Made by a program: the position numbers and the translations under genes. The notes below the pieces were generated by a model. The model did not search any database, was not told the DNA's origin, and saw nothing but the letters and a program-made list of their open reading frames with translations. 64,000 nt of DNA from Duganella sp. Root336D2 (GTDB taxonomy: Bacteria; Pseudomonadota; Gammaproteobacteria; Burkholderiales; Burkholderiaceae_D), in contig NZ_LMDB01000005.1 in NCBI RefSeq assembly GCF_001425005.1, forward strand, positions 1 to 64,000, written 5' to 3'. Shown here one piece after another: positions 1 through 64,000 of the stretch; position 1 is the stretch's first letter, and the number at the start of each line of letters is the position of its first letter.

Positions 1-69
1 TGCAATGACTGGTTGAAAATTTGTGTCCATAATTGAATTTGTGGGCACAACTGCTGTGCCAAAATTCGA

Positions 70-651
70 TCATGGATGGGGGCGATTCCTACGTCCAGAC
101 GGTGCTGGCTTTACGCTTACGAAATTACCGCCGTCACCTTTGCCTTCGTCATCGTCTTTGCGCACGAAGCTCTTGTGGCCGGCCCACGCCTGGATCAGCG
201 TGCCGTCCACGCTGAAGTGTTCCCCCGAGAGCCATTCCTTTTTCTCAGCGATGGCCAGCACCTCGTTGAAAAATTCGACCACGGCATCGTGCTTGATCAG
301 GCGCTCACGATTCTTGGTGAAGACGGTGGGCACCCATACGGCGTCGTCCATGGACAGCCCGATAAACCAGCGAAACAGCAGGTTGTACTGGACCTGCTCC
401 ATCAACTGGCGCTCCGAGCGCACGCTGTACAGCACTTGCAGCAGCATGGCGCGCAACAGCTTTTCCGGCGCAATGCTCGGGCGCCCACCTTTGGTGTCGG
501 CCTCGTACATCTCGGTGAATAGACCGTTCATTCGCTCCAGCGCCGTATTGGCCATCTTGCGGATCACGCGCAATGGATGATCCGCCGGGATGAAGTCCTC
601 CAACTTACGCATGGTGAACAGGCTCTCGGTGAAGGTGTCGGCGCCGCGCAT
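70..651 (-). pseudogene. IS5-type transposase, N-terminal fragment
   Basis: The 193-residue reading frame matches the first half of an IS5-superfamily DDE transposase of the RxADTFTESLFTM type. Recognisable parts are the opening MRGADTFTESLF, the helix-rich LRAMLLQVLYSVRSERQL block, FRWFIGL, and the first catalytic region with HFSVDGTLIQAWAG. Related proteins run to about 350 residues or more. Here the family-like sequence ends soon after the GDGGNF segment and an unrelated tail leads to a stop, so the second half with the remaining catalytic acids is missing. No terminal repeats or target duplication were found. The element is dead and marks the left edge of the decayed region before the flagellar locus. 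Confidence 0.8.
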
Positions 652-796
652 TGAGTCTTGGATCTGGAAAATGGGATGTCAGGATAACATTGGCTGCACC
701 GCATCGGGTACGATGGGGAGACAGTATTTCAGCAGCCTGCTAGTACTGCGGACGTCATAGGTTGCTCGATTGACGCCAGGCGACTATCGATGGCGT

Positions 797-841
797 GATG
801 CATTCGGCAATGCAATCGGGTCTAGCTTGACGGAACAGTTG
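797..841 (+). repeat. DAFGNA motif copy 1
   Basis: Encodes DAFGNAIGSSLTEQL and runs into a stop about 30 bases later. The core tgatgcattcggcaatgc is identical to that at 1661-1678. Such DAFGNAxG segments occur near the C-terminal ends of large secreted toxin-like proteins, so the two copies may be remains of duplicated toxin tails. Confidence 0.4.
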
Positions 842-1231
842 TGGCCGACGTCCTGCAAGCTGCTCAAGCGGTAGCGACCACCCTGGGGGTCGAATTTTCC
901 GCTATTTCCTATCTGCCAGCTGACATCGCATATTGGATGAGGGGACCACGAGGGATGCTCGCACATCGACAGCTAAGGGGATTTCGTATGGTGTCGATGG
1001 GATGCGTGAACTCAAACATGGGGCGCTCACAGAGCTTGAAAGCCGTGGAGTGGATGTTGTGAGACGTGGCGATGCATGGGCCCTGCGTCGGGCCGCAGCA
1101 AGTCATGTGTTCGTCGATATGATGTTACTAGGAGACCCGCAGGAACTTGCGTTAGCAGTTGTTGGCGGAGAGATCGCCAAGCCAGTGCTTGGAGCACAAC
1201 AAGAGCAATGTGGCGCGTGCTTCCCGACAAT

Positions 1232-1543
1232 TTCAGTAAGCCGATTTCCGAACTCGTCACGTCCGGATCTTCACAGTTCGAACGAATGAATGGAGGTTTA
1301 AGGACGCCTGCGAGTCGAGTGCTCGACGATGCGCAAATCGAACGATTGACTTAAGAGTTTATCAAGGTCGGTGGCGATCCAGCAAAACTCCGGTTCAACA
1401 GTGGCCCACAAACATCTTATCTAGATGAGCTTGACGTAATTCGTGTCCGCGGGGATGTGTTTTCAGTTGATGACGCGCTGCACCCGAGGTCGAGCATGTC
1501 AGGCCGAGCTACTGGCTTCAAGCTAACGGCAAGGCGAATTTAG
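1232..1543 (+). pseudogene. Remnant of a polymorphic-toxin C-terminal region
   Basis: One frame reads FERMNGGLRTPASRVLDDAQ, then IERLT, then a TAA stop at 1352-1354. It continues in the same frame with FIKVGGDPAKLRFNSGPQTS, YLDELDVIRVRGDVF and HPRSSMSGRA before another stop at 1541. The phrase around RFNSG...TSY, the VRGDV strand and HPRSxMSxRA are the kind of sequence I associate with toxin domains carried by RHS and other polymorphic toxins; this is recollection, not a search result. A single C-to-T change of a Gln codon would explain the internal stop. Upstream homology, if any, is in other frames. I regard it as a dead fragment. Confidence 0.35.
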
Positions 1544-1655
1544 CGTCTCAGGGCTCGCCTTTAGAAAGTCGGTTGGTGCCCAATTCGAAGAGTCGGCCGA
1601 ATCTGCGGCCGGCTCACGGTGAGTTTGACGCAAGCACCAACTATTTGCGGTCGGA

Positions 1656-1856
1656 TTGCATGATGCATTCGGCAATGCGCTAGGAAGTAGCGTGTCGGAA
1701 GAGCTGGATCAGTTACCCCAGTTGAATGAGCTCAATCGAATCCTAAGAGCTACTCAAGGCCGAATTGAAGTCGATTCGCGCGTCCCGCGATCCGCAATTG
1801 AGCGTCGGATCCTTGTCTTCACGCAGTTCACCTCGCGCAACAATACTGTCGTGTGA
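1656..1856 (+). pseudogene. DAFGNA motif copy 2, remnant frame
   Basis: A 66-codon frame beginning MHDAFGNALGSSVSEELDQL and ending in TGA. It has no ribosome-binding site and is preceded in frame by a stop at about 1627. It is the second copy of the motif seen at 797, with better-preserved downstream sequence. It is most simply a truncated paralogue end from the same decayed toxin region and is unlikely to be expressed. Confidence 0.35.
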
Positions 1857-2108
1857 GGAGGGCAGGAACAACTGCATGACGATAGTATTTGCGATTTGCT
1901 AACATAAATTGCACACAATGTTGCAACTACCACTAAAACTGTATCTACTTTGAAAATAGAGTGTGCATTTTTCAAGAATATGTATCAAATTGTGACAATT
2001 GGATAGGATTTGCGTTTCATCCCGCGGCTAAGATCGGCGTTCTTGTTGGGTGTCAAATGAACGTGTCATCTTAGTAACAACGCCGTTGCGCGGGAAAAGG
2101 ATCATCAG

Positions 2109-2813
2109 TTGGACGTCACAAAGATCGCTGCAGAAGGCATGCAGCAAGATCTGCTGCGAATGCAGAGCATCAGCCAGAACATCGCCAATGTTCTCACTCC
2201 AGGTTACAAGCGCCAGATAGCTGCGCAACAGGGATTCTCCGTACAGGTTGAAAAAGGATTGGCGGTGCAGCCGGGGTCCACGATCGATGCGCGCGCCGGT
2301 ACCATGCGCTTCACCGGCTTGCAGACCGATGTTGCAGTCGAGGGCGAAGCATTCTTTGAAGTGGCGACGCCGGATGGCCCGCGCTACACCCGCCAGGGCG
2401 CACTGCGTGTTGACGCAGGTGGCCGCCTGGTTGGCGCCAACAATTTCCCCATCATGGGTTCCAGTGGCGACATCGTGCTCGCCGGCGGGCCTTTTACCGT
2501 CGATTCGTCCGGACAGGTGTTCCAGGACGGGCGCGTCGCCGGTCAGCTGAAGCTTGTGTACTTCCGCGAGGCGCAGCGCCTGGAGCCGGTAGGCTCGGGC
2601 ATGTACGCGCAAGGCGGCGCTTCGCTCGAAACCGCTGCAGCCACCGTGGCTGCGCGGGTGCGCTCCGGCTATCTGGAAAATTCCAACGTCGATAACGCCC
2701 GTGAAATGGTCAGCCTGACTGAGACGGTGCGCCATTTCGAAGCCCTGCACCGCATCTCCCAAGGCTATGACGAGGTCCTTGGCTCAGCAATCAGAAAGCT
2801 CGGAGAGTTTTAA
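2109..2813 (+). CDS. flgF: Flagellar basal-body rod protein FlgF
   Basis: This is a proximal rod subunit exported through the flagellar gate and assembled between FlgC and the distal rod. The 234-residue protein opens with a helix carrying the rod/hook signature (SQNIANVLTPGYKRQ). It has a central GEAFFEV...GPRYTRQGALRVDAGG block shared by FlgE/F/G proteins, and ends with the C-terminal helix (YLENSNVDNAREMVSLTETVRHFE). The start is TTG, with AAAAGG eight bases upstream. It is the first gene of the flagellar operon, three bases before flgG. The length fits the family (about 245). Confidence 0.9.
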   Translation: MDVTKIAAEGMQQDLLRMQSISQNIANVLTPGYKRQIAAQQGFSVQVEKGLAVQPGSTIDARAGTMRFTGLQTDVAVEGEAFFEVATPDGPRYTRQGALRVDAGGRLVGANNFPIMGSSGDIVLAGGPFTVDSSGQVFQDGRVAGQLKLVYFREAQRLEPVGSGMYAQGGASLETAAATVAARVRSGYLENSNVDNAREMVSLTETVRHFEALHRISQGYDEVLGSAIRKLGEF

Positions 2814-2816
2814 GCA

Positions 2817-3593
2817 ATGAATGACGCGCTCTATATCGCTGCAACTGGCATGAACGTGCAACAGCGCAGTGTCGACACCATCGCCAACAACCTGGCGAAC
2901 GTGAATACGCCCGGCTTCAAGAAAGGCCGGGTCAACTTTGAGGATATGGTTTATCGCGCACTTGGCGCGCCGGCGGGGCAGGCGGATGCTGCGCGTCCTG
3001 CATGGCAGGGCAGCGGCGTCGGCATGCTGTCGCTGGTGAAGCAATTCGCCCCCGGCGAGTTGCGCAAGACCGAACAGCCGCTGGACATCGCGATCCAGGG
3101 CGAAGGCTTTTTTGAAGTCAACGCTACGGACGGCACCCCGGCATACAGCCGCGGTGGTTCGCTGATCGTTGACAAGGACGGCTTCCTGTCGACTGCGGAT
3201 GGCCATGTGCTGAAGCCTGGCATCCACGTCGGCCTGGATGCGTTGGAAATCACCGTCAAGCAAGATGGCCGGGTTCTGGTGCGCAACCGTGAGGGCGGCT
3301 CTTCCAACGAAGTCGGCCGGATAGAGCTGGTGCGCTTTGCCGATACCCAGGGCCTGGTCGCCCTTGGCGGCAACCTGTATCGCCCGTCGGCGCAGTCCGG
3401 CGATGCGATCCTGGGACGTGCCGGCGAAGATGGCCTGGGCGGCATTGCACAAGGCTTCCTGGAGTCCTCGAACGTCAAGCTGGTCGAAGAGATGGTGGAC
3501 CTGATGGCGGCGCAGCGCGCCTATGAGAGCAACGTCAAGGTGATCCAGGCTGCCGACGAGATGCTCGCGATGAGCAATAACCTGCGCAAGTAA
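2817..3593 (+). CDS. flgG: Flagellar distal rod protein FlgG
   Basis: Distal rod subunit that passes through the P and L rings. The 258-residue protein has the N-terminal rod signature QRSVDTIANNLANVNTPGFK, a central GEGFFEV...PAYSRGGSLIVDKDG segment, and the C-terminal helix (GFLESSNVKLVEEMVDLMAA followed by QRAYESNVKVIQAADEMLA). All are typical of FlgG. It starts three bases after flgF stops and is followed nine bases on by flgA. The family length is about 260, so it looks intact. Confidence 0.95.
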   Translation: MNDALYIAATGMNVQQRSVDTIANNLANVNTPGFKKGRVNFEDMVYRALGAPAGQADAARPAWQGSGVGMLSLVKQFAPGELRKTEQPLDIAIQGEGFFEVNATDGTPAYSRGGSLIVDKDGFLSTADGHVLKPGIHVGLDALEITVKQDGRVLVRNREGGSSNEVGRIELVRFADTQGLVALGGNLYRPSAQSGDAILGRAGEDGLGGIAQGFLESSNVKLVEEMVDLMAAQRAYESNVKVIQAADEMLAMSNNLRK

Positions 3594-3601
3594 TCGTTGT
3601 C

Positions 3602-4546
3602 ATGCGGTTTTGGGCGGGCTTGCTGTTCCTGCTGGCGGTGAACGCCACGGCCGCCGAGATCGTACTGGAACTGCGCAAGGAAGCGTCGGTGCGCGGCCCG
3701 ATGGTCACGATTGAAGAACTGGTAGTGATGGATGCCAGCCATGCCGCGCTGGCCGCGACGCCTGTCGGCAGGGCGCCGCTGGCCGGGCAGAGCGCTTTGC
3801 GCAGCCGGCAGGAATTGGCCGATGTGCTGGCCCGTCAGCCGGGCTGGCGCGGCAAGCAGGTCGAATGGCGCGGTGCGGAGGCAGTGCGCGTGCGCACCGA
3901 GGCCGTGGCTTTGCCAGGCGAACGGCTGGTGGCGGAGGCGGAGCGTTACCTGCGCGAACATTTCGGCAGCCGCTACGCGAGGCTGGAGGCCGCGCCGGCA
4001 GCGGAAGTGCCGGAAGTCGCTGTTCCTGTAGGCGACCTTGCGCTGCAAGTGCGTCCGCTGCCGAACGCACGCTTGCCCGGGCGCGTCGCGCTGTGGATTG
4101 ATGTTTTGGCCGGCGGTGCGGTGCAGCGCTCCATTGTGGTGCCGATGCGGATCTCGGCCTGGCAGGAAGTGCTGGTGGCGCGAGGGCCTTTGGCCGAAGG
4201 CGCCGGCATCGGCCAGGGCGAGGTGGAAGTAAAGCTGGAGCGCGTCGAGGCCATCGGCGACGAGCCGGCGGAGCCGGATGCGCTGCAGCGGAACGGCCGG
4301 CTGCGGCACGCAGTCAGTGCGGGGCAAGTGCTGTTGCGGAAGGATTTGGCGCCCGCTAACGCTGTATTGCGCGGCGACAGGGTGCGGCTGGTGGCCGGCA
4401 GGCCTGGAATGCAGGTTGAAGTGGGCGCGGTGGCCGAGGCCGATGCGCTGGTAGGACAAACAATCGCGGTCAGGCCGGCAAACGGCGGCGGCGTAGTGAT
4501 GGCGCGGGTGACCGGGCTGGGTGAAGTCAGGCTGGATGAAAGATAA
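3602..4546 (+). CDS. flgA: P-ring assembly chaperone FlgA
   Basis: Periplasmic chaperone needed to polymerise FlgI into the P ring. The 314-residue protein starts with a Sec signal peptide (MRFWAGLLFLLAVNATAAE). The C-terminal third has the SAF-like fold sequence: LRHAVSAGQVLLRKDLAPA, then GDRVRLVAGRPGMQVEV and a C-terminal VRPANGGGVVMARVTGLGEV. It is somewhat longer than many FlgA proteins. It sits directly before flgH and flgI, the ring genes it serves. Confidence 0.88.
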   Translation: MRFWAGLLFLLAVNATAAEIVLELRKEASVRGPMVTIEELVVMDASHAALAATPVGRAPLAGQSALRSRQELADVLARQPGWRGKQVEWRGAEAVRVRTEAVALPGERLVAEAERYLREHFGSRYARLEAAPAAEVPEVAVPVGDLALQVRPLPNARLPGRVALWIDVLAGGAVQRSIVVPMRISAWQEVLVARGPLAEGAGIGQGEVEVKLERVEAIGDEPAEPDALQRNGRLRHAVSAGQVLLRKDLAPANAVLRGDRVRLVAGRPGMQVEVGAVAEADALVGQTIAVRPANGGGVVMARVTGLGEVRLDER

Positions 4547-4552
4547 AGAAGA

Positions 4553-5131
4553 ATGAAGAGCAGGATGTGGAATTGGATGGGGGCGCTGATGCTGGCACAG
4601 GCTGCCGTGGCGCAGGCGACCAGCCTGTATGATCCGGTGGCCTACCAGGCCCTGACTTCCGATTTGCGGCAGCGTAAGGTCGGCGACCTGATCACCGTCA
4701 TGGTCTATGAGAACTCAAGCGCCAGCAGCACCGCGAATACCAGCGCGGGCCGCGAAGCTGGCATCGGCCTCGCCGCACAAGGCACCGGCGGCAAGCGGGT
4801 CGCGGCGTCGGTGCACACCAATAACGATATGGACGGGCGCGGACGCACCGAGCGTGAAGGCCGCGTGCTGGCGCAGCTCACCGTCTCGGTCCGCGAGATC
4901 ACGGAATCGGGCGACCTGATGGTGGCGGGCGAGCAGGTGCTGGAAGTGAACAATGAGCGCCAGCAGATCAAGGTCGAAGGCCGCATCCGTCCGCAAGATG
5001 TGTCGGCGGCCAATGTCGTGCTGTCGACGCGCATCGCCAATGCGCGCATCAGCTATGCGGGCGAGGGCGACCTGGCCGCAATCCAGCGGCCCGCCTGGTG
5101 GCAGCGTTTCCTGACCCTGTTTGGCTTGTAA
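4553..5131 (+). CDS. flgH: Flagellar L-ring protein FlgH, lacking the lipobox Cys
   Basis: Outer-membrane L-ring subunit. The 192-residue protein has a signal-like N-terminus ending AQAAVAQATS. The FlgH core follows: LYDPVAYQALTSDLRQRKVG, DLITVMVYENSSAS, then ANVVLSTRIANARISYAGEG and the terminal WWQRFLTLFGL. FlgH is normally a lipoprotein of about 230 residues with an acylated Cys after the signal peptide. This protein contains no Cys at all and the N-terminal part is short. It could be a non-lipidated variant, or the true start may differ, although no better upstream start overlaps flgA sensibly. It lies six bases after flgA. Confidence 0.9.
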   Translation: MKSRMWNWMGALMLAQAAVAQATSLYDPVAYQALTSDLRQRKVGDLITVMVYENSSASSTANTSAGREAGIGLAAQGTGGKRVAASVHTNNDMDGRGRTEREGRVLAQLTVSVREITESGDLMVAGEQVLEVNNERQQIKVEGRIRPQDVSAANVVLSTRIANARISYAGEGDLAAIQRPAWWQRFLTLFGL

Positions 5132-5136
5132 TCCCT

Positions 5137-6258
5137 ATGCGTCAATTTATTCTGCGCGCCATGCTGGCGCTGGCGGGGCTGTGCGCCTGTGTGCAGGTGC
5201 AGGCCGAAACGATTCGTATCAAGGACCTGGGCAAGGTCTCGGGCTGGCGTGAAAACGCGCTGACCGGCTACGGCCTGGTGACCGGCCTGGCCGGCACCGG
5301 CGATTCCAGCCGCAACAAGGCAACCCGCCAGTCGATCGCCAATATGCTGGCGCGCTTCGACATGACTGTAGTTGCGGAAGATGTGCAGAGCCGCAACGCC
5401 GCTGCCGTCATGGTGACGGCCAGCCTGTCGCCTTTCGCACGGGAAGGCGATACGCTGGACGTGACCGTCACTTCGCTGGGCGATGCGCGCAGCCTGGTGG
5501 GCGGAACGCTGATCCTGGCGCCGCTGAAGGGGCCGGACGGCAAGGTTTATGCGCTGGCGCAAGGAGCGCTGACTGTCGGCGGCTACAAGTACGACATGAA
5601 CGGCAATGTGCAGCAGAAGAACCACCCGACGGTGGCTTCCATTCCAAGCGGTGCGACGGTGGAGCGGGGTGTGGTCAATGACGTGACCCTGCAGGGCAAC
5701 AGCGTCACCTTCGTGCTGTCCGAGCCGGACTACACGACAGCCAGCCGTGTCGCCGCAGCGATCAACCGCGGCCTGGGCGGCAACCTGGCGACGGCGCTCG
5801 ATCCTTCCGGCATCGAAATCAATATCCCGGAAGCGCGCCGCTCGCGCCTGAACGATTTCCTGATGGCCGTCGAAAACGTGTCCGTGGAACCGGACCGCCG
5901 TGCGCGCGTGGTCATCAACGAGCGCACCGGCACCGTGGTGGCGGGCGGCGACGTGCGGATCTCCAAAGTGGCGGTCTCGCACGGCGAGCTGAAAGTGAGC
6001 ATCCTGACCGACAACACCGTGTCGCAGCCGCTCCTGGTCAGCAATACCGGCGCGGGCGTGCGCACCGCGCAGGTGTCGAACAGCCGGGTGGACGTCGAGG
6101 AGCGCGGCGAAACGGGCCTGGTGACTGCCGGCGGCAATACCGTCGCCGACCTGGTGCAGTCGCTCACGCGCGTCAAGACCAATACGCGCGACATCATCTC
6201 GATCTTGCGGGCAGTGAAGGCGGCAGGCGCCTTGCACGCGGAACTGATCGTTCAATAA
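5137..6258 (+). CDS. flgI: Flagellar P-ring protein FlgI
   Basis: P-ring subunit in the periplasm around the rod. The 373-residue protein has a signal peptide (MRQFILRAMLALAGLCACVQ then VQA). The conserved FlgI core is present: IRIKDLGKVSGWRENALTGYGLVTGLAGTGDS, RVVINERTGTVVAGGDVRIS and the C-terminal VADLVQSLTRVKTNTRDIIS block. I chose ATG 5137, five bases after the flgH stop, because it starts the signal peptide; in-frame sequence upstream belongs to flgH. Length is normal for the family. Confidence 0.95.
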   Translation: MRQFILRAMLALAGLCACVQVQAETIRIKDLGKVSGWRENALTGYGLVTGLAGTGDSSRNKATRQSIANMLARFDMTVVAEDVQSRNAAAVMVTASLSPFAREGDTLDVTVTSLGDARSLVGGTLILAPLKGPDGKVYALAQGALTVGGYKYDMNGNVQQKNHPTVASIPSGATVERGVVNDVTLQGNSVTFVLSEPDYTTASRVAAAINRGLGGNLATALDPSGIEINIPEARRSRLNDFLMAVENVSVEPDRRARVVINERTGTVVAGGDVRISKVAVSHGELKVSILTDNTVSQPLLVSNTGAGVRTAQVSNSRVDVEERGETGLVTAGGNTVADLVQSLTRVKTNTRDIISILRAVKAAGALHAELIVQ

Positions 6259-6268
6259 GGACTGGATT

Positions 6269-6631
6269 ATGCAATCGATTATCGAATCGGGCACCGTGGA
6301 CCTGTTGCGGCTGGCGCTGGATGCGTCCATCATGCGCCAGCAGGCCATTGCCCACAATATCGCCAACGCCAATACCCCCGGCTACCAGCGCATGGGCGTC
6401 AGCTTCGAAGCCCAGGTGGCGCAGCTGATGGACCAGCAGAAGGCCGGCACGCCAACGCTGCCGATGGCGGCCTTGCGCCCGGAGTTCGTGTCCATCGGCC
6501 AGGAGCCGGTCTCGCTCGACACGGAAATGGCTTCGCTGGCCGAGAACACCCTCCACCACCAGGCTCTGCTCAAGGCCCTGAGCAAGCAAATGTCGCTGGT
6601 GAGCACAGCGATCAACGAGGGAAAACGCTAA
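6269..6631 (+). CDS. flgB: Flagellar proximal rod protein FlgB
   Basis: Proximal rod subunit. The 120-residue protein has the N-terminal rod signature QQAIAHNIANANTPGYQRMG and a C-terminal helix (LDTEMASLAENTLHHQALLK). Both are characteristic of FlgB (family about 115-140). It begins ten bases after flgI with AAGGACTGGATT upstream and abuts flgC with no gap. In most species flgB and flgC head the flgBCDEFGHIJ operon; here the order is rearranged, with flgB-C after the ring genes. Confidence 0.9.
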   Translation: MQSIIESGTVDLLRLALDASIMRQQAIAHNIANANTPGYQRMGVSFEAQVAQLMDQQKAGTPTLPMAALRPEFVSIGQEPVSLDTEMASLAENTLHHQALLKALSKQMSLVSTAINEGKR

Positions 6632-7066
6632 ATGGACTATCACGCGCTCTTCCAGATCAGCGCCAGCGGCATGGCGCTGGAAAAACTGCGGCTCGATACC
6701 ACCGCCGCCAATATCGCCAATATGAACGTCGCTTACGCACCAGGCGAAGCAGGCTACCGCCCGATGCGCGTGGTGGCGCAAACCGCGCAACTGGGATTCA
6801 GCCAGCAATTCGGCAGCATGTACCGTGCCGTGGGCGGCGTGCAGTCCATGAGCGTGGTGCAGGAGTCGGCGCCGCCGCGCCTGGCGCATGAACCGGGCCA
6901 CCCGCTCGCCAATGCGCAGGGCATGGTTGCCTATCCGGGCGTCAACCACACGCAGGAAATGGTCAATATGACCGCCGCGCTGCGCGCCTATGAGGCGAAC
7001 GTCGCGGCCATGAACGCTGCCAAGACCATGGCGGCGCGGGCACTGGACATCGGAGGCCAGCAATGA
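6632..7066 (+). CDS. flgC: Flagellar proximal rod protein FlgC
   Basis: Proximal rod subunit. The 144-residue protein has the FlgC opening (FQISASGMALEKLRLDTTAA then NIANMNVAYAPGEAGYRP). Its C-terminal helix PGVNHTQEMVNMTAALRAYE then ANVAAMNAAKTMAARALDIG includes the NM(x)6RAYEANV signature. The start codon immediately follows the flgB stop, and its end overlaps fliE by four bases, so the three are translationally coupled. Confidence 0.92.
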   Translation: MDYHALFQISASGMALEKLRLDTTAANIANMNVAYAPGEAGYRPMRVVAQTAQLGFSQQFGSMYRAVGGVQSMSVVQESAPPRLAHEPGHPLANAQGMVAYPGVNHTQEMVNMTAALRAYEANVAAMNAAKTMAARALDIGGQQ

Positions 7067-7368
7067 CTTTGGAAGCGATCGGCGCGATCGGCGCCGTGGA
7101 TGCGCTGGACACAGTGGCGCCGGCAACGGCACAGGCGGCAGCGCCGGAAGGCAGTTTCGGCAGCTGGTTTGCGCAGGAAATGGGCGTGGCCAATACGCGC
7201 GCGGCAGAGGCAGACCTGGCCGTGCGCCAGCTGGCGGCCGGCGAACCGGTCAGCCTGCACGATGTGATGATCAAGCTGGAAGAGGCGAAGCTTTCCTTCC
7301 AGCTGCTGGCCCAGGTGCGCAACCGCGTGCTGGAAGCCTACCAGGAAGTAATGCGTACCCAGGTGTAA
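7063..7368 (+). CDS. fliE: MS-ring/rod junction protein FliE
   Basis: FliE joins the MS ring and export gate to the proximal rod. The 101-residue protein ends with the diagnostic FliE helix (GEPVSLHDVMIKLEEAKLSF then QLLAQVRNRVLEAYQEVMRT). Length is typical (about 104). It overlaps flgC by four bases and directly precedes fliF, the usual fliE-fliF order. Confidence 0.93.
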   Translation: MTLEAIGAIGAVDALDTVAPATAQAAAPEGSFGSWFAQEMGVANTRAAEADLAVRQLAAGEPVSLHDVMIKLEEAKLSFQLLAQVRNRVLEAYQEVMRTQV

Positions 7369-7371
7369 TTG

Positions 7372-8829
7372 ATGACGATGATGCAGATGTGGAGCGGCAT
7401 GGCGCCGCGTGCCCGGACGGGATTGGCGGCGGGCGTGGTGGCGATAGTCGCGCTGGTGGCTGCGCTTGGCTTCTGGGCCTACCGGTCCGACTACCAGGTG
7501 CTGTTCTCCGAAGTAGCGGCGGCTGATGCGGCGGCGATGACGGCCGAACTGGACAAGCAGAAAACGCCTTACCAGCTGGCGGACGGCGGCTCGACCATCC
7601 TGGTCCCGAAGGACCTGGTGTACAAGACGCGCTTGAAGCTGATGGGCAAGGAAATGCCGCTGCACGGGGCGGTGGGATTCGAAGTATTCAATAACGCCGA
7701 CTTCGGCATGACCGAGTTCGTACAGAAGGTGAACTACCAGCGCGCCATCCAGGGCGAACTGACCCGCACCATCCTGTCGATCGAGGAGATCCAGGCCGCG
7801 CGCGTGCACCTGGCCTTGCCTGAACAGGGCCTGTTCCGCAAGAGCGGCACCAAGCCCAAGGCCTCGGTGACGGTCACCATGAAGCAGGGTCACGCGTTGG
7901 CGCCGGAACAGGTGACCGGCATCCAGCGCCTGGTCGCCGCGTCCGTGCCCGATATTGTGGCGGCCGACGTGACGGTACTGAACCAGCAGGGCGTGGCGCT
8001 GACCCGCGTCGCAGCGGAACAAGGTGGCGAGCAATTGTCGATAGCGCAGCTGGACCTCAAGCGCGGTACCGAAGACTACCTGGCGAAAAAAGTCAGCCAG
8101 GTGCTGGACCGTACCTTCGGCGCGGGCGAGGCCGTGGCCAGCGTCGACGTCCTGCTGAACCTCGACCAGACCAAGGTCACGACGGAAGAAGTGCTGCCGG
8201 CCCGTGGCGCAGCAGGGGCGGCAGCCGGCGTCATGGTGCGCGAGCGCCAGACCAGCCGTGAAGGCGCGCCGGCCGTCGCCAGCGGCCAGCCAGCCGGCAG
8301 CGGCAGCACCCTGACCGAAGCCGATTACCAGGTCGGGCGCCGCGTCGAACAACACGTGCCGGGCAGTGGCGCCATCCGCCGCATGACCATTGCGGTCGTG
8401 GTGCGCCAGCCGCTGCGCGCGGAGCAGCAGGAGAAACTGAAGGAAGTGGTGATGGCCGCGACCGGCTTTAGCGCCGCACGCGGCGACGCCGTTGTGGTGC
8501 ATACGATGGAGCAGTTGCTGACGCCGGCGCAGGCGGCGGGCAATGCGGCGCCCGACGCGCAAGGTGCGCTGGCTGGCTCGGCTGCGGCAAGCGCGGCTTC
8601 GCGCGCCTCGGCCGAAGCTGCCGCGGCCACCGGTTCCGTGCCGTGGGCCTTGACCGCCGTCCTTGCAGTGATCGTGGCGGCCGTCGCTGTCGCCTATGCA
8701 CTGCGGGCGGGCCGCAGGCAGGCGCCGGCTGCGCGCCTGGATCCGGCCACGCGCCAGTTGCTGCTGCAGGATATCCGCAGCTGGATCGCGGCGCCTGCCA
8801 CTGCGGTGGCGAAGGAGCACAAGCCATGA
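7372..8829 (+). CDS. fliF: Flagellar MS-ring protein FliF
   Basis: Inner-membrane MS-ring subunit. The 485-residue protein has a first transmembrane helix at about residues 15-35 and the ring-building motifs (LFSEV, AVGFEVFNNADFGMTEFVQK, NYQRAIQGELTRTI, ARVHLALPEQGLFRK). A second transmembrane helix lies at about 425-445 (WALTAVLAVIVAAVAVAYAL). The cytoplasmic tail after it is only about 40 residues; enteric FliF has a tail roughly twice as long that binds FliG. The last helix RQLLLQDIRSWIAAP still resembles a FliG-binding helix. I use ATG 7372; a TTG precedes it by one codon. The gene overlaps the next by four bases. Confidence 0.94.
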   Translation: MTMMQMWSGMAPRARTGLAAGVVAIVALVAALGFWAYRSDYQVLFSEVAAADAAAMTAELDKQKTPYQLADGGSTILVPKDLVYKTRLKLMGKEMPLHGAVGFEVFNNADFGMTEFVQKVNYQRAIQGELTRTILSIEEIQAARVHLALPEQGLFRKSGTKPKASVTVTMKQGHALAPEQVTGIQRLVAASVPDIVAADVTVLNQQGVALTRVAAEQGGEQLSIAQLDLKRGTEDYLAKKVSQVLDRTFGAGEAVASVDVLLNLDQTKVTTEEVLPARGAAGAAAGVMVRERQTSREGAPAVASGQPAGSGSTLTEADYQVGRRVEQHVPGSGAIRRMTIAVVVRQPLRAEQQEKLKEVVMAATGFSAARGDAVVVHTMEQLLTPAQAAGNAAPDAQGALAGSAAASAASRASAEAAAATGSVPWALTAVLAVIVAAVAVAYALRAGRRQAPAARLDPATRQLLLQDIRSWIAAPATAVAKEHKP

Positions 8830-9326
8830 GTGGACATCGCCAGGCGGCGGCCGTCCTGCACGGATTGGCCGCGGAAGACCGCGACCTGATCCTGGCGGAA
8901 TTGCCGGCCACGGACCAGGCGGCCCTGCAGGCCTACCTGCAGGAGTTGCGCGAGCTGGGCTTCGAGGGCGGCCCGGATGCGGTGGCGCCAGTGGCGCCGG
9001 CGGCCGGCAATCCGCGCGACGTGCTGGCGCGTGCCGGCCTGGTTCCGGTGCAGGCCCTGCTGGCCGCGGAACCTGCATCGCTGGTGGGCCAGTTGCTGGC
9101 GCTGGGCCCCTGGTCCTGGGCCGATGAATTGCTGGCGCAAATGCCGGCGGCGCGGCGCGAGGCGGTGCAAGCCGCCGCTGCGCAGCGGCCGGCGCCGGCG
9201 CTCGCGCGCTTCCTGCTGGAAGATGCCGCGCGCCGCCTGGCCGACAGCGTGCCTGCCGCGCCTGCCCCGGGCCGCCGAGGCCTGCTGAAACCATTACTGC
9301 GCCTGGTGCGGCCATGGACCCGATAA
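8826..9326 (+). CDS. Short FliG-like protein without the torque domain
   Basis: It sits in the fliG position between fliF and fliH but encodes only 166 residues; FliG is about 330. Residues 4-45 (QAAAVLHGLAAEDRDLILAE followed by LPATDQAALQAYLQEL) resemble the FliG N-terminal domain. Residues 64-115 (VQALLAAEPASLVGQLLALG then a DELLAQMPAARREAV helix) resemble the armadillo-like middle domain. It then ends in a basic tail with no C-terminal domain, the part that carries the charged torque residues contacting MotA. Family assignment rests on position and helix pattern. If it is FliG-derived, it could form a static ring under FliF but not drive rotation. Confidence 0.65.
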   Translation: MSGHRQAAAVLHGLAAEDRDLILAELPATDQAALQAYLQELRELGFEGGPDAVAPVAPAAGNPRDVLARAGLVPVQALLAAEPASLVGQLLALGPWSWADELLAQMPAARREAVQAAAAQRPAPALARFLLEDAARRLADSVPAAPAPGRRGLLKPLLRLVRPWTR

Positions 9327-10177
9327 TCCGCGCTGCCGACATTGCCAGTGTGCGGCGCCTGGCGCGGCCAGGTTCGGCCGCGCAGGCCTCGCGTGCCGCG
9401 GCCCCGGGGCCGGCTGCGGTCCCGGCGGTGGAAGCACTGAAACCGGTGCCGCCACTGGCTGCCGTGCGTCCGGCCATCCCCGGCGAGGAGGAATGGCAGG
9501 CCCTGGAGGAGCGCGCCCTGGCCTTGGGCAAGGGCGAGGAGGCGCTGCGCCGCAGCCTGGCCGACCTGGCCGTGCAGCAGGACAAGCTGGCCGGGCGCGC
9601 GGCCGAACTCGCGCAGCGCGAACAGGCGCTCGAAGCCGAACTGGACGAACGCCGTGCGGCAGCGGAAGAGCGCGGCTTGCTGGCCGGCGAGGCCAGGGCG
9701 CGCGCCGCCGTGGACGCCATGCAGGAAGAAGCGCAGGCGCATGCAGCTGCCCTGGCGGGGCAGGTGCGCAAGGTGCTCGAGAGCCTCGCCGCCAGCCGCG
9801 CTGCGCTGCTGGCGGAAGCGGACGACGTGCTGGTGGAAGTCGTGCACGCAGCGCTGTGCCGCATGCTGGGCGAGGGCGGCGCCGCACGGGCGCTGGTCGC
9901 CACGGCTGTCGCCGCAGCCTTGCGCGAGGTGCGCGATGGGGAGCCGGTGCGTGTCTACGTCCATCCCCAGGACCTGGAAATGCTGCAAGGCCTGGCCGGC
10001 GCGGAAACCGATCCGCGCGTCCAGCTGTTGCCCGACGCCGGCGTCGTGCTGGGCGGCTGCCTGGTCGAAACCGCGCGCGGCACCCTCGATGCGCGCCTGG
10101 ACCTGCAGATGCAAGCCCTGCGCGAAGCGCTGATGGCGGCGCGCGAGGCGCGCCGCACCGTCCAGGTGGCCGACTGA
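9314..10177 (+). CDS. fliH: Flagellar export ATPase regulator FliH
   Basis: FliH links the FliI ATPase to the C ring and gate. The 287-residue protein has a long alanine- and charge-rich coiled coil (residues about 55-160). The C-terminal globular part (VVHAALCRMLG, VYVHPQDLEMLQGLAG, VVLGGCLVETARGTLDARLD) matches the FliH/SctL/V-ATPase E-subunit pattern, including the GGCxxET...DAR signature. It overlaps the upstream gene by 13 bases and fliI by one. Confidence 0.88.
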   Translation: MDPIIRAADIASVRRLARPGSAAQASRAAAPGPAAVPAVEALKPVPPLAAVRPAIPGEEEWQALEERALALGKGEEALRRSLADLAVQQDKLAGRAAELAQREQALEAELDERRAAAEERGLLAGEARARAAVDAMQEEAQAHAAALAGQVRKVLESLAASRAALLAEADDVLVEVVHAALCRMLGEGGAARALVATAVAAALREVRDGEPVRVYVHPQDLEMLQGLAGAETDPRVQLLPDAGVVLGGCLVETARGTLDARLDLQMQALREALMAAREARRTVQVAD

Positions 10178-11487
10178 TGCAGCAATACCTCGACGCCGTT
10201 CGTGACGCAGCGCTGACCCGCCGCCTGGGCCGGGTGCTGGCCGTCACCGGCCAATGCATCGAGGCGGCCGGCCCGGATGCGGCGGTCGGCGAACAGTGCG
10301 AAGTGCTGTTGCCGCGCGGCGAGGGGCGGCTGCTGGCCGAGGTGGTCGGCGTGCGGCCGGGCCGCGTAATCCTGATGCCTTACGGAGACCCGCGCGGCGT
10401 CGCTGCCGGCTGCGAAATCGTGGCCAGCGGCAAGGCGCCTGGCATGCCGGTGGGCGAGGCCTTGCTGGGACGGGTGATCGACGCCTTTGGCGCGCCGATC
10501 GACGACCTCGGCCCGTTGCCGCCGCTGGCCACGCGCAGCCTGCACGCGGCGCCGCTCAACCCCCTGAGCCGGCCGCGCATCAGCCGCCTGCTCGAAACGG
10601 GCGTGCGCGCCATCGATACCATGCTGCCGCTCGGCTGCGGCCAGCGGGTCGGCATTTTCGCCGGCAGCGGCGTTGGCAAGAGCACCTTGCTGGGCATGCT
10701 GGCCTGCGGCGTGCAAAGCGACGTCAATGTGATCGCCCTGATCGGCGAGCGCGGGCGCGAGGTGCGCGACTTCGTTGAAAAGCAGCTCGGGCCGGAAGGC
10801 TTGCGCCGCAGCGTGGTGCTGGTGGCGACCTCGGACCAGCCGGCCCTGGTACGCATGCGCGCAGCCCATGCCGCCACCGCCATTGCGGAGTATTTCCGCG
10901 AGCAGGGCAAGCAGGTGCTGTTGATGATGGATTCGCTGACGCGTTTCGCCATGGCGCGGCGCGAAGTCGGCCTGGCCGCCGGCGAACCGCCGACGGCACG
11001 CGGCTACACCCCGTCGGTCTTCGCCGACATCCCGCCGCTGTGCGAGCGTTGCGGCACCAGCGCGGAGGGCGGCGCCATCACGGCGCTGTACACCGTGCTG
11101 GTGGAGGGCGACGATTTCAACGAGCCGGTGTCGGACATCGTGCGCGCCACGCTGGATGGCCACATCATGCTCTCGCGCAGCCTGGCGCACGAAGGACACT
11201 TCCCGGCCATTGACGTGCTGCAAAGCGCGTCGCGCCTGGCCACCGAGCTGGCAAGCGCGGAAGAGCTGGCCCTGATGGGCGAGACGGTGGACGTGCTGGC
11301 GACCTACGAGCGCAACCGGCAGATGGTGGAAATGGGCGCGTACAAGGCGGGCAGCAATCCCGGCATCGACCGTGCCCTGGCCGCCATGCCGGCGCTGCGC
11401 AGCGTGCTGCGTCAGCCGGTGGCGGAAGTGGCTACGCGCGCCAGCGCCCTTGGCGGCCTGCAGGCGGCACTCGGGACGCGTGCATGA
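10177..11487 (+). CDS. fliI: Flagellar export ATPase FliI
   Basis: ATPase that unfolds and delivers substrates to the export gate. The 436-residue protein has the Walker A motif FAGSGVGKSTLLGM, the GERGREVRDFVE block, Walker B LLMMDSLTRFAMARREVGLA, and the GEPPTARGYTPSVFADIPPL segment typical of FliI/SctN. ATG 10177 overlaps the fliH stop by one base. Full length for the family (about 440). Confidence 0.95.
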   Translation: MQQYLDAVRDAALTRRLGRVLAVTGQCIEAAGPDAAVGEQCEVLLPRGEGRLLAEVVGVRPGRVILMPYGDPRGVAAGCEIVASGKAPGMPVGEALLGRVIDAFGAPIDDLGPLPPLATRSLHAAPLNPLSRPRISRLLETGVRAIDTMLPLGCGQRVGIFAGSGVGKSTLLGMLACGVQSDVNVIALIGERGREVRDFVEKQLGPEGLRRSVVLVATSDQPALVRMRAAHAATAIAEYFREQGKQVLLMMDSLTRFAMARREVGLAAGEPPTARGYTPSVFADIPPLCERCGTSAEGGAITALYTVLVEGDDFNEPVSDIVRATLDGHIMLSRSLAHEGHFPAIDVLQSASRLATELASAEELALMGETVDVLATYERNRQMVEMGAYKAGSNPGIDRALAAMPALRSVLRQPVAEVATRASALGGLQAALGTRA

Positions 11488-11945
11488 AGCTGCGCGGATT
11501 CCGTTATGCGCTGGAACCGGTGCGCCTGACGCGCCAATGGGCAGTCGACGGCTTGGCGCCGGAGCTGCAAGCAGCCGCTGCGGAGCTGGCCGTGCAGCAG
11601 CGCGAGTTGGACCGGCTGCAAGCCCTGGCGCATGCCGCGCAAGCGGAGTGGAATGGGCTGAGCCAGGCCGGCCAGGCCATGCCGGCCGAACGCTTTGCGC
11701 AACTGGGCCGCTACCTGGGCGATTGCCGCTTGCGCCAGGCCGTGCAGGCACAGGCCGTCGAGCGGACGGTGCAGGCGCTGGAAGCCGTGCGGCAGCGCAT
11801 GCTGGCGGCAAGGCGCGAACTGGATGCGGTGGAAGAGCACCGCGACGAAGCGGGCCGGCAATTCCTGCGGCAGCGCCAGGACGGTGACATCAAAGCCGCC
11901 GATGAATTGTGGAATGTGTTGAAGTCAGGACGGGGGACAGCATGA
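11484..11945 (+). CDS. fliJ: FliJ-like export chaperone escort
   Basis: A 153-residue protein of almost continuous charged helix and coiled coil, overlapping fliI by four bases (ATGA). FliJ is the small coiled-coil stalk protein of the FliH-I-J export complex, about 147 residues and poorly conserved. The assignment rests on position, size and predicted coiled coil. It overlaps the next gene by four bases. Confidence 0.75.
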   Translation: MKLRGFRYALEPVRLTRQWAVDGLAPELQAAAAELAVQQRELDRLQALAHAAQAEWNGLSQAGQAMPAERFAQLGRYLGDCRLRQAVQAQAVERTVQALEAVRQRMLAARRELDAVEEHRDEAGRQFLRQRQDGDIKAADELWNVLKSGRGTA

Positions 11946-12835
11946 CAGCGATGATTGATGCAGCGGGCGGTGCGCTCACCGCCCGCAACGGCGATGTGCG
12001 CCAGATGGACGGTACGCGCCATGCGCGCTGGCTGTACGACCTGGAGCAGGCCTTGCTTGAACAGGGATTGAAGCCTTACCAAGCGTCCGACGATGAGCAG
12101 CCGGGCGCTCGTGCCGGCCAGGATGCCTTGCCGAACAAGGCGCAGCGTGCCGCATGGGAGCAAGCCGGCCAGGTGGTGCCCGGCGCGGCGCCTGTTGCGG
12201 CCCAGGCCCAGGCCCAGGCCCAGGCAGCGGCGCAGCAGCAAGCGGAACCGCAAGCGGCGGCCCAGCCGGCCGCTGCGGCACAGTCTTCGGCTGCGGGCAC
12301 GCCGGCCTTCGCGCTGGCCCAGCCTGCCCGCACGACGGCGCCGGCGCTGGCCGCGCTGCCGGTGCAGGCTTTGGCAGCGCCGGACCGGCAGCACGAGGCG
12401 CAGCCGGCGCAGGCCGGGGTTGATGCCATCGATGCTCCCGCGGCCTTGCGTGGCGCAGCTCCGCTGCAGCGCGCGGCCGTGAACTTGCTGGCAGCGCGCA
12501 ATGGCGCGCCGGCGGGCGAAAGCGAACTGCAGGAACCGACTCCGTCCAGCCAGCAGGCGCAAGCGCCGGGCGAGCCGTTCGAGAAAAAACTGCTGCACCT
12601 GTTTTATGGACGCGACGGCGTGCACGCCTTCGTGCGCGACGCCGAATTGCAGGCGGAACAGATGCGCAGCCTGGCCCAGAACCTGGCCAGTGAACTGGGC
12701 GGCGAGGGCAGGCGCCTGGCTTCACTGACGGTAAACGGACGCAAGGTGGATGCCGCGCGCGGCACGGCAAGCGAAGCAGATGACACGGCGCAGTACCAGG
12801 CGCCACAACAGGACAGCACAAGGAGCATCAATTAA
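11942..12835 (+). CDS. fliK: FliK-like hook-length control protein
   Basis: A 297-residue protein with a long low-complexity Ala/Gln/Pro-rich middle (residues about 80-200), as in the ruler region of FliK. The C-terminal globular part is FEKKLLHLFYGRDGVHAFVR then DAELQAEQMRSLAQNLASEL. FliK measures hook length and switches export specificity through its C-terminal domain; the C-terminus here is only a weak match. Position between fliJ and flgD supports it. I chose ATG 11942, which overlaps fliJ by four bases. A hook ruler is present although no filament gene is encoded nearby. Confidence 0.65.
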   Translation: MTAMIDAAGGALTARNGDVRQMDGTRHARWLYDLEQALLEQGLKPYQASDDEQPGARAGQDALPNKAQRAAWEQAGQVVPGAAPVAAQAQAQAQAAAQQQAEPQAAAQPAAAAQSSAAGTPAFALAQPARTTAPALAALPVQALAAPDRQHEAQPAQAGVDAIDAPAALRGAAPLQRAAVNLLAARNGAPAGESELQEPTPSSQQAQAPGEPFEKKLLHLFYGRDGVHAFVRDAELQAEQMRSLAQNLASELGGEGRRLASLTVNGRKVDAARGTASEADDTAQYQAPQQDSTRSIN

Positions 12836-13239
12836 TGGCTATTTCTTCTACTGCGGCAGTGGGCGCGGGTCCCGCATCGCAATCGAGCAATATCGGCATC
12901 GAGGATTTCCTGAAAATCCTGACGTCCCAGCTGAATAACCAGGATCCGCTGAAGCCGCTGGAAAACCAGGAATTCGTGGCGCAGATCGCGCAATTTGCGA
13001 ACCTGGAGCAAAGCCGCCAGCTGAACGTGAAGCTGGACAGCATGCTGAACTACCAGTCCGCCATGCAGTCGGTGGGCATGCTGGGCCGCACGGTGGACGT
13101 GGAGCAGGGCAGCGGCCTGGTCACCGGCAAGGTGACGGCGCTGGACGTATCCTCCGGCACGCCGCTGATGACAGTGACCACCACCAGCGGTTCCTTCCTG
13201 GAAAAAATCAGCCTGTCCCAGGTCGTCAATATTCGCTAA
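12835..13239 (+). CDS. flgD: Hook cap protein FlgD, short form
   Basis: Scaffold that caps the growing hook. The 134-residue protein has the FlgD core: FLKILTSQLNNQDPLKPLEN then QEFVAQIAQFANLEQSRQLN, and GMLGRTVDVEQGSGLVTGKV. Many FlgD proteins are about 220 residues with C-terminal FlgD-Ig and Tudor-like domains. Here the protein stops after one small beta segment ending VVNIR, so most of the C-terminal half is absent. It overlaps the fliK stop by one base and is followed by flgE. Confidence 0.9.
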   Translation: MAISSTAAVGAGPASQSSNIGIEDFLKILTSQLNNQDPLKPLENQEFVAQIAQFANLEQSRQLNVKLDSMLNYQSAMQSVGMLGRTVDVEQGSGLVTGKVTALDVSSGTPLMTVTTTSGSFLEKISLSQVVNIR

Positions 13240-13254
13240 AACAAGGGAGATTCC

Positions 13255-14427
13255 ATGTTTGATACGCTGTTAATCGGCACGTCCGGCCTGCTGAGCCATG
13301 CGAAGGGCCTGAAAGTCGTCGGCAACAACCTGGCCAACGTCAACACGGCAGGCTTCAAGAGTTCGCAGCTGCAGTTTGCCGAGCTGTTCGAGCAGGGCGG
13401 CGGCCAGCCGGCGGCCGGGCAGGGCGATGCGCAAGGGCAGGGCGTGGTGGCGCAGGCGACGCGCGTCATGTTCCGTACCGGTACCGACCAGAGCACCGGC
13501 AATGCGCTCGACCTGGCCATCGGCGGCAACGGTTTCTTCATCGTCAAGCGCGACGACCAGCTGCTGTACTCGCGCGCTGGGCAGTTCCAGTTCAATGCCG
13601 ACAACATCCTGGTGAACGCGCATGGCGACAAGGTGCAGACAATGGACAGCAGCGGCCACTTGTCCGACGTCACGCTGGCCGACCTCGAGCACAGCTTGCC
13701 GAAAGCCACCGCCGTCGCGAAAATCGGCGGCATCCTGACCAACGTCGTGACCAGCCCGCCGGTGACCGCGGCGCTGAATGGCGTCAGCCTGATCGCGCCG
13801 TCCGGTTCCAACGTCACGGTCAACCTGAGCTTCAGCAACGCTGGCGGCGGCAACTATACCGTCAAGGTCACCAATAGCGGCGGCACCGAGGTGGGCAGCG
13901 GCACCATCAAATTCGCCAACGGTTTTGCCGTGCCGGGTTCCAGCACCCTGAGCTTCAATTACACCGACGGCACGAACCCCGAGTTCGCGGTGCAACTGGA
14001 TTTCAACGCGGTACAGAACAACGGGCAGTCGACCCAGCTCGCCATGACCACGCAGGACGGCTTTGGCAGTGGCGTGCGGACCGACCAGACCATTGGCGCC
14101 GACGGCACCGTGACGGTGCGCTATTCGAATGGCCAGACCGCCAAGGGCCCGCGTATCGCCCTGGCGGACTTCCAGTCCGAAACGGACCTGAACCAGGTCG
14201 CCGGCGGCTTCGAAATGCGCGAAGGCGCGGCGCTGCACCTTGGCTATGCGGGCGACGGCTCGTTCGGCAAGCTGCAGTCGGGCCATCTGGAAGGCTCGAA
14301 CGTCGACCTGGCCGAAGAATTCGGCAACCTGATCCTGATGCAGCGCGGCTACCAGGCGTCGTCCCATGTGATCAGCACAGCCAATGACATGATCCAGCAA
14401 TTGTTTGATATGAAGGGCCACCGTTGA
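13255..14427 (+). CDS. flgE: Flagellar hook protein FlgE
   Basis: Subunit of the curved hook. The 390-residue protein has the N-terminal signature GLKVVGNNLANVNTAGFKSS, the FlgE central motif GNGFFIVKRDDQLLYSRAGQ, repeated beta-rich Gly/Ser/Thr domains, and the C-terminal helix (GHLEGSNVDLAEEFGNLILM then QRGYQASSHVISTANDMIQQ). A ribosome site (AGGGAG) precedes ATG 13255. It is the outermost axial protein encoded in the locus: no FlgK, FlgL, FliC or FliD follows. Confidence 0.95.
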   Translation: MFDTLLIGTSGLLSHAKGLKVVGNNLANVNTAGFKSSQLQFAELFEQGGGQPAAGQGDAQGQGVVAQATRVMFRTGTDQSTGNALDLAIGGNGFFIVKRDDQLLYSRAGQFQFNADNILVNAHGDKVQTMDSSGHLSDVTLADLEHSLPKATAVAKIGGILTNVVTSPPVTAALNGVSLIAPSGSNVTVNLSFSNAGGGNYTVKVTNSGGTEVGSGTIKFANGFAVPGSSTLSFNYTDGTNPEFAVQLDFNAVQNNGQSTQLAMTTQDGFGSGVRTDQTIGADGTVTVRYSNGQTAKGPRIALADFQSETDLNQVAGGFEMREGAALHLGYAGDGSFGKLQSGHLEGSNVDLAEEFGNLILMQRGYQASSHVISTANDMIQQLFDMKGHR

Positions 14428-15206
14428 TGGAAGTCAGTCCATACGCGCTGCTGGGCGCCAGCCGCCTCAGCGCGGTGCGCGACACGCTGGAGCGCGCCCT
14501 GTCCGCCTGGGCGGCCGACTGGGGTATGCGCGAACCGGAAGTTGCCGTCGAACGGGCCTGGGAAGCGGCGCCGCACAGCGCGCCGTGGCAGTACGCCCGT
14601 GCCGGCACGGACGGGCGCGGCTTGTGGCTGGCCTGGCCGGCGGAGCTGGCAGGACAACTGCAGCGCCAGCTGTTTGCGCCAGACCGGCGCCATGCCCCGC
14701 AGCAGGGCCAGCCAGCCATGGCGCTGGCGGCGGCGGATGCGGCGCTGGCCGCGCTGGCCGACGGCATTACACGCGAAGCGCTGGGACAAACCGTGGCGCT
14801 TGAAGCGGAGGCGCCGCACGGCTTGCGCGACCACGCGTCGGGCGCCCTGGCGTTCGAGCTGAGGATCGGCAAGCTGGCCTGCCATGGCCTGCTGAACCAT
14901 GAAGCGGTGCTGCAGCTGGCGCCGCGGCGCGCCGCCGCCACTGCGCTGCCGGCGGTCAGCCTGGTCGCGCTGCTGGCGCAGCAGCCCGTTGCGTTGCAGG
15001 TGGCAGTGGGCCAGGCGCAAGTGACACTGGGCAGCCTGTTGGCGCTGGAGGCGGGCGACGTCATCCGGCTGGACAGCCTTGCCGAAGATGCGCTGGCGGT
15101 GCGCGACGATAAGGGCCGCCTGCTGTTTGGCGGCCATCTCGGCGTTGCCGGAAACAAGTTGGCGCTGGAAGTGGTGCCTGGAACAAAGAACGGAGTAAAA
15201 GCATGA
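14427..15206 (+). CDS. fliM: FliM-like C-ring protein, reduced
   Basis: A 259-residue protein in the fliM position. The C-terminal quarter (VSLVALLAQQPVALQVAVGQ then AQVTLGSLLALEAGDVIRLD) is a SpoA/surface-presentation domain as in FliM, FliN and SctQ. FliM is usually about 330 residues, with an N-terminal CheY-binding peptide (LSQxEIDALL) and a middle domain whose GGXG motif contacts FliG. I see neither: the N-terminus is MEVSPYALLGASRLSAVRDT and the middle is divergent. It is closer in plan to a non-rotating SctQ. The start overlaps the flgE stop. Confidence 0.75.
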   Translation: MEVSPYALLGASRLSAVRDTLERALSAWAADWGMREPEVAVERAWEAAPHSAPWQYARAGTDGRGLWLAWPAELAGQLQRQLFAPDRRHAPQQGQPAMALAAADAALAALADGITREALGQTVALEAEAPHGLRDHASGALAFELRIGKLACHGLLNHEAVLQLAPRRAAATALPAVSLVALLAQQPVALQVAVGQAQVTLGSLLALEAGDVIRLDSLAEDALAVRDDKGRLLFGGHLGVAGNKLALEVVPGTKNGVKA

Positions 15207-15547
15207 GCAGTACGAGCAAGGGCGGCGCGGCCGCCCAGACGCAGTTGGTGGAACTGGTGCACATCGAGCCGCAGCCGGAGAAGGGGCCAGCCCTGCTGGG
15301 CGGCAAGCTGGGCTTGCTGGACAGCGTGCCGGTGACCCTGAGCGTGGTGGTGGGCGAGGCGCGCACGACGGTGGGAGAACTGATGGCCCTGCGAGAACTG
15401 TCGGTGCTCAAGATCGACAAGGAAGCCGATTGCCCGGTCGACGTCATCGTCAACGGCAATGTGGTGGCGCGCGGCCACCTGGTGGTGGTGGACGACAATT
15501 TCGGCGTGCGCATCAGCGAAGTCGCCCAGGCAAGCGCGCAGGCATGA
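15203..15547 (+). CDS. fliN: Flagellar C-ring protein FliN
   Basis: The 114-residue protein is mostly one SpoA domain: LGLLDSVPVTLSVVVGEART, TVGELMALRELSVLKIDKEA, VDVIVNGNVVARGHLVVVDD and FGVRISEV. The NGxxxARGxLVVxDDxFGVRI signature is typical of FliN. FliN with FliM forms the bottom of the C ring and docks FliH for export. It is coupled by four-base overlaps to fliM upstream and fliO downstream. Confidence 0.93.
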   Translation: MSSTSKGGAAAQTQLVELVHIEPQPEKGPALLGGKLGLLDSVPVTLSVVVGEARTTVGELMALRELSVLKIDKEADCPVDVIVNGNVVARGHLVVVDDNFGVRISEVAQASAQA

Positions 15548-15867
15548 ACAGCCAGGCAAGTTCGACAGCGGCCATCCCGTTCAAGCGCGAGAGCGACGTA
15601 CCGGTCGGCAGTGCCGTCGGCGGCGGCGTCGGCGTGCTGCTGATCGCCCTGGCTGCGATTGTCGTGGTGCAGGTGCTGCGCAAGAAGCTCAAGCTGGCGC
15701 CGCCCGGCGCCGGTGCGCGCCACCTGCGCGTGCTGGAAACCCAGCGCCTCGGCCCGCGCAGCACGCTGGCGGTCGTCGAGTTCGCCGGCCGCCGCTACCT
15801 GCTGGCGCAGGGGGAGCATGGCGTCAGCTGCGTCGACAGCGTGCCTGCGGAAAAGGATGCACAATGA
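15544..15867 (+). CDS. fliO: Flagellar biosynthesis protein FliO
   Basis: A 107-residue membrane protein with one transmembrane helix at about residues 23-45 (GVGVLLIALAAIVVVQVLRK). A cytoplasmic domain follows (LRVLETQRLGPRSTLAVVEF then AGRRYLLAQGEHGVSCV), the FliO/MopB pattern. FliO assists FliP assembly. ATG 15544 overlaps fliN by four bases and is the natural start, because longer in-frame sequence belongs to fliN. Confidence 0.88.
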   Translation: MNSQASSTAAIPFKRESDVPVGSAVGGGVGVLLIALAAIVVVQVLRKKLKLAPPGAGARHLRVLETQRLGPRSTLAVVEFAGRRYLLAQGEHGVSCVDSVPAEKDAQ

Positions 15868-16607
15868 AGCGGCCCCACTTTTTGCTGCTGGCCCTGGCTT
15901 GCCTGGCGCTGCCGGCCGTTGCCGCCGAGCCTTCGCTGGCCTTGCCGGGCGTACAGGTGCAGCTGGGCAAGGGCGGCACGGACGCTGCGGCGGCCGTCCG
16001 CATCTTGCTGGGCTTGACCGTCCTCAGCCTGGCGCCGGCGATCCTGATGTCGATGACGTCCTTCATCCGCATTGCCGTCGTGCTGTCGATGCTGCGCACG
16101 GCGCTGGGCATGCAGGACACGCCGCCCAACACTGTACTGATCAGCCTGGCGCTGTTCCTGACCTACTTCACCATGGCGCCGACCCTGAAGCAGGTCAACG
16201 AGCAGGCGCTGCAGCCGTACATGGCGGGCAAGCTGTCGACCGAAAGCGCGTTCGACAAGGGCAGTGCGCCATTGCGCGACTTCATGGTGCGGCAAACCCG
16301 CGAACAGGACCTGGCCCTGATGGTGGAGCTGGCCAAGGCGGCGCCGCCGCAGGACGTCAGCGACATCAGCATGTCCCAGCTGGTGCCGGCCTTCATGCTG
16401 TCCGAGCTGCGCGCCGCCTTCCAGATCGGCTTCGTGGTATTCCTGCCCTTCCTGCTGGTGGACCTGATCGTTTCAAGTGCCCTGATGGCGCTCGGCATGA
16501 TGATGGTGCCGCCGGCGTCGATCGCCCTGCCGCTGAAGATCCTGCTGTTCGTGCTGATGGACGGCTGGAATCTCGTGGTGCGCTCGCTGCTCGGTACTTT
16601 CGCCTAG
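15864..16607 (+). CDS. fliP: Flagellar export gate protein FliP
   Basis: Core subunit of the inner-membrane export gate. The 247-residue protein has a cleavable signal peptide (MKRPHFLLLALACLALPAVA). FliP motifs follow: SMTSFIRIAVVLSMLRTALG, LALFLTYFTMAPTLKQVNEQ and FQIGFVVFLPFLLVDLIVSS, ending with a PLKILLFVLMDGWNLVVRSL helix. ATG 15864 overlaps fliO by four bases. Length and motifs are complete. Confidence 0.95.
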   Translation: MKRPHFLLLALACLALPAVAAEPSLALPGVQVQLGKGGTDAAAAVRILLGLTVLSLAPAILMSMTSFIRIAVVLSMLRTALGMQDTPPNTVLISLALFLTYFTMAPTLKQVNEQALQPYMAGKLSTESAFDKGSAPLRDFMVRQTREQDLALMVELAKAAPPQDVSDISMSQLVPAFMLSELRAAFQIGFVVFLPFLLVDLIVSSALMALGMMMVPPASIALPLKILLFVLMDGWNLVVRSLLGTFA

Positions 16608-16615
16608 AACCGATC

Positions 16616-17362
16616 ATGGCTGCCGCCTTGCTTGCCTGTGAACCGGATGCCGGCGCCGCCCTGTGGCAGCGCTTCTGGGGCAGCCGCGACCCGGCGCTGC
16701 GGCAGCAACTGGTCGAGCGCTATCTTGAGTACGCACGCATCATGGCAGCCCGCCTGTTCAGCATGCGCGCCCATGCCGGCCTGGAGTTCGGCGATTTCCT
16801 GCAGTTCGCGCGCGAAGGCCTGCTGCAGGCGGTTGACCGTTTTGAGGCAGGGCATGGCGCCAAGTTCGAGACATTTGCCGCTGCGCGCATCAACGGCGCT
16901 ATACTCGACGGCATAAGGTCGTACAGCGACGCGCAGGAGCAGGCGGCGGCCCGCAAGCGCATCCTGGCGGCGCGTTCGGCTGACCTGGCGCCAGCCGGCG
17001 CAGCGCCGGCCGACCCGGACGCGCTCTTCGGCCAACTGGCCGAAATGGCGGTGGGCCTGGCGGTGGGATTCGTGCTCGACGATTCGGGCATGTATCTTGC
17101 CGACGAGCCAGGCTACCCCGACAATGCCTACGCCGGCATTGAAATGCGCCAGCTCAGGCAGCGCATCCATGCCTTGCTGCACCAGCTGACGGAACGCCAG
17201 CGGCAGGTGCTGCATTACCACTACCTCCAGCAGCTGCCGTTCGAAGAGATCGCCAATATGCTGGGCTTGAGCAGGGGGCGCATTTCCCAGCTGCACAAGG
17301 AAGCTTTGGACGCCCTGCGCAAGCGCATGCTGCAGGACGACCCCGTTAACCTGATATTTTGA
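16616..17362 (+). CDS. fliA: Flagellar sigma factor FliA (sigma-28 type)
   Basis: A 248-residue sigma-70-family protein. Region 2 includes YLEYARIMAARLF, FGDFLQFAREGLLQAVDRFE and FETFAAARINGAILDGIRSY. Region 4 is LTERQRQVLHYHYLQQLPFE then EIANMLGLSRGRISQLHKEA. In flagellar systems FliA transcribes late genes (flagellin, motor, chemotaxis) and is held off by FlgM. None of those late genes, nor flgM, is in this window, so its targets here are unclear. I chose ATG 16616, eight bases after fliP, as the start of region 1.2-like sequence. Confidence 0.9.
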   Translation: MAAALLACEPDAGAALWQRFWGSRDPALRQQLVERYLEYARIMAARLFSMRAHAGLEFGDFLQFAREGLLQAVDRFEAGHGAKFETFAAARINGAILDGIRSYSDAQEQAAARKRILAARSADLAPAGAAPADPDALFGQLAEMAVGLAVGFVLDDSGMYLADEPGYPDNAYAGIEMRQLRQRIHALLHQLTERQRQVLHYHYLQQLPFEEIANMLGLSRGRISQLHKEALDALRKRMLQDDPVNLIF

Positions 17363-17374
17363 TTGGACGCATAG

Positions 17375-17971
17375 ATGAGCAATTCGATCCTCGCCGGGCT
17401 TGACCAGGCCGAACTGTTACAACTGGCACTCAAGGCCGGCGCCGGGAATGAGGCGGGCAGTGCCATTGCCTACTTGAAGGAAGCCGTGGGGCGCCCCGAT
17501 GCGACCGCCCAGGCCCATTACCTGCTGGGGGCGGAATACGCCCAGCTGGGCATGTACGACCGGGCCGCCGGCGAAATGGAAGCGGCGATTGCCCTTGACC
17601 AGACGCTGTACACTGCGCGCCTGCAGCTGGCCTTGCTCTGGCTCGGCGCCAGCCAGGCCGAGCGCGCGGCCGGCGTGCTGCGCCCCCTCGAGGAAAGCGG
17701 CGTGCCGGCCGAGCTGCAGCACTTCGGCCACGGCCTGCTGTTGCTGATTGCCGATGACCTGGCCGGGGCACGTACGGCGCTGGCGCAAGGGATTGAGCTG
17801 AATCATGCCAATCCGCCGCTGAACGACGACATGCAGCGCATCATCGGCGAGCTGGACAGCCGGATCGCCGCCGCAGGCGCGGCAGCGCCGGCGGACAGTA
17901 CCGGCGCCGAGGCGGACGGCGACGGCCAGCACTTGCTGCTGTCGGCTTATGCCGGCAACTTCAAGCACTAA
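17375..17971 (+). CDS. TPR-like protein in the flagellar operon
   Basis: A 198-residue soluble protein made of helical pairs of TPR type: YLKEAVGRPDATAQAHYLLG, AEYAQLGMYDRAAGEMEAAI, ALLWLGASQAERAAGVLRPL and ADDLAGARTALAQGIELNHA. It has no signal peptide. It lies between fliA and fliQ and is 12 bases downstream of fliA, so it belongs to the operon. Flagellar loci do not usually carry TPR genes here. TPR proteins in type III systems are often export chaperones or assembly scaffolds, which would be a reasonable role, but there is no direct evidence. Confidence 0.75.
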   Translation: MSNSILAGLDQAELLQLALKAGAGNEAGSAIAYLKEAVGRPDATAQAHYLLGAEYAQLGMYDRAAGEMEAAIALDQTLYTARLQLALLWLGASQAERAAGVLRPLEESGVPAELQHFGHGLLLLIADDLAGARTALAQGIELNHANPPLNDDMQRIIGELDSRIAAAGAAAPADSTGAEADGDGQHLLLSAYAGNFKH

Positions 17972-17974
17972 AGC

Positions 17975-18337
17975 ATGACTTCGATCAGCCCGGTCACCCA
18001 GCTCGTTGCGGCCATCCGCAGCCAGCTCGACCGCGCGGCGCCGGCGCGCCGGCGCCGGCCGGGCGCGGCGGCGGCATCGCGCCAGGCGGCGGAAGGGCTG
18101 ACCAGCCTGATCGAACTGCGTGTCGCCCACATTGCTGAAGACGATCCCCAGCGCGGCCGCAAGGCGTTCCGGGTCTTCCTGGAAGCGGTGCTGCTGGCGC
18201 ATTTTGGCACCAAAGTCGCCAATGATGCCCGCTTCCACCAGATGCTGGACGACATCCAGCAGGCCATGGAAAGCGACCCGGCCAGCGGCCAGCTGGTAGA
18301 ACAGGCGATTGCCCACTTGCTGGCGCGCCAGTCCTGA
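17975..18337 (+). CDS. Small helical protein of unknown function, flagellar operon
   Basis: A 120-residue protein with a basic Ala/Arg-rich N-terminal third and a helical C-terminal part (LTSLIELRVAHIAEDDPQRG, RKAFRVFLEAVLLAHFGTKV, FHQMLDDIQQAMESDPASGQ). No signal peptide or membrane segment. I do not recognise a family. It starts three bases after the TPR gene and is followed 19 bases later by a second TPR gene. The size and position would suit a secretion chaperone or a substrate, as an inference only. Confidence 0.65.
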   Translation: MTSISPVTQLVAAIRSQLDRAAPARRRRPGAAAASRQAAEGLTSLIELRVAHIAEDDPQRGRKAFRVFLEAVLLAHFGTKVANDARFHQMLDDIQQAMESDPASGQLVEQAIAHLLARQS

Positions 18338-18356
18338 CTCACTAACGAAAGACACT

Positions 18357-19499
18357 ATGCAGCATCAAGAAACGCCCCCACTCGAACGCCTGGCCCGGCA
18401 CGAAGCCTACCTGGCTAGCGATCCCGACAACCTGTCCCTGCTGCAGACGGTGGTTGAGCTGTGCTTCGCGGCCGGGCTGCCGCAGCGCGCGGAAACCCAT
18501 GTGCGCGCCGCGCTCGAACGCCATGCGGGCGAGCCGGGTCTGCTCGCGATGTTGGGCAACACGCTGCTGGCGCAGCAGCAATGGGAGCCGGCCGCCGAGT
18601 TGTTCGGCGGACTGCTGGGAAGGTTCGCCGATGGCGGCCTGGCCTACAATTTTGCGCTGGCCTGCCTGTTCCTGGGCCGCTGGCAAGAGGGCTGGCACGC
18701 GCTGGCGCCGTATGTCGAAGGTGAGGGCGCCAGCCCGGCGCCGGGCGCGGTCACCATCGCCTTGCGCCTGCTGCACCGGCTGGGCGACCTGGACAAGGCA
18801 AGCGCCCTGGTGCAGCGCTACCGCGACGCGTTCAGCCAGGCGCCTGCCTTCCTGGGCGCGGCCAGTGCCGTGTGCCTGGACGACGGCGACCTGGAGCAAG
18901 CCGAAGCCCTCAGCACGGCCTCGCTGGCCTGCGGCCGCAACGTCGAGGCGCTGGTGGTGGCCGGCTCGGTCGCCCTGGCCCGTACCGACAACGACGCCGC
19001 CGTCCCGCTGTTCGAGGAAGCGCTGGCTTCCAGCGCGACCGAGGCGCGCGCCTGGGCCGGCCTGGGCATGGCCAGCATGCTGCGCCGCGACCTGAAGAGC
19101 GCGCAGCAGCAGCTGGAAAAGGCGGTGCACTTCATGCCGGGCCATATCGGTACCTGGCACCTGCTGGCCTGGGCCCGCCTGTACAGCAACGACCTGGCCG
19201 GCGCGACTGCCGCCTTCGAAACGGCGCTGGGCCTGGACCGCAATTTCGGCGAGAGCCACGGCGGCATGGCGGTGGTGCAGGCCATGGCCGGCAAGCGTGC
19301 CGAGGCCGAGGCCAGCATTGCGCGCGCCCTCGGCCTGGACCGCGACAACCTGTCGGCGCGCTACGCCCAGATGGCGCTCGATGGCGACCTGCAGGATCCG
19401 GCGCGCTTCCACGCCCTGGCCATGCGCCTGTTGTCCATGCGCGAAGGCACGTTCGGCCGCAGCATGGGCGATATCGTGCAGTCTTACCAGAGCCGCTGA
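18357..19499 (+). CDS. TPR-repeat protein in the flagellar operon
   Basis: A 380-residue protein built almost entirely of TPR units, for example LLQTVVELCFAAGLPQRAET, WEPAAELFGGLLGRFADGGL, ARAWAGLGMASMLRRDLKSA and WARLYSNDLAGATAAFETAL. No signal peptide. ATG 18357 follows the ribosome-site-like AACGAAAGACACT; the longer in-frame extension upstream overlaps the previous gene. It ends two bases before fliQ, so it is tightly linked to the export-gate genes. It resembles TPR scaffold proteins generally and no specific family can be named. Confidence 0.75.
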   Translation: MQHQETPPLERLARHEAYLASDPDNLSLLQTVVELCFAAGLPQRAETHVRAALERHAGEPGLLAMLGNTLLAQQQWEPAAELFGGLLGRFADGGLAYNFALACLFLGRWQEGWHALAPYVEGEGASPAPGAVTIALRLLHRLGDLDKASALVQRYRDAFSQAPAFLGAASAVCLDDGDLEQAEALSTASLACGRNVEALVVAGSVALARTDNDAAVPLFEEALASSATEARAWAGLGMASMLRRDLKSAQQQLEKAVHFMPGHIGTWHLLAWARLYSNDLAGATAAFETALGLDRNFGESHGGMAVVQAMAGKRAEAEASIARALGLDRDNLSARYAQMALDGDLQDPARFHALAMRLLSMREGTFGRSMGDIVQSYQSR

Positions 19500-19501
19500 A
19501 C

Positions 19502-19768
19502 ATGGGTGCCGATTCCGCGCTCCAGATGCTGGCCGAACTGCTGTGGAACGGGCTGCTGATTACCGCCCCTTTGCTGGCGGTGACGCTGGTGGTCGGCCTG
19601 CTGATCAGCATCCTGCAGGTGGTCACGCAGGTGCAGGAAGCGTCGCTGACCTTCATCCCCAAGATCATCGCCGCCGTGGTGGTGCTGGTGGTGTGCGGGC
19701 CGTGGATGCTGAAGCGCCTGGTCGGCTATGCCACCGGCTTGATTGCCTCGATTCCGCAGCATTTCTGA
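19502..19768 (+). CDS. fliQ: Flagellar export gate protein FliQ
   Basis: Small two-helix export gate subunit of 88 residues: LLWNGLLITAPLLAVTLVVG then LLISILQVVTQVQEASLTFI, and a second helix VVVLVVCGPWMLKRLVGYAT. The QVVTQVQEASLTFIPKI motif is diagnostic. ATG 19502 follows the TPR gene by two bases. Normal length (about 89). Confidence 0.94.
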   Translation: MGADSALQMLAELLWNGLLITAPLLAVTLVVGLLISILQVVTQVQEASLTFIPKIIAAVVVLVVCGPWMLKRLVGYATGLIASIPQHF

Positions 19769-19774
19769 TCTGGC

Positions 19775-20539
19775 ATGACCCTGAACATCGACATCGCCTG
19801 GCTGCTGGCCGTGTTCTATACCACGCTGCGTCTCGGCGCCGTGCTGCTGATGTCGCCCATCATGTCGGGGCTGGGCGGGCTGCTGCTGGTGCGCGTGTTC
19901 CTGGTACTGGGCTTGTCTGTCATGCTGGTCAACAGCCTGGACCTGCCGCTGCCGGCGCACGGCCTGGAGCTGGGGCCGATGATTGCGGGCGCGCTGCTGG
20001 AGCTGGCGCTGGGCATCACCCTGGCGTTCGGCGTGCACGCGGGATTTGCCTCCTTCACCCTGGCCGGCAAGGTGCTGGACATCCAGAGCGGCCTGGGCAT
20101 GGGGTCGGTCTACGACCCGGTCACGCGCAGCAGCGCGCCGCTGTTCGGCACCATGCTGAATATGGTGGCGGTGGTGGTGTTCTTCGCGCTGGATGGCCAC
20201 CATGCTTTCGTGCGCGGGCTGGCCTATTCGCTGCAGCAGGTCGCGCCCGGCAGCGGCCTGGCCGCGCTGCCGGCCGAGGCCGTGGTGCGCCAGTTCGGGC
20301 TGATGTTCTCGCTGGCCGTATCGCTGGTGATCCCGGTGATGCTGGCCCTGCTGCTGGCGGAAGCGGCACTGGCGATGGTGTCGCGGGTGCTGCCGCAAAT
20401 AAATATGTTCGTGATCGGGGTGCCGGTCAAGATCGTGGTGTCCATCGTGGTATTGATGCTGACGGCCGGCAGCCTGGGACCGGCAATGGGACGCGTGTAC
20501 AGCGGCATTTTCAGGTATTGGGAACAGGTGTTGGGTTAA
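19775..20539 (+). CDS. fliR: Flagellar export gate protein FliR
   Basis: A 254-residue multi-spanning export-gate subunit with FliR features: LRLGAVLLMSPIMSGLGGLL, ITLAFGVHAGFASFTLAGKV, LDIQSGLGMGSVYDP and the C-terminal LPQINMFVIGVPVKIVVSIV motif. It lies between fliQ and flhB with no gap to the latter. Complete in length (about 260). Confidence 0.94.
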   Translation: MTLNIDIAWLLAVFYTTLRLGAVLLMSPIMSGLGGLLLVRVFLVLGLSVMLVNSLDLPLPAHGLELGPMIAGALLELALGITLAFGVHAGFASFTLAGKVLDIQSGLGMGSVYDPVTRSSAPLFGTMLNMVAVVVFFALDGHHAFVRGLAYSLQQVAPGSGLAALPAEAVVRQFGLMFSLAVSLVIPVMLALLLAEAALAMVSRVLPQINMFVIGVPVKIVVSIVVLMLTAGSLGPAMGRVYSGIFRYWEQVLG

Positions 20540-21625
20540 ATGGCAGAACAAGATTCCGACCTGACAGAACAGGCGACACAGTACAAGCTGGAGCAGGCGC
20601 GCAAGAAGGGCTCGGTCGCCCGCAGTGCTGATTTCACGGCGGCAGCGATGATGGCGGCCCTGGTGCTGATGTTCCATGCCTATGGCGGCGCCGCCTTGCG
20701 CGAAGCGGCTAGGCTGCAGCAGCAGATGCTGGCCCACGCCCAGGCGCTTGACTGGCGCAGCGAAGCGATGGCGGCCTGGCTGGGCCAACTGCTGGTGGCG
20801 ATGCTGGCGATCCTGGGGCCGTTGTTCCTGGCGCTGATTGTCGTGGCGGTGCTGGCCAACCTGGTGCAGACCGGCCCCGTGTTCAGTTTCCATCCGCTGT
20901 CGCCGGACATGAACCGCCTGAATCCCGCGCAAGGCTTCAAGAAGATCATGTCGAAACGCACCCTTTTCGAGGCGGGCAAATCGATCGTGAAGCTGGTGGT
21001 GCTGTGCGCCGTGGCTTACTACATTGTGCGCGACATGATTCCCGGCCTGGCCAGCTTGCCGGCGCTGGAAGCCAAAGGCTATGTGCATACGCTGCTGGGG
21101 CTGTGCGGCTCGCTGCTGGCGAAAATGCTGGCTGCGCTGATTGTCATCGCCATGCTCGACTTCGGGTTCACGCGCTGGGAGTTCAGCCAGCGCATGCGCA
21201 TGAGCAAGCGCGACGTGAAGGACGAACACAAGAACAGGGAAGGCGATCCACGCATCCGTGGCCGCTTGCGCGACCTGCGCAAGGAAATGCTGAAGCGCAG
21301 CCAGTCCGCGGCCAAGGTCTCACAGGCGGACGTGCTGATTACCAACCCGACCCATTTGGCCGTGGCGCTCAGCTACCAGCATGGCGTCTCCGGCGCACCG
21401 CAAGTGGTGGCCAAAGGGGCCGGCGAGCTGGCGGCGCGCATGCGCGAACTGGCCGGCCGCAATGGTATTCCCGTGGTACAGAACCGGCCGCTGGCGCGGG
21501 CACTGTTCCGCGAAGTCGGCCATGACGGCTATGTGCCGGAAAAATGGTACCCGCAAATTGCCCGCATCATGGTGTGGGTGTATACGATGCGCGAGGCAAA
21601 GCGCAATTCTGGAAAGGCAAGATGA
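20540..21625 (+). CDS. flhB: Flagellar export switch protein FlhB
   Basis: Inner-membrane substrate-specificity switch of 361 residues. The N-terminus EQATQYKLEQARKKGSVARS is followed by four transmembrane helices, the linker MSKRDVKDEHKNREGDPRIR, and the self-cleaving site ITNPTHLAVALSY with an intact NPTH. It starts immediately after the fliR stop and overlaps flhA by four bases. With fliK present, a normal hook-type specificity switch is possible, even though no filament gene is present here. Confidence 0.95.
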   Translation: MAEQDSDLTEQATQYKLEQARKKGSVARSADFTAAAMMAALVLMFHAYGGAALREAARLQQQMLAHAQALDWRSEAMAAWLGQLLVAMLAILGPLFLALIVVAVLANLVQTGPVFSFHPLSPDMNRLNPAQGFKKIMSKRTLFEAGKSIVKLVVLCAVAYYIVRDMIPGLASLPALEAKGYVHTLLGLCGSLLAKMLAALIVIAMLDFGFTRWEFSQRMRMSKRDVKDEHKNREGDPRIRGRLRDLRKEMLKRSQSAAKVSQADVLITNPTHLAVALSYQHGVSGAPQVVAKGAGELAARMRELAGRNGIPVVQNRPLARALFREVGHDGYVPEKWYPQIARIMVWVYTMREAKRNSGKAR

Positions 21626-23676
21626 TGTTGGCGTTGCAAAAGGTGTTCAAGAACCACACCGATATGGTGCTGGTACTGCTGGTGGTCGGCATCCTGACCG
21701 TGCTGTTCGTGCCGATTCCCTCTGGCCTGCTGGACTTCCTGATCCTGTCGAACGTCAGCTTTGCCATGCTGATCCTGCTGCTGACGTTCTACATCGGGCG
21801 GCCGGTCGAGTTCTCGACTTTCCCGTCGCTGCTGCTGATCGCTACGCTGTTCCGCCTGTCGCTGAATGTGGCGGCCACGCGCCTGATCCTGTCCGAGGCC
21901 GACGCCGGCCGTGTCATTTCGGCCATCGGCTCCTACGTGGTGGGCGGCAATTACGTGATCGGCATGATCGTGTTCCTGATCCTGGTGGTAGTGCAGTACG
22001 TGGTGGTGACCAATGGCGCCCAGCGCGTGTCCGAGGTGGCCGCGCGCTTCACCCTGGACAGCATGCCTGGCCAGCAAATGAGTATTGACGCCGACTTGAA
22101 CATGGGCTTCATCGACCAGGAGGAAGCCAAGCAGCGCCGCAAGATGCTGGAAAAGGAATCCGGCTTCTACGGCGCCATGGACGGCGCCAGCAAGTTCGTG
22201 AAGGGCGATGCGATCGCCGGCATCATCATCATGCTGATCAATATCGTGGGCGGCCTGGTGATTGGCGTCATGCAGATGGGGATGCGCTGGGACCAGGCGC
22301 TGCAAACCTTTACCCTGCTGACGGTGGGCGACGGCATCGTGACCCAGGTGCCGGCGCTGGTGATTGCGGTGGGCACCGGTATCATCGTGACCCGCTCCGC
22401 CTCGGACGGCAGCTTGAGCGGCGAGGTGCTGAAGCAGATGACCGCCTTTTCCAAGCCGATGTTCATTGTGGCGGCAGCGCTGTCGGTGCTGCTGTTCCTG
22501 CCCGGGATTCCGTCCGTGCCGGTGCTGTTGCTGGTGACGCTGCTGGCCGGCGTCGGCTGGCTGATGCGCCGCAAATCCGCCGGCAACGGGACTTCGGATG
22601 AAGACAGCGCCGACAGCTCGGCTGGCGAAGGGAAGGATGGCGAGACCGGCTACGACCTGCTGCGCGTGGAACCGTTCGAGGTGCACGTTGGCGCCGCCCT
22701 GGCGCCGCTGGTGCGTGGCGAGCAGACTGTCTTCATGGAACGCATCGCTGCGATCCGCAAGCAGTACGCCCTGGAGTCGGGCATGGTGCTGCCGAGCGTG
22801 CGCTTCCGGGACAGCGCGCAGCTTGGCGCCAATGCCTATGAGCTGCAAGTGTTCGGGGTTCCGGCCGGGCGCGGTGAAATCATGATGGAGCGCACCCTGG
22901 CGATCCGTGCCAGCGCCGAAGCGCGCCCGGTCAAAGGGATTGAAACGCGCGAGCCGACCTACGGGCTGCCGGCGGTGTGGATCGAAGAAGCTGAAAAGGA
23001 CATCGCCCGCGCTGCGCGCTATACGCTGGTCGATGCCACCACGGTCTTCATCACCCATTTGAGCGAGGTCCTGAAGCAGCAGTCGGCAACCTTGCTGACC
23101 CGGACGGAGACCGACAGGCTTCTGCAGCGCGTGCGCCAGGACCAGCCTGGCCTGGTGGAAGAACTGGTGCCGACCGTGCTGTCCATCGGCGACGTGCAGA
23201 AAGTGCTGCAAAACCTGCTGCGCGAAAAGGTCTCGATCCGTAACCTGGAGCTGATCCTCGAAACGCTGGTCGATGCCGGCCGCAATTCGAAAGACCTGGG
23301 CTACCTGACCGAAGCAGTGCGGCAGAAACTGGGCCCGGCGATCTGCCAGGGCCTGATCGGCGACCACGCCTCGCTCAGCGTATTGACCCTGGATGCCGGC
23401 ATCGAACAAGTGCTGATGGACAGCGTGCGGACGGCCGACAGCGGCAGCGCGCTGGTAGTGGAACCGCGCTATGCGGAGCAGCTCCTGTCGCGCCTTGCCG
23501 CGCAATCGGAGCGCATGATGAAGGGGAATATGCTGCCCGTGCTGCTTTGCTCGCCGGACCTGAGGCGCCATATCCGCGCCCTGGCTGAACGCGCGGTGCC
23601 GCATATGCGCGTGCTCTCGATGGCCGAGATCCCGGGCAGCGTCAACCTGAAGGCTTACGCCACCGTCACGCTGTAA
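21622..23676 (+). CDS. flhA: Flagellar export gate protein FlhA
   Basis: Large export-gate subunit of 684 residues. The membrane half has about eight helices with VEFSTFPSLLLIATLFRLSL then NVAATRLIL, the FHIPEP-type cytoplasmic-loop region, and GDGIVTQVPALVIAVGTGII. The cytoplasmic half binds chaperone-substrate complexes and includes VEPFEVHVGAALAPLV and NLELILETLVDAGRNSKDLG. ATG 21622 overlaps flhB by four bases. It is the last gene of the flagellar locus and meets a converging gene remnant. Confidence 0.96.
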   Translation: MMLALQKVFKNHTDMVLVLLVVGILTVLFVPIPSGLLDFLILSNVSFAMLILLLTFYIGRPVEFSTFPSLLLIATLFRLSLNVAATRLILSEADAGRVISAIGSYVVGGNYVIGMIVFLILVVVQYVVVTNGAQRVSEVAARFTLDSMPGQQMSIDADLNMGFIDQEEAKQRRKMLEKESGFYGAMDGASKFVKGDAIAGIIIMLINIVGGLVIGVMQMGMRWDQALQTFTLLTVGDGIVTQVPALVIAVGTGIIVTRSASDGSLSGEVLKQMTAFSKPMFIVAAALSVLLFLPGIPSVPVLLLVTLLAGVGWLMRRKSAGNGTSDEDSADSSAGEGKDGETGYDLLRVEPFEVHVGAALAPLVRGEQTVFMERIAAIRKQYALESGMVLPSVRFRDSAQLGANAYELQVFGVPAGRGEIMMERTLAIRASAEARPVKGIETREPTYGLPAVWIEEAEKDIARAARYTLVDATTVFITHLSEVLKQQSATLLTRTETDRLLQRVRQDQPGLVEELVPTVLSIGDVQKVLQNLLREKVSIRNLELILETLVDAGRNSKDLGYLTEAVRQKLGPAICQGLIGDHASLSVLTLDAGIEQVLMDSVRTADSGSALVVEPRYAEQLLSRLAAQSERMMKGNMLPVLLCSPDLRRHIRALAERAVPHMRVLSMAEIPGSVNLKAYATVTL

Positions 23677-24350
23677 TCGCCGTTCCTGGCCCGTTCCAGC
23701 ATGGCCAGCTGGGCCGGCAGGCAGACCGAGCGCAGGTCGTAGCATTCCACTACGCTCTGGCGCGCGCGTGCGCGGACCATGGCGAAGGCTTCCGGCTCCG
23801 CCAGGACCTGCACGGCGCATTCGGCGATCTGCTGGGGCGAGAAGAAGTCGACCAGCAGGCCGTTATCGCCATCGCGGATCACTTCCTCCACCGGCGCCGT
23901 GCGCGAACCAATGACCACGCAGCCGCAGGCCATCGCTTCGAGCATCGACCAGGACAGCACGAACGGGTAAGTCAGGTAGATATGGGCCCGCGACAGTGCC
24001 AGGATGCTGGTGAACTGCGGATAGGGGACGCGGCCCAGGAAGTGCACCCGGCTCCAGTCGGCCGCATCGCCGATTTCCTTCCGCATGACATCCTTCCAGC
24101 TCCCGCCGCCTGCCGGTGGTGCGCCATAGCTGACGCCATCGCCGCCGATCACCAGCACGCGGGCCTGGGGCCTGCGGCGCAGGATTTCCGGCAGGCTGCG
24201 CATAAAACTTGGGAAGCCGCGGTGCGGTTCGAGATTGCGGCCGACGTAAGTCAGGACTTCGTCTCCGGCCCTGAGTGTGATGCCGGTGCCGGGAATCTGG
24301 AAGCTTGCGGCGGGATTGGGGCGCAGGCGCGCCGTGTCTATGCCTGGCTG
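23655..24350 (-). pseudogene. Glycosyltransferase family 4, C-terminal fragment
   Basis: The reverse frame encodes the C-terminal half of a GT4 enzyme: GIDTARLRPNPAASFQIPGT at its upstream end, then VLTYVGRNLEPHRGFPSFMR, VLVIGGDGVSYG and VHFLGRVPYPQFTSILALSR. The nucleotide-sugar site follows as LSWSMLEAMACGCVVIGSRT with APVEEV. The acceptor half (about 200 residues) is missing: similarity stops just before GID, where the sequence changes to an RHS fragment on the other strand. The frame could initiate upstream, but the enzyme would lack half its fold. Its 3' end overlaps flhA by 22 bases. Sugar transferases often modify flagellin, but no flagellin is seen. Confidence 0.75.
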
Positions 24351-24626
24351 ACCTGCGTGCCGCGGTAGCGGGCAGCGCCGCAGCGACCAACTACCTGTAC
24401 AACGGCAAAGGCCAGCAGGTGGGAAGCGTGGACGCAATGGGTACCCTGACCGAAACGGTGTACGACAAAGAAGGCAATGTCTCGCGTAAGATGCGCTACG
24501 CCACGCCCGTGGCCTGGCAGGATGGCGCCACGCTTGCCAGCCTGCGCCCGTCCGCTACGGAGACCGACCGCCGCTGGAATTACACCTATACCAAGCTGAA
24601 CCAGCTCGAGACTGAGACAGCACCGG
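24351..24626 (+). pseudogene. RHS/YD-repeat protein fragment
   Basis: An internal piece of a YD-repeat protein with no start of its own: AAATNYLYNGKGQQVGSVDA, then MGTLTETVYDKEGNVSRKMR and TETDRRWNYTYTKLNQLETE. The NYLYNGKGQxVxxVD and TVYDKEGN patterns are YD repeats from large secreted RHS/toxin or insecticidal-toxin-like proteins. The left edge abuts the glycosyltransferase fragment and the right edge is the terminal repeat of the IS21 element. The source gene is not in the window. Confidence 0.7.
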
Positions 24627-24726
24627 TGTTGGCGCTGCGTGAATTCTGCCCCACCCTGCTGATTGAAATTTGACCCAGGGCGGATATTGCCATTCTTTCC
24701 GGCAACTGTGGATAAGTGTAACAAAA

Positions 24727-24767
24727 AAGACAAGGGTGTCAGCGTTTTGCGCTGACACCCTTGTCTT
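24727..24767. terminator. Perfect 18-bp stem-loop inside the IS21 left end
   Basis: Arms AAGACAAGGGTGTCAGCG and its exact complement flank the five-base loop TTTTG, with an A run on the left side. Read on the minus strand this is a stem followed by T residues just downstream of istB, the layout of a rho-independent terminator. It would stop the istAB transcript and shield the element from outside transcription. Confidence 0.75.
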
Positions 24768-24805
24768 CGTCCGGCATCGGGGGTTAATGGTATAAACGAT
24801 TTATA

Positions 24806-25606
24806 TCATTGCGCGGAGGGTGTGACTTCGTCATTTCGACTGCGCTTCTGCTCCCGTTGCCGAATTCTTCCTTTGGCTGCCATGCTGCTATGTTGGAACC
24901 GATAGGATTCATTGCCAGTTTCAACGATGTGGCAGTGGTGGGTCAGGCGATCCAGCAATGCTGTCGTCATCTTGGCATCGCCAAATACACCAGACCATTC
25001 CGCGAAGTTCAGATTGGTCGTGATGACGACACTGGTGTGTTCGTACAGCTTCGACAGGAGATGGAACAGCAGTGCTCCTCCGGCCTGGCTGAAAGGCAGA
25101 TATCCAAGCTCGTCGAGAACCACCAGATCCACCCGCTGTAGTACCGCCGCCAGTCGCCCGGCTTTGCCGTCGCGTTTCTCGCGTTCCAGCGTGTTGACCA
25201 AATCAACCGTTGAGAAGAATCGGGCCCGCTTCGCGTAGTTGGTGATCCCAGATATTGCGATAGCGGTTGCCAAGTGGGTCTTGCCGGTTCCAGGGCCGCC
25301 GACCAGAACAACATTTTGGGCGGTCTCGGTAAAGGCCAGCGTCCCCAGCTGCCGTACCAACTTCTGATCGACTCGAGACGCATCAAAATCAAAGCCAGCC
25401 AAGTCGCGATGCACTGGGAACTTTGCCACATGCATCTGGTGCCGAACAGTGCGCATTGCTCGATCAGTGGTCTCAGCGTGCAACAGGTGCTCTAGCAGCC
25501 AACTGCTTGTTTCCAATGTGGCGCCTCCTTTGGCGACCAGTTCGCTCCAAGCTAAAGCCATGCCGTGCAGGCGCAGGCCCTTGAGTTCAACAGAAAGGTC
25601 ACGCAT
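24806..25606 (-). CDS. istB: IS21 helper ATPase IstB
   Basis: DnaA/DnaC-like AAA ATPase that assists the IstA transposase. The 266-residue protein has [14 protein letters not shown] opening helices, Walker [21 protein letters not shown], Walker [14 protein letters not shown], and sensor-1 [18 protein letters not shown] chose the ATG at 25606 because GGAGG lies six bases upstream. It overlaps the istA stop, as is usual in IS21. Full length and apparently intact. Confidence 0.92.
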
Positions 25607-27113
25607 GATCATCCTCCGATTGAGCCAGTTCCCGCAAATTGTCGTAGCGCGCAGCATCGGCAAGCGGCGCCTCGGTTAGTTGCAGAGCCGTGGCAGCGCT
25701 TGGAGGTTGAGGTGTGCTGTGCAGCCTGGCGAGCACGTTCTCGACGTGTTCGACAGACAGGACGCCTGATTCGACGACCAGTTCTGCTGCCACTAGCACG
25801 GCATCCAGTCCGGAGACCGGGATGGCCGCCAACACCTGCGCCATCAGTCGATCACCACCGGGATGGCGGAGCAAGCCGTGCCGTAATTTCTGCAAGGGTG
25901 CAGGCAGGTCGCCAAACGGCGCTCCATTGGGCAACGCACCAGGCTTGCGTTCGATCAGAGAGATGTAATGCTGCCAGTCGTAACGCACGTCGCCGCGATC
26001 GGTAATGCGGACATGGCTGGCGACAATGGTGTCGCTAGCGGCAACGCAGACCCGATTAGGGTACAGGCGGGCACTGACCACCTGGCCGGCCAACTCACAC
26101 GGCACGGAATAGCGATTACGCGCTACAGTTACAAGGCAGGTTGAAGACACGCGCACCGACTGCTCGACGTATCCATCAAAAGGCGCTGGCATGGGCATCA
26201 TGTGCAGTTGCTCTTGTTCCAGCATTTCCGCGACCGTGAATTCCCGGTGCTCTGGATGGCGCAGCTCTTGCCATAAAGCCCGGCAGCGATCACCTAGCCA
26301 AGTGTTGAGTTCCTCGAACGAGCCGAAACGACGGTTGCGGGCATCGATCCAGATTCTGCGCCTGCTGTCTTGAACGTTTTTCTCCACCACGCCCTTTTCC
26401 CAGCCGGCAGCGGTGTTGCAGAAGTCGGGATCGAACAGGTAGTGTGCGCACATGACCGCGAATCTGGCGTTGACGATGCGCCCCTTGCCTTTGTTGACCT
26501 TGTCGACCGCCGTTTTCATATTGTCGTAGATGCCGCGTCGGGCAACCCCGCCAAGTGCTGCTAGGCAGCGTGCATGCGCGTCGAACAGCATTTCGTGGCC
26601 TTGGCTTGGATAGGCCACTAGCCAGAAGGCCCGACTGGCGCACAGCTTCATGTGGGCCACTTGCAGCTTTCGATAAACGCCGCCGATAACAATACCTTCC
26701 TCGCTCCAGTCGAACTGGAAGGCATCGCCTAGCTCGAATTGCAGCGGCACGAATGCCTTGGGAGCCTTGCCTTCTTGCTGACGCCATTCCCGAATAAACT
26801 TCGTTACCTGCGGATAGCAGCCGTTGTAGCCGGCGGCACGGATCTGGGCAAATAATGCCTTCGCTGTCCGGCGTTCATGCTTCGGGCGGTGCGCGTCGGC
26901 TTTCAACGCCTGGACTATCGAGTCTCGGTAAGGATCAATCTTGAGTGGGACTGGACGGCGCTGGTACTTCGGCGCTGCCTTAGGATCGGGCTTGCGCAGC
27001 CAAGCCCGGATGGTATTGCGGGACAGACCAGTGCGTTTCGCTATTTCGTGCAGTGAGAGCTTATCGCGCAGGTGCATGCGGCGGATTTTGCCTAACATTT
27101 CCATGGTGATCAC
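25599..27113 (-). CDS. istA: IS21 transposase IstA
   Basis: DDE transposase of 504 residues. The N-terminal helix-turn-helix is [20 protein letters not shown]. The catalytic core includes [20 protein letters not shown], the [13 protein letters not shown] segment, and a downstream acidic region with [15 protein letters not shown]. The C-terminal part reads [20 protein letters not shown]. The first in-frame start is GTG 27113; ATG 27104 is an alternative. It overlaps istB by eight bases. No disruption is seen. Confidence 0.92.
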
Positions 27114-27234
27114 CTATTAATCTCCTGCCTAAGTTATGGGCAGGGGTAGTAGAACACCTGGGTCAGTTTTCGATCAGCACACAGCTTCTAGGTGGGTCAA
27201 TTTTCGGTCAGCGCCAACAACATGGGAGGCAGGC

Positions 27235-27627
27235 ATGAAAAAGCGATTTACGGAAGAGCAGATCATTGGCGTGTTGAAGGAGGCTGAGGCGGGCGCCAGG
27301 GTGGCTGACCTAAGCCGGAAATACGGCATTGCCGAGGCGACGTTTTACAACTGGAAGACGAAGTTCGGCGGGATGACGGTCTCACAAGCGCAGCGGTTAA
27401 AGGAGCTTGAATCCGAAAATTCCAAGCTCAAGCATCTGCTGGCCGATGCCATGCTGGATAACGCGGCGTTAAAGGAATGGTTAGTCGAAAGTGGTAAGCC
27501 CGCAGGCGAAACGACTCGCCGTCGCGCATTTAATGAGTATCCATGCGCTGGGCGTGACACGGGCTTGCGGGCTAATCGGGATTTCCAGATCCTTGTTCCG
27601 GTATGCAGCGAAGCGTCCGGACGATGA
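27235..27627 (+). CDS. IS3-family OrfA
   Basis: The first 85 residues are a typical OrfA: MKKRFTEEQIIGVLKEAEAG, a helix-turn-helix VADLSRKYGIAEATFYNWKT, and a leucine-zipper-like RLKELESENSKLKHLLADAM. Close relatives stop at about 88 residues. This frame runs on to 130 residues through sequence that overlaps orfB in another frame, so the tail is probably not native. GGGAGG stands five to six bases before ATG 27235. In intact elements a ribosomal frameshift makes the OrfAB transposase. Confidence 0.85.
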   Translation: MKKRFTEEQIIGVLKEAEAGARVADLSRKYGIAEATFYNWKTKFGGMTVSQAQRLKELESENSKLKHLLADAMLDNAALKEWLVESGKPAGETTRRRAFNEYPCAGRDTGLRANRDFQILVPVCSEASGR

Positions 27628-28339
27628 CGAACTGCTGGCCAGGCTAACGACGCTCGCAGGCCAGAAACGGCGATATGGTTACCGTCGCCTGCACGTGCTG
27701 CTGCGCAGAGAAGGATGGACGCTCAATTGCAAGCGTACCTACCGCGTGTACCACGCGGCAGGATTGATGGTTCGGCGTAGGAAACGTAAACGCATCGCTG
27801 GGGTTGAGCGCACGATCCGGGTGCTGGCCACGGGCGCTAACCAGAGCTGGTCGATGGATTTTGTCTCGGACGGCTTTGTCGATGGACGGCGCCTGCGCTG
27901 CCTGAACATCGTGGATGACTTTACGAAGGAATGCTTGGCAATTGAAGTCGACACCTCGCTGCCTGGTTGGCGTGTCGCCGCAGTGCTGGAACGCCTGGCA
28001 GAATCTCGCGGCTTACCAAGCTCAGTGACCGTAGACAATGGTCCGGAATTTGCAGGAAAAACCTTGGACACATGGGCATATCAGCACAAGCTCCAGCTGA
28101 AATTCATTGCGCCCGGCAAGCCGCAACAGAACGCCTACGTCGAAAGTTTTAACGGCAAGTTTCGCGATGAATGCTTGAACGAGCACTGGTTTCTCTCGCT
28201 GCGACATGCACGCCAGGTGATCGAAGCCTGGCGCCGCGAGTACAACGAGGAGCGTCCGCACAGTACGCCGAGGAATCTGACACCGAAGCAATTTGCGGAA
28301 GGGTTATTAACCGCAGACTCCAGTTCGGGGCCGTACTAA
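27491..28339 (+). CDS. IS3-family transposase OrfB
   Basis: Catalytic half of the transposase, 282 residues. It has an HTH_21-type region (KRRYGYRRLHVLLRREGW), the rve core with the first Asp in NQSWSMDFVSDGFVDGRRLR, the second in PSSVTVDNGPEFAGKTLDTW, and the Glu in AYVESFNGKFRDECLNEHWF. The DDE set is therefore complete. The C-terminus ends in the terminal repeat. The reading frame is intact; the missing left end is the likely block to movement. Confidence 0.9.
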   Translation: MVSPQAKRLAVAHLMSIHALGVTRACGLIGISRSLFRYAAKRPDDDELLARLTTLAGQKRRYGYRRLHVLLRREGWTLNCKRTYRVYHAAGLMVRRRKRKRIAGVERTIRVLATGANQSWSMDFVSDGFVDGRRLRCLNIVDDFTKECLAIEVDTSLPGWRVAAVLERLAESRGLPSSVTVDNGPEFAGKTLDTWAYQHKLQLKFIAPGKPQQNAYVESFNGKFRDECLNEHWFLSLRHARQVIEAWRREYNEERPHSTPRNLTPKQFAEGLLTADSSSGPY

Positions 28340-28700
28340 ATTAGGTAGCAGGTCAATTTCTATCGATCCAGCCCTAATGCGTGACGTCACTCCATCGATT
28401 GAAGGTGTTGGCCTCAGGCATTCGTTGCAAATGCGGAGCCTCGAGAAGCTTTTCTGCAATTCCAATTGGGTTGCGTGACCAGATTTGCTGTATTTCTACA
28501 AAACGGTGTTATTCCGGATGAGCTGTGCAGTCTGAATCTCCATCAATATCGGCAAGTCGTCAGCGGAATGAATCGGCTGATCTACCAAATCCAGGCCAAC
28601 ATCGCATATATCTATATCATTTGTGATACGCGTAGAGATTTCAAATCTCTCCTTATGCGACGCCTGATAGGGGAAAACTGAGTTGCCCACCCCCGTGTGA
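28340..28700. other. Gene-free stretch between IS3 and lysR
   Basis: About 360 bases, more AT-rich than the surroundings. No frame has a ribosome site or a recognisable protein family. The only open frame of any size (about 28466-28681) has no coding character. No tRNA, hairpin terminator or promoter could be assigned. Confidence 0.55.
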
Positions 28701-29615
28701 CTAGCTGGCGGTTTTCCCACGAGCCCCAGGCGTGGTGCCGAAACGCTGCACCACGAATTCCACAAAGCTGGCCAGCTTGGGCGTCGACTGCCGGTCGCGT
28801 GGGTAGATCAGGTGCATTGGGCGTGGCGCCGGCCAGAACTCTAGCAGGATAGGGATCAGCCGACCGGCGGCAATTTCGTCCGCCAGCACGGCGTCGGCCT
28901 GCATCACCAGGCCCAGGCCCGCGACCGCTGCCAAGCGCAAGGCTTCGCCATTATTGGAGCGCATACGACAATGGGGTGATGTGCCTTCTTCTGTGCCGAG
29001 CTGCCCGAGACGCCAGCGCGCATCGTGGCGCCAGTGCGAAAAGTCCAGGCAGCGATGCTGCGACAGTTCGCTGGGCGTGCGTGGCGTGCCGTGGCGCGCC
29101 AGATAGCCTGGTGCTGCGCACACCATCATCTGCAAAGACCTCAGCGGGCGCGCTACCATGGTGGAATCCTTCAAGGGGCCAATGCGGATGGCAGCATCCA
29201 GGCCTTCTTCCACCAGGTCGGACAATCGGTTGGATAGGTCAAGCTCGAGGTTTACCTCGGGATTGGATTCGAGATATTCGGCCATGGCCGGCGCCAGGCA
29301 GCGGCTGCCGAATGCGGCTGGTGCACTGATCTTCAGCGTGCCGCGCGGGACCGTACGCATGGCAAGCGCGCCTGTCTCCGCCGCGTGTACCAGTTGCAGG
29401 ATATGCCGGCATTGCTCGGCGTACTGCCGGCCGATTTCGCTCAGGCTCTGGCTGCGCGTGGTCCGGTGCAACAGGCGTGCACCGACCAGTTGCTCGAGGG
29501 CGGCAACGTGCTTGCTGACCATCACGGTCGACATGTCGAGCGTGCGCGCTGCGGCGCTGAAGCTGCCCGCATCCACCACACGCACAAAGACTTCCATGCT
29601 GCGCATCTTGTCCAT
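28701..29615 (-). CDS. LysR-family transcriptional regulator
   Basis: A 304-residue LysR regulator. The N-terminal winged helix-turn-helix is MEVFVRVVDAGSFSAAARTL then DMSTVMVSKHVAALEQLVGA. The effector domain contains GTLKISAPAAFGSRCLAP and LDAAIRIGPLKDSTMVARPL. The CrgA-like group to which such sequences belong often controls a divergent neighbour. Here it is divergent from a LysE-type exporter gene across a 78-base, very AT-rich gap, so it probably regulates that exporter. The inducer cannot be told from sequence. Confidence 0.9.
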   Translation of the reverse strand: MDKMRSMEVFVRVVDAGSFSAAARTLDMSTVMVSKHVAALEQLVGARLLHRTTRSQSLSEIGRQYAEQCRHILQLVHAAETGALAMRTVPRGTLKISAPAAFGSRCLAPAMAEYLESNPEVNLELDLSNRLSDLVEEGLDAAIRIGPLKDSTMVARPLRSLQMMVCAAPGYLARHGTPRTPSELSQHRCLDFSHWRHDARWRLGQLGTEEGTSPHCRMRSNNGEALRLAAVAGLGLVMQADAVLADEIAAGRLIPILLEFWPAPRPMHLIYPRDRQSTPKLASFVEFVVQRFGTTPGARGKTAS

Positions 29616-29693
29616 GCATTTTTAATTCTGAGTTAAAGATGTTGTTAATTTTAGGGTATTTTTAATCCTGCTTGCAGGCTGGATACTGGCGGC

Positions 29694-30323
29694 ATGACAA
29701 CAATGACCCTTTCCCTCTGGCTGGCTTTCCTTGCCATGGCCCTTGCCGCCACCTTCAGCCCAGGCCCAGCCGTGCTGCTGGCGGTTTCCACCACGCTGAC
29801 CTTGGGCGCACGCCGCACTGCATACGGTTCCGCCGGCAATGCCGTGGGAGTATTCCTTGTCTCTTGCGTGGCTGTGGGCGGCATGGGCTTGCTGTTCAAG
29901 GCGTGGCCACCGGCTTTTTCCGCCCTCAAGCTGGCGGGCGCCGCATATCTTGCCTGGCTGGGCGTCAAGCAATGGCGCAATGCGGGGCAGGTGGGGGCTG
30001 CTGCCATGGCGAGTGCGCCGGAGGGCAGCAGCCGCGGTGCGGTGTTCCGGCGCGGCATGCTGGTCGCTTGCAGCAACCCCAAGGCGATCCTGTTTTTCGC
30101 GGCGGTGTTCCCGCAATTTATGCCGCCGGGCGCGGTGGATGTCATGCGCTTCCTGCTGCTTAGCCTGACCTTTGTCGCGTGCACTTTTGTCGCGCACCTG
30201 AGTTATGTGCTGCTGGCTGCTACAGCAGGTGCGCGGATCATGTCTGGTCGGCGCATGGCGATACTGCAGCGTGGCACTGCTTTGCTGTTCATTGGCCTCG
30301 CTATCGCCCTGGCTTTTGATTGA
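29694..30323 (+). CDS. LysE-family amino-acid/metabolite exporter
   Basis: A 209-residue inner-membrane protein with about six hydrophobic helices and the LysE/RhtB signature SPGPAVLLAVSTTLTLGARR. It also has SALKLAGAAYLAWLGVKQWR and NPKAILFFAAVFPQFMPPGA. Family members export amino acids or related small molecules. It is divergent from the lysR gene, which is a common LysR-LysE pairing. The substrate is unknown. Confidence 0.9.
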   Translation: MTTMTLSLWLAFLAMALAATFSPGPAVLLAVSTTLTLGARRTAYGSAGNAVGVFLVSCVAVGGMGLLFKAWPPAFSALKLAGAAYLAWLGVKQWRNAGQVGAAAMASAPEGSSRGAVFRRGMLVACSNPKAILFFAAVFPQFMPPGAVDVMRFLLLSLTFVACTFVAHLSYVLLAATAGARIMSGRRMAILQRGTALLFIGLAIALAFD

Positions 30324-30408
30324 TGTATACCAATCACATACCAATTAATTGATTTAATGATAATATCACTTCCCTCGGCCGAGTTGGCGCGTTATCAGGG
30401 GAGAGCAC

Positions 30409-31920
30409 ATGGATCGCAGGCGGTTTCTGGAGTTATCGGGAGGTGCGGCGGCAGCGTTGCTGGCAGGGTGCGGCGGCGGTGGTTCGAGCGGTAGTCCCTC
30501 GACCCCGGTTCCGCCGGGAGAGGCGGGGCTGAACTGGACCAGCTTATCGGCTTCACTCGGCGGCCAGTTGCTGCGACCTGGCGATAGCGCCTATGCTGCC
30601 GCGAGCCTGCTGGCGAATATGCGTTTCGACGGCACCAAACCTGCGGCCATCATCAAGTGCAATTCGGTGGAGGATGTCAGGACCGGCCTGGCCTTCGTGC
30701 GCAACAATAGACTGGCAGTGACGCCGCGCTGCGGCGGCCATAGCTGGGCCGGGACGTCGACCACCACCGGCATCGTACTGAACGTCACGCCAATGAATGC
30801 GATCCAGGTCAATGCCAATGGCACGACCAAGGTCGGAGCCGGTGCGCGGCTGGCCGAGGTATATGACACCTTGATTGCGAACGGGGTCTGCATCCCTTCC
30901 GGCACCTGCCTGACGGTGGGCATTGCAGGCATCACCATGGGCGGGGGCATCGGCATCCTCGACCGGCAGTTCGGGCTGACCTGCGATAACCTGTTGGCGG
31001 CGGAGGTAGTGACGGCGGATGGGCGCTTGCTTAGCTGCGATGCGCATACGGAGCCAGAGTTGTTTTGGGCCTTGCGTGGCGGAGGCGGCGGCAATTTCGG
31101 CGTGGCCACGTCCTTTACCTTCAAAACCCATCGGATCGAGGACATAACCGTCGCACGCGCCGATTTCCGTTTCCAGGATTTTGCCGCGATGTTCGATGCC
31201 TGGCAGCGTTGGCCGCAGTCGCTGCCTGACAATATCTGGGCGCAGATCTACATGCAGTTTGGTTCAAGTGGCGCCTCATGCACCGTTACCGCCTACTGCC
31301 TCGGCACTTCCAGTTTCCTGCAACCTTATTGGAACGCTTTCCTTGCTGCGACAGGTGTTGCCAGCAACGATATGAGCACCGCCATCAGCCAGCTTCCTTA
31401 CCGCGGTGTGGCGTGGAGCATGTGCACGGGGATTCCGTTGAAGGAGTGCAGCTTGAGCGGCTATTCGCCGGAAGGACGCAAGACCCGCTATGACGAGGTG
31501 CTGAGTTCCGATTTCTTTAACGCGTTGCTGCCAGCGGCAGGCATCGCGGCGTTGAACCAGTCGGTGAAAGATGCCATGGCTGCCGGCATTTCCGGTTCAT
31601 ACATCTTCGACCACATGGGTGGTGCGATCAGCCGTGTCGCAGAAGATGCAAGCGCCTTTGTCCACCGCAAGGCCTTGTTCAGTGTGGAATACGCCACCTG
31701 GCAGTCGCGCGCCGTCTACGACACGACGTTCCCCAACCGCATGCGCGGTGTGATGAAAGCCTGGAGCAGCGGCGGCGCTTACGTGAACTATCTCGATCCG
31801 CTTCTGAAAGAATGGCAGCCGGCGTACTACGGTGCGAACTATGCGCGCCTGTCGAAAATCAAGAAGAAGTACGACCCCGGCCGGGTTTTCAATATGTTCC
31901 AGGGTGTCGAGCCGGCGTAG
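30409..31920 (+). CDS. Tat-exported FAD-linked oxidase (BBE type)
   Basis: A 503-residue berberine-bridge-enzyme-like oxidase. The N-terminus has a twin-arginine motif (DRRRFLELSGG) and a possible lipobox (LLAGC), followed by a Gly/Ser linker, suggesting an exported and perhaps lipid-anchored protein. The FAD domain has PRCGGHSWAGTSTTTGIVLN, where the His would carry 8-alpha FAD. NGVCIPSGTCLTVGIAGITM follows, with a Cys in the usual second attachment position. The C-terminal BBE motif is YVNYLDPLLKEWQPAYYGAN and KYDPGRVFNMFQGV. It oxidises an unknown substrate, often a sugar or alcohol. It overlaps the converging MFS gene by 32 bases. Confidence 0.9.
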   Translation: MDRRRFLELSGGAAAALLAGCGGGGSSGSPSTPVPPGEAGLNWTSLSASLGGQLLRPGDSAYAAASLLANMRFDGTKPAAIIKCNSVEDVRTGLAFVRNNRLAVTPRCGGHSWAGTSTTTGIVLNVTPMNAIQVNANGTTKVGAGARLAEVYDTLIANGVCIPSGTCLTVGIAGITMGGGIGILDRQFGLTCDNLLAAEVVTADGRLLSCDAHTEPELFWALRGGGGGNFGVATSFTFKTHRIEDITVARADFRFQDFAAMFDAWQRWPQSLPDNIWAQIYMQFGSSGASCTVTAYCLGTSSFLQPYWNAFLAATGVASNDMSTAISQLPYRGVAWSMCTGIPLKECSLSGYSPEGRKTRYDEVLSSDFFNALLPAAGIAALNQSVKDAMAAGISGSYIFDHMGGAISRVAEDASAFVHRKALFSVEYATWQSRAVYDTTFPNRMRGVMKAWSSGGAYVNYLDPLLKEWQPAYYGANYARLSKIKKKYDPGRVFNMFQGVEPA

Positions 31921-33109
31921 GTGCATGGCGTGGCCGCAAGGCCAGCGCTTCCGTGACCCAGTAGAGCAGGGCGATGGCCGGGAAGGTAATGCCGGCCAGC
32001 AGCGCTGCGCGCCAGCCGTAGTTTGCCAGGATCCAGGCGCCAGTCGCCGAGCCCAGTGCACCTCCTGTGAAGAACACTGCGAAGTAGATGCCATTCAAGC
32101 GGCTGCGCACCTCTGCGCCCAGCGCAAATAAGGCGCGCTGCCCCAGCACGAGGTTGGCAGCTACTCCCATGTCGAGCACAATGGAAGCAATGGCCAGCAT
32201 GCCGATTGCAACGACGCGCGATTCAGGTACCCACAGCGGCAGCGCAAAGCCGAGAACCCCGAGCAGGAGCGCGCCAGCGGTTGCTGGCAGCGTATGGCCT
32301 TTATCTGCCAGCCTGCCGGCGATGGGCGAGGCAACAGCACCTGCCATGCCGACCAGGGCAAACAATGCGATGCCGGTCTGGGACAAATGGAAGCGTTCAC
32401 CTTCCAGCACCAGTGGCACAACCGTCCAGAACATGCTGAAGGCGCCGAACAGGCCTGCGTGATAAGCCGCACGGCGACGCAGCACAGGCGTGTCGCGGAA
32501 CAGGTGCCACAGCGAACCAATCAGTCGCTGGTAGGAAAGCGGTGCGGTAGGCACGCGCTCAGGCAGTTTCGCGCGCAGCACGAAAGCCAGTACTGCCACC
32601 AGCACGGAGGCTGCGCCAAATACTGCGCGCCAGCTCGCAAAATCGGCAAGCAGGCTCGCCGCGGGGCGGGCCAGCATAATCCCCAGCAATAATCCGCTCA
32701 CCACCTTGCCAACGGTCTGTCCGCGCGTCGCTTCGTGCGACAGGTGGGCGGCGAAGGGCACCAGCACCTGGGCTGCGACAGAACCGAGCCCGATGGCCAG
32801 CGAGGCAGCAAGGAACTGCATTGCGGTTTGGCTGGAAGCGGCTGCCGCCAGTGCTGCTGCAGCAAAGAGCAGGGCAACGAACACCAGCTTGCGATTTTCC
32901 AGCAGGTCTCCCAATGGGACCACGAACAGCAGCCCGAGTGCGTAGCCGGCCTGCGTGAGGGTCACGATCAGGCCCGCTGCTTCAGGCGAAAGGCCGGTTG
33001 CAGCGCTGATAGGGCCGACCAGGGTTTGCGCGTAATACAGGCTGGCGACGATGAGACCGCTGGCGCCTGCCAGCAAGGCCACCATGCCGCGGGAAATGTC
33101 ATTTTTCAT
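31889..33109 (-). CDS. MFS transporter
   Basis: A 406-residue, 12-helix major-facilitator protein. The loop 2-3 signature is GLLFVVPLGDLLENRKLVFV, there is a second-half repeat AGAVASPIAGRLADKGHTLP, and helices include VASLYYAQTLVGPISAATGL. Proteins of this kind are mostly drug or metabolite exporters (the AraJ/YnfM-like set). It is divergent from a LysR gene across 112 bases, suggesting control by it. Confidence 0.88.
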   Translation of the reverse strand: MKNDISRGMVALLAGASGLIVASLYYAQTLVGPISAATGLSPEAAGLIVTLTQAGYALGLLFVVPLGDLLENRKLVFVALLFAAAALAAAASSQTAMQFLAASLAIGLGSVAAQVLVPFAAHLSHEATRGQTVGKVVSGLLLGIMLARPAASLLADFASWRAVFGAASVLVAVLAFVLRAKLPERVPTAPLSYQRLIGSLWHLFRDTPVLRRRAAYHAGLFGAFSMFWTVVPLVLEGERFHLSQTGIALFALVGMAGAVASPIAGRLADKGHTLPATAGALLLGVLGFALPLWVPESRVVAIGMLAIASIVLDMGVAANLVLGQRALFALGAEVRSRLNGIYFAVFFTGGALGSATGAWILANYGWRAALLAGITFPAIALLYWVTEALALRPRHAPTPARHPGTY

Positions 33110-33221
33110 ATTTGAACTCCGGTAGTGGAAAGCATGGGGGCATTCTGCGCGAGCGGGTCCAAAAGATAATTAGGCAACAAATGCTCTATACTTTTCACAA
33201 TAAGTGAACAATTGGAGTGCC

Positions 33222-34169
33222 ATGGACCGCCTGAAAGCCATGCAAACGTTCGTCCGCATCGTGGAAGCAAACAGCTACACCAAGGCGGCGGAAACACTCG
33301 GCCTGCCACGCGCCGCGCTGACAGCGACGATCCAGAAGCTGGAAGCCTACCTCGGCACGCAGCTGCTGCAGCGAACTACGCGCACGCTCGCGCTGACCAG
33401 CGACGGCACGGCATACTTCCGCCATTGCATGGCGATCCTCGCCGCGGTGGACGAAGCGGAGGCACCTTTCCGCGCCAGCGAAAACGCGACACCGCAGGGC
33501 CTGCTGCGTGTAGAGCTGGGTGGCGCGGTGGGACGCAAAGTGGTGATACCGCGGCTTGGGGAATTCTGCCGCGCCTACCCGAACGTCGAGCTGGTGCTGA
33601 ATCTCAGTGACCGGCTGGCAGACCTGGTTCGTGACGGCGTGGATTGCGCCTTGCGCGTGGGGGCGCTGCAGGACTCCGCCCTGATCGGGCGCCAGATTGG
33701 CACCATGCGCTTCGTGAGCTGTGCCGCGCCTTCGTACCTGGCCGCGCATGGTGCTCCGCAATCGCTTGAAGACCTGGCGCAGCACAAGGCGATCCTGCAT
33801 TACTCGGGACGCACGGGCCGTCCCTTTGATTGGGCGTTCAGCGCCAGTGATGGCGAACGCAAAATCGATATGCCCGGCACCCTTGCGACAAACGACGCGG
33901 AAGCTTATGCGACGCTTGGCTTGCAGGGACTGGGCCTGGTACAGACGGCGACCTACCTTGTCCGCGATCATCTCGCCAGCGGCGCGCTGGTGCAGGTGTT
34001 GCACGATACGCCGCCCACGCCGATGCCCGTTTCGCTGGTTTATCCGCAAGGCCGCATGGCTTCGCCCAAGCTGAAGGTGTTCGCGCGCTGGCTGGAGGCA
34101 CTGTTCGATGCCGAGCCCGACTTGCGGCGCGACACCTCCCAAAGCTTTGTTGCGGGAGGGGAAGATTGA
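33222..34169 (+). CDS. LysR-family transcriptional regulator
   Basis: A 315-residue LysR protein. DNA-binding domain MQTFVRIVEANSYTKAAETL then GLPRAALTATIQKLEAYLGT; effector domain GLLRVELGGAVGRKVVIPRL and GVDCALRVGALQDSALIGRQ. I use ATG 33222, with GGAG five bases upstream, rather than the GTG 18 bases earlier. It is divergent from the MFS gene and is its likely regulator. Confidence 0.9.
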   Translation: MDRLKAMQTFVRIVEANSYTKAAETLGLPRAALTATIQKLEAYLGTQLLQRTTRTLALTSDGTAYFRHCMAILAAVDEAEAPFRASENATPQGLLRVELGGAVGRKVVIPRLGEFCRAYPNVELVLNLSDRLADLVRDGVDCALRVGALQDSALIGRQIGTMRFVSCAAPSYLAAHGAPQSLEDLAQHKAILHYSGRTGRPFDWAFSASDGERKIDMPGTLATNDAEAYATLGLQGLGLVQTATYLVRDHLASGALVQVLHDTPPTPMPVSLVYPQGRMASPKLKVFARWLEALFDAEPDLRRDTSQSFVAGGED

Positions 34170-34208
34170 TAATAGTATATTGTTGTTGAATTAATTCGAG
34201 CGTGGGTG

Positions 34209-35078
34209 ATGAAGGATCCCTGTATCTCGCAAGACCTGAAGGAAAACTGGAGTAACAGGGTTCTCAATCTGGCCTCCATTTTCTTGCCCTGGATGTTGAT
34301 GGCTGCCATGGCTGCCGGCGGCGGGAGGCAGCTTGCGCCAACGGTCGCGACTGCGCTGGTCTTTGCCGTTTTCTTTGCTTTAACCGTGATGGGCGTCGCC
34401 ATCGGCATGCATCGCTATTTCACGCATCATGCATTCAAGACCAGTGGCTTCATCAAGGTGTGCCTGGGCGTGCTGGGAACCTGGGCGATGCAAGGCGATA
34501 TCACCCGCTGGGTGGCCGACCACCGGCGGCACCATCGCTTCGCCGACAAGCAATTCGACCCGCATTCGCCATGGTATTCCGACCGCGGCCCCATCTCGAA
34601 TCGACTGCAAGGCTGGTTCCACGCCCACGTTGGCTGGATGCTTTACGGACGTGTCTCACAGTCAGCGCGCTATGCGCCGGATTGTCTTGCCGATCGCAGC
34701 ATTTCGTTCCTGTCGAACTATTATTGGCCGATTGTCGCGGCAGGCCTCATTTTGCCCGGCGCCGTTGGCTATTGGCTGGGCGGCGAAGATGAACTGTATC
34801 GATGCATCTTCTGGGCCGGCGCTGCGCGGGTCGCCTTGCTTCACCAATTGACCTGGTCGGTCAATTCGTTCGGCCATATGTTTGGAAACAAGGTGGCCGG
34901 CAGCGAAAACGAATCGCGCGACAATATCTTTTTTGCGCTGCTATTGCTGGGCGAGGGTTTGCACAGCCACCATCATGCACGCCCAACCTCTGCGATGAAC
35001 GAACCCAGGCACCTGGATTTTGGCGGCTGGATTATTCGAGGTTTTGAAAAGCTCGGCCTGGTCTGGCAACTTCGATAA
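34209..35078 (+). CDS. Fatty acyl-CoA desaturase
   Basis: A 289-residue membrane di-iron desaturase. All three histidine boxes are present: HRYFTHH (68-74), DHRRHH (104-109) and HSHHH (about 252-256), spaced as in delta-9 acyl-CoA/acyl-lipid desaturases. Hydrophobic pairs surround them (MLMAAMAAGG, AVFFALTVMGVAIGM, YWPIVAAGLILPGAVGYW). It would introduce a double bond into membrane fatty acids. The start is ATG 34209; a GTG lies one codon upstream. Nothing nearby indicates its regulation. Confidence 0.93.
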   Translation: MKDPCISQDLKENWSNRVLNLASIFLPWMLMAAMAAGGGRQLAPTVATALVFAVFFALTVMGVAIGMHRYFTHHAFKTSGFIKVCLGVLGTWAMQGDITRWVADHRRHHRFADKQFDPHSPWYSDRGPISNRLQGWFHAHVGWMLYGRVSQSARYAPDCLADRSISFLSNYYWPIVAAGLILPGAVGYWLGGEDELYRCIFWAGAARVALLHQLTWSVNSFGHMFGNKVAGSENESRDNIFFALLLLGEGLHSHHHARPTSAMNEPRHLDFGGWIIRGFEKLGLVWQLR

Positions 35079-35082
35079 GGCC

Positions 35083-36054
35083 TCAGGGCAGGACGTTACG
35101 CAGGGCGATCGGCGCGCCGTGGCGGACGGCAGTCATTTCCGCCACGATGGCGACGGCAATTTCGGGCGGCGTGTGGCTGCCGATGGGCAGGCCGATCGGG
35201 CCGTGCAGCCGATCCAGCTCTTCGGACGTGAAGTCGAAGTGGTGCGACAGGCGTTCGCGCCGCTTGCCGTCATTGGCGCGCGACCCTACCGCGCCAACAT
35301 AGAAGGCAGGGGAGCGCAGGGCTTCCAACAGCAGCATGTCGTCCAGTTTAGGATCATGGGTCAGCGCGACGACCGCAGTGCGCGAATCGGCGTGCATGGA
35401 CAGGAATGCGTCATCGGGCATCGAAGTGAGAAGCTTCGTGCCCGGCACGCGCCATTCAGCGCCGTATTCCAAGCGCGGCTCGCAGATCGTGATGTCGTAG
35501 TCCAGTGCCTGGGCCATTTGCGCAAGGTAGCAGGAAATCTGGCCGGCGCCGACGATGAACAAGCGCCATTGCGGACCATGCACCGTGCGCAGTTGCCGGC
35601 CATCCCAGTTCAGGGTGTCGCCGCGCCGCGCGGCGGCCTGCGTTGAGGCGCCCTGTGCCAGGTCCACTTCCCTCAATACCAGTTCGCCGCGTTCCAGGCG
35701 GCTGGCCAGTTCGTTCAGTTGCGCGGCGTCCGGCTGCGGTTCAACCACCAGTTGCAGCGCGCCGCCGCAGGGCAGACCGAAGCGCGCGGCTTCGTCCTGG
35801 GTGACGCCATAATCCAGGCTGAATGGCAGGCGCTCGCCAAGGCGGCCTTCTCGCATGCGGGCGATGATGTCGTCTTCAACGCAGCCGCCCGATACGGAAC
35901 CGACGGCAAGGCCATCGTCGCGAATCACGAGCCAGGATCCGGCCGGGCGGGGCGCCGAGCCCCAGGTGTGGGCCACCGTTATCAGCGCGTAGCGCCTTCC
36001 TTCGGCCGCCCAGCGGCGGGCGGCCTCCAGCACCTGCAAGTCGACACTTTCCAT
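35083..36054 (-). CDS. XdhC-family molybdenum-cofactor maturation protein
   Basis: A 323-residue XdhC/CoxI protein. N-terminal domain: APRPAGSWLVIRDDGLAVGS then VSGGCVEDDIIARM. Rossmann domain: WRLFIVGAGQISCYLAQMAQ. C-terminal motif: YVGAVGSRANDGKRRERL, IGLPIGSHTPPEIAVAIVAE. XdhC proteins bind molybdenum cofactor, promote its sulfuration and insert it into xanthine-oxidase-family enzymes. It immediately follows the large-subunit gene of such an enzyme (sharing one base), so it is its dedicated maturation factor. Confidence 0.92.
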   Translation of the reverse strand: MESVDLQVLEAARRWAAEGRRYALITVAHTWGSAPRPAGSWLVIRDDGLAVGSVSGGCVEDDIIARMREGRLGERLPFSLDYGVTQDEAARFGLPCGGALQLVVEPQPDAAQLNELASRLERGELVLREVDLAQGASTQAAARRGDTLNWDGRQLRTVHGPQWRLFIVGAGQISCYLAQMAQALDYDITICEPRLEYGAEWRVPGTKLLTSMPDDAFLSMHADSRTAVVALTHDPKLDDMLLLEALRSPAFYVGAVGSRANDGKRRERLSHHFDFTSEELDRLHGPIGLPIGSHTPPEIAVAIVAEMTAVRHGAPIALRNVLP

Positions 36055-38252
36055 CAGGCCTTCAACTCCTCCGTGCGGATCGGCAGGCTGCGCACCCGTT
36101 TGCCGGTTGCGGCGGCCAGTGCATTCGCCAGCGCAGGCGCCAGCGGCGGTACGCCCGGTTCGCCAATACCGGTAGGCTTCTCGGCAGACGGGACGATATG
36201 CACTTCCACTTTCGGCATTTCGGTGATGCGGATAGGCGCATAGTCGTGGAAGTTGGACTGCTCCACCACGCCGTCCTTCAGCGTGATGGCGCCATGCAGC
36301 GCAGCCGACAAGGCAAAGCCAACGCCGCCTTCGACCTGTGCGCGCACCACATCTGGATTAACGACCATGCCGCAGTCGACGGCGCACACGACACGGTCGA
36401 CTGTGAAGCTGCCATCGGCGTTCACGGTCACCTCGGCTACTTCGGCAACATAGGTGCCGAAGGATTCATGCACTGCGACGCCGCGGCCGCGGCGCGTGCC
36501 ATTCGCTCCCGCCGGCAGCGGCTGGCCCCAGCCGGCTTTGTCAGCGGCCAGTTTCAATACGCCCGCATGGCGCGGATGCTTGTCGAGCAGCGCCAGGCGG
36601 TAGGCGACGGCGTCCTGCCCGGCGGTGCCCGCCAGTTCGTCGATAAAGGTCTCGGTGGAGTAGGCAGTATGGGTCGAGCCGACCGAACGCCACCAGAGCA
36701 CCGGAACCTGGATATCTGTCGGCGTATGCAGTTCGACGCGCATGGCCGGAATGCCATACGGAAGATTGGCCGCCCCCTCGACGGAAACAGCATCAATGCC
36801 ATCCTTGATCATCATGCCGGCAAATGCAGTGCCGGCCAGAATCGATTGGCCGACGAGGCGGTGGCGCCATGCCGTTGGGCGGCCATCCTCGCCCAGCGAC
36901 GCCTCCAGCGCATGGTGGAAGGCAGGGCGGTAGTAGCCGGCCTTCATGTCATCTTCGCGCAGCCAGACCATCTTGATTGGTGCGCGCGATTTGCTTGCCT
37001 TGGCGATCTGCACCGCTTCCAGTACGAAGTCGGCGTCCTTGCTGGCGCGGCGGCCGAAGCTGCCGCCGGCGTACAGCATGTTGATCTTCACTTTCTCAGG
37101 CGGCAAGCCAAGCAGCGCGGCGACCGATGGCTGGTCGATGGACTGGAACTGGGCGCCATACCACAACTCGCATTCGCCTTCGCCGATGCGCACGACGCAG
37201 TTCAGCGGCTCCATCGGTGCGTGTGCGAGGTAGGGGAAGTCATAGGTGGCGCGCAGCACGCGGCCAGGCCGCGCAAGGGCGGTGTCGGCATCGCCGGCGC
37301 TATGGGCGACCAGGCCAGGCTGCTGCGCCAATGTGCGGAACTGCGTGAAGATATCTTCGCTGCCCAGCTTGAACGCCCTGGATTCGTCCCAGTCGATCTT
37401 GAGCGCGTCGCGGCCTTTTTTCGCGCTCCAGGTGTCATGCGCCAGCACCGCTACGCCGCTCGGGATTTGCACCACGTCCACCACACCCTTGATCGCCTTG
37501 GCCTTCCTGGCGTCGAAGGATTTGACCGTGGCGCCAAAGCGCGGCGCATGGGCGACAACAGCCGTCAGCATGCCTGGCAGGTGCACGTCCTGTGTGAACT
37601 GCGCACGGCCATTGACCTTGTCCGCGCTGTCCTTGCGCGGCGCGTGCTTGCCGATCAGCTTGAAGTCCCGGGGAGATTTCAGCGCCACGTCGGCCGGTAC
37701 CGGCAACAGTGCTGCGGCTGGCGCCAGCTCGCCGAAGGTGGCTTTGTTTGCGCCGTGCGTGACAACGCCCTCGCTGACGCGGATCTCGCCGGCAGGCACT
37801 TTCCATTGTGCCGCAGCGGCCGAGACCAGCATGGCACGGGCACTGGCGCCGGCCTTGCGCATCTGTTCCCACGAGTTGGCCATGGCAGTACTGCCGCCAG
37901 TGCCCTGGAATGCTCCGAATGCCAGGTTGTTGTAACGGCGGGCGTCCGCCGGTGCACCTTCCACGCGAACCTGGGACCATGCCGCGTCAAGTTCTTCCGC
38001 TACCAGGGTGGCAAGGCCGGTGTACGCACCCTGGCCCATTTCAACGTGCTTGGCGATGACGGTGACCATGCCGTCCGTCCCGATGCGGACAAAGGCGTTC
38101 GGCTCGAATTCCGGGACTGCAGCGGCGGAAGGAGCCGCGGCCTGCGTGCCAGGCAGGTACAGGGCCAGCGTCAAGCCGGCCGCAGCTTGTACCGCGCTGC
38201 GCAGGAAATCGCGGCGGCTGCCGTTTTCAATGCGGGGAAGATTCATGTTCAT
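36054..38252 (-). CDS. Xanthine-oxidase-family molybdopterin subunit (IorB type)
   Basis: A 732-residue large subunit. It begins with a twin-arginine signal ([20 protein letters not shown]), as in isoquinoline 1-oxidoreductase beta subunits. Cofactor-binding stretches include [40 protein letters not shown] and the C-terminal [20 protein letters not shown] with the conserved Glu. It would hydroxylate aldehydes or N-heterocycles in the periplasm with the small FeS subunit. It overlaps the small-subunit gene by four bases and xdhC by one. Confidence 0.9.
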
Positions 38253-38707
38253 GCCAGCTCCTGTGCGGCTTCGTGGATGGCGGCGCGGACGCGCACGTAG
38301 GTGGCGCAGCGGCAGATGTTGCCGGCCATGGCGGCGTCAATGTCCGAGTCCGATGGCTTGCGATTGCGTTCCAGCAGGGCGACAGCGCTCATGATCTGGC
38401 CGGACTGGCAGTAGCCGCACTGCACAACGTCCAGCTTTTTCCATGCCTCCTGTACTACCTTGCCAATGCGCGCGCGGTCGACGCCTTCGATGGTGACGAT
38501 CTTCTTCCCGACCGCAGCCGAAACCGGCGTGCTGCACGAGCGAATCGGGGTGCCATCCAGGTGCGCCGTGCAGGCGCCGCACAAGCCCATGCCGCAGCCG
38601 TATTTGGTGCCGGTCATTTGCAGCTTATCGCGCAGCACCCACAGCAATGGGGTGTCGCCAGCGACGTCAACGCGTGTCGTCGTGCCGTTGATATTCAGTG
38701 TGATCAT
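38249..38707 (-). CDS. 2Fe-2S subunit of molybdenum oxidoreductase (IorA type)
   Basis: A 152-residue iron-sulfur subunit with two [2Fe-2S] clusters. The plant-ferredoxin cluster is [20 protein letters not shown]. The second, helical cluster is [20 protein letters not shown] and [21 protein letters not shown] use ATG 38707, preceded by GGAGAG, rather than a start ten codons earlier. It is the first gene of the iorA-iorB-xdhC operon, 108 bases downstream of an AraC gene on the same strand. Confidence 0.92.
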
Positions 38708-38814
38708 TCCGTACTCTCCGCTCATGTGGAAATGCAAGCTTGCATTCTAGGGAGCGGGATTTGGCAACTGATAGCACGATTCCACTGATTTCTTGCCTGA
38801 TCCTCTTTGGCGTA

Positions 38815-39699
38815 TCAGGCAGCGGCAGCGTCGCGCCGCATGGCGTCGATATCGCGCTTGGGCGGCGCGCCGAACAGGCGGCTGTATTCGCGGCTGAATT
38901 GCGAGGGGCTTTCGTAGCCGACCTTGAACGCAGCGCTGGCGGCATCGAGCTGCTCGTTCAACATCAGGCGCCGTGCTTCATTCAGGCGCAGCCACTTCTG
39001 GTACTGCAAGGGGCTCATTGTAGTCAGCTGGCGGAAATGCAGGTGCAGGTTGGATGCGCTCATTTTGACGTGCGCTGCCAGCTCGTCGATGTGCAGCGGC
39101 TGCGCGTAATGCAGGCGCAGCCAGTCGAGCGCTCGTGCGATGCGGAAGCTCTGGGTACCAACCGAGGCGATCTGGCGCAAGCGCGCGGACTGGTCGCTGA
39201 GCAGCAGCCGGTAGTGGATTTCGCGTTCGATCAAAGGGGCCAGCACTGGCAAGGCTTCGGGCTCGTCCAGCAGTGCGATCAAGCGCTGGAAGGGCTCGGC
39301 CAGCCCGGGCGTCATGCTGCCGATAGCAGCCACTCCCTGGATGGCAATGTCGGCCGGCGTTGGTCGCCTGCTATGCGTCGCCAGTTCGGCAATGGTGCGC
39401 AGGTCGAGCTTATACACCAGGCCAAGGCAAGGGTGGTCCGGGCTCGCTTCCAGTACCTGCGAGCTGCCGGGGAGGTTAAGGGAAGTCACCATGAAACGCT
39501 GGGCATCATAGCGGTAGCACTGTTCGCCAATCACCAGCTGCTTGGCGCCTTGCGCGACCATCACGATGCTGGGCTCCACCAGGCAAACGTTCGGCGTTGT
39601 CGGCTCGTTGCGCCGGTACATGTACAGGTTGGTAACCGGGGACTGGTAGTCTTCGACGTCCTCGGTCCATTGTGCGATAGCGTTAGCCAGGGATTTCAT
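38815..39699 (-). CDS. AraC-family transcriptional regulator
   Basis: A 294-residue regulator. The N-terminal AraC_N-type ligand domain includes PNVCLVEPSIVMVAQGAKQL and FMVTSLNLPGSSQVLEASPD. The C-terminal double helix-turn-helix includes PLHIDELAAHVKMSASNLHL, HFRQLTTMSPLQYQKWLRLN and VGYESPSQFSREYSRLFGAP. It lies upstream of the molybdenum oxidoreductase operon in the same direction and is a plausible regulator of it. The effector is unknown. Confidence 0.9.
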   Translation of the reverse strand: MKSLANAIAQWTEDVEDYQSPVTNLYMYRRNEPTTPNVCLVEPSIVMVAQGAKQLVIGEQCYRYDAQRFMVTSLNLPGSSQVLEASPDHPCLGLVYKLDLRTIAELATHSRRPTPADIAIQGVAAIGSMTPGLAEPFQRLIALLDEPEALPVLAPLIEREIHYRLLLSDQSARLRQIASVGTQSFRIARALDWLRLHYAQPLHIDELAAHVKMSASNLHLHFRQLTTMSPLQYQKWLRLNEARRLMLNEQLDAASAAFKVGYESPSQFSREYSRLFGAPPKRDIDAMRRDAAAA

Positions 39700-39850
39700 G
39701 CGGGTCTCAACGAATTTATCGCGCTGAGCATAACACCGCCGCCAAATTTATTCAGGGTCCGGCATGAGATGTTCGCTTGACAAGGTCGACGGGAGCGTCC
39801 TACCATTTATGTAGGACGAGTGTCCTAATCCATTTTTTTTAGGGAGGAGC

Positions 39851-40459
39851 ATGGTGGGCGAACTGTTTGCTGGGCCAGATGGCGGCGCGCGATGCCGTTG
39901 GTGCGGTGCTGCGCCGGAGTTCCTGCATTACCACGACCTCGAATGGGGTTTTCCGGTCGTCGACGACGCCCGCCTGTTCGAGAAGATCTGCCTGGAGGGG
40001 TTCCAGGCAGGACTGAGCTGGCGGACGATTCTGGCCAAGCGTGAAAACTTCCGGCGTGCTTTCCATAACTTCGATATCGGACGCATTGCGCGTTTCTCGG
40101 AACGGGACGTTGAGCGCCTGCTGCGGGACGAGGGCATAGTCCGCCATCGCGGCAAGATCGAAGCGGTAATCAACAACGCCAAGCGCGCGAAAGAGCTGAT
40201 CGCAAGCGAGGGATCGTTGGCGCGATTCGTCTGGAAGTTCGAACCGGCCCAGGATGCGATGGCCGCACCGCAAACCGTTTCGACTTCCGATGAGGCCATC
40301 GCCCTTTCCAAAGCGCTCAAAAAACTGGGCTGGAAATTCGTCGGGCCGACAACTGTCTATGCCTTCATGCAGGCCATGGGGCTGATCAACGATCATGCGC
40401 ATGGGTGCGTCGTGCGGGAGCGGGCGGCATCGGCGCGCTCCAGGCTCAAGCGTCCATGA
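39851..40459 (+). CDS. tag: DNA-3-methyladenine glycosylase I
   Basis: Base-excision repair glycosylase of 202 residues that removes 3-methyladenine. The zinc-site Cys lies in GARCRWCG near the N-terminus and the partner His and Cys near the end in LINDHAHGCV. Between them are YHDLEWGFPVVDDARLFEKI, the helix-hairpin-helix region FQAGLSWRTILAKRENFRRA, and the C-terminal WKFVGPTTVYAFMQAMG. Complete and canonical. AGGGAGG precedes the ATG. It is the last housekeeping gene before the type III secretion island. Confidence 0.94.
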   Translation: MVGELFAGPDGGARCRWCGAAPEFLHYHDLEWGFPVVDDARLFEKICLEGFQAGLSWRTILAKRENFRRAFHNFDIGRIARFSERDVERLLRDEGIVRHRGKIEAVINNAKRAKELIASEGSLARFVWKFEPAQDAMAAPQTVSTSDEAIALSKALKKLGWKFVGPTTVYAFMQAMGLINDHAHGCVVRERAASARSRLKRP

Positions 40460-40468
40460 TTCGTAAGA

Positions 40469-40497
40469 GGAACCAAAGCAGTTGCTGGCGCCACCAA
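40469..40497 (+). promoter_or_regulatory. hrp box (HrpL-type promoter) of the putative effector gene
   Basis: GGAACC-N16-CCACCAA, an exact match to the HrpL consensus GGAACC-N15/16-CCACNNA. It lies 43 bases before the start codon at 40540 and nine bases after the tag stop. Six other sites with the same 16-base spacer occur in the island. Confidence 0.85.
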
Positions 40498-40539
40498 GTG
40501 AGGTCGTTTCGGTGACCGAACAGAGTGAATGGAGATGCA

Positions 40540-42438
40540 ATGCTCAATCGAGCCGGCTACAGTCCCTTGCCAGCCTTGCCGCCGACTGCGGGCGGTACGC
40601 AATCCTTGTCGCCGCCGGCGCGCGCACCGGCGCAAGGCAGCCCGCAGCCGTCAGCGCGCATGCCTGCGCCGCGCGCCGGGACGGTACATCCCTTGCAGTC
40701 GCAATGGCGCGGCTCTACTTCGCAAGCCGAGGGGCCGCCGTCGCAATCGGTAGGCTGCAACAGCACCGTGCTGGACATGGTGAAATGGGACACCAAACAT
40801 AACGTCGACATGGTGGGCAACGTCCTGGTACTTGGGCATGAGTCGCGTGCCCACGATCCCCGGCAGCGAAATGCCGGCGGATCGCCAGAGCCGAAGATAA
40901 AGCTTGCGCTCGATAGCGGCACGCTTTCGCCGGCAGACGCCCGGTACGCGGAGATGTTGGGCAAGCAAGCTGCGGTGAACATGCTGCATAACACCACGCG
41001 GCGTTACGACTTGCACGGAACACCCGCAGCGCAGTTTATCCAGGATGTCTGCGACTGGCTGGGTGATCCTCGCACACGGATGACTGCGGGCGCACTGGGC
41101 GACATCGTCAGGGACGTCGGCGAAATGGTCCATGCCCAGGAGAGCAAGGACCTGGGCCCCTCCCGCGCCCCGCGCGAGGCCAAGCGGATGCCGATGGAAT
41201 GCCTGACCCATCTCGGCTACGCGATACGGGATATGCGGCACGACGCCCGCCCCGAACACCGCCAGTTCCTGAAAGAGCTGGGATACGAAACGATGGACCG
41301 CACCATGCAGCACAAGTTGCGGCCCGACGAGACCAAGGACTGGTTGCGCCAGGTGGAGGCTGATTGCCGGCAAGCGGGATTGGAGGGCCTTGGCAAACTG
41401 GTGAAACGCCTGCGCCACGACATCCCCGCCTCGGCGGACGGCTACGAGACGCGGCTGCACGACAACATCTACGGGCGCGCCATGGAATCGGTGCTGATCG
41501 CCGAACTGGTTCGCGACCCGCCGGCGAACGTCAAACAGGGCATGGGCGCGCTGGCTTTGCACCTGGACCTGGCGTTGAAGGCGCTGCCGCGGCAAGCGCA
41601 GCAGGATGTTGCGCTCCAGGTGCAAGGCATGATGCGTCACGAGCGGCGGGGCTGGCAAACCAAGTCACCGGAGCTTGAGGCCTTTTTCAATGCGCGCCCC
41701 GAGCATGCTCTCGGCGCGCTGAAGCGCCTGTTGCGCGCACCGATGGACAATGGCTTTGATTGCATCGCGATTCCATACGTGAGCGTCAAGATGTCGCTAT
41801 GCATGCAGGCCCACGGCGCTGCGCCATGGATGGGCAAGGCGAACCGGAATTACGCCAATGTAGTGGGCCCTGCGGCCGCGCGGCTGACGGAAGGAGCGGC
41901 CAATGCCAACCGCATGGCGCCGAAATCAGGAATCACCATGCACCACCAGCCCGACATCGTTCGCGGCAGGGAATCGGCCATGCATCCGGGAGACCGGAAC
42001 CGTCCCAACCTGGAGCAGGCCAGTCCGGAATTGCACACCGCACTCGAACATGGCGTATCGTTCGTCAGCGGGGTGTCCGGATCGACCAATATCGTGATGC
42101 ACATGGTGGGCGATATCCTGGACCAGGGCGGGAAGGTCGATCCGAAGGACGCCTTGCTGGGCACCATGATGTTCCTGAACTATGACGGCGGCCACTCGAT
42201 GCACGAGGCCATGTGGGTCGGCAACCAGCTGGATCGCAGCCTTGACCTGAAAATGGACATGCCGGGTGGCGATCCGCGCAACTTCGTCGCCGACTATGAT
42301 CGTTTCATCGAGTCGTTCCCACAAGCCAAGGGCCGCGACCAATTACGCGCCGCTGCCGATATGGCCTGGGACAAGACCCTCGACCATTTCGGCCGGCACA
42401 GCCACTTCTCACCGGAGAACCGGCCGCCGATAGCTTGA
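40540..42438 (+). CDS. Putative type III secreted effector
   Basis: A 632-residue protein directly behind an exact hrp box. The first 70 residues are rich in Pro, Ser, Ala and Gln with no signal peptide (for example PPTAGGTQSLSPPARAPAQG), as in type III secretion signals. The rest is a soluble helical body without membrane segments. A conserved-looking C-terminal block reads SGITMHHQPDIVRGRESAMH, then VSFVSGVSGSTNIVMHMVGD and NYDGGHSMHEAMW. That block reminds me of large plant-pathogen effectors of the XopX/HopAE class, but this is unverified. The start ATG has GGAG five bases upstream. No enzymatic motif can be named. Confidence 0.7.
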   Translation: MLNRAGYSPLPALPPTAGGTQSLSPPARAPAQGSPQPSARMPAPRAGTVHPLQSQWRGSTSQAEGPPSQSVGCNSTVLDMVKWDTKHNVDMVGNVLVLGHESRAHDPRQRNAGGSPEPKIKLALDSGTLSPADARYAEMLGKQAAVNMLHNTTRRYDLHGTPAAQFIQDVCDWLGDPRTRMTAGALGDIVRDVGEMVHAQESKDLGPSRAPREAKRMPMECLTHLGYAIRDMRHDARPEHRQFLKELGYETMDRTMQHKLRPDETKDWLRQVEADCRQAGLEGLGKLVKRLRHDIPASADGYETRLHDNIYGRAMESVLIAELVRDPPANVKQGMGALALHLDLALKALPRQAQQDVALQVQGMMRHERRGWQTKSPELEAFFNARPEHALGALKRLLRAPMDNGFDCIAIPYVSVKMSLCMQAHGAAPWMGKANRNYANVVGPAAARLTEGAANANRMAPKSGITMHHQPDIVRGRESAMHPGDRNRPNLEQASPELHTALEHGVSFVSGVSGSTNIVMHMVGDILDQGGKVDPKDALLGTMMFLNYDGGHSMHEAMWVGNQLDRSLDLKMDMPGGDPRNFVADYDRFIESFPQAKGRDQLRAAADMAWDKTLDHFGRHSHFSPENRPPIA

Positions 42439-42603
42439 TCACGTGGATTTTGAGGCAGTTCCTGGTTGCCTGGACTTGCCCTCGGATGCAGCTGACTGCT
42501 TGTTGCCTTTTGCAGAAGATGCGTTGCCCGCATTTTTGCTGTTCTGGGTTTCTTGCAGCTTGCTGTTGCGCCCATTTTTTCCGGCTTGGCTTGGCTTGCT
42601 CAT
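42439..42603 (-). CDS. Small Lys/Ser/Asn-rich protein
   Basis: A 54-residue, hydrophilic, Cys-free, basic protein (MSKPSQAGKNGRNSKLQETQ, SKNAGNASSAKGNKQSAASE). GGAGGAAATC precedes its ATG, a strong ribosome site that supports expression. It ends next to the stop of the effector gene on the other strand. No hrp box is seen upstream. I do not recognise a family; it would be disordered and might be a nucleic-acid-binding or stress peptide. Confidence 0.55.
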   Translation of the reverse strand: MSKPSQAGKNGRNSKLQETQNSKNAGNASSAKGNKQSAASEGKSRQPGTASKST

Positions 42604-42758
42604 GATTTCCTCCGTGTTCAGCAGGATTACTGCTTCAATGATAATTGCAGCCCGCTGCCAGGATGTAGGAGTGACGCCTGACCGGACGTAGGCGAGTGGC
42701 CAAGCCGGTGTATGGCGACGAACGCTATACTTGCAGGGTCCACTTTTCCCGAAGTTCG

Positions 42759-43553
42759 ATGCGCGCCTGGCCGTTGTTATCCATTTTGACAAGTTTCCTG
42801 CTCGTGGGGCAGGCGGAGGGCGCTTGCCAGCCGCTGCGCTACGGCTATACGGACAAGGCGGTGCCTCCTTATTACAACGGCTCCGGGCCGGAGGCTCCTG
42901 AGCCGCCTGGCGCACTGGCCGAACTCGCGCGCGATGCCGCGGCCAGCGCCCGTTGCCGGGTCCAGATGGTGCGCATGCCGCCGGCGCGCCTGCACAAAAG
43001 CCTGGACGAGGGGGCGATCGATGCGATGTCCCTGTTTGATCCGCAGGTGGTGGGCGAACTGCCGAATGTCGTTTATCCGCGCGACAAGCAAGGCAAGCTT
43101 GATGCGGCGCGCGCCATGCCGCTTTACGTCGTGGTTTTTGTGCGCGCGCGCGACTACCTGCCGGTCGATGCCGATCCGGCGGTCACCTTGCGCGGGCGTA
43201 TCGTCGGTGTTTCGCAAGGCGCGCCGCACGTCAAATACCTGCAAAGCGCAGGTGTGGAAGTCGATGCCGGCGCCTCCAATCCCGACCTCAATTTCGAAAA
43301 ACTCAAGCTGGGGCGCATCGACGGCTTTGCCATTTCGCTGTCGACGCCGGAGGACATGGACGCGCCTGTGGCGGCGCGCTACGGCAAGGAGTTCATCCGC
43401 CTGCGCAAGCCGCTGCTCGTCATTAACTCGTGGCTGGCGTTGAACCGGGCTTATTACGAGAACAACCGCGAAGCTTCCGAGGAGATCTGGAACTGGTACG
43501 GTTCCCACGGGCGAGCGCACCTCAACACGCTCTTGAAAAAATACCGGCGCTAA
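42759..43553 (+). CDS. Periplasmic solute-binding protein-like (family 3)
   Basis: A 264-residue secreted protein with a signal peptide (MRAWPLLSILTSFLLVGQAE then GACQP). The fold pattern is that of bacterial extracellular solute-binding family 3: LRYGYTDKAVPPYYNG, ELARDAAASARCRVQMVRMP, a DAMSLFDPQVV segment, and RGRIVGVSQGAPHVKYLQSA. No permease or ATPase genes are nearby, so it may be an orphan sensor or binding protein, as often seen in Betaproteobacteria. I chose ATG 42759 because it starts the signal peptide. Confidence 0.75.
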   Translation: MRAWPLLSILTSFLLVGQAEGACQPLRYGYTDKAVPPYYNGSGPEAPEPPGALAELARDAAASARCRVQMVRMPPARLHKSLDEGAIDAMSLFDPQVVGELPNVVYPRDKQGKLDAARAMPLYVVVFVRARDYLPVDADPAVTLRGRIVGVSQGAPHVKYLQSAGVEVDAGASNPDLNFEKLKLGRIDGFAISLSTPEDMDAPVAARYGKEFIRLRKPLLVINSWLALNRAYYENNREASEEIWNWYGSHGRAHLNTLLKKYRR

Positions 43554-43570
43554 GCTCAGTTGCGCCGGTA
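43542..43570. terminator. Bidirectional terminator between convergent genes
   Basis: Nine-base arms TACCGGCGC and GCGCCGGTA flank an 11-base loop that contains the stop codons of both converging genes. On the minus strand the stem is followed by TATTTTTTC, a good rho-independent signal for the dioxygenase gene. On the plus strand no T run follows. Confidence 0.65.
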
Positions 43571-44512
43571 CTGGCGGGCGAACTGGAAGATGTGCTCCCA
43601 GGTTTCCGGGAAATCGCCGGGGATGCGTCGGTTGTACATATAGATTGCGCCGGCGATTGCCTGCAGCCTGGCTTCGAACGGCAATTGCAGCCCGGGTCCG
43701 AAATCGAGCGAAGCGAAGCCGGTGCGGGCGGTGTCGGGATTGATTTCGTGCAGGTCGCAATCGCGGTTATGAAAGTAGATGCCGACGCTGATGCGCGGCT
43801 GCCTGGCCCGTGCGCTGCTGCGACCGCCCCAGTGCAGCACGTGGGTATTCCATCCCAGGGGCGCGCCGGCGGGAGCGGGCAGCGCACGCACGTTCTGCCA
43901 GTCGCCCAGGTCCAGTTCTATCTGTTCGCCCTCCGGCCCCAGGCTTCGGTCCAGGTTCTGCGGCAGCACGTACATGCAGGCGTTGAGGGGGCTGACGTCG
44001 GTCAGCGGAATCCAGATATTGAGTATCCGCGGGCGGCCATCGGCGCCGACGGCTTGCGGGTGGTGCAGGTCGCGGTGCGGCCCCCAGCCGGTGGCGTTTT
44101 CCTGCGGCGCCACGTGCCAGGCCCAGATATCGGTGGGCATCATCTGGTAACGCTCGCCCAGTAGCTGGCGCAGGACGGGGTCGAGCGGCGCGAACATCTG
44201 CCAGAAAGCGTCGTAGACCATGCAGAAAACAGGTGGAATGCCGCGCTGTACCAGCCCGCCGATCACTTGTGCGAGTTTGCCTGCATGGCTGCGCGGGATG
44301 ATGGGGCCGGCCTGGAAATAACCTTCGGCGAGGGTGTCCGCCACATGGCGCCCGGGCTCGCCCAGGCCGGGCAGGGCGGTCGGTGCCGGCTTGGCCAAGG
44401 GCGTTGCGCTGATCGGCATGTCCGGATTCATGTCCAGCCAGAATGCCAGTTGGCCGGCATGGGCCAGCGGCGAAGGAGAAGCTGCCTGTGATTGTTGTTC
44501 TGCGTAGTCCAT
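43556..44512 (-). CDS. Phytanoyl-CoA dioxygenase-like Fe(II)/2-oxoglutarate enzyme
   Basis: A 318-residue PhyH-superfamily protein. The iron ligands fit GPHRDLH (His146, Asp148) and WNTHVLHWGG (His224 or His227). Arg240 in RQPRISVGIYF would bind 2-oxoglutarate. Other typical stretches are ILNIWIPLTDVSPLNACMYV and LPAPAGAPLG. The gene has its own hrp box 76 bases upstream, so it is part of the HrpL regulon. It may hydroxylate a protein or small molecule linked to the secretion system, or be an injected enzyme; no signal peptide is visible. Confidence 0.82.
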   Translation of the reverse strand: MDYAEQQSQAASPSPLAHAGQLAFWLDMNPDMPISATPLAKPAPTALPGLGEPGRHVADTLAEGYFQAGPIIPRSHAGKLAQVIGGLVQRGIPPVFCMVYDAFWQMFAPLDPVLRQLLGERYQMMPTDIWAWHVAPQENATGWGPHRDLHHPQAVGADGRPRILNIWIPLTDVSPLNACMYVLPQNLDRSLGPEGEQIELDLGDWQNVRALPAPAGAPLGWNTHVLHWGGRSSARARQPRISVGIYFHNRDCDLHEINPDTARTGFASLDFGPGLQLPFEARLQAIAGAIYMYNRRIPGDFPETWEHIFQFARQYRRN

Positions 44513-44587
44513 TTGCTCGTCTCAAGTGAGAACGCCGGCAAGCGCTGACAGGGGCCGCGCAAATGCGCCCGGCACCAGGCCTGCCGA

Positions 44588-44616
44588 TAGGTGGCTGCGC
44601 CGGCTGCGCTGGTTCC
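44588..44616 (-). promoter_or_regulatory. hrp box of the dioxygenase gene
   Basis: On the minus strand GGAACC-N16-CCACCTA, an exact consensus match. It ends 76 bases before the dioxygenase start at 44512. It lies back-to-back with the plus-strand box at 44638, so the intergenic region is a divergent HrpL promoter. Confidence 0.82.
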
Positions 44617-44637
44617 GCGCTGCCGTTGCGCTGCGAT

Positions 44638-44666
44638 GGAACGCATGCGCTGTTTGCTGCCACTCA
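44638..44666 (+). promoter_or_regulatory. hrp box of the 40-residue peptide gene
   Basis: GGAACG-N16-CCACTCA, differing from the consensus only in the last base of the first block. It lies 51 bases upstream of ATG 44717 and 22 bases from the divergent box. Confidence 0.75.
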
Positions 44667-44716
44667 GCTTGGGGCGCTGCTGCCCTACACCATATCAACC
44701 TTGAAAGGAGTCAGAA

Positions 44717-44839
44717 ATGCTGCCAATACTTGCCGCAATCGGTCGCGCCGTCCTGCCTGAAGTTATCAATACCGCTGCCAAGGTCCTGGGCGGCGGCTCG
44801 GAGCAGAAGCCGTCAAACCCGGCGGAGGACATCATCTAA
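44717..44839 (+). CDS. Small HrpL-regulated peptide, 40 residues
   Basis: Encodes MLPILAAIGRAVLPEVINTA then AKVLGGGSEQKPSNPAEDII. AAAGGAG lies six bases before the ATG, an hrp box precedes it and a perfect stem-loop follows, so it looks like a complete monocistronic unit. It has an amphipathic, membrane-active-looking N-terminal half and a hydrophilic Cys-free tail. It could be a pilus or needle-like subunit, a translocon peptide or an effector; no family is recognised. Confidence 0.65.
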   Translation: MLPILAAIGRAVLPEVINTAAKVLGGGSEQKPSNPAEDII

Positions 44840-44844
44840 GTGAA

Positions 44845-44873
44845 GCGCTTGCGGCCCCCAAGGCCGCAAGCGC
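44845..44873. terminator. 12-bp perfect stem-loop after the 40-residue gene
   Basis: Arms GCGCTTGCGGCC and GGCCGCAAGCGC flank the loop CCCAA, between the stop codons of two converging genes. No T run follows on either strand, so it may act as a transcript-stabilising 3' hairpin or a weak bidirectional terminator. Confidence 0.55.
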
Positions 44874-44887
44874 AAGCCGGAGCCTGT

Positions 44888-45274
44888 TCAACCGCTGGTG
44901 ATATCCGCTCCGGATTCTTCCCGTCCCTTATCCTTGATCTTCTCCAGCGTGGCGACGCTCACCCCCAGCATGCCCGCCAGCTTCTTCATTTCTTCCGCCG
45001 AGATGGTGCCGTCCTGCAGCTTCTTCAGCAGCTTTTGCAGATCGTCCTCGTCCTCGTCCTCGCCACCGCCACCGCCGCTTTTTTCCGCCTGGTTGGCCTT
45101 GAGGCGCGACTCCAGTTCGTGACTGATCGCGTCGCGGGCAGCGGAACTCAGGTTGTCCTTTCCCAGCATGTTGATCAAGTCTTCATTGGACTTGAATTTC
45201 AGGCTGTCCTTGAAAAGGTCGCTGGCCTGGGAGGAAAAATTGAAGCCGCCGACCGGTGAAAATTGAATGCCCAT
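44888..45274 (-). CDS. Harpin-like acidic Gly-rich protein
   Basis: A 128-residue, Cys- and Trp-free, hydrophilic protein. The N-terminus is MGIQFSPVGGFNFSSQASDL. The centre has a run of five Gly followed by an acidic stretch (GGGGGEDEDEDD), then LQKLLKKLQDGTISAEEMKK. These are features of harpins such as Hpa1: small, Gly-rich, acidic, Cys-free and secreted by the Hrp system. ATG 45274 has AAAGGAG upstream, and a minus-strand hrp box with one mismatch lies 58 bases further up. The match is by composition, not by alignment. Confidence 0.6.
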   Translation of the reverse strand: MGIQFSPVGGFNFSSQASDLFKDSLKFKSNEDLINMLGKDNLSSAARDAISHELESRLKANQAEKSGGGGGEDEDEDDLQKLLKKLQDGTISAEEMKKLAGMLGVSVATLEKIKDKGREESGADITSG

Positions 45275-45332
45275 ATCTGCTCCTTTGATGGTTGAGGTTT
45301 TCCTGCGCATGTTCCATTACATAACGCACCGA

Positions 45333-45361
45333 TAGGTAGCGGCTTTACGGCATACGGTTCC
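45333..45361 (-). promoter_or_regulatory. hrp box of the harpin-like gene (one mismatch)
   Basis: On the minus strand GGAACC-N16-CTACCTA; the second block differs from CCACNNA at one base. It is divergently paired with the box at 45398, repeating the arrangement at 44588/44638. Confidence 0.68.
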
Positions 45362-45397
45362 ACGCAAGAGGCAAACCAAAAATCGAATTCGATGCAT

Positions 45398-45426
45398 GGA
45401 ACTGCCGGCGCACCGGCCTCCACATA
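45398..45426 (+). promoter_or_regulatory. hrp box of the small-protein operon
   Basis: GGAACT-N16-CCACATA, with one change in the last base of the first block. It lies 61 bases before ATG 45488. It would drive the run of small genes and possibly the repeat protein and methyltransferases downstream, which are codirectional with short gaps. Confidence 0.75.
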
Positions 45427-45487
45427 TCGCTACCGTCGCAACGCAATGCGTAAGGCGGCAACTTCAACCACAACCAAGGAGGTAACC

Positions 45488-45643
45488 ATGTCTGGAATGA
45501 CCGCAATCACTTCGTGGATCGGCGCCGGCGGCGCTATCGCTGATCAGGAAGCTACCGCTGCAGCAAAAGAAGCAGTGAATGCCAACGCCGCGAAACTGAA
45601 GCTGGCGAAGGCTGGCCAGGACAACGCCTTGTCCCTGATCTAA
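45488..45643 (+). CDS. Small Cys-free secreted-type protein, 51 residues
   Basis: Encodes MSGMTAITSWIGAGGAIADQ, ending AKAGQDNALSLI. AAGGAGGTAACC before the ATG is one of the strongest ribosome sites in the window, implying abundant product. It is helical, Ala-rich and lacks Cys, the profile of Hrp pilin and needle subunits, although shorter than most. It is first in an operon with an hrp box and followed by an intergenic hairpin. Candidate pilin or inner-rod protein; no alignment supports this. Confidence 0.6.
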   Translation: MSGMTAITSWIGAGGAIADQEATAAAKEAVNANAAKLKLAKAGQDNALSLI

Positions 45644-45677
45644 GCCCCCTCAAGCCCGCCAGGGAGTGAGGTGAAGG

Positions 45678-45699
45678 GGTGGAACCATCCGGTTCCACC
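45678..45699 (+). other. Intercistronic stem-loop
   Basis: Nine-base arms GGTGGAACC and GGTTCCACC with loop ATCC, between the 51- and 70-residue genes. No T run follows. Such hairpins after a first cistron often stabilise its mRNA or attenuate downstream expression, as with abundant pilin genes. Confidence 0.5.
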
Positions 45700-45727
45700 T
45701 CTGTTGCATCGATCAAAGGAGAACCAT

Positions 45728-45940
45728 ATGAGCAGTTACCAGAACAGCATGTTCGCGCCATCGCAGGCGCGCCCGGGCCAAGCCATGGAAAAGACCAAAT
45801 CCATGCCGCTCGGCCAGGCCGCGCAGATGGGCGCCGCCGAAGCCATGGAGTTCCAGCTGTGGGTTTCGCAGCAGGGTACTTCGCTGGCCAAGCTGAAGGT
45901 CTTTAATGCGATGGCCAAGACGATCAACGACCAGCAATAG
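45728..45940 (+). CDS. Small helical protein, 70 residues, needle-like
   Basis: Encodes MSSYQNSMFAPSQARPGQAM ending FQLWVSQQGTSLAKLKVFNA then MAKTINDQQ. AAAGGAG is six bases upstream. It is Cys-free, with a disordered N-terminus and an amphipathic C-terminal helix. Its size is near that of type III needle and pilin subunits (70-85), whose C-terminal helix is the conserved part. It is a candidate SctF or pilin by context only. Confidence 0.55.
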   Translation: MSSYQNSMFAPSQARPGQAMEKTKSMPLGQAAQMGAAEAMEFQLWVSQQGTSLAKLKVFNAMAKTINDQQ

Positions 45941-45950
45941 GAGCGTCACA

Positions 45951-46106
45951 ATGTCCGACTCAAGAACACGCTCAGCGCGCGCCAACGAAGCGAAGTACGT
46001 CCGCCAGCTGGAGGAAGTCGCTGCCGCAAGGAGCGACGTCAACAACGTGGCAGTGTTCACCAAGTTGATCAAGAAAGCGGAAGAGATTTCGCAGGCGGCA
46101 GTGTAG
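45951..46106 (+). CDS. Small charged helical protein, 51 residues
   Basis: Encodes MSDSRTRSARANEAKYVRQL then EEVAAARSDVNNVAVFTKLI, ending KKAEEISQAAV. TAGGAG lies upstream of the ATG, and the gene is ten bases from the preceding one. Cys-free single-helix type. No family recognised; by context an export component, chaperone or subunit. Confidence 0.55.
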   Translation: MSDSRTRSARANEAKYVRQLEEVAAARSDVNNVAVFTKLIKKAEEISQAAV

Positions 46107-46139
46107 ACGCGCCTTTAATCACTCGACTAAGGAAACAGC

Positions 46140-47780
46140 ATGTCTGCCACGATTACCACTACCACCACGACGATCACCACCACCTTTGACAACGACACGC
46201 CGGGCCTCTTCCGCCCGTCGTTTACCGGGGGCTCGCCGCTTGGCGCGGAATCGAGCGACATCCTGTTTGCACCTTCGCAGCGTCAGCAGGGCTCGTCCGA
46301 TCCGCTGGCCGACGTTCTCGACGAATTGGGCCTGCCACCGTGGCTGAAGAACGCCGCCAGGAACATGCTGCTTGCGGGCGACGGCGGCAGCCAGCTACCG
46401 TCGGAATCCAGCGCAGCCAAGACCATCAACTCCTTCCAAAGGGACAACGGCATCCGCTACCTGTCGCCGGACCAGGTGAAACAGATGGCTGAAACGGGCT
46501 ATTTCACCGACAAGAACGGCAAGACCCGCCTGGTGGATGACGACGTACGACTGGCGGCCCAGAAGATGATGGCCAACGGCGGTGAGCTGTACCGCAAGCT
46601 GGAATCGGCCAAGAACGGCGAGCATGACGGGAAGCTGAGCCAGGAGGACTATCGCTATGCGGTCAAGGATGGCACCATTTCGGCCAACGGCGGTTCCGAC
46701 TATCCGTCGACGATGCGCGGCATTTCGCTGCTGGACTTCATGAACGCGATCATGAACGGCAATATCTCGTCGAACCGCCCGAGCGAATATGGCGCTGCCA
46801 AGACCATCAACGATTTCCAGAAAGAGCATGGCATCAGCCACCTGTCCATCGACCAGCTGCAGCAGATGGCCGAAACGGGCTACTGCAAGGACAAGAACGG
46901 AAAGTTCATCCAGGTGCCGGAGGAAGTGCAGGATGCGGCCCGTGCCATGGCGGCCAATGACTTCGAGCTGTTCAAGAAGCTTGAAAGCGCTACGAACGGC
47001 AAGCATGACGGCTCGCTGAGCATCGGCGACTTCGGCGAAGCGGTCAAGGATGGTTCGATCAGCAAGGGCAGCGGCTTTATGCGTGATGTCGGTTTCGAGC
47101 TGGAGCCTGAGGGCGGCTTCGAAGGACTGCCATCGCGCGCCGATGCGGCCAGGACGATCAAGGACTTCCAGAAAGATAACGACATCCATCTGCTGGACGT
47201 CAACCAGGTCCGGCAGATGGCGGAAACAGGCTACTACACGGATAAATCCGGCAGGAGCCGTCCGGTTCCGGACGATGTGCGACTGGCTGCGCAGCGCATG
47301 GCGGCCAACAACTTCGAGTTGTTCAAACAGCTGGAGTCGGCAACCAACGGTGAACATGACGGCAGATTGAGCCAGGGCGATTACACCGAAGCGGTCAAGG
47401 ACGGCACTATCCAGGGCCGCAGCGGCCACCAGCCGGATTATCGCTACATCAGGAATCCGGATGAAGTCTGGACGGGCAGTGGCGACCGGAATTCGGCCAC
47501 GGCGGCAAGCCGCACCATGCAGGAATTCCAGGCGCAGCACGGTATTCGTTTCCTGAATGTCGACCAGGTGCGCCAGATGGCGACCACCGGCTACTGCACG
47601 GACAAGGATGGCAATACCATCCAGGTGCCGGAAGAAGTGCGGCAGGCGGCGCAGCGCATGGCGGCCGATAACTACGCTCTGTTCAAGGAGCTGGAGTCGG
47701 CCACCAACGGTGAGCATGACGGCCGTTTGAGCATGAAGGACTACCGCAACGCCGACAGGGATCGCTACTTCGCCACCTGA
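46140..47780 (+). CDS. Four-repeat protein, possible type III translocator
   Basis: A 546-residue protein with a Thr-rich start (MSATITTTTTTITTTF) and no signal peptide. Four repeats of about 90 residues cover residues 91-183, 218-308, 336-425 and 456-540. Each reads roughly AAxTIxxFQxxxGI, QVxQMAETGYxxDKxGxxxx, a VPEEVxxAAxxMAANxxELF segment, and KLESATNGxHDGxLSxxDYx. The closing DGxLSxxDY resembles an EF-hand-like loop. Repeats of this general form remind me of HrpF/NopX and HrpK-type translocator proteins. It is 33 bases after the small genes and probably in their operon. Confidence 0.65.
   Translation: MSATITTTTTTITTTFDNDTPGLFRPSFTGGSPLGAESSDILFAPSQRQQGSSDPLADVLDELGLPPWLKNAARNMLLAGDGGSQLPSESSAAKTINSFQRDNGIRYLSPDQVKQMAETGYFTDKNGKTRLVDDDVRLAAQKMMANGGELYRKLESAKNGEHDGKLSQEDYRYAVKDGTISANGGSDYPSTMRGISLLDFMNAIMNGNISSNRPSEYGAAKTINDFQKEHGISHLSIDQLQQMAETGYCKDKNGKFIQVPEEVQDAARAMAANDFELFKKLESATNGKHDGSLSIGDFGEAVKDGSISKGSGFMRDVGFELEPEGGFEGLPSRADAARTIKDFQKDNDIHLLDVNQVRQMAETGYYTDKSGRSRPVPDDVRLAAQRMAANNFELFKQLESATNGEHDGRLSQGDYTEAVKDGTIQGRSGHQPDYRYIRNPDEVWTGSGDRNSATAASRTMQEFQAQHGIRFLNVDQVRQMATTGYCTDKDGNTIQVPEEVRQAAQRMAADNYALFKELESATNGEHDGRLSMKDYRNADRDRYFAT
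46410..47759 (+). repeat. Four tandem coding repeats of about 270-280 bases
   Basis: The units lie at about 46410-46688, 46791-47063, 47145-47414 and 47505-47759, separated by 80-100 base variable linkers. The third and fourth are the most alike (QxGIRFLxVxQVRQMA and ATNGEHDGRLS), suggesting recent duplication of the C-terminal unit. Confidence 0.75.
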
Positions 47781-47808
47781 TCCCTGACCCACCAAAGAGG
47801 AGTTCAAC

Positions 47809-47922
47809 ATGAGCGCGAATGCGAATATGCACCGTGAACGGCCCGCGCGCGAGCGGGAATGCACAACGCTCGACGAGGGCTTCAACTGGCACCGCATCCG
47901 GCGCCTGACCCGCAAAGCCTGA
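47809..47922 (+). CDS. Small basic peptide, 37 residues
   Basis: Encodes MSANANMHRERPARERECTT then LDEGFNWHRIRRLTRKA. AAGAGGAG stands six bases before the ATG, and it fits between the repeat protein (28 bases upstream) and the methyltransferase (18 bases downstream) in the same direction. It is very short and Arg-rich, and no family is known. It could be a leader or a methyltransferase substrate or partner, as speculation. Confidence 0.4.
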   Translation: MSANANMHRERPARERECTTLDEGFNWHRIRRLTRKA

Positions 47923-47940
47923 GTGCCAGGAGACGCCGAT

Positions 47941-48936
47941 ATGGACAAGCTTTGGTGGGAACCTGGGCCGGAGCACTTGAACTTCGCCTGTGTGCTGGGC
48001 GGCATCGAACCCGTGCCGCTAAGCCGGGCCTTCAATTGCCTGGTGCTGGGCTGCGACGGCGGGTCCGCGCAGGCTGCCGCCGCTGGCAGCCATCCGCACG
48101 GGACGTTCCATGCAGCCGATGCGGGAACGGACCTGGACGCTGCTTTGCCGCCGATGGACTTCATCGTCCTGCGCGGCGCTTATAGCTGGCTGGATCGAAA
48201 TCAGCGGCAGCAGGTCGTTGCGCTTCTCAATCGTTGCCTGAAGCCTGGCGGCGTGGCCTACGTCGGCTACAACGCCATGCCAGGCTGCTGCAGCATCCTG
48301 CCTTTGCAGCGCCTGGCGCGTGAGCAGGGCAGGCTGCATGCTGCCATCCAGGTTGAACAGCTGCGGGGCGCCAGTGCGGCATATTTTGCAGACAACGATA
48401 CGCCTGCCATGCGCAGCCGCCTGGACGCCTTCGGTCCGGCATGCCATGAATTCAGCCAGCGCGGCTGGGAGGCCCTGTACCACGCCGACGTGGCACTCAC
48501 CCTGGCGGATGCCAAGCTGGAATACGTGGCCTCGGCCGACCTTTGGTGGAGTGATCCCGGCCGCTACCTGACGCCAGCCCAGCACGCGCTGCTGGAAGCG
48601 CAAACTATCCCGGTATTGCGCGAGACGGTGCGCGACGTCCTGCTGGATACGGCATTCCGGCGCGACGTCTATGTAAGGGGCGCGCGCCGCATGCATCCCA
48701 TGCGCCAGGCGGAATGGCTGGGAAAATGCCGCCTGGCCCTGGCCGCCGCCGAGGGCGAAGGGCGGAAGGAAGCGCTTCTCGCGCCCATGCTGGATGCCTT
48801 GGCCGGCGGGCCCCAGGCCATCGCTGCGCTGGCGCACCTGCCTGCGATGCAGGGCAAGAACGTGCTTGAAGTGGCGCGGCTGGCCGGCTTGCTGCTCGAC
48901 TCCGGCCACGCGGTCATCTGCAACCAAGGAGCGTGA
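47941..48936 (+). CDS. SAM methyltransferase-like protein, divergent active site
   Basis: A 331-residue paralogue of the next gene. Shared blocks are YSWLDRNQRQQVVALLNRCL, KPGGVAYVGYNAMPG, LPLQRLAREQ, GWEALYHADVALTLADAKLE and RRDVYVRGARRM. The glycine-rich SAM loop is LVLGCDGGSAQAA, a weak GxGxG. The acidic loop after strand 2 (SNDFNP in the partner) is AADAGT. It also lacks much of the C-terminal region of the partner. It may therefore be a regulatory or inactive subunit. The start ATG 47941 has AGGAGA upstream. Confidence 0.7.
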   Translation: MDKLWWEPGPEHLNFACVLGGIEPVPLSRAFNCLVLGCDGGSAQAAAAGSHPHGTFHAADAGTDLDAALPPMDFIVLRGAYSWLDRNQRQQVVALLNRCLKPGGVAYVGYNAMPGCCSILPLQRLAREQGRLHAAIQVEQLRGASAAYFADNDTPAMRSRLDAFGPACHEFSQRGWEALYHADVALTLADAKLEYVASADLWWSDPGRYLTPAQHALLEAQTIPVLRETVRDVLLDTAFRRDVYVRGARRMHPMRQAEWLGKCRLALAAAEGEGRKEALLAPMLDALAGGPQAIAALAHLPAMQGKNVLEVARLAGLLLDSGHAVICNQGA

Positions 48937-48938
48937 CA

Positions 48939-50465
48939 ATGGATTGGAACGACGGCTACGTGGCGGACCTGGACTATCCGGCGGCGTTCTTTGCCGAGCA
49001 AAGTCCCAGCCACCTGAGTATTGCCTGCATCCTCAACGGCGTCGAGCCGGTGCCGCCTGACCGGACCTTTACGTATTTCGAGCTGGGCGCGGGCATGGGC
49101 CTGACGTCGAACATCCTGGCGGCCAGCCATCCGCAAGGCCGCTTCTATTCCAATGACTTCAATCCTGCCCATGTGGCAGCCGCGCGCCAACTGGCGGACG
49201 AGGCGCAGCTGGAAAACATGACGGTGCTCGAATCCAGCTTTGCCGAGCTGGCGTCTGGCAAGGTCGACCTGCCGCCGCTTGACTACATCACCATGTACGG
49301 CATTTACAGCTGGATCACGCCCGCCAATCGCCAGTGCGTCGTGGATTTCATCGGCCGCTACCTGAAACCCGGCGGCATCGTCTACGTCAACTACAACGCT
49401 TTGCCGGGCTGGACCCGCAACTTGCCCTTGCAGCGCCTGTTGCTGGAGCACGCGAACTGCAATCCCGTGCCGCGGATCGCGCAACTGGAGCAGGCGCGCG
49501 ACCTGGCGCGTAAGCTGGCGGAGGCCGGCGCCGCCTACTTCGACGGCAGCAAACAATTGGGTTACCGCATGGCTTCCCTGGCGCGGGACAAGGCCGGCTA
49601 CCTGGCGCACGAATACCTGAATAGCGGCTGGGAGCCGCTTTATCATGCCGACGTGGCAGGCGAGCTGGCTGCCGCAGGGCTCGACTTCGTCGGTTCGGCG
49701 GACCTGCCGCTTGCCTTCATGGACGATTATCTGACGGCGCCGCAGCAGGCGCTGCTGGCGGGCATTGCCGATCCCCGCTGGCGCGAAACGATGCGCGACT
49801 ACCTGCTCAATACAAGCTTCCGTGAAGACGTCTACGTGCGCGGCGCCCGCAGAATGGGAGAAGAACGCCGGGCCGGCTGGCTTGCCAGGCTTGGGCTGGT
49901 CCAGACGTCGGTGGCGGAAACCGCCCCAGCGCCCGCTGCCGCGCCCGGGGACGACAGCGTGGCACAGCGCGCGATCGTCGACGCACTGGCAGCCGGGCCC
50001 AAATCCCTGCCGGAGCTGGCCGGCCCGCGATGCGAAAGCCTGCAGGCAACCGCGCGCCTTGCGGCACGCCTGGCCGCCGCCGGCAAGGCAGCGATGTACT
50101 TCCTTGGCAGCGAGACCGTCGATCCGGCGCCGGCCATGCGTCTCAACCGGGCTATCGCGGCCCAGTCGACCTTCGGCGACCATTACCAGGCGCTTGCCGC
50201 GCCGCGCCTGGGCGGCGGACTGCACTCCGGCCTGGCACAGCGCCTGGTCTACCAATGCCTGGCGCAAGCACCTGCCGATGCACAGCCTGACGCACATGAC
50301 GTCAGCCGCCAAGTGGCCTGCCTGCTGCAGGGACACTTCGCAAGCTGCATTCCGGGCAGCCCTGCCGAAGCTGCGTTGCATGAGCTGCGCGAGGGGCTGC
50401 CGCGCACGGTGGCGGCGATCCTGGCCCTGCGGCTCCCTATCTGGCGCACACTGTACATGCTGTAA
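48939..50465 (+). CDS. Class I SAM methyltransferase with regulatory domain
   Basis: A 508-residue enzyme. The N-terminal Rossmann fold has motif I TYFELGAGMGLTSNILAASH, an acidic loop FYSNDFNPAHVAAARQLADE, and post-motif YITMYGIYSWITPANRQCVV and YLKPGGIVYVNYNALPGWTR. The later part matches the methyltransferase-regulatory-domain family, which includes Rickettsia protein lysine methyltransferases acting on the surface protein OmpB. That family link is from memory. It sits two bases after the shorter paralogue, inside the HrpL island, so a secreted or surface protein is a reasonable substrate. Confidence 0.8.
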   Translation: MDWNDGYVADLDYPAAFFAEQSPSHLSIACILNGVEPVPPDRTFTYFELGAGMGLTSNILAASHPQGRFYSNDFNPAHVAAARQLADEAQLENMTVLESSFAELASGKVDLPPLDYITMYGIYSWITPANRQCVVDFIGRYLKPGGIVYVNYNALPGWTRNLPLQRLLLEHANCNPVPRIAQLEQARDLARKLAEAGAAYFDGSKQLGYRMASLARDKAGYLAHEYLNSGWEPLYHADVAGELAAAGLDFVGSADLPLAFMDDYLTAPQQALLAGIADPRWRETMRDYLLNTSFREDVYVRGARRMGEERRAGWLARLGLVQTSVAETAPAPAAAPGDDSVAQRAIVDALAAGPKSLPELAGPRCESLQATARLAARLAAAGKAAMYFLGSETVDPAPAMRLNRAIAAQSTFGDHYQALAAPRLGGGLHSGLAQRLVYQCLAQAPADAQPDAHDVSRQVACLLQGHFASCIPGSPAEAALHELREGLPRTVAAILALRLPIWRTLYML

Positions 50466-50557
50466 CAGGGTAGCCTGCTAGAATATGCCGGCCATGGGCC
50501 AGCGTCGGGCCCGGGGCGGCATCCGGGCCGCGTGCGCGACGACATGGGGCATTCGCA

Positions 50558-50983
50558 GTGCAAGCCGAACATCCAGAAAGCAGGGAATTCGATGGCTCCG
50601 GCCACGCAGCCAATGCGCTGCTGGCGGAGCTTTGCGCATTATGCGGCCAGGATGCCTCCTCTCCGCCCGTCCTGGAGCTGCGCTTCGGGCTGGTCGTGAC
50701 GCGTACCGCGGTGGATTCCGCTGAAGGGGGAGCCTGGCTCACCATCTCGGCGCGGTTGCCGGCGCAGGGCCACGACGGCTACGCGCCGCTAGGCCGGAAC
50801 GCCCGCTTCGACGGACTGGATTGCATGTGGCACGCCGACGAAGGCTGCCATATCGCGGTACGGAGGATTGCGCTGGCCCGCCTTGGCGACGAGCGCAGCG
50901 TGATGGATGCCATACTGGAAACGGCCGACATGGCCCAGGCCTGGCATGCCAGCCTGGCGCTGGACCAGCCTCCGGCCTGCTGA
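50558..50983 (+). CDS. CesT-like type III secretion chaperone
   Basis: A 141-residue acidic protein. The pattern ANALLAELCALCGQDASSPP, LELRFGLVVTRTAVDSAEGG, AWLTISARLPAQGHDG and AILETADMAQAWHASLALD fits class I secretion chaperones (helix-strands-helix, 130-160 residues). The start is GTG 50558 without a strong ribosome site. No hrp box is seen directly upstream, so it may be read through from the methyltransferase genes 92 bases away. Its client is unknown; neighbouring secreted proteins are candidates. Confidence 0.6.
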   Translation: MQAEHPESREFDGSGHAANALLAELCALCGQDASSPPVLELRFGLVVTRTAVDSAEGGAWLTISARLPAQGHDGYAPLGRNARFDGLDCMWHADEGCHIAVRRIALARLGDERSVMDAILETADMAQAWHASLALDQPPAC

Positions 50984-50987
50984 ACCT

Positions 50988-51605
50988 TCATTCGCGTCCG
51001 CACTGGCGGCGCGCCGCAGCGCGTACCCGGGCCACACGCGATCTTACGGTACCGATCGGGATATCCAGCTCCCTGGCCGCTTCTTCGTAGCTCTTTTCCC
51101 CATCCAGCACCGCCTCGAAAGTATTGCGGATGGCCTGCGGCAGTTCCCCCAGCAGGTTCTCCACCAGTCCCGCCATCTGGCGCAGCTCGCACAGCAGGGC
51201 CGGATCGGCATGCGTGTCGACGATCTGTTCCAGGAAGCCGTCGTCGGTTTCCTCGTAACGGTCGGCGCAGTTGCGGCGTACCTGGTTGCGCGCAAGGTTC
51301 AAGGCAATGCCGAACAGCCAGGTGGAAGGCTTGGACAAGCCGGAGAACTGGTCGGCGCAGCGCAAAGCTTCGACGAAGGTGTTCTGCACCACGTCCTCCG
51401 CATCGCCCGGATTGCCCAGGTAGCGCTGCACAAAGCGCAGCAAGTGGGTGCGGTGCTTCTGGTACAGATGCACCAGGTCGATGCCGCCGGGCGCCTTGGC
51501 CGGCGCCGGAGGCAGGTTGAAGACATTGGCACTGGCAAGGACCGGCACCGGTACGGCGTAGCCGGTGCTATGGATATCGGTGGCTGCAAGCATGGTTTGG
51601 TACAT
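50988..51605 (-). CDS. hrpL: HrpL-like ECF sigma factor
   Basis: A 205-residue extracytoplasmic-function sigma factor. Region 2 (residues about 44-111) is DLVHLYQKHRTHLLRFVQRY then LGNPGDAEDVVQNTFVEALR and TWLFGIALNLARNQVRR. Region 4 (about 147-198) is LGELPQAIRNTFEAVLDGEK, then SYEEAARELDIPIGTVRSRV. The size matches HrpL (about 185-205). Seven hrp boxes in the same island, and no other sigma factor near them, strongly suggest it recognises them. ATG 51605 is chosen with GGGGGAA upstream. No hrp box precedes it; sigma-54 control as in Pseudomonas could not be confirmed. Confidence 0.82.
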   Translation of the reverse strand: MYQTMLAATDIHSTGYAVPVPVLASANVFNLPPAPAKAPGGIDLVHLYQKHRTHLLRFVQRYLGNPGDAEDVVQNTFVEALRCADQFSGLSKPSTWLFGIALNLARNQVRRNCADRYEETDDGFLEQIVDTHADPALLCELRQMAGLVENLLGELPQAIRNTFEAVLDGEKSYEEAARELDIPIGTVRSRVARVRAAARRQCGRE

Positions 51606-51781
51606 GAGTTCCCCCACTGGGCAGGATGGTATCGTCGGGCAGGGCGCCTTGTGCAGTGGGCGCCCCGGCTTGTGTAAGGTGAAAGATAGCAGCCGGTTTG
51701 CAGTCTGTAGCGCTTCCGTGAACATTGATGAGACTTTGAAAAAAGTTGAGGAAAGGCGTCTGGATTTACCGTCGTTTGTGC

Positions 51782-51810
51782 GGAACCGCGCCGGCCGGCG
51801 CTGCCACTGA
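51782..51810 (+). promoter_or_regulatory. hrp box of the sctW operon
   Basis: GGAACC-N16-CCACTGA, an exact consensus match. The second block ends only six bases before the ATG at 51817. A transcript starting at the usual distance from the -10 block would begin at or next to the start codon, implying a leaderless or nearly leaderless mRNA. Confidence 0.83.
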
Positions 51811-51816
51811 TGCCGC

Positions 51817-52611
51817 ATGAAGAACGTATATAACTCCCCCCCGAGCCCCGTTGCACTGGAGCTGCAGGCACGGCTTGCGAAACCGGAAGCTGCTTCCGCC
51901 AATAGCTTGCGGCAATCACACGTGACGGTCGACCTGAAGTCACGTGAATCAGTCGATATCGAGGCTGGCGTGAAGGAAGAACTGGCTTTCCTGAACAAGA
52001 CGCTGGAACAGCGCCGGGTGCCGGTGACGGTCAGGACGGCGCCGCGCGGCTCGCTGCGCGACAAATCACGCAGCCAGCAGGCCAGCAAGGCAGCGCACGT
52101 GGGCAGTCCGGGGCAGCTTGACGAAGGGCACGATGAATGGCATCCCGTGCAGCGTGCATTGGAGATGCTGCGCGAGGACAGCAGCCAGCAGGGCCGGGCA
52201 GCTGCGGAAGCGATGCTTGCCGAACGCTTCGATATGGTCCAGAGCTATAACGCCCTGCTGGAGGCACTGCGCGAAGCCGACCAGTTGGAGGGCTTGAGCG
52301 CCTACAGGAAGAGGGCGCTGAAAGGCGCGCTCAATGAGATGATGAGCGACATGATGCAGCGTAGTTCGGGCGACCTGCGCCACACGCTGCAGGAAACCGA
52401 GGAACTGCATGGCGCCATGGAGTCGATGGCGGAAGAACCGCTGCCGACGACGCGCGAACTGCGCTTCCTGATCGGCGGCAAAGCAAAAGGCCGCGTGGAC
52501 GTGCCCCTGACGCCACTGAGCATGCTCAAGGCGCTGATACGCAATTTCGGCGCGGAGCACTGCGTATCGGCGATGGAAAGCCTGCGCTCGCGCATGATGG
52601 CGGGACTTTAA
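51817..52611 (+). CDS. sctW: Type III secretion gatekeeper SctW (HrpJ/YopN family)
   Basis: A 264-residue gatekeeper that blocks effector export until contact. The first 100 residues are flexible and polar (secretion signal). The helical HrpJ-like domain includes VQRALEMLREDSSQQGRAAA, FDMVQSYNALLEALREADQL, EGLSAYRKRALKGALNEMMS and SMLKALIRNFGAEHCVSAME. The TyeA-like C-terminal part is a separate gene downstream, as in the YopN-TyeA pair. No Shine-Dalgarno sequence precedes the ATG. Confidence 0.85.
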   Translation: MKNVYNSPPSPVALELQARLAKPEAASANSLRQSHVTVDLKSRESVDIEAGVKEELAFLNKTLEQRRVPVTVRTAPRGSLRDKSRSQQASKAAHVGSPGQLDEGHDEWHPVQRALEMLREDSSQQGRAAAEAMLAERFDMVQSYNALLEALREADQLEGLSAYRKRALKGALNEMMSDMMQRSSGDLRHTLQETEELHGAMESMAEEPLPTTRELRFLIGGKAKGRVDVPLTPLSMLKALIRNFGAEHCVSAMESLRSRMMAGL

Positions 52612-52623
52612 AGGGAGGGCGGC

Positions 52624-53139
52624 ATGGGAGCGGATTTGCGGCGGGATCCTGAGCGCAGGATGGGGCGCTACTGGCTGACGATGTCGGATGCAAAGGCCTT
52701 CACCGTCGTCAGGTCGGTATTCGAACTCGCCGAAACGCTGCGGCGCGACCTGGCCGACCAGGCGGCGCTGGTGGCGCAGCCGGATGTGCCGGAACTGGCG
52801 GTGCAGCTGTTGACAGCTGCGGAAACCGGTTGGGGCAAAGCCAAGGCTGCCACTTTGATGGCGCAATTGGGCGATGTGAAGCCGCTGCGTGCTGAGGCCC
52901 GCTGCAAGGCATGGTCGCTGCTGCGCTCCGCCATGGAGGCTTTGCCTGCGACCCTGTGGGCAACGGACAAGCTGGCGACCCGGCGCGAGCTGCTTGACGA
53001 ATTGCAGCGCCAGGCCCACGCAGCGCACTCCGAACTTCCCCTGTTGCCAAGCAAGGCGGAGCGCCGCGAACAGGAATGGCGCGACAGTATCGCTGCGCGC
53101 TCCAGGGGCGAGCGCGATGCCATGAGGGGCAGGCAATGA
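52624..53139 (+). CDS. TyeA-like gatekeeper partner
   Basis: A 171-residue helical protein. DRRMGRYWL-like opening, FELAETLRRDLADQAALVAQ, VQLLTAAETGWGKAKAATLM and RAEARCKAWSLLRSAMEALP fit the TyeA fold that caps YopN, although TyeA itself is about 92 residues. The order sctW, then this gene, then a SycN-like gene mirrors yopN-tyeA-sycN of Yersinia. AGGGAGGGCGGC precedes the ATG, and the gene overlaps the next by four bases. Confidence 0.7.
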   Translation: MGADLRRDPERRMGRYWLTMSDAKAFTVVRSVFELAETLRRDLADQAALVAQPDVPELAVQLLTAAETGWGKAKAATLMAQLGDVKPLRAEARCKAWSLLRSAMEALPATLWATDKLATRRELLDELQRQAHAAHSELPLLPSKAERREQEWRDSIAARSRGERDAMRGRQ

Positions 53140-53474
53140 AAGAAGAACTGAACGAGCTGTATACGCAGCTGGCCGCGCAGGCCCGCCTGCATGGTGCCGT
53201 GGCCACGGCGGCGCTGGCCGGCGGCACGCGATTGTTTGTCTATCCGCTGGAACGCGGCGTGCTGCTGGCGCTTGGCGTGGGCGCAGGGGAAGGACCGCCG
53301 CGGCAGGCAGGGATCCTGCTGCGCCGCCGCGGCGCCGATGTGCGGCGTTTGGGAGCATGGCTGCCGGCGCTTTTCGCCGACGGCAGCTGGTACCTGGTAC
53401 GCCGCTGCGCCGATAGCGAGGCGAACGGCCTGGACGACCACGAATGGCTGGCGGCCGAGGAGTTGCTACGGTGA
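53136..53474 (+). CDS. SycN-like gatekeeper chaperone
   Basis: A 112-residue protein with a class I secretion-chaperone profile: MKEELNELYTQLAAQARLHG, LFVYPLERGVLLALGVGAGE and AAEELLR at the end. In Ysc systems SycN with YscB chaperones YopN and lies between tyeA and yscX; the gene order here is the same. Position carries most of the weight. ATG 53136 overlaps the tyeA-like gene; the end overlaps the next start by four bases. Confidence 0.65.
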   Translation: MKEELNELYTQLAAQARLHGAVATAALAGGTRLFVYPLERGVLLALGVGAGEGPPRQAGILLRRRGADVRRLGAWLPALFADGSWYLVRRCADSEANGLDDHEWLAAEELLR

Positions 53475-53926
53475 TCAACACGCGCCTGAACGATGCGGCA
53501 GGCCTCGGCTTGCAAGGACTGGCCGACGCCGGCGAGATCCACAGCCTGGCGCCCTCGCTGCAGACGGGCAAATCGCGGCCTTTGCTGCTGCCGGCGGAGG
53601 AAGCCTTGTCGCTCCCTCCGCCGGTGCCCAGTGCCGATCCCAAACTGGCGCTGCTGGCCGAAGCCGTGGGGCCGGAGCTCAGTTTCGATAACCCGGTCTG
53701 GCGCGGCAACCCCCTGCCTTCGCTGCGCGGCCTGCAAAAAATGCTGATCGAGCAGGCGCTCAAGCACCCTCTCGAAGCGCGAGGTCCCGCCTTGCGCGCC
53801 GTCCAGGTGGTGGAAACGGCAGTGCAGCTGCGGCTGCGCTGGCAGCAGATGCGGCGCAGCGACGCCGAACCGGATCGCGCATTGCAAACCGCTGGGGGAG
53901 GCGAGGATGAGACAGCGCAGCACTAA
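53471..53926 (+). CDS. sctX: SctX-like early secretion substrate (YscX family)
   Basis: A 151-residue protein, extended and polar in its first 100 residues, ending in a helical region: LRGLQKMLIEQALKHPLEAR, GPALRAVQVVETAVQLRLRW. YscX is about 122 residues, is itself exported, and acts with YscY and YscV to build the export gate. The position between SycN-like and SctY-like genes matches the Ysc order. I chose GTG 53471 (GTGA overlap, GAGGAG eight bases upstream) over an ATG nine codons earlier. Confidence 0.65.
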   Translation: MINTRLNDAAGLGLQGLADAGEIHSLAPSLQTGKSRPLLLPAEEALSLPPPVPSADPKLALLAEAVGPELSFDNPVWRGNPLPSLRGLQKMLIEQALKHPLEARGPALRAVQVVETAVQLRLRWQQMRRSDAEPDRALQTAGGGEDETAQH

Positions 53927-54176
53927 GGCGGGAATGGCGGAAGAACTGGGCGCGGCCATCGGCCTGGTTTGGGGCCACATCGGCGCGATGCAGCATGAGG
54001 AGGCCCATGCGCTGGCCAGCGCATGCCTGGAACTCTGGCCTGGCGAAAAGAACCTGTTGCTGCTGGCCGGCTACGCGGCGACGGAGCTGGGCATGTCCGC
54101 CGACATGGCCGCACTGCGCCGCGCGTTCGGTGCGCAACCTTGCCTGGAGCTGATCTCCCGGCGCCAGCCTGCATAA
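53907..54176 (+). CDS. sctY: SctY-like chaperone of SctX (YscY family)
   Basis: An 89-residue helical, TPR-like protein: ELGAAIGLVWGHIGAMQHEE, AHALASACLELWPGEKNLLL and LAGYAATELGMSADMAALRR. YscY (about 114 residues) is the chaperone of YscX and binds YscV. The gene overlaps sctX by 20 bases and lies 12 bases before sctV, exactly the yscX-yscY-yscV arrangement. The assignment relies on size, fold pattern and order. Confidence 0.68.
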   Translation: MRQRSTKAGMAEELGAAIGLVWGHIGAMQHEEAHALASACLELWPGEKNLLLLAGYAATELGMSADMAALRRAFGAQPCLELISRRQPA

Positions 54177-54188
54177 GGAAATCACAGC

Positions 54189-56279
54189 ATGCAATCGATG
54201 GCTATCGTCTTGTTCCTGAACGGGATCGCCGCCAAGGTGGCCAAGCGCGCCGAGCTGCTTGCCGCCGGCCTGGTGATCGGCATTGTCTTCATGCTGGCCT
54301 TGCCGATGCCGGTCTGGCTGCTGGACATCCTGATCGCCTGCAGCCTTGGCGCTTCGGCGCTGATCGTGATCGTCGCCATGTATATGCCGGGACCGACGGC
54401 ATTTTCCACTTTCCCGGCAGTGCTGCTGCTGACCACTTTGTTCCGGCTGGCGATCTCGGTATCGACCACGCGCCTGATCCTGCTGGAGGCCGACGCGGGA
54501 CATATCGTCGAGACCTTCGGCAATTTCGTGGTGGGTGGCAACCTGGTGGTGGGCCTGGTGATCTTCCTGATCCTGACGGTGGTGCAGTTCATCGTCATCA
54601 CCAAGGGTTCGGAGCGGGTGTCCGAAGTATCGGCCCGTTTTTCGCTCGATGCAATGCCCGGCAAGCAGATGTCGATCGACAGCGACCTGCGGGCCGGCAT
54701 CCTGACGGCGGAAGAGGCCAAGGAGAAACGCGCCAAGCTGGGACAGGAGAGCCAGCTGCACGGCGCAATGGACGGCGCCATGAAGTTCGTCAAAGGCGAT
54801 GCGATTGCCGGCATCTGCATCGTGGCCATCAACCTGGTGGGCGGCATCTCGATCGGCATCGTGCAGCGCGGCATGGAAGCGTCGCAGGCGATGCAGGTGT
54901 ATTCGATACTGACCATCGGCGACGCCCTGATTGCACAGATTCCGGCGCTGCTGATCTCCCTCGGCGCGGGCATGATCACCACGCGCGTGAGCGGCGATGG
55001 CGACGAGGGCGAAGAGAGCAATATCGGCCAGGACATTGTGGGGGAGCTGTTCAAGGAACCCAAGGCCTTGCTCACCACGGCAGCCATCATGCTTTTGTTC
55101 AGCGCCATTCCCGGCATGCCGACCCTGGTTTTCCTGACGCTGGCACTGGGCCTGGCTGGAGCGGGCGTGATCGGCATGCTCAAGCCGCTGGCCGACGCCG
55201 AAAAGGAGAGGGCGGCACAGGAGAAGGAGCGGCAGAACGCCAGCATCGTCGACCTGACCAACTTTTCCGCCACCACGCCCTTCATCCTGCGCATGCCGGA
55301 GTCGATGCGCGATACGCCCGATGCGGAGACTATCCGCGTAGCCGTGCGCGTCATGCGCAATGGCATGCTGGAGCGGCGCGGCATCCCCGACCTGAAACCT
55401 ATCGAATTCGAATACCACCATTCCATTCCCGAAGGGCGGGTGCATTTCCTGATGGCCGAGGTGCCGTTGATCGACGAAGAGATCCGGCTCGGTTGGGGTT
55501 CGACCCAGGAGGCGGCGGGACGCTTGCAGGAGCTGGGCTTCACTGCCGTCGAAGCCCCAGTGGCCGGTTCGCGGCGCCGGCGGACCTGGGTGCGCATCGA
55601 GGACGAAGCGGCGCTGTCCGAAGCCGGCGTGCAGTACCAGCGCTGGGAGGCTGTTTGCGGCGCCGATATTGAAGTCGAAATGCTGCGCAACTGCCAGATG
55701 TTCGTCGGCGTCAATGAAGTGATCCGCTTCACGCGCTGGGCAGAACGGCGCTATCCGGAGCTTGGCAAGGAAGTCAACAAGACCCTGACCTTGCCGCGCC
55801 TGACGGAAGTGGTGCAGCGCCTGACACGCGAGGGCGTATCCCTGCGCAATGCCAGGCTGCTGCTGGAAACGACCCTGGACTGGGCCCCCAAAGAACGCGA
55901 TCCGGACGTGATTGCCGATTATGTGCGGCTGGCCCTGAAGCGCCAATTGTGCTTTGAAGTGGCGCGCAACGGGCTGATCGAGGTGATCCTGCTGTCGCCG
56001 GAACTGGAGGACCTGCTGCGCAACGCCATGCGCCAGACCAGCCAGGGCAGCTATCTCGATATCGATCCCGAGACCGAGCAGATGATCCTCGACCGCCTGG
56101 GAGAGCTGTCGCACAGCGTGAGTTCTCCGGTGGCGCCGCCAGTGCTGGTGACGGCGGCGGACATCCGCCGCTCGGTGCGCAAGCTGATCGAAGAGGAGTT
56201 CTTTTCGGTGCCGGTGTTCGCCTTTTCCGAATTGACCCAGCACCTGCGGATCCAGCCGGTCGGCATGATCGAAGCGTAG
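54189..56279 (+). CDS. sctV: Type III secretion export gate SctV (HrcV)
   Basis: Major export-gate protein of 696 residues. The membrane half has about eight helices with FSTFPAVLLLTTLFRLAISV then STTRLILLEADAG and the loop VSEVSARFSLDAMPGKQMSI. The cytoplasmic nonamer-forming half includes FSATTPFILRMPESMRDTPD, SLRNARLLLETTLDWAPKER and the terminal FAFSELTQHLRIQPVGMIEA. It is distinct from the flagellar FlhA of this window. TAAGGAAATCACAGC precedes the ATG. Confidence 0.96.
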   Translation: MQSMAIVLFLNGIAAKVAKRAELLAAGLVIGIVFMLALPMPVWLLDILIACSLGASALIVIVAMYMPGPTAFSTFPAVLLLTTLFRLAISVSTTRLILLEADAGHIVETFGNFVVGGNLVVGLVIFLILTVVQFIVITKGSERVSEVSARFSLDAMPGKQMSIDSDLRAGILTAEEAKEKRAKLGQESQLHGAMDGAMKFVKGDAIAGICIVAINLVGGISIGIVQRGMEASQAMQVYSILTIGDALIAQIPALLISLGAGMITTRVSGDGDEGEESNIGQDIVGELFKEPKALLTTAAIMLLFSAIPGMPTLVFLTLALGLAGAGVIGMLKPLADAEKERAAQEKERQNASIVDLTNFSATTPFILRMPESMRDTPDAETIRVAVRVMRNGMLERRGIPDLKPIEFEYHHSIPEGRVHFLMAEVPLIDEEIRLGWGSTQEAAGRLQELGFTAVEAPVAGSRRRRTWVRIEDEAALSEAGVQYQRWEAVCGADIEVEMLRNCQMFVGVNEVIRFTRWAERRYPELGKEVNKTLTLPRLTEVVQRLTREGVSLRNARLLLETTLDWAPKERDPDVIADYVRLALKRQLCFEVARNGLIEVILLSPELEDLLRNAMRQTSQGSYLDIDPETEQMILDRLGELSHSVSSPVAPPVLVTAADIRRSVRKLIEEEFFSVPVFAFSELTQHLRIQPVGMIEA

Positions 56280-56284
56280 TTGAC

Positions 56285-56313
56285 GGAACCTGCCGGAGCC
56301 GGCTTGCCACTCA
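56285..56313 (+). promoter_or_regulatory. hrp box of the sctD operon
   Basis: GGAACC-N16-CCACTCA, an exact consensus match, six bases after the sctV stop and 45 bases before the sctD start. It separates the gate/gatekeeper operon from the sctD-to-sctU operon. Confidence 0.85.
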
Positions 56314-56358
56314 TCGTTGCGGCGCGATCGGTGCGCCGGAAACTGTGGAGGTGGAGAC

Positions 56359-57339
56359 ATGGGCGAACTATCCGGGCTGGAATTGCGGATCCTGAGTGGA
56401 CTGCATCGCGGCGCCAGCCTGCCGCTGGGCGGTGAGCGCTACGTGATCGGGGCCAGCGACGATGCGGATGTGGTGTTGCTTGATCCAGGCATAGCGAACC
56501 GCCACGCCACGCTGCGCCATGACGGCGAGCGCTGGCTGCTCGCGGCGCTGGAGGGAAGCCTGCGCGCTGCCGGCTCGGACGCGGAACTGGAGGAATATGT
56601 TCTTGCGCCGGGCGCCAGCGCGCGAATCGGAGCGGTCTGGATCGGCATTGCCGATGCGGCGGCTCCGTGGAGCGAGCCGCCGCCGGCGCCGCCCGCCGGC
56701 GTTGCCGGCCCTGGGCCTGAGCCTGGCGCAGGACCGGGCCAGGGTGCGCGGCCTGCGGCGCAGGTCCCGCCGCCATCGCCTGGAAAGCAGGGAAAGCCGG
56801 GGAAGCATCGCAGCCGCGCCATCTGGCTGCCTGTGGCCGCCAGCACCGTGCTGGCAGGCGCTGCCTCGCTGGCCTTCAGCGCCAGGTCGGCTCCGGCGCC
56901 GGCCATGCGGCCGGTACCGGCCGCGCTGGCGGTGGTGCCGCAAAGCTCCAAGCCGACGCCCGCAGCCCTGGCCCAGGCCTTCCGCAAACGCCTGGCCGAG
57001 GTGGACATGCTGCGCCGCTTCGAACTGCAGCTCGATGAAGGCGAATGGCGCATGAAGGGAGCGCTGGACGAAGAGGAAACCCTGCGTTTCCGCCGTATCC
57101 TGGCCGATTTCGTCAAAGCGAACGACATCAGATTCCCGGTCGACGTGCAACTGGGCGGCGCCGATACCTTGCTGCCATTCCAGATTCAGCAGCTGGTGAC
57201 GGGCAACCAGGCCAGCATCGTGACCAGCGACGGCCAGCGCCTTTATCCGGGCGACGAATACAAGGGCGTGCGCCTGACCGCCATCGACGGCAACCGCATC
57301 ACCTTTGCAGGACGTGGGCCGATCGAGGTGCGCTGGTGA
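56359..57339 (+). CDS. sctD: Inner-membrane ring protein SctD (HrpQ/YscD family)
   Basis: A 326-residue bitopic ring protein. An N-terminal FHA-like domain (residues about 5-100: LELRILSGLHRGASLPLGGE, RYVIGASDDADVVLLDPGIA, NRHATLRHDGERWLLAALEG) is followed by a Pro/Gly-rich linker. A transmembrane helix lies at about 155-177 (RAIWLPVAASTVLAGAASLA), then a periplasmic ring-building domain ending VRLTAIDGNRITFAGRGPIE. I chose ATG 56359 with GGAGGTGGAGAC upstream. The end overlaps sctN by four bases. Confidence 0.88.
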   Translation: MGELSGLELRILSGLHRGASLPLGGERYVIGASDDADVVLLDPGIANRHATLRHDGERWLLAALEGSLRAAGSDAELEEYVLAPGASARIGAVWIGIADAAAPWSEPPPAPPAGVAGPGPEPGAGPGQGARPAAQVPPPSPGKQGKPGKHRSRAIWLPVAASTVLAGAASLAFSARSAPAPAMRPVPAALAVVPQSSKPTPAALAQAFRKRLAEVDMLRRFELQLDEGEWRMKGALDEEETLRFRRILADFVKANDIRFPVDVQLGGADTLLPFQIQQLVTGNQASIVTSDGQRLYPGDEYKGVRLTAIDGNRITFAGRGPIEVRW

Positions 57340-58700
57340 ACGGAGTGGAGGCAAGCCTGCGGCAGATGCGCGCCGCAATTCCAGCGTGGAGTGCGCAGCT
57401 CCCGCCGCATCCCGGCTTCTCCAGCCGCGGCAAGGTGGCGCAAGTGCTGGGCACCTTGATCGAAGCGCATATGCCGCCGGTGCAGATCGGCGAACTTTGC
57501 CACCTCCACGGCCAGCAGCGCGGCAGCGCCCCGATGCTGGCGGAAGTGGTCGGCTTTACCGAGCGCTGCGCCGTGCTGTCGGCACTCAGCCCGCTGGAAG
57601 GCGTCTCCAGCAGCACGGTCATCGAACCGCTGCGGCGCGCGCATACGATCGAGGTGGGCGACCACCTGCTGGGCAGCGTGCTCGACGGCTTCGGTCGCCA
57701 GATGTTCCGCGCACCGGCCGCCAGCGACGTGGCGTGCACGTGGTGTACCACGGTGCCGGTGATCCGCGACGCCCCCCTGGCTGTGGAAAGGCCGCGTATC
57801 GTCACCCCGCTGCCTACCGGCGTGCGTGCCATCGACGGCATGCTGACCATGGGCCTGGGGCAACGTATCGGCGTATTTGCCGGACCCGGTTGCGGCAAGA
57901 CCACCCTGATGGCGGCGATTGCGCGCGGCTGCGAGGCGGAGGCCATTGTCTTCGGCCTGATTGGTGAACGGGGGCGCGAACTGAATGAATTCCTGGAGCA
58001 CGAGCTCGATGAAGAACTGGTGCGCAAGACCGTGATCGTCTGCGCCACTTCCGACCGTACCTCGATGGAAAGGGCGCGCGCGGCGTTTACCGCTACCGCC
58101 ATTGCCGAAGCGTTCCGTGCGCGCGGCAAAAAGGTATTGCTGCTGGTCGACTCGCTGACCCGTTTTGCGCGGGCCCAGCGCGAAATCGGCCTGGCGGCGG
58201 GCGAACCGCCGGCACGCGGCGGCTTCACCCCGTCGGTCTACACCATGTTGCCGCGCCTGATCGAACGTGCCGGCAGCACACCGGAAGGAGCCATTACCGC
58301 CATGTACACGGTGCTGGTCGATGGCGAATCGTCTTCGGACCCGATCGGGGACGAGGCGAAGTCCCTGCTGGACGGGCACATCCTCCTGACGCGCAAGCTG
58401 GCGGAGCAGGGCCATTACCCGGCGATCGACGTATTGGCCAGCATCAGCCGCGTGATGAGCAATGTGACCTCGCGCGAACACCGCGCCGCGGCCGGCCAGT
58501 TCCGCGAACTGCTATCGCGCTACCAGGAGATGGAGCTGTTGATTCGTCTCGGCGAATACCAGCCGGGGGCCGACGCGGCGGCCGACCGCGCCATGCAGTT
58601 GCGCCCTGCGCAGCTCGAGTTCCTGCGCCAGTACACCGGCAGCGGCAGCGGCACGCCTTTCCAGGAAACGCTTGATACCCTGATGGGGATGCAGGCATGA
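57336..58700 (+). CDS. sctN: Type III secretion ATPase SctN (HrcN)
   Basis: Hexameric secretion ATPase of 454 residues. Walker A FAGPGCGKTTLMAAIARGCE, the GERGRELNEFLEHELDEELV block, Walker B VLLLVDSLTRFARAQREIGL, and the segment EPPARGGFTPSVYTMLPRLI are canonical. I use GTG 57336, in a GTGA overlap with sctD, as the start that gives the normal family length. It overlaps sctO by four bases. Confidence 0.95.
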   Translation: MNGVEASLRQMRAAIPAWSAQLPPHPGFSSRGKVAQVLGTLIEAHMPPVQIGELCHLHGQQRGSAPMLAEVVGFTERCAVLSALSPLEGVSSSTVIEPLRRAHTIEVGDHLLGSVLDGFGRQMFRAPAASDVACTWCTTVPVIRDAPLAVERPRIVTPLPTGVRAIDGMLTMGLGQRIGVFAGPGCGKTTLMAAIARGCEAEAIVFGLIGERGRELNEFLEHELDEELVRKTVIVCATSDRTSMERARAAFTATAIAEAFRARGKKVLLLVDSLTRFARAQREIGLAAGEPPARGGFTPSVYTMLPRLIERAGSTPEGAITAMYTVLVDGESSSDPIGDEAKSLLDGHILLTRKLAEQGHYPAIDVLASISRVMSNVTSREHRAAAGQFRELLSRYQEMELLIRLGEYQPGADAAADRAMQLRPAQLEFLRQYTGSGSGTPFQETLDTLMGMQA

Positions 58701-59167
58701 GGCGCGGCAAGCGGGAAGTCGTCGATGTGGCTGAACCCAGGCGGCCGGACCGCAGCCTGGACCAGCTGCTTCACGTGCGCAAGCAAAGACTGGCGCGGCT
58801 CGAACGTGAACGCAGCAGCGCCCGCGAGAGCTGGCGCAGCAGCCGCCAGGCGCTGCACGACTATAAATTGCGCAAGCGCGAAGCTGTCCACCAGGCCGCG
58901 CAGTTCTGGCAGGAGTCGCGTGCGCGGTTCCTGCAGATGACAATCACCACGGGTGAGTTTCACGTTGCCAAGGCCCGCCATGCGCGCATGAATGAAGAAG
59001 CGGCCAGCCTGAACCTGCGCTGCCATGAGGCTGTGCGTCAATCCCGGCTTGCAGGCGCGCGCTTTTTCGAAGCACGCGCCGAGGCGCGGCGCGCCCAGAA
59101 GCAGCAGGAAAAGCTTGGCGTCATGCGCGATGAGCTGAAAGCATTGAGCCGGCTGGCCGGGGAGTGA
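58697..59167 (+). CDS. sctO: Secretion stalk protein SctO (HrpO/YscO)
   Basis: A 156-residue protein of nearly unbroken charged coiled coil (for example LDQLLHVRKQRLARLERERS and RARFLQMTITTGEFHVAKAR). It lies directly behind the ATPase gene with an ATGA overlap. SctO is the FliJ-like stalk that links SctN to SctV, 125-170 residues and recognised by position and coiled coil. Confidence 0.8.
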   Translation: MRRGKREVVDVAEPRRPDRSLDQLLHVRKQRLARLERERSSARESWRSSRQALHDYKLRKREAVHQAAQFWQESRARFLQMTITTGEFHVAKARHARMNEEAASLNLRCHEAVRQSRLAGARFFEARAEARRAQKQQEKLGVMRDELKALSRLAGE

Positions 59168-59169
59168 GG

Positions 59170-59793
59170 ATGAACCGTCTGCCTCCCGTACTGCCGGGCC
59201 GCTGTCTGGACGAGCTGTTGCCGGGCCGGCCGAATGTCCGCACGGGGCAGCAGCCGGCATGGCGCTTTGCCACCACCGCCGCGGCGCAGCCGGCAGCAAC
59301 GGCACAGGCTGCGCCAAGGCCGGCGCGGGCGTACGGCAAGCCGGCCGCACCGGCCCGGTCCGAGCCTCCACGGACGGTTCGCGCCGCCCCCAATCCTGTC
59401 CGCGAGCAGCTGGCCGAAGACCACGGCGCCTGGCGTACCGGCCAGGGCGGGAGCGGCGACGGGCAGGGTCGCAGCAGCGACGGTGGCGATAGCGGCGGGG
59501 AAGGCGATGCCGAACCGGCGCTGTCCGGCGCGGCGCCGCCAGGTGCCGAGGCGTTCGACGCCGAAGACATCGTGGCCCTGCTTCCTGCTGGTGACTGCAG
59601 CGGCATCTTTGAAGTGCAGCTGCCAGGGGGCGAGATGATGGGCGTGGCAGTCGATGCCGGTCCGTGCACTGTGAGCTATCACCTGAAACCTGCTGGCAAG
59701 AATCTCGCGGATCGCTTGCGTAGCCAGCAGAAGGAACTAACCGCCCGCCTGGAGCGACGTATAGGAAAGGATGTGACCCTGACCATACTCTAA
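59170..59793 (+). CDS. sctP: Needle-length/specificity regulator SctP (HrpP/YscP)
   Basis: A 207-residue protein. The N-terminal two thirds are Pro/Ala/Gly-rich and disordered. The C-terminal part (VALLPAGDCSGIFEVQLPGG, EMMGVAVDAGPCTVSYHLKP, LTARLERRIGKDVTLTIL) is a small alpha/beta domain as in the T3S4 switch domain that interacts with SctU. Start ATG 59170 has GGGGAG upstream; GTG 59164 is an alternative overlapping sctO. Position before sctQ supports it. Confidence 0.72.
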   Translation: MNRLPPVLPGRCLDELLPGRPNVRTGQQPAWRFATTAAAQPAATAQAAPRPARAYGKPAAPARSEPPRTVRAAPNPVREQLAEDHGAWRTGQGGSGDGQGRSSDGGDSGGEGDAEPALSGAAPPGAEAFDAEDIVALLPAGDCSGIFEVQLPGGEMMGVAVDAGPCTVSYHLKPAGKNLADRLRSQQKELTARLERRIGKDVTLTIL

Positions 59794-59806
59794 GCGGAGG
59801 GCCGAA

Positions 59807-60826
59807 ATGGCTGAAACGGAGTGGCTGCCTGCCGCGCATGCGAAGACCGTGCGATTGCAGAAAGATGCGATCGGCGCCGCCAGTGCTGCATTGAGCCGCC
59901 GCGTGGCATGCGGCTTGTGGTGCAGCCATGCCGGCATGGCGCTGCACCTCGAATGCGCCGCGCTGCCCGCCGATCCGCAGCCGGAAGCCGGCAGCACCGC
60001 TATCGGACTGGAGGGCCCGCATGGAATGTTCTACCTGGAGGACGGCGCGGCGCTGCTGCATGGCCTGACCGGGATCGACCCCATGGCGGCGGCGCAGGCG
60101 CCGGTGGCCCAGCGCGAGTGGATCGATGGAGCGCTGCTGGGCCGCCTGGCGGGCACGCCGCTGGGCGGCATGCGTACGCTGCGGCGCGGCGCGGTGCCGC
60201 CAGCAGGGTTCGCGCTGACCGCCATGTACCTGCGTCTTGACGATGGCGCGCATATGACCGGTGCGCGCATCGGCGCCACGCCCGAATCCTGGCTCGCCCT
60301 GCTGGAACGCCACCAATGGCAGCCCAGGGCGCAGCCGCTGGGAGCATTGGCAACGCTGCGCATTTCGCTGCCGGTCACGCTGGCCAGCCACGTCCTGGCG
60401 CCATCGGCGCTGCAGGAACTGGGCGTGGGCGACATCATCCTGCCGGACAGCACCCGTTTCGATACGCAGGGCCTGGGCCGCCTGCCGCTTGGCGGCATGC
60501 AGGCGCGGGTGCGCTATGCGGCGCCAGGCCTGCTCACCATACTCACCATGGAGACGCAATTGAACTACGACAGCGAAGACGAAGCGGGCGGCATACAGGA
60601 TGCTGCCCTGGACCAGCTGCCGCTGGCCCTCAGTTTTGAACTGGGCACGCTCCAGCTGAGCCTGGGCCAGCTGCGCACCCTGGCCAGCGGCGCCGTGCTG
60701 CAGCTTTCCCAGGGCAGTGCCGACAGTATCGCCATCGTGTGCGCCGGCCGCCACCTTGGGCGCGGCGAGGCGGTGGACGTCGATGGACGCCTGGGGGTGC
60801 GCATCACGTCCTGGAGTGCGGCATGA
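59807..60826 (+). CDS. sctQ: Cytoplasmic ring protein SctQ (HrcQ)
   Basis: A 339-residue single-chain SctQ. Two SpoA-like regions can be seen: around LATLRISLPVTLASHVLAPS then ALQELGVGDIILPDSTRFDT, and the C-terminal LPLALSFELGTLQLSLGQLR, ASGAVLQLSQGSADSIAIVC, VDGRLGVRITSWSAA. In Pseudomonas this is split into HrcQA and HrcQB; here it is one gene, as in Ysc and Hrp2 systems. GCGGAGGGCC precedes the ATG. Confidence 0.88.
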   Translation: MAETEWLPAAHAKTVRLQKDAIGAASAALSRRVACGLWCSHAGMALHLECAALPADPQPEAGSTAIGLEGPHGMFYLEDGAALLHGLTGIDPMAAAQAPVAQREWIDGALLGRLAGTPLGGMRTLRRGAVPPAGFALTAMYLRLDDGAHMTGARIGATPESWLALLERHQWQPRAQPLGALATLRISLPVTLASHVLAPSALQELGVGDIILPDSTRFDTQGLGRLPLGGMQARVRYAAPGLLTILTMETQLNYDSEDEAGGIQDAALDQLPLALSFELGTLQLSLGQLRTLASGAVLQLSQGSADSIAIVCAGRHLGRGEAVDVDGRLGVRITSWSAA

Positions 60827-61482
60827 TGAACGGACAGACGGACGTCGTCTCATTCTCGCTGATGCTGGCGGGGCTGGCACTGATCCCGCTGCTGGTGGTC
60901 ACGACGACGTCCTTCCTGAAGCTGTCCATGGTCATGCTGGTGCTGCGCAGCGCCATCGGCGTGCAGCAAGTGCCGCCCACGCTGGCGATCTACGGTATTG
61001 CATTGGTGCTGACCGGCTTCATCATGGCGCCGACGATCCAGCAGATCGGGCAGCGCATGGCGCAGCCGGCGCCGCCGGGAACCGCTGTGCAGGCGCCGCC
61101 AGGCCTGGCCAAGGCGATCGACGCTTTCGAGCCGTTGCGCGCATTCATGATCAAGCATGGCAATCCGGACCAGCGCGAACTGTTCCTGGCATCGGCAAAG
61201 AAGCTGTGGCCGGAGGACTATGCGAAACAGGCGCGCAACAACGACCTGCTGGTACTGATTCCGGCTTTTGTGGTTTCCGAGCTGCAGGCCGGTTACGAAA
61301 TCGGCTTCCTGATCTACATCCCGTTCGTGGTGATCGACCTGCTGGTATCGAACCTGTTGATGGCGCTCGGCATGCAGCAGGTCAGCCCGCAAACCATCAC
61401 CATTCCGCTCAAGCTGCTGCTGTTTACCCTGGTTGGCGGCTGGGGCAAGCTGCTGCATGCGCTGGCCGCCTCTTACGCCTGA
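60823..61482 (+). CDS. sctR: Export gate protein SctR (HrcR)
   Basis: A 219-residue FliP homologue. Motifs VTTTSFLKLSMVMLVLRSAI, GVQQVPPTLAIYGIALVLTG, FIMAPTIQQIGQRMAQP, and AGYEIGFLIYIPFVVIDLLV then SNLLMALGMQQVSPQTITIP are conserved. ATG 60823 overlaps sctQ by four bases. It has no long signal peptide, unlike the flagellar FliP here. Confidence 0.95.
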   Translation: MMNGQTDVVSFSLMLAGLALIPLLVVTTTSFLKLSMVMLVLRSAIGVQQVPPTLAIYGIALVLTGFIMAPTIQQIGQRMAQPAPPGTAVQAPPGLAKAIDAFEPLRAFMIKHGNPDQRELFLASAKKLWPEDYAKQARNNDLLVLIPAFVVSELQAGYEIGFLIYIPFVVIDLLVSNLLMALGMQQVSPQTITIPLKLLLFTLVGGWGKLLHALAASYA

Positions 61483-61492
61483 AAGGAACCCC

Positions 61493-61756
61493 GTGGCAGA
61501 TACCTTGAACTTTTTCCAGCAGGGCCTGTGGCTGGCCGTGATGCTTTCCGCGCCGCCGCTGGTCATCGCAACCCTGTGCGGCGTGACCGTCTCGCTGGTG
61601 CAGGCGGTGACGCAGATCCAGGACCAGACCTTGCCCTATGTGGTCAAGCTGGTGGCCGTCGCCGTTACCCTGGCGAGCATGGGACGCTGGATCGGCGTGC
61701 AACTGATCCAGCTCACGGACCTGGCGTTCACCATGCTGCCCGCCGTGGGGCGCTAA
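61493..61756 (+). CDS. sctS: Export gate protein SctS (HrcS)
   Basis: An 87-residue FliQ homologue with two helices: FFQQGLWLAVMLSAPPLVIA then TLCGVTVSLVQAVTQIQDQT, and VVKLVAVAVTLASMGRWIGV. The QAVTQIQDQTLPYVVKL motif is diagnostic. It uses GTG 61493, with AAGGAAC upstream, ten bases after sctR. Confidence 0.94.
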   Translation: MADTLNFFQQGLWLAVMLSAPPLVIATLCGVTVSLVQAVTQIQDQTLPYVVKLVAVAVTLASMGRWIGVQLIQLTDLAFTMLPAVGR

Positions 61757-61759
61757 GCA

Positions 61760-62557
61760 ATGCAATCGTCGTTGCTGCTCGATATACAGAATGCACTGGT
61801 GGCGCTGGCACTGGTGACGCCGCGCGTGCTGGTGTGCCTGGTGATATTGCCGGGGTTTGGCCTGAACGTCCTGACCGGCATGGCGAAGAACATGGCCGCA
61901 ATGGCCATTGCGCTGCCGGCCGCGCTGCCGACCTATTATGCGGTGCAGCGTTTCGGGCCCGATATGCTGACCTGCAGCATGCTGATCTTCAAGGAGGCTG
62001 CCATCGGCCTGCTGCTGGGGGTATTGACGACCATGCCGCTGTGGGCGGTGCAGTCGGTCGGCTCGATCCTGGACAGCCAGCGTTCGCCGATCCAGATCCA
62101 GAGCAACAACGCCGGGGTCGACCGCGATGCCAGCATCATCGGCGGCGTGATGGTGCAGGCTGTCGTGCTGGTGATGGTGCAGGCCGGCCTGTTCGTCGCC
62201 CTGGCGCGCATCCTCGTCGAAAGCTACGCGGCCTGGCCTGCCTGGTCGCTGGCGCCGCCGTACGAGGCGGGGCATCTGGACTTGCTGGTCAAGCGTTTCG
62301 GCGAGCTTTTCTGGCACATCGTGGTGTACGGCGCGCCCGTAATCATTCCATTGATCCTGATCGAACTGGCCTTTGCCCTGATCGGCGTGTTTGCGCCCAA
62401 CCTGCAGGTGTCGTTCGCTTCGTCGCCGATCAAAAGCCTGACGGGCGTGGTGATCCTGCTGTTGTACTGGCCGACCCTGTCGCATCACGTAGCAGGCGAC
62501 TTCTCCAACCTGCTGGACCTTGCGGCCAGCCTGCTGGGCGCCCGGCACGGGCCGTGA
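61760..62557 (+). CDS. sctT: Export gate protein SctT (HrcT)
   Basis: A 265-residue FliR homologue with six or more membrane helices. Markers are VLVCLVILPGFGLNVLTGMA, FKEAAIGLLLGVLTTMPLWA, VQSVGSILDSQRSPIQIQSN and ALIGVFAPNLQVSFASSPIK. It starts three bases after sctS. Normal length and an intact frame. Confidence 0.94.
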   Translation: MQSSLLLDIQNALVALALVTPRVLVCLVILPGFGLNVLTGMAKNMAAMAIALPAALPTYYAVQRFGPDMLTCSMLIFKEAAIGLLLGVLTTMPLWAVQSVGSILDSQRSPIQIQSNNAGVDRDASIIGGVMVQAVVLVMVQAGLFVALARILVESYAAWPAWSLAPPYEAGHLDLLVKRFGELFWHIVVYGAPVIIPLILIELAFALIGVFAPNLQVSFASSPIKSLTGVVILLLYWPTLSHHVAGDFSNLLDLAASLLGARHGP

Positions 62558-62578
62558 CCGCCTCGCGAGGAGCGCAGC

Positions 62579-63727
62579 ATGAGCGAAGAAAAGAACGAAG
62601 AGCCCACAGACAAGAAGATCGACGATGCCCGAAAGAAGGGCCAGGTCGCGTCCAGCCGCGACCTGGCCCGGCTGGCAACCCTGGTCGCTGTGGCGGAAGC
62701 GGCTTTCGCGACAGAGCCACTGTGGCGCGAAAAGCTGGACGGACTGTTCGAGCTGGGGATCGCCAGTGTGGGGCGTCCTTTCGAGGCTACGCTGTGGGAT
62801 ATGCTGCAGGCCGCGGGCACCCTGCTGATCGTTACTTTCTGCTGCTTCCTGATCTGCATCGTGGCAGGCGTTGCGGCGCATTGGGGGCAGTTCGGTGTCC
62901 TGATCGCGCCGGAAGCGGTCACCCCCAAGTTCGACAAGCTGAATCCCGTCAACGGCTTCAAGCAGCTGTTCTCGAAGAAGAAGCTGGTCGAACTGCTGAT
63001 CGCTGTCGGCAAGGCTGCCTTGATCGGCTGGACGGTGTACGTGCTGGCGCGCGGCGCGCTGCCGGCGATCGTCCAGCTCTCCACCGGCGAACCGAAGGAT
63101 GCCTACTTTGGCTTCATCGCGGTACTGAAGTCCATCTTCCACTCTGTCGTCATCATCTGCCTGGGCCTGGCTGCGATCGATTTCGCGACGCAGAAGTACT
63201 TCCACAAGAAAGAGCTGATGATGGACATGGAGGAGATCAAGCGCGAGTACAAGGAATCGGAGGGTGACCCGATGGTCAAGGGGCAGCGCAAGCAGCTGGC
63301 GCGCCAATGGGCCAACGAGGCGCCGGTGGAACGCACCGACGACGCCAATGCCGTGGTGGTCAACCCGAGCCACTTCGCGGTGGCGCTGTTCTACGATCCC
63401 GAGGCTGGCATGGTGCCGCGGGTGCTGGCCAAGGGGCGCGACGCGACGGCGCAGGCCATGATGGCGCGCGCCCGCCTGCGCGGCATACCGGTTATCCGCC
63501 ATGTGTGGCTGGCCCGCACCCTGTATGCCGGCTGCAAGCCGGACATGGACGTGCCGCGCGCCAGCTACGAAGCGGTAGCCCAGGTTTTCGCCGTGGTGCT
63601 GGAACTGCAGCGCATGGGGCAGCAGGGCGGCGAAGTGGAGCTGGAAGAACATGGCTATCCGCCGCCAGGCCTGCCGGGCTGGAGTGCGGACGAAGCGGCG
63701 GCGCAAGGAGACCGTAATGCGCATTAA
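62579..63727 (+). CDS. sctU: Export switch protein SctU (HrcU)
   Basis: A 382-residue FlhB homologue: N-terminal EEPTDKKIDDARKKGQVASS, four membrane helices, linker MDMEEIKREYKESEGDPMVK, and the autocleavage region AVVVNPSHFAVALFYDPEAG. The usual site is NPTH; here it is NPSH, a conservative change next to the catalytic Asn-Pro. It is longer at the C-terminus than many SctU proteins (YscU about 354). GAGGAGCGCAGC precedes the ATG. Confidence 0.94.
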   Translation: MSEEKNEEPTDKKIDDARKKGQVASSRDLARLATLVAVAEAAFATEPLWREKLDGLFELGIASVGRPFEATLWDMLQAAGTLLIVTFCCFLICIVAGVAAHWGQFGVLIAPEAVTPKFDKLNPVNGFKQLFSKKKLVELLIAVGKAALIGWTVYVLARGALPAIVQLSTGEPKDAYFGFIAVLKSIFHSVVIICLGLAAIDFATQKYFHKKELMMDMEEIKREYKESEGDPMVKGQRKQLARQWANEAPVERTDDANAVVVNPSHFAVALFYDPEAGMVPRVLAKGRDATAQAMMARARLRGIPVIRHVWLARTLYAGCKPDMDVPRASYEAVAQVFAVVLELQRMGQQGGEVELEEHGYPPPGLPGWSADEAAAQGDRNAH

Positions 63728-64000
63728 GAGCAAGGAGATGCTGGGGCAGTCGCCGCCCGCTCCGGCGGCGCAAGCGGAAGCGCCGCCAGCGCCGCACTGC
63801 AAGCAGGCCAAAGCACCGCGGCCGCGCCCCCCGCGTTCGCAGATGGCGGGCGGCTGCCTGCTGTACAAGCCGGAGTCCGTCGCACTGGACGCCGATGCGA
63901 TGTGCGATGACGGCGTGCCGGCGCTCCCACTTCCCGGGCGGGCGCAGGAGCCGGATGGTGCGGGCGAGTCCGACGGGGAAGACCGGGCGCGGCATCTCGC
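63717..64000 (+). CDS. Start of a Pro-rich protein, cut by the window edge
   Basis: At least 94 residues, open to the end. It begins MRIKSKEMLGQSPPAPAAQA and is rich in Pro, Ala and Lys, with GGCLLYKPESVALDADAMCD later. AAGGAG lies six bases before ATG 63717, which overlaps the sctU end by 11 bases, so it is in the sctD-sctU operon. The disordered composition suits a secreted substrate, a SctP/HpaP-like regulator or another Hrp accessory protein; I cannot assign it. Confidence 0.55.
   Translation, partial: MRIKSKEMLGQSPPAPAAQAEAPPAPHCKQAKAPRPRPPRSQMAGGCLLYKPESVALDADAMCDDGVPALPLPGRAQEPDGAGESDGEDRARHL

What the first reader, a model, noticed from the sequence alone, without database searches (positions are those of the whole stretch)
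2109..23676. Complete hook-basal-body locus with no filament, motor or chemotaxis genes
Seen: 25 core structural, export and regulatory genes packed on one strand, including FlgA-I, FliE-F, FliH-K, FlgD-E, FliM-P, FliA, FliQ-R and FlhB-A. There is no FliC, FliD, FliS, FlgK, FlgL, FlgJ, FlgM, FlgN, MotA/B, FliL, FlhF/G or Che gene. Both edges are closed by mobile or decayed DNA, so the set looks self-contained. Known: hook-basal bodies without filaments can export proteins (Buchnera is the classic case). Inference: this is a flagellum-derived secretion device rather than a swimming organelle.
Basis: partly seen in the sequence, partly recalled or inferred. Interest (0 to 1): 0.88.

Follow-up and report, generated by a model that had tools for sequence, protein, structure and literature searches.

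The report
Propeller-less flagellum exporting giant RHS proteins
A Massilia-like bacterium with two other flagellar gene sets carries a third flagellum base that lacks the filament genes and the torque part of its rotor, and this base likely works as a pump for giant RHS-repeat proteins, whose genes were found in nearly every sampled genome that has the base.

Summary
Window 2109-23676 is one strand of open flagellar rod, ring, hook and export genes with no filament, stator or chemotaxis gene. The genome has two further flagellar sets and an injectisome, so this is an extra system.

Its FlhA belongs to one clade (28 rows, 100/100), found in 43 of 392 family genomes. All 43 also carry a protein start (MVAIVSGN..., no obvious Sec signal) that heads giant RHS-repeat proteins (up to 15,898 aa), against 10 of 349 genomes without the clade. 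In 24 of 43 it lies within 25 kb of flhA (0.85 expected). Of 39 RHS upstream stretches, 19 share a sigma28-like promoter, also seen before TPR genes of the machine. In this window the locus is edged by RHS remnants; two intact RHS genes lie elsewhere in the genome, each with a perfect promoter.

Best reading: a flagellum-derived, non-rotary secretion machine with its own sigma factor and giant RHS cargo. Export is inferred, not shown. Eight searches of an open-access library found no report of it.

The parts
2109..2813 (+). FlgF-like proximal rod protein
   Evidence: NCBIfam flgF 1.1e-43, under cut-off; Flg_bbr_C
2817..3593 (+). FlgG distal rod
   Evidence: TIGR02488 4.6e-84 over cut-off
3602..4546 (+). 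FlgA P-ring chaperone
   Evidence: TIGR03170 4.5e-21 over cut-off
4553..5131 (+). FlgH L-ring
   Evidence: 2.2e-41, under cut-off
5098..6258 (+). FlgI P-ring (start uncertain)
   Evidence: NF003676 9e-118 over cut-off
6269..6631 (+). FlgB rod
   Evidence: TIGR01396 1.2e-20 over cut-off
6632..7066 (+). FlgC rod
   Evidence: TIGR01395 7.5e-35 over cut-off
7063..7368 (+). FliE
   Evidence: TIGR00205 6.3e-23 over cut-off
7369..8829 (+). FliF MS-ring
   Evidence: TIGR00206 3.3e-68 over cut-off; both YscJ_FliF domains
8826..9326 (+). FliG-like protein of 166 aa: predicted N and middle domains, no torque (C) domain
9314..10177 (+). FliH
   Evidence: 1.8e-15, under cut-off
10174..11487 (+). FliI export ATPase (start uncertain)
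   Evidence: 5.7e-167
11484..11945 (+). FliJ
   Evidence: 5.6e-9, under cut-off
11909..12835 (+). FliK-position protein (hook-length ruler by position only)
   Evidence: no family match; conserved C-terminus in relatives
12835..13239 (+). FlgD hook cap
   Evidence: 5.2e-26, under cut-off; PF03963
13255..14427 (+). FlgE hook
   Evidence: FlgEFG 3e-69 over cut-off; flgE models to 2.2e-59
14424..15206 (+). FliM/SctQ-like C-ring protein; only the FliMN_C domain recognised
   Evidence: 1.1e-8, PF01052
15203..15547 (+). FliN
   Evidence: TIGR02480 1.8e-24 over cut-off
15459..16607 (+). FliP (start uncertain)
   Evidence: TIGR01103 2.1e-79 over cut-off
16604..17362 (+). FliA-like sigma factor (divergent)
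   Evidence: FliA_WhiG 1.2e-29, under cut-off; regions 2 and 4
17375..17971 (+). T1: TPR protein; likely cargo partner or chaperone
   Evidence: weak TPR match; 13-row alignment; PDB TPR matches; sigma28-like promoter before its kin in L015 and L046
17975..18337 (+). T2: conserved 120-aa helical protein, no kin found
   Evidence: 14-row alignment; no match
18309..19499 (+). T3: TPR protein (start uncertain)
   Evidence: TPR_19 5.4e-17
19499..19768 (+). FliQ
   Evidence: TIGR01402 3.2e-25, just under cut-off
19775..20539 (+). FliR
   Evidence: 9.1e-44, under cut-off
20540..21625 (+). FlhB
   Evidence: 3.7e-102, under both FlhB and SctU cut-offs
21544..23676 (+). FlhA (start uncertain)
   Evidence: TIGR01398 786 bits, over cut-off 772; SctV model under its cut-off; own clade 100/100
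24334..24660 (+). decayed piece of a giant RHS gene at the right edge
   Evidence: 44% over 91 aa to an RHS protein beside a relative's locus, E 1.8e-18
782..1720 (+). probable RHS C-terminal remnants at the left edge (two DAFGNA-type motifs, near 782 and 1641)
   Evidence: same motif near the C-terminus of RHS giants of G001, G006 and G007; short DNA match to the stretch behind own RHS gene 1; no strong protein match

Best explanation
The locus encodes a hook-basal body without filament or stator genes and with a FliG cut down to what is predicted to be its two inner domains, and it likely works as a non-rotary export machine whose main cargo would be giant RHS/YD-repeat proteins that share one N-terminus. 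Shown by sequence: the gene set, the missing torque domain, the separate FlhA clade, the co-occurrence and neighbourhood with the RHS family, and a promoter shared by RHS genes and TPR genes. Inferred: FliF to FlhA form the export gate, rod, rings and hook form the conduit through both membranes, and FliH/I/J feed it. The N-terminus of the RHS proteins would be the export signal and T1/T3 would be cargo partners. The locus's own FliA-like sigma factor would switch on the cargo late, as sigma28 does for flagellin. The variable C-termini of the RHS proteins suggest toxins or recognition tips (untested).
For: Family matches. Own genome has four FHIPEP proteins and two further flagellar sets; in 19 of 19 genomes no flagellin, FliD_C or FliG_C match lies on the contig that holds the locus. 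FliG-like protein. FlhA tree: 28 rows on one side of a branch, 100/100. FlhA search is bimodal: 43 of 392 genomes at 60% identity or more, next best about 42%. RHS N-terminus family: 43 of 43 with the clade against 10 of 349 without (Fisher 4e-48); among the own-genus genomes listed, 10 of 10 against 2 of 45. Without the 8 sampled genomes whose rows built the N-terminus model it is 35 of 35. Order sample: 12 of 15 (one weak partial) against 2 of 384. Neighbourhood: 24 of 43 within 25 kb of flhA, 0.85 expected, at most 6 in 20,000 simulations. Promoter: 19 of 39 upstream stretches, 0.02 expected per shuffled set, 0 in 330,000 own-genome positions; both own RHS genes 16 of 16; before T1 kin in L015 and L046.
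Confidence: 0.74

Rival explanations
1. A decaying third flagellum: the locus is a relic of a flagellum that lost its filament and has no present function.
For: Both edges carry decayed or mobile DNA; no regulon promoter found in the window; own cargo genes are unlinked.
Against: All genes in open frames; most of the set recurs in 13 extended loci of relatives, in two permuted orders, within one FlhA clade over several families; the FliG-like protein keeps a short form (158-256 aa) in all 15 rows aligned; both own RHS genes keep a perfect promoter.
Confidence: 0.1
2. A working flagellum whose filament, cap and stators are borrowed from the other two sets.
For: The genome has flagellin, FliD and MotA1 genes, and an orphan FliD-like gene on C2.
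Against: No FliG torque domain; no FlgK or FlgL among the locus frames; divergent FlgE (30% over 429 and 40% over 121 residues to the own hooks); G055 and G058 hold the RHS family with no FlhA match at all, so that family is not tied to swimming.
Confidence: 0.05
3. The machine exports something else, and the giant RHS genes merely travel with it, for example as tenants of a shared mobile region.
For: RHS genes without the machine in 4 genomes; 11 of 43 genomes with RHS on another contig only.
Against: Unlinked copies still co-occur (43 of 43), and the two unlinked own copies carry the same promoter; kin of the machine's TPR gene T1 share that promoter in two relatives.
Confidence: 0.11

Closest known systems
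Hook-basal bodies of Buchnera
   Same: Flagellar genes reduced to the basal body, proposed as protein exporters (cited so in PMC3459982, section 13).
   Different: Buchnera's is its only flagellar set, in a shrunken endosymbiont genome (recalled). Here it is an extra system in a large genome, with its own FliA-like factor, a truncated FliG and a candidate cargo.
The two other flagellar sets of the same genome (C12 and C1)
   Same: Homologous rod, rings, hook and export gate.
   Different: Those have flagellin, FliG_C and FliD; FlhA is 36-40% identical.
Non-flagellar T3SS (injectisome), e.g. the one at window 54-64 kb
   Same: Export gate and ATPase; non-motile secretion use.
   Different: The locus keeps FlgB/C/F/G, FlgH/I, FlgD/E and a flagellar-type FlhA, and falls on the flagellar side of the tree. 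No secretin or needle match among the frames scanned.
Myxococcales basal NF-T3SS ('Myxo')
   Same: Flagellum-derived, lacks motility parts and was argued to translocate protein (PMC3459982 abstract and passages).
   Different: That group sits at the root of the NF-T3SS and lost SctF; here rod, rings and hook are kept.
RHS polymorphic toxins (T6SS-, Sec- or Tc-linked)
   Same: RHS/YD repeats with C-termini that differ between species.
   Different: Often much larger, with a shared N-terminus tied to a flagellar machine. I saw no such link in the passages of PMC3482391.

Membership tests
Flagellar hook-basal body | Rod (FlgB/C/F/G, FliE), P and L rings (FlgI/H), hook (FlgE, FlgD), MS-ring (FliF) | tested here: met
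   FlgF, FlgH and FlgD match but stay under NCBIfam cut-offs
Flagellar hook-basal body | Flagellar export gate (FlhA, FlhB, FliP, FliQ, FliR) and FliH/I/J | tested here: met
   FlhA and FliP over cut-offs; FlhB, FliI, FliH, FliJ, FliQ and FliR match but stay under the flagellar cut-offs
Motile flagellum | Filament (flagellin, FliD) encoded with the set | tested here: not met
   no Flagellin_N or FliD_C match on the locus contig in 19 of 19 genomes
Motile flagellum | FliG C-terminal torque domain | tested here: not met
   FliG_C only on other contigs in 18 of 19 genomes and nowhere in the 19th, G009; slot protein ends after the second domain
Motile flagellum | MotA/MotB stator in the locus | tested here: not met
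   no MotA1 match within 40 kb of flhA in 8 of 8 genomes searched; MotB not searched by itself
Non-flagellar T3SS | SctV-type gate, needle (SctF), secretin (SctC) | tested here: not met
   SctV and SctU models under cut-off; FlhA outside the SctV group; no needle or secretin match among the frames scanned
FliG family (slot protein) | FliG_N plus FliG_M fold | tested here: met
RHS/YD-repeat proteins (cargo) | RHS repeats | tested here: met
   PF05593 6.9e-146 and 6.9e-158 in the two own proteins
RHS polymorphic toxins (cargo) | Recognisable C-terminal toxin domain with immunity gene | tested here: inconclusive
   0 of 7 C-termini match a Pfam family over its cut-off; C-termini differ, 2 similar pairs among 7; immunity genes not tested
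Flagellar type III substrate | N-terminal segment sufficient for export by the machine | not testable with these tools
   needs an experiment

The most novel reading that the evidence does not exclude
A third, previously unnamed branch of flagellum-derived secretion: a non-rotary hook-basal body with a torque-less FliG, its own sigma28-type regulon and TPR partners, which exports single RHS proteins of 4,000 to 16,000 residues, the largest type III cargo known, as antibacterial or recognition devices; RHS giants have taken the place that flagellin holds in a flagellum.
Probability: 0.5. Interest if true: 0.95.

Novelty: new variant of a known kind. Interest (0 to 1): 0.87.

Why it matters
Injectisomes are held to stem from one change of use of the flagellum, with a few reduced cases such as Buchnera whose cargo is not established (PMC3459982; the last part recalled). 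This locus would be an independent case, living beside flagellar sets, kept in many species, and with a named candidate cargo, promoter and regulator. It would show how a rotary organelle sheds its motor and gains a cargo, and how megadalton RHS proteins without an obvious Sec signal leave the cell. Each step can be tested by single gene deletions.

Tried and rejected
Rejected: a second injectisome (gate and tree are flagellar); a set whose filament lies elsewhere as the only copy; chance neighbourhood of RHS genes. The orphan FliD-like gene on C2 has no counterpart in several genomes with the locus, so I did not make it the cap.

Led nowhere: T2 matched nothing convincing by sequence or fold (absence in such lists does not exclude a family). 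C-termini of the RHS proteins matched no Pfam family over its cut-off. The canonical sigma28 consensus was only slightly enriched before RHS genes (mean 10.6 against 9.9 of 16); the k-mer count of the same call then gave the altered motif. The C1 flagellin gene showed no clear site of either kind (best 10 of 16). The promoter profile also hit places with no clear link (L012, L013, L014, L026, L053, and own C33 in L072). A first FlhA tree held truncated rows and was replaced. Four of the seven 'lateral' labels were my guess from search scores and fell with the SctV group. No whole-protein signal-peptide predictor was run; 'no obvious Sec signal' is by eye.

Counts: rows left out were weak or second partial matches (G172 5721952; G205 59296; G214 78606; G312 4506792; G327 19802 and 25532; G329 241698) and all rows of genomes without the clade; 79 rows were used. 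Of the 24 neighbours within 25 kb, three frames are under 200 aa (G084, G252, G276). MotA1 was searched in 8 of the 19 genomes only. G009 has no FliG_C or FliD match anywhere. One search scored at most 2 candidates per genome and left 2 genomes unlisted, so the genus count (55) could be short by up to 2; re-searched 11 discordant genomes in full and found one 101-residue piece of the clade, in G068.

Papers: PMC3459982 passages and section 13; PMC3482391 and PMC13063649 passages; others as search listings with the start of the abstract. Not found in print: searches, open-access library only.
Full report
WHAT IS THERE. Window 2109-23676 holds 27 open frames on one strand. NCBIfam and Pfam name rod, ring, hook, MS-ring, C-ring and export genes plus a FliA-like sigma factor. 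Many scores lie under the curated cut-offs, so the set is divergent; FlhA is over the flagellar cut-off and under the injectisome one. The 'FliK' rests on position and conserved C-terminus only. Three more frames, T1 and T3 (TPR proteins) and T2 (unknown), lie between FliA and FliQ.

NOT THE ONLY FLAGELLUM. The genome (6.58 Mb, 39 contigs, 100% complete) has four FHIPEP proteins: C12 and C1 with flagellar sets including flagellin, FliG_C and FliD, this locus, and an injectisome in the same window. In 19 genomes with the locus none has a flagellin, FliD_C or FliG_C match on the locus contig. MotA1 was searched in 8 of them; matches lie more than 40 kb from flhA or on other contigs.

A CLADE OF ITS OWN. 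A scan of named genomes gave 27 loci in Oxalobacteraceae, Chitinibacteraceae, Neisseriaceae, Burkholderiaceae and unplaced Burkholderiales. Gene order is conserved but permuted between two groups. Thirteen extended loci hold most of the set; T1-T3 and some small genes were not found in every one. In a tree of 49 FlhA/SctV proteins the 28 locus proteins form one side of a branch with 100/100 support, together with flagellar FlhA and apart from SctV. In 392 family genomes, 43 have an FlhA of this clade (60-100% identity, 857 bits or more); the next best matches are near 42% and 543 bits.

THE NEIGHBOURS. Around the locus in relatives lie giant frames with RHS repeats. They share an N-terminus with no obvious Sec signal, MVAIVSGNxLGLLN..., then GNLxLQ..D. 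Of 79 such frames in clade genomes the median is 5,430 aa and the longest 15,898. The own genome has two, on C36, about 5,470 and 6,398 aa, with many RHS repeats, a DUF6531-like start and in one a LysM domain. In the window a clear RHS piece remains on the right and short RHS-like motifs on the left.

CO-OCCURRENCE. With a 61-position model of that N-terminus, 53 of 392 genomes match: 43 of 43 with the FlhA clade and 10 of 349 without (Fisher 4e-48). Eight of the 43 gave rows to the model; without them it is 35 of 35. In 3 of the 43 only frames under 200 aa were found (G084, G252, G276; in G252 at contig ends). Within the own genus it is 10 of 10 against 2 of 45 of the genomes listed. Of the 10, one holds a 101-residue piece of the clade at a contig end (G068), one is a 20-position match (G234), three are short frames of 147-657 aa (G103, G265, G382), two are assemblies of 400-790 contigs (G033, G041), and three are real exceptions (G055, G058, G369). 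In 399 genomes of the order, 15 have the clade and 12 of them match (one weakly), against 2 of 384 (G103, G657); two of these genomes with the clade, G000 and G042, are in both samples. These tests ignore shared descent; the patchy spread within genera softens but does not remove that objection. In 24 of 43 genomes an RHS frame comes within 25 kb of flhA; 0.85 is expected and 6 was the most in 20,000 simulations. In 8 it is on the same contig farther away and in 11 on another contig.

A SHARED PROMOTER. Of 39 distinct upstream stretches, 19 hold NTAAAC-N16-GGATA, 18 of them 82-126 bp before the start codon; shuffled sets give 0.02 and 330,000 own-genome positions give none. Four more score 19 bits or better, one of them from G055, which lacks the clade. 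Both own RHS genes show TAAACTTT-N11-CTGGATAC, 16 of 16, while the C12 flagellin gene shows a site nearer the canonical one, TAAAGTTC-N11-GCCGTTTA, 13 of 16. The geometry is that of sigma28 promoters (TAAAGTTT-N11-GCCGATAA, recalled). In L015 the T1 start codon follows 53 bases, and fliQ 303 bases, behind the start of such a motif; in L046 a T1-like gene follows at 79 bases with a T3-like gene behind it. The simplest reading is that the locus's divergent FliA reads this altered site and makes RHS proteins and TPR proteins late genes; no call shows that this sigma factor binds it. The window itself has no such site (best 14 bits at an unrelated place).

HOW IT LIKELY WORKS. Inferred: the basal body assembles as in a flagellum, the FliG-like protein and FliM/FliN hold the sorting ring but make no torque, the hook is the end of the conduit, and the RHS chains are threaded out N-terminus first with T1/T3 as partners. 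The C-termini differ between species (2 similar pairs among 7) and match no Pfam family over its cut-off, an arrangement like that of polymorphic toxins, but toxicity is untested.

WHAT IS KNOWN. Abby and Rocha (PMC3459982, section 13) note reduced Buchnera basal bodies as proposed secretion systems and flagella-like loci in species not thought to have flagella, and hold that injectisomes arose once. The passages that I saw of the polymorphic toxin survey (PMC3482391) name no flagellum-exported RHS protein. Eight literature searches found no report of this system in their listings; the library is open-access only.

VERDICT. The step still missing is any experiment on export.

Noticed in passing
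window 54189-63727: A non-flagellar T3SS in the same window: SctV, YscD-like, ATPase, SctQ, SctR and SctU by Pfam; it reaches close to the end of the window and starts about 30 kb from the hook-basal-body locus.
   Followed up: partly
G000:C2:25602-26174 (L052): An orphan FliD-like gene (frame of 439 aa) away from both flagella; similar third FliD genes occur in several but not all genomes with the locus.
   Followed up: no
window 47923-50465: Two methyltransferase genes with the 'methyltransferase regulatory domain' in tandem, just before the T3SS region.
   Followed up: no
window 23655-24437 (- strand): A glycosyltransferase group 1 frame directly behind flhA; a 420-aa frame in the same place in L006 clusters with it.
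   Followed up: partly
window 17975-18337: T2, a conserved helical 120-aa protein behind the sigma factor and T1, without kin found; it could be an anti-sigma factor or chaperone (guess).
   Followed up: partly
G131:C5:162263: An RHS frame of 15,898 residues beside the locus, the longest seen.
   Followed up: no
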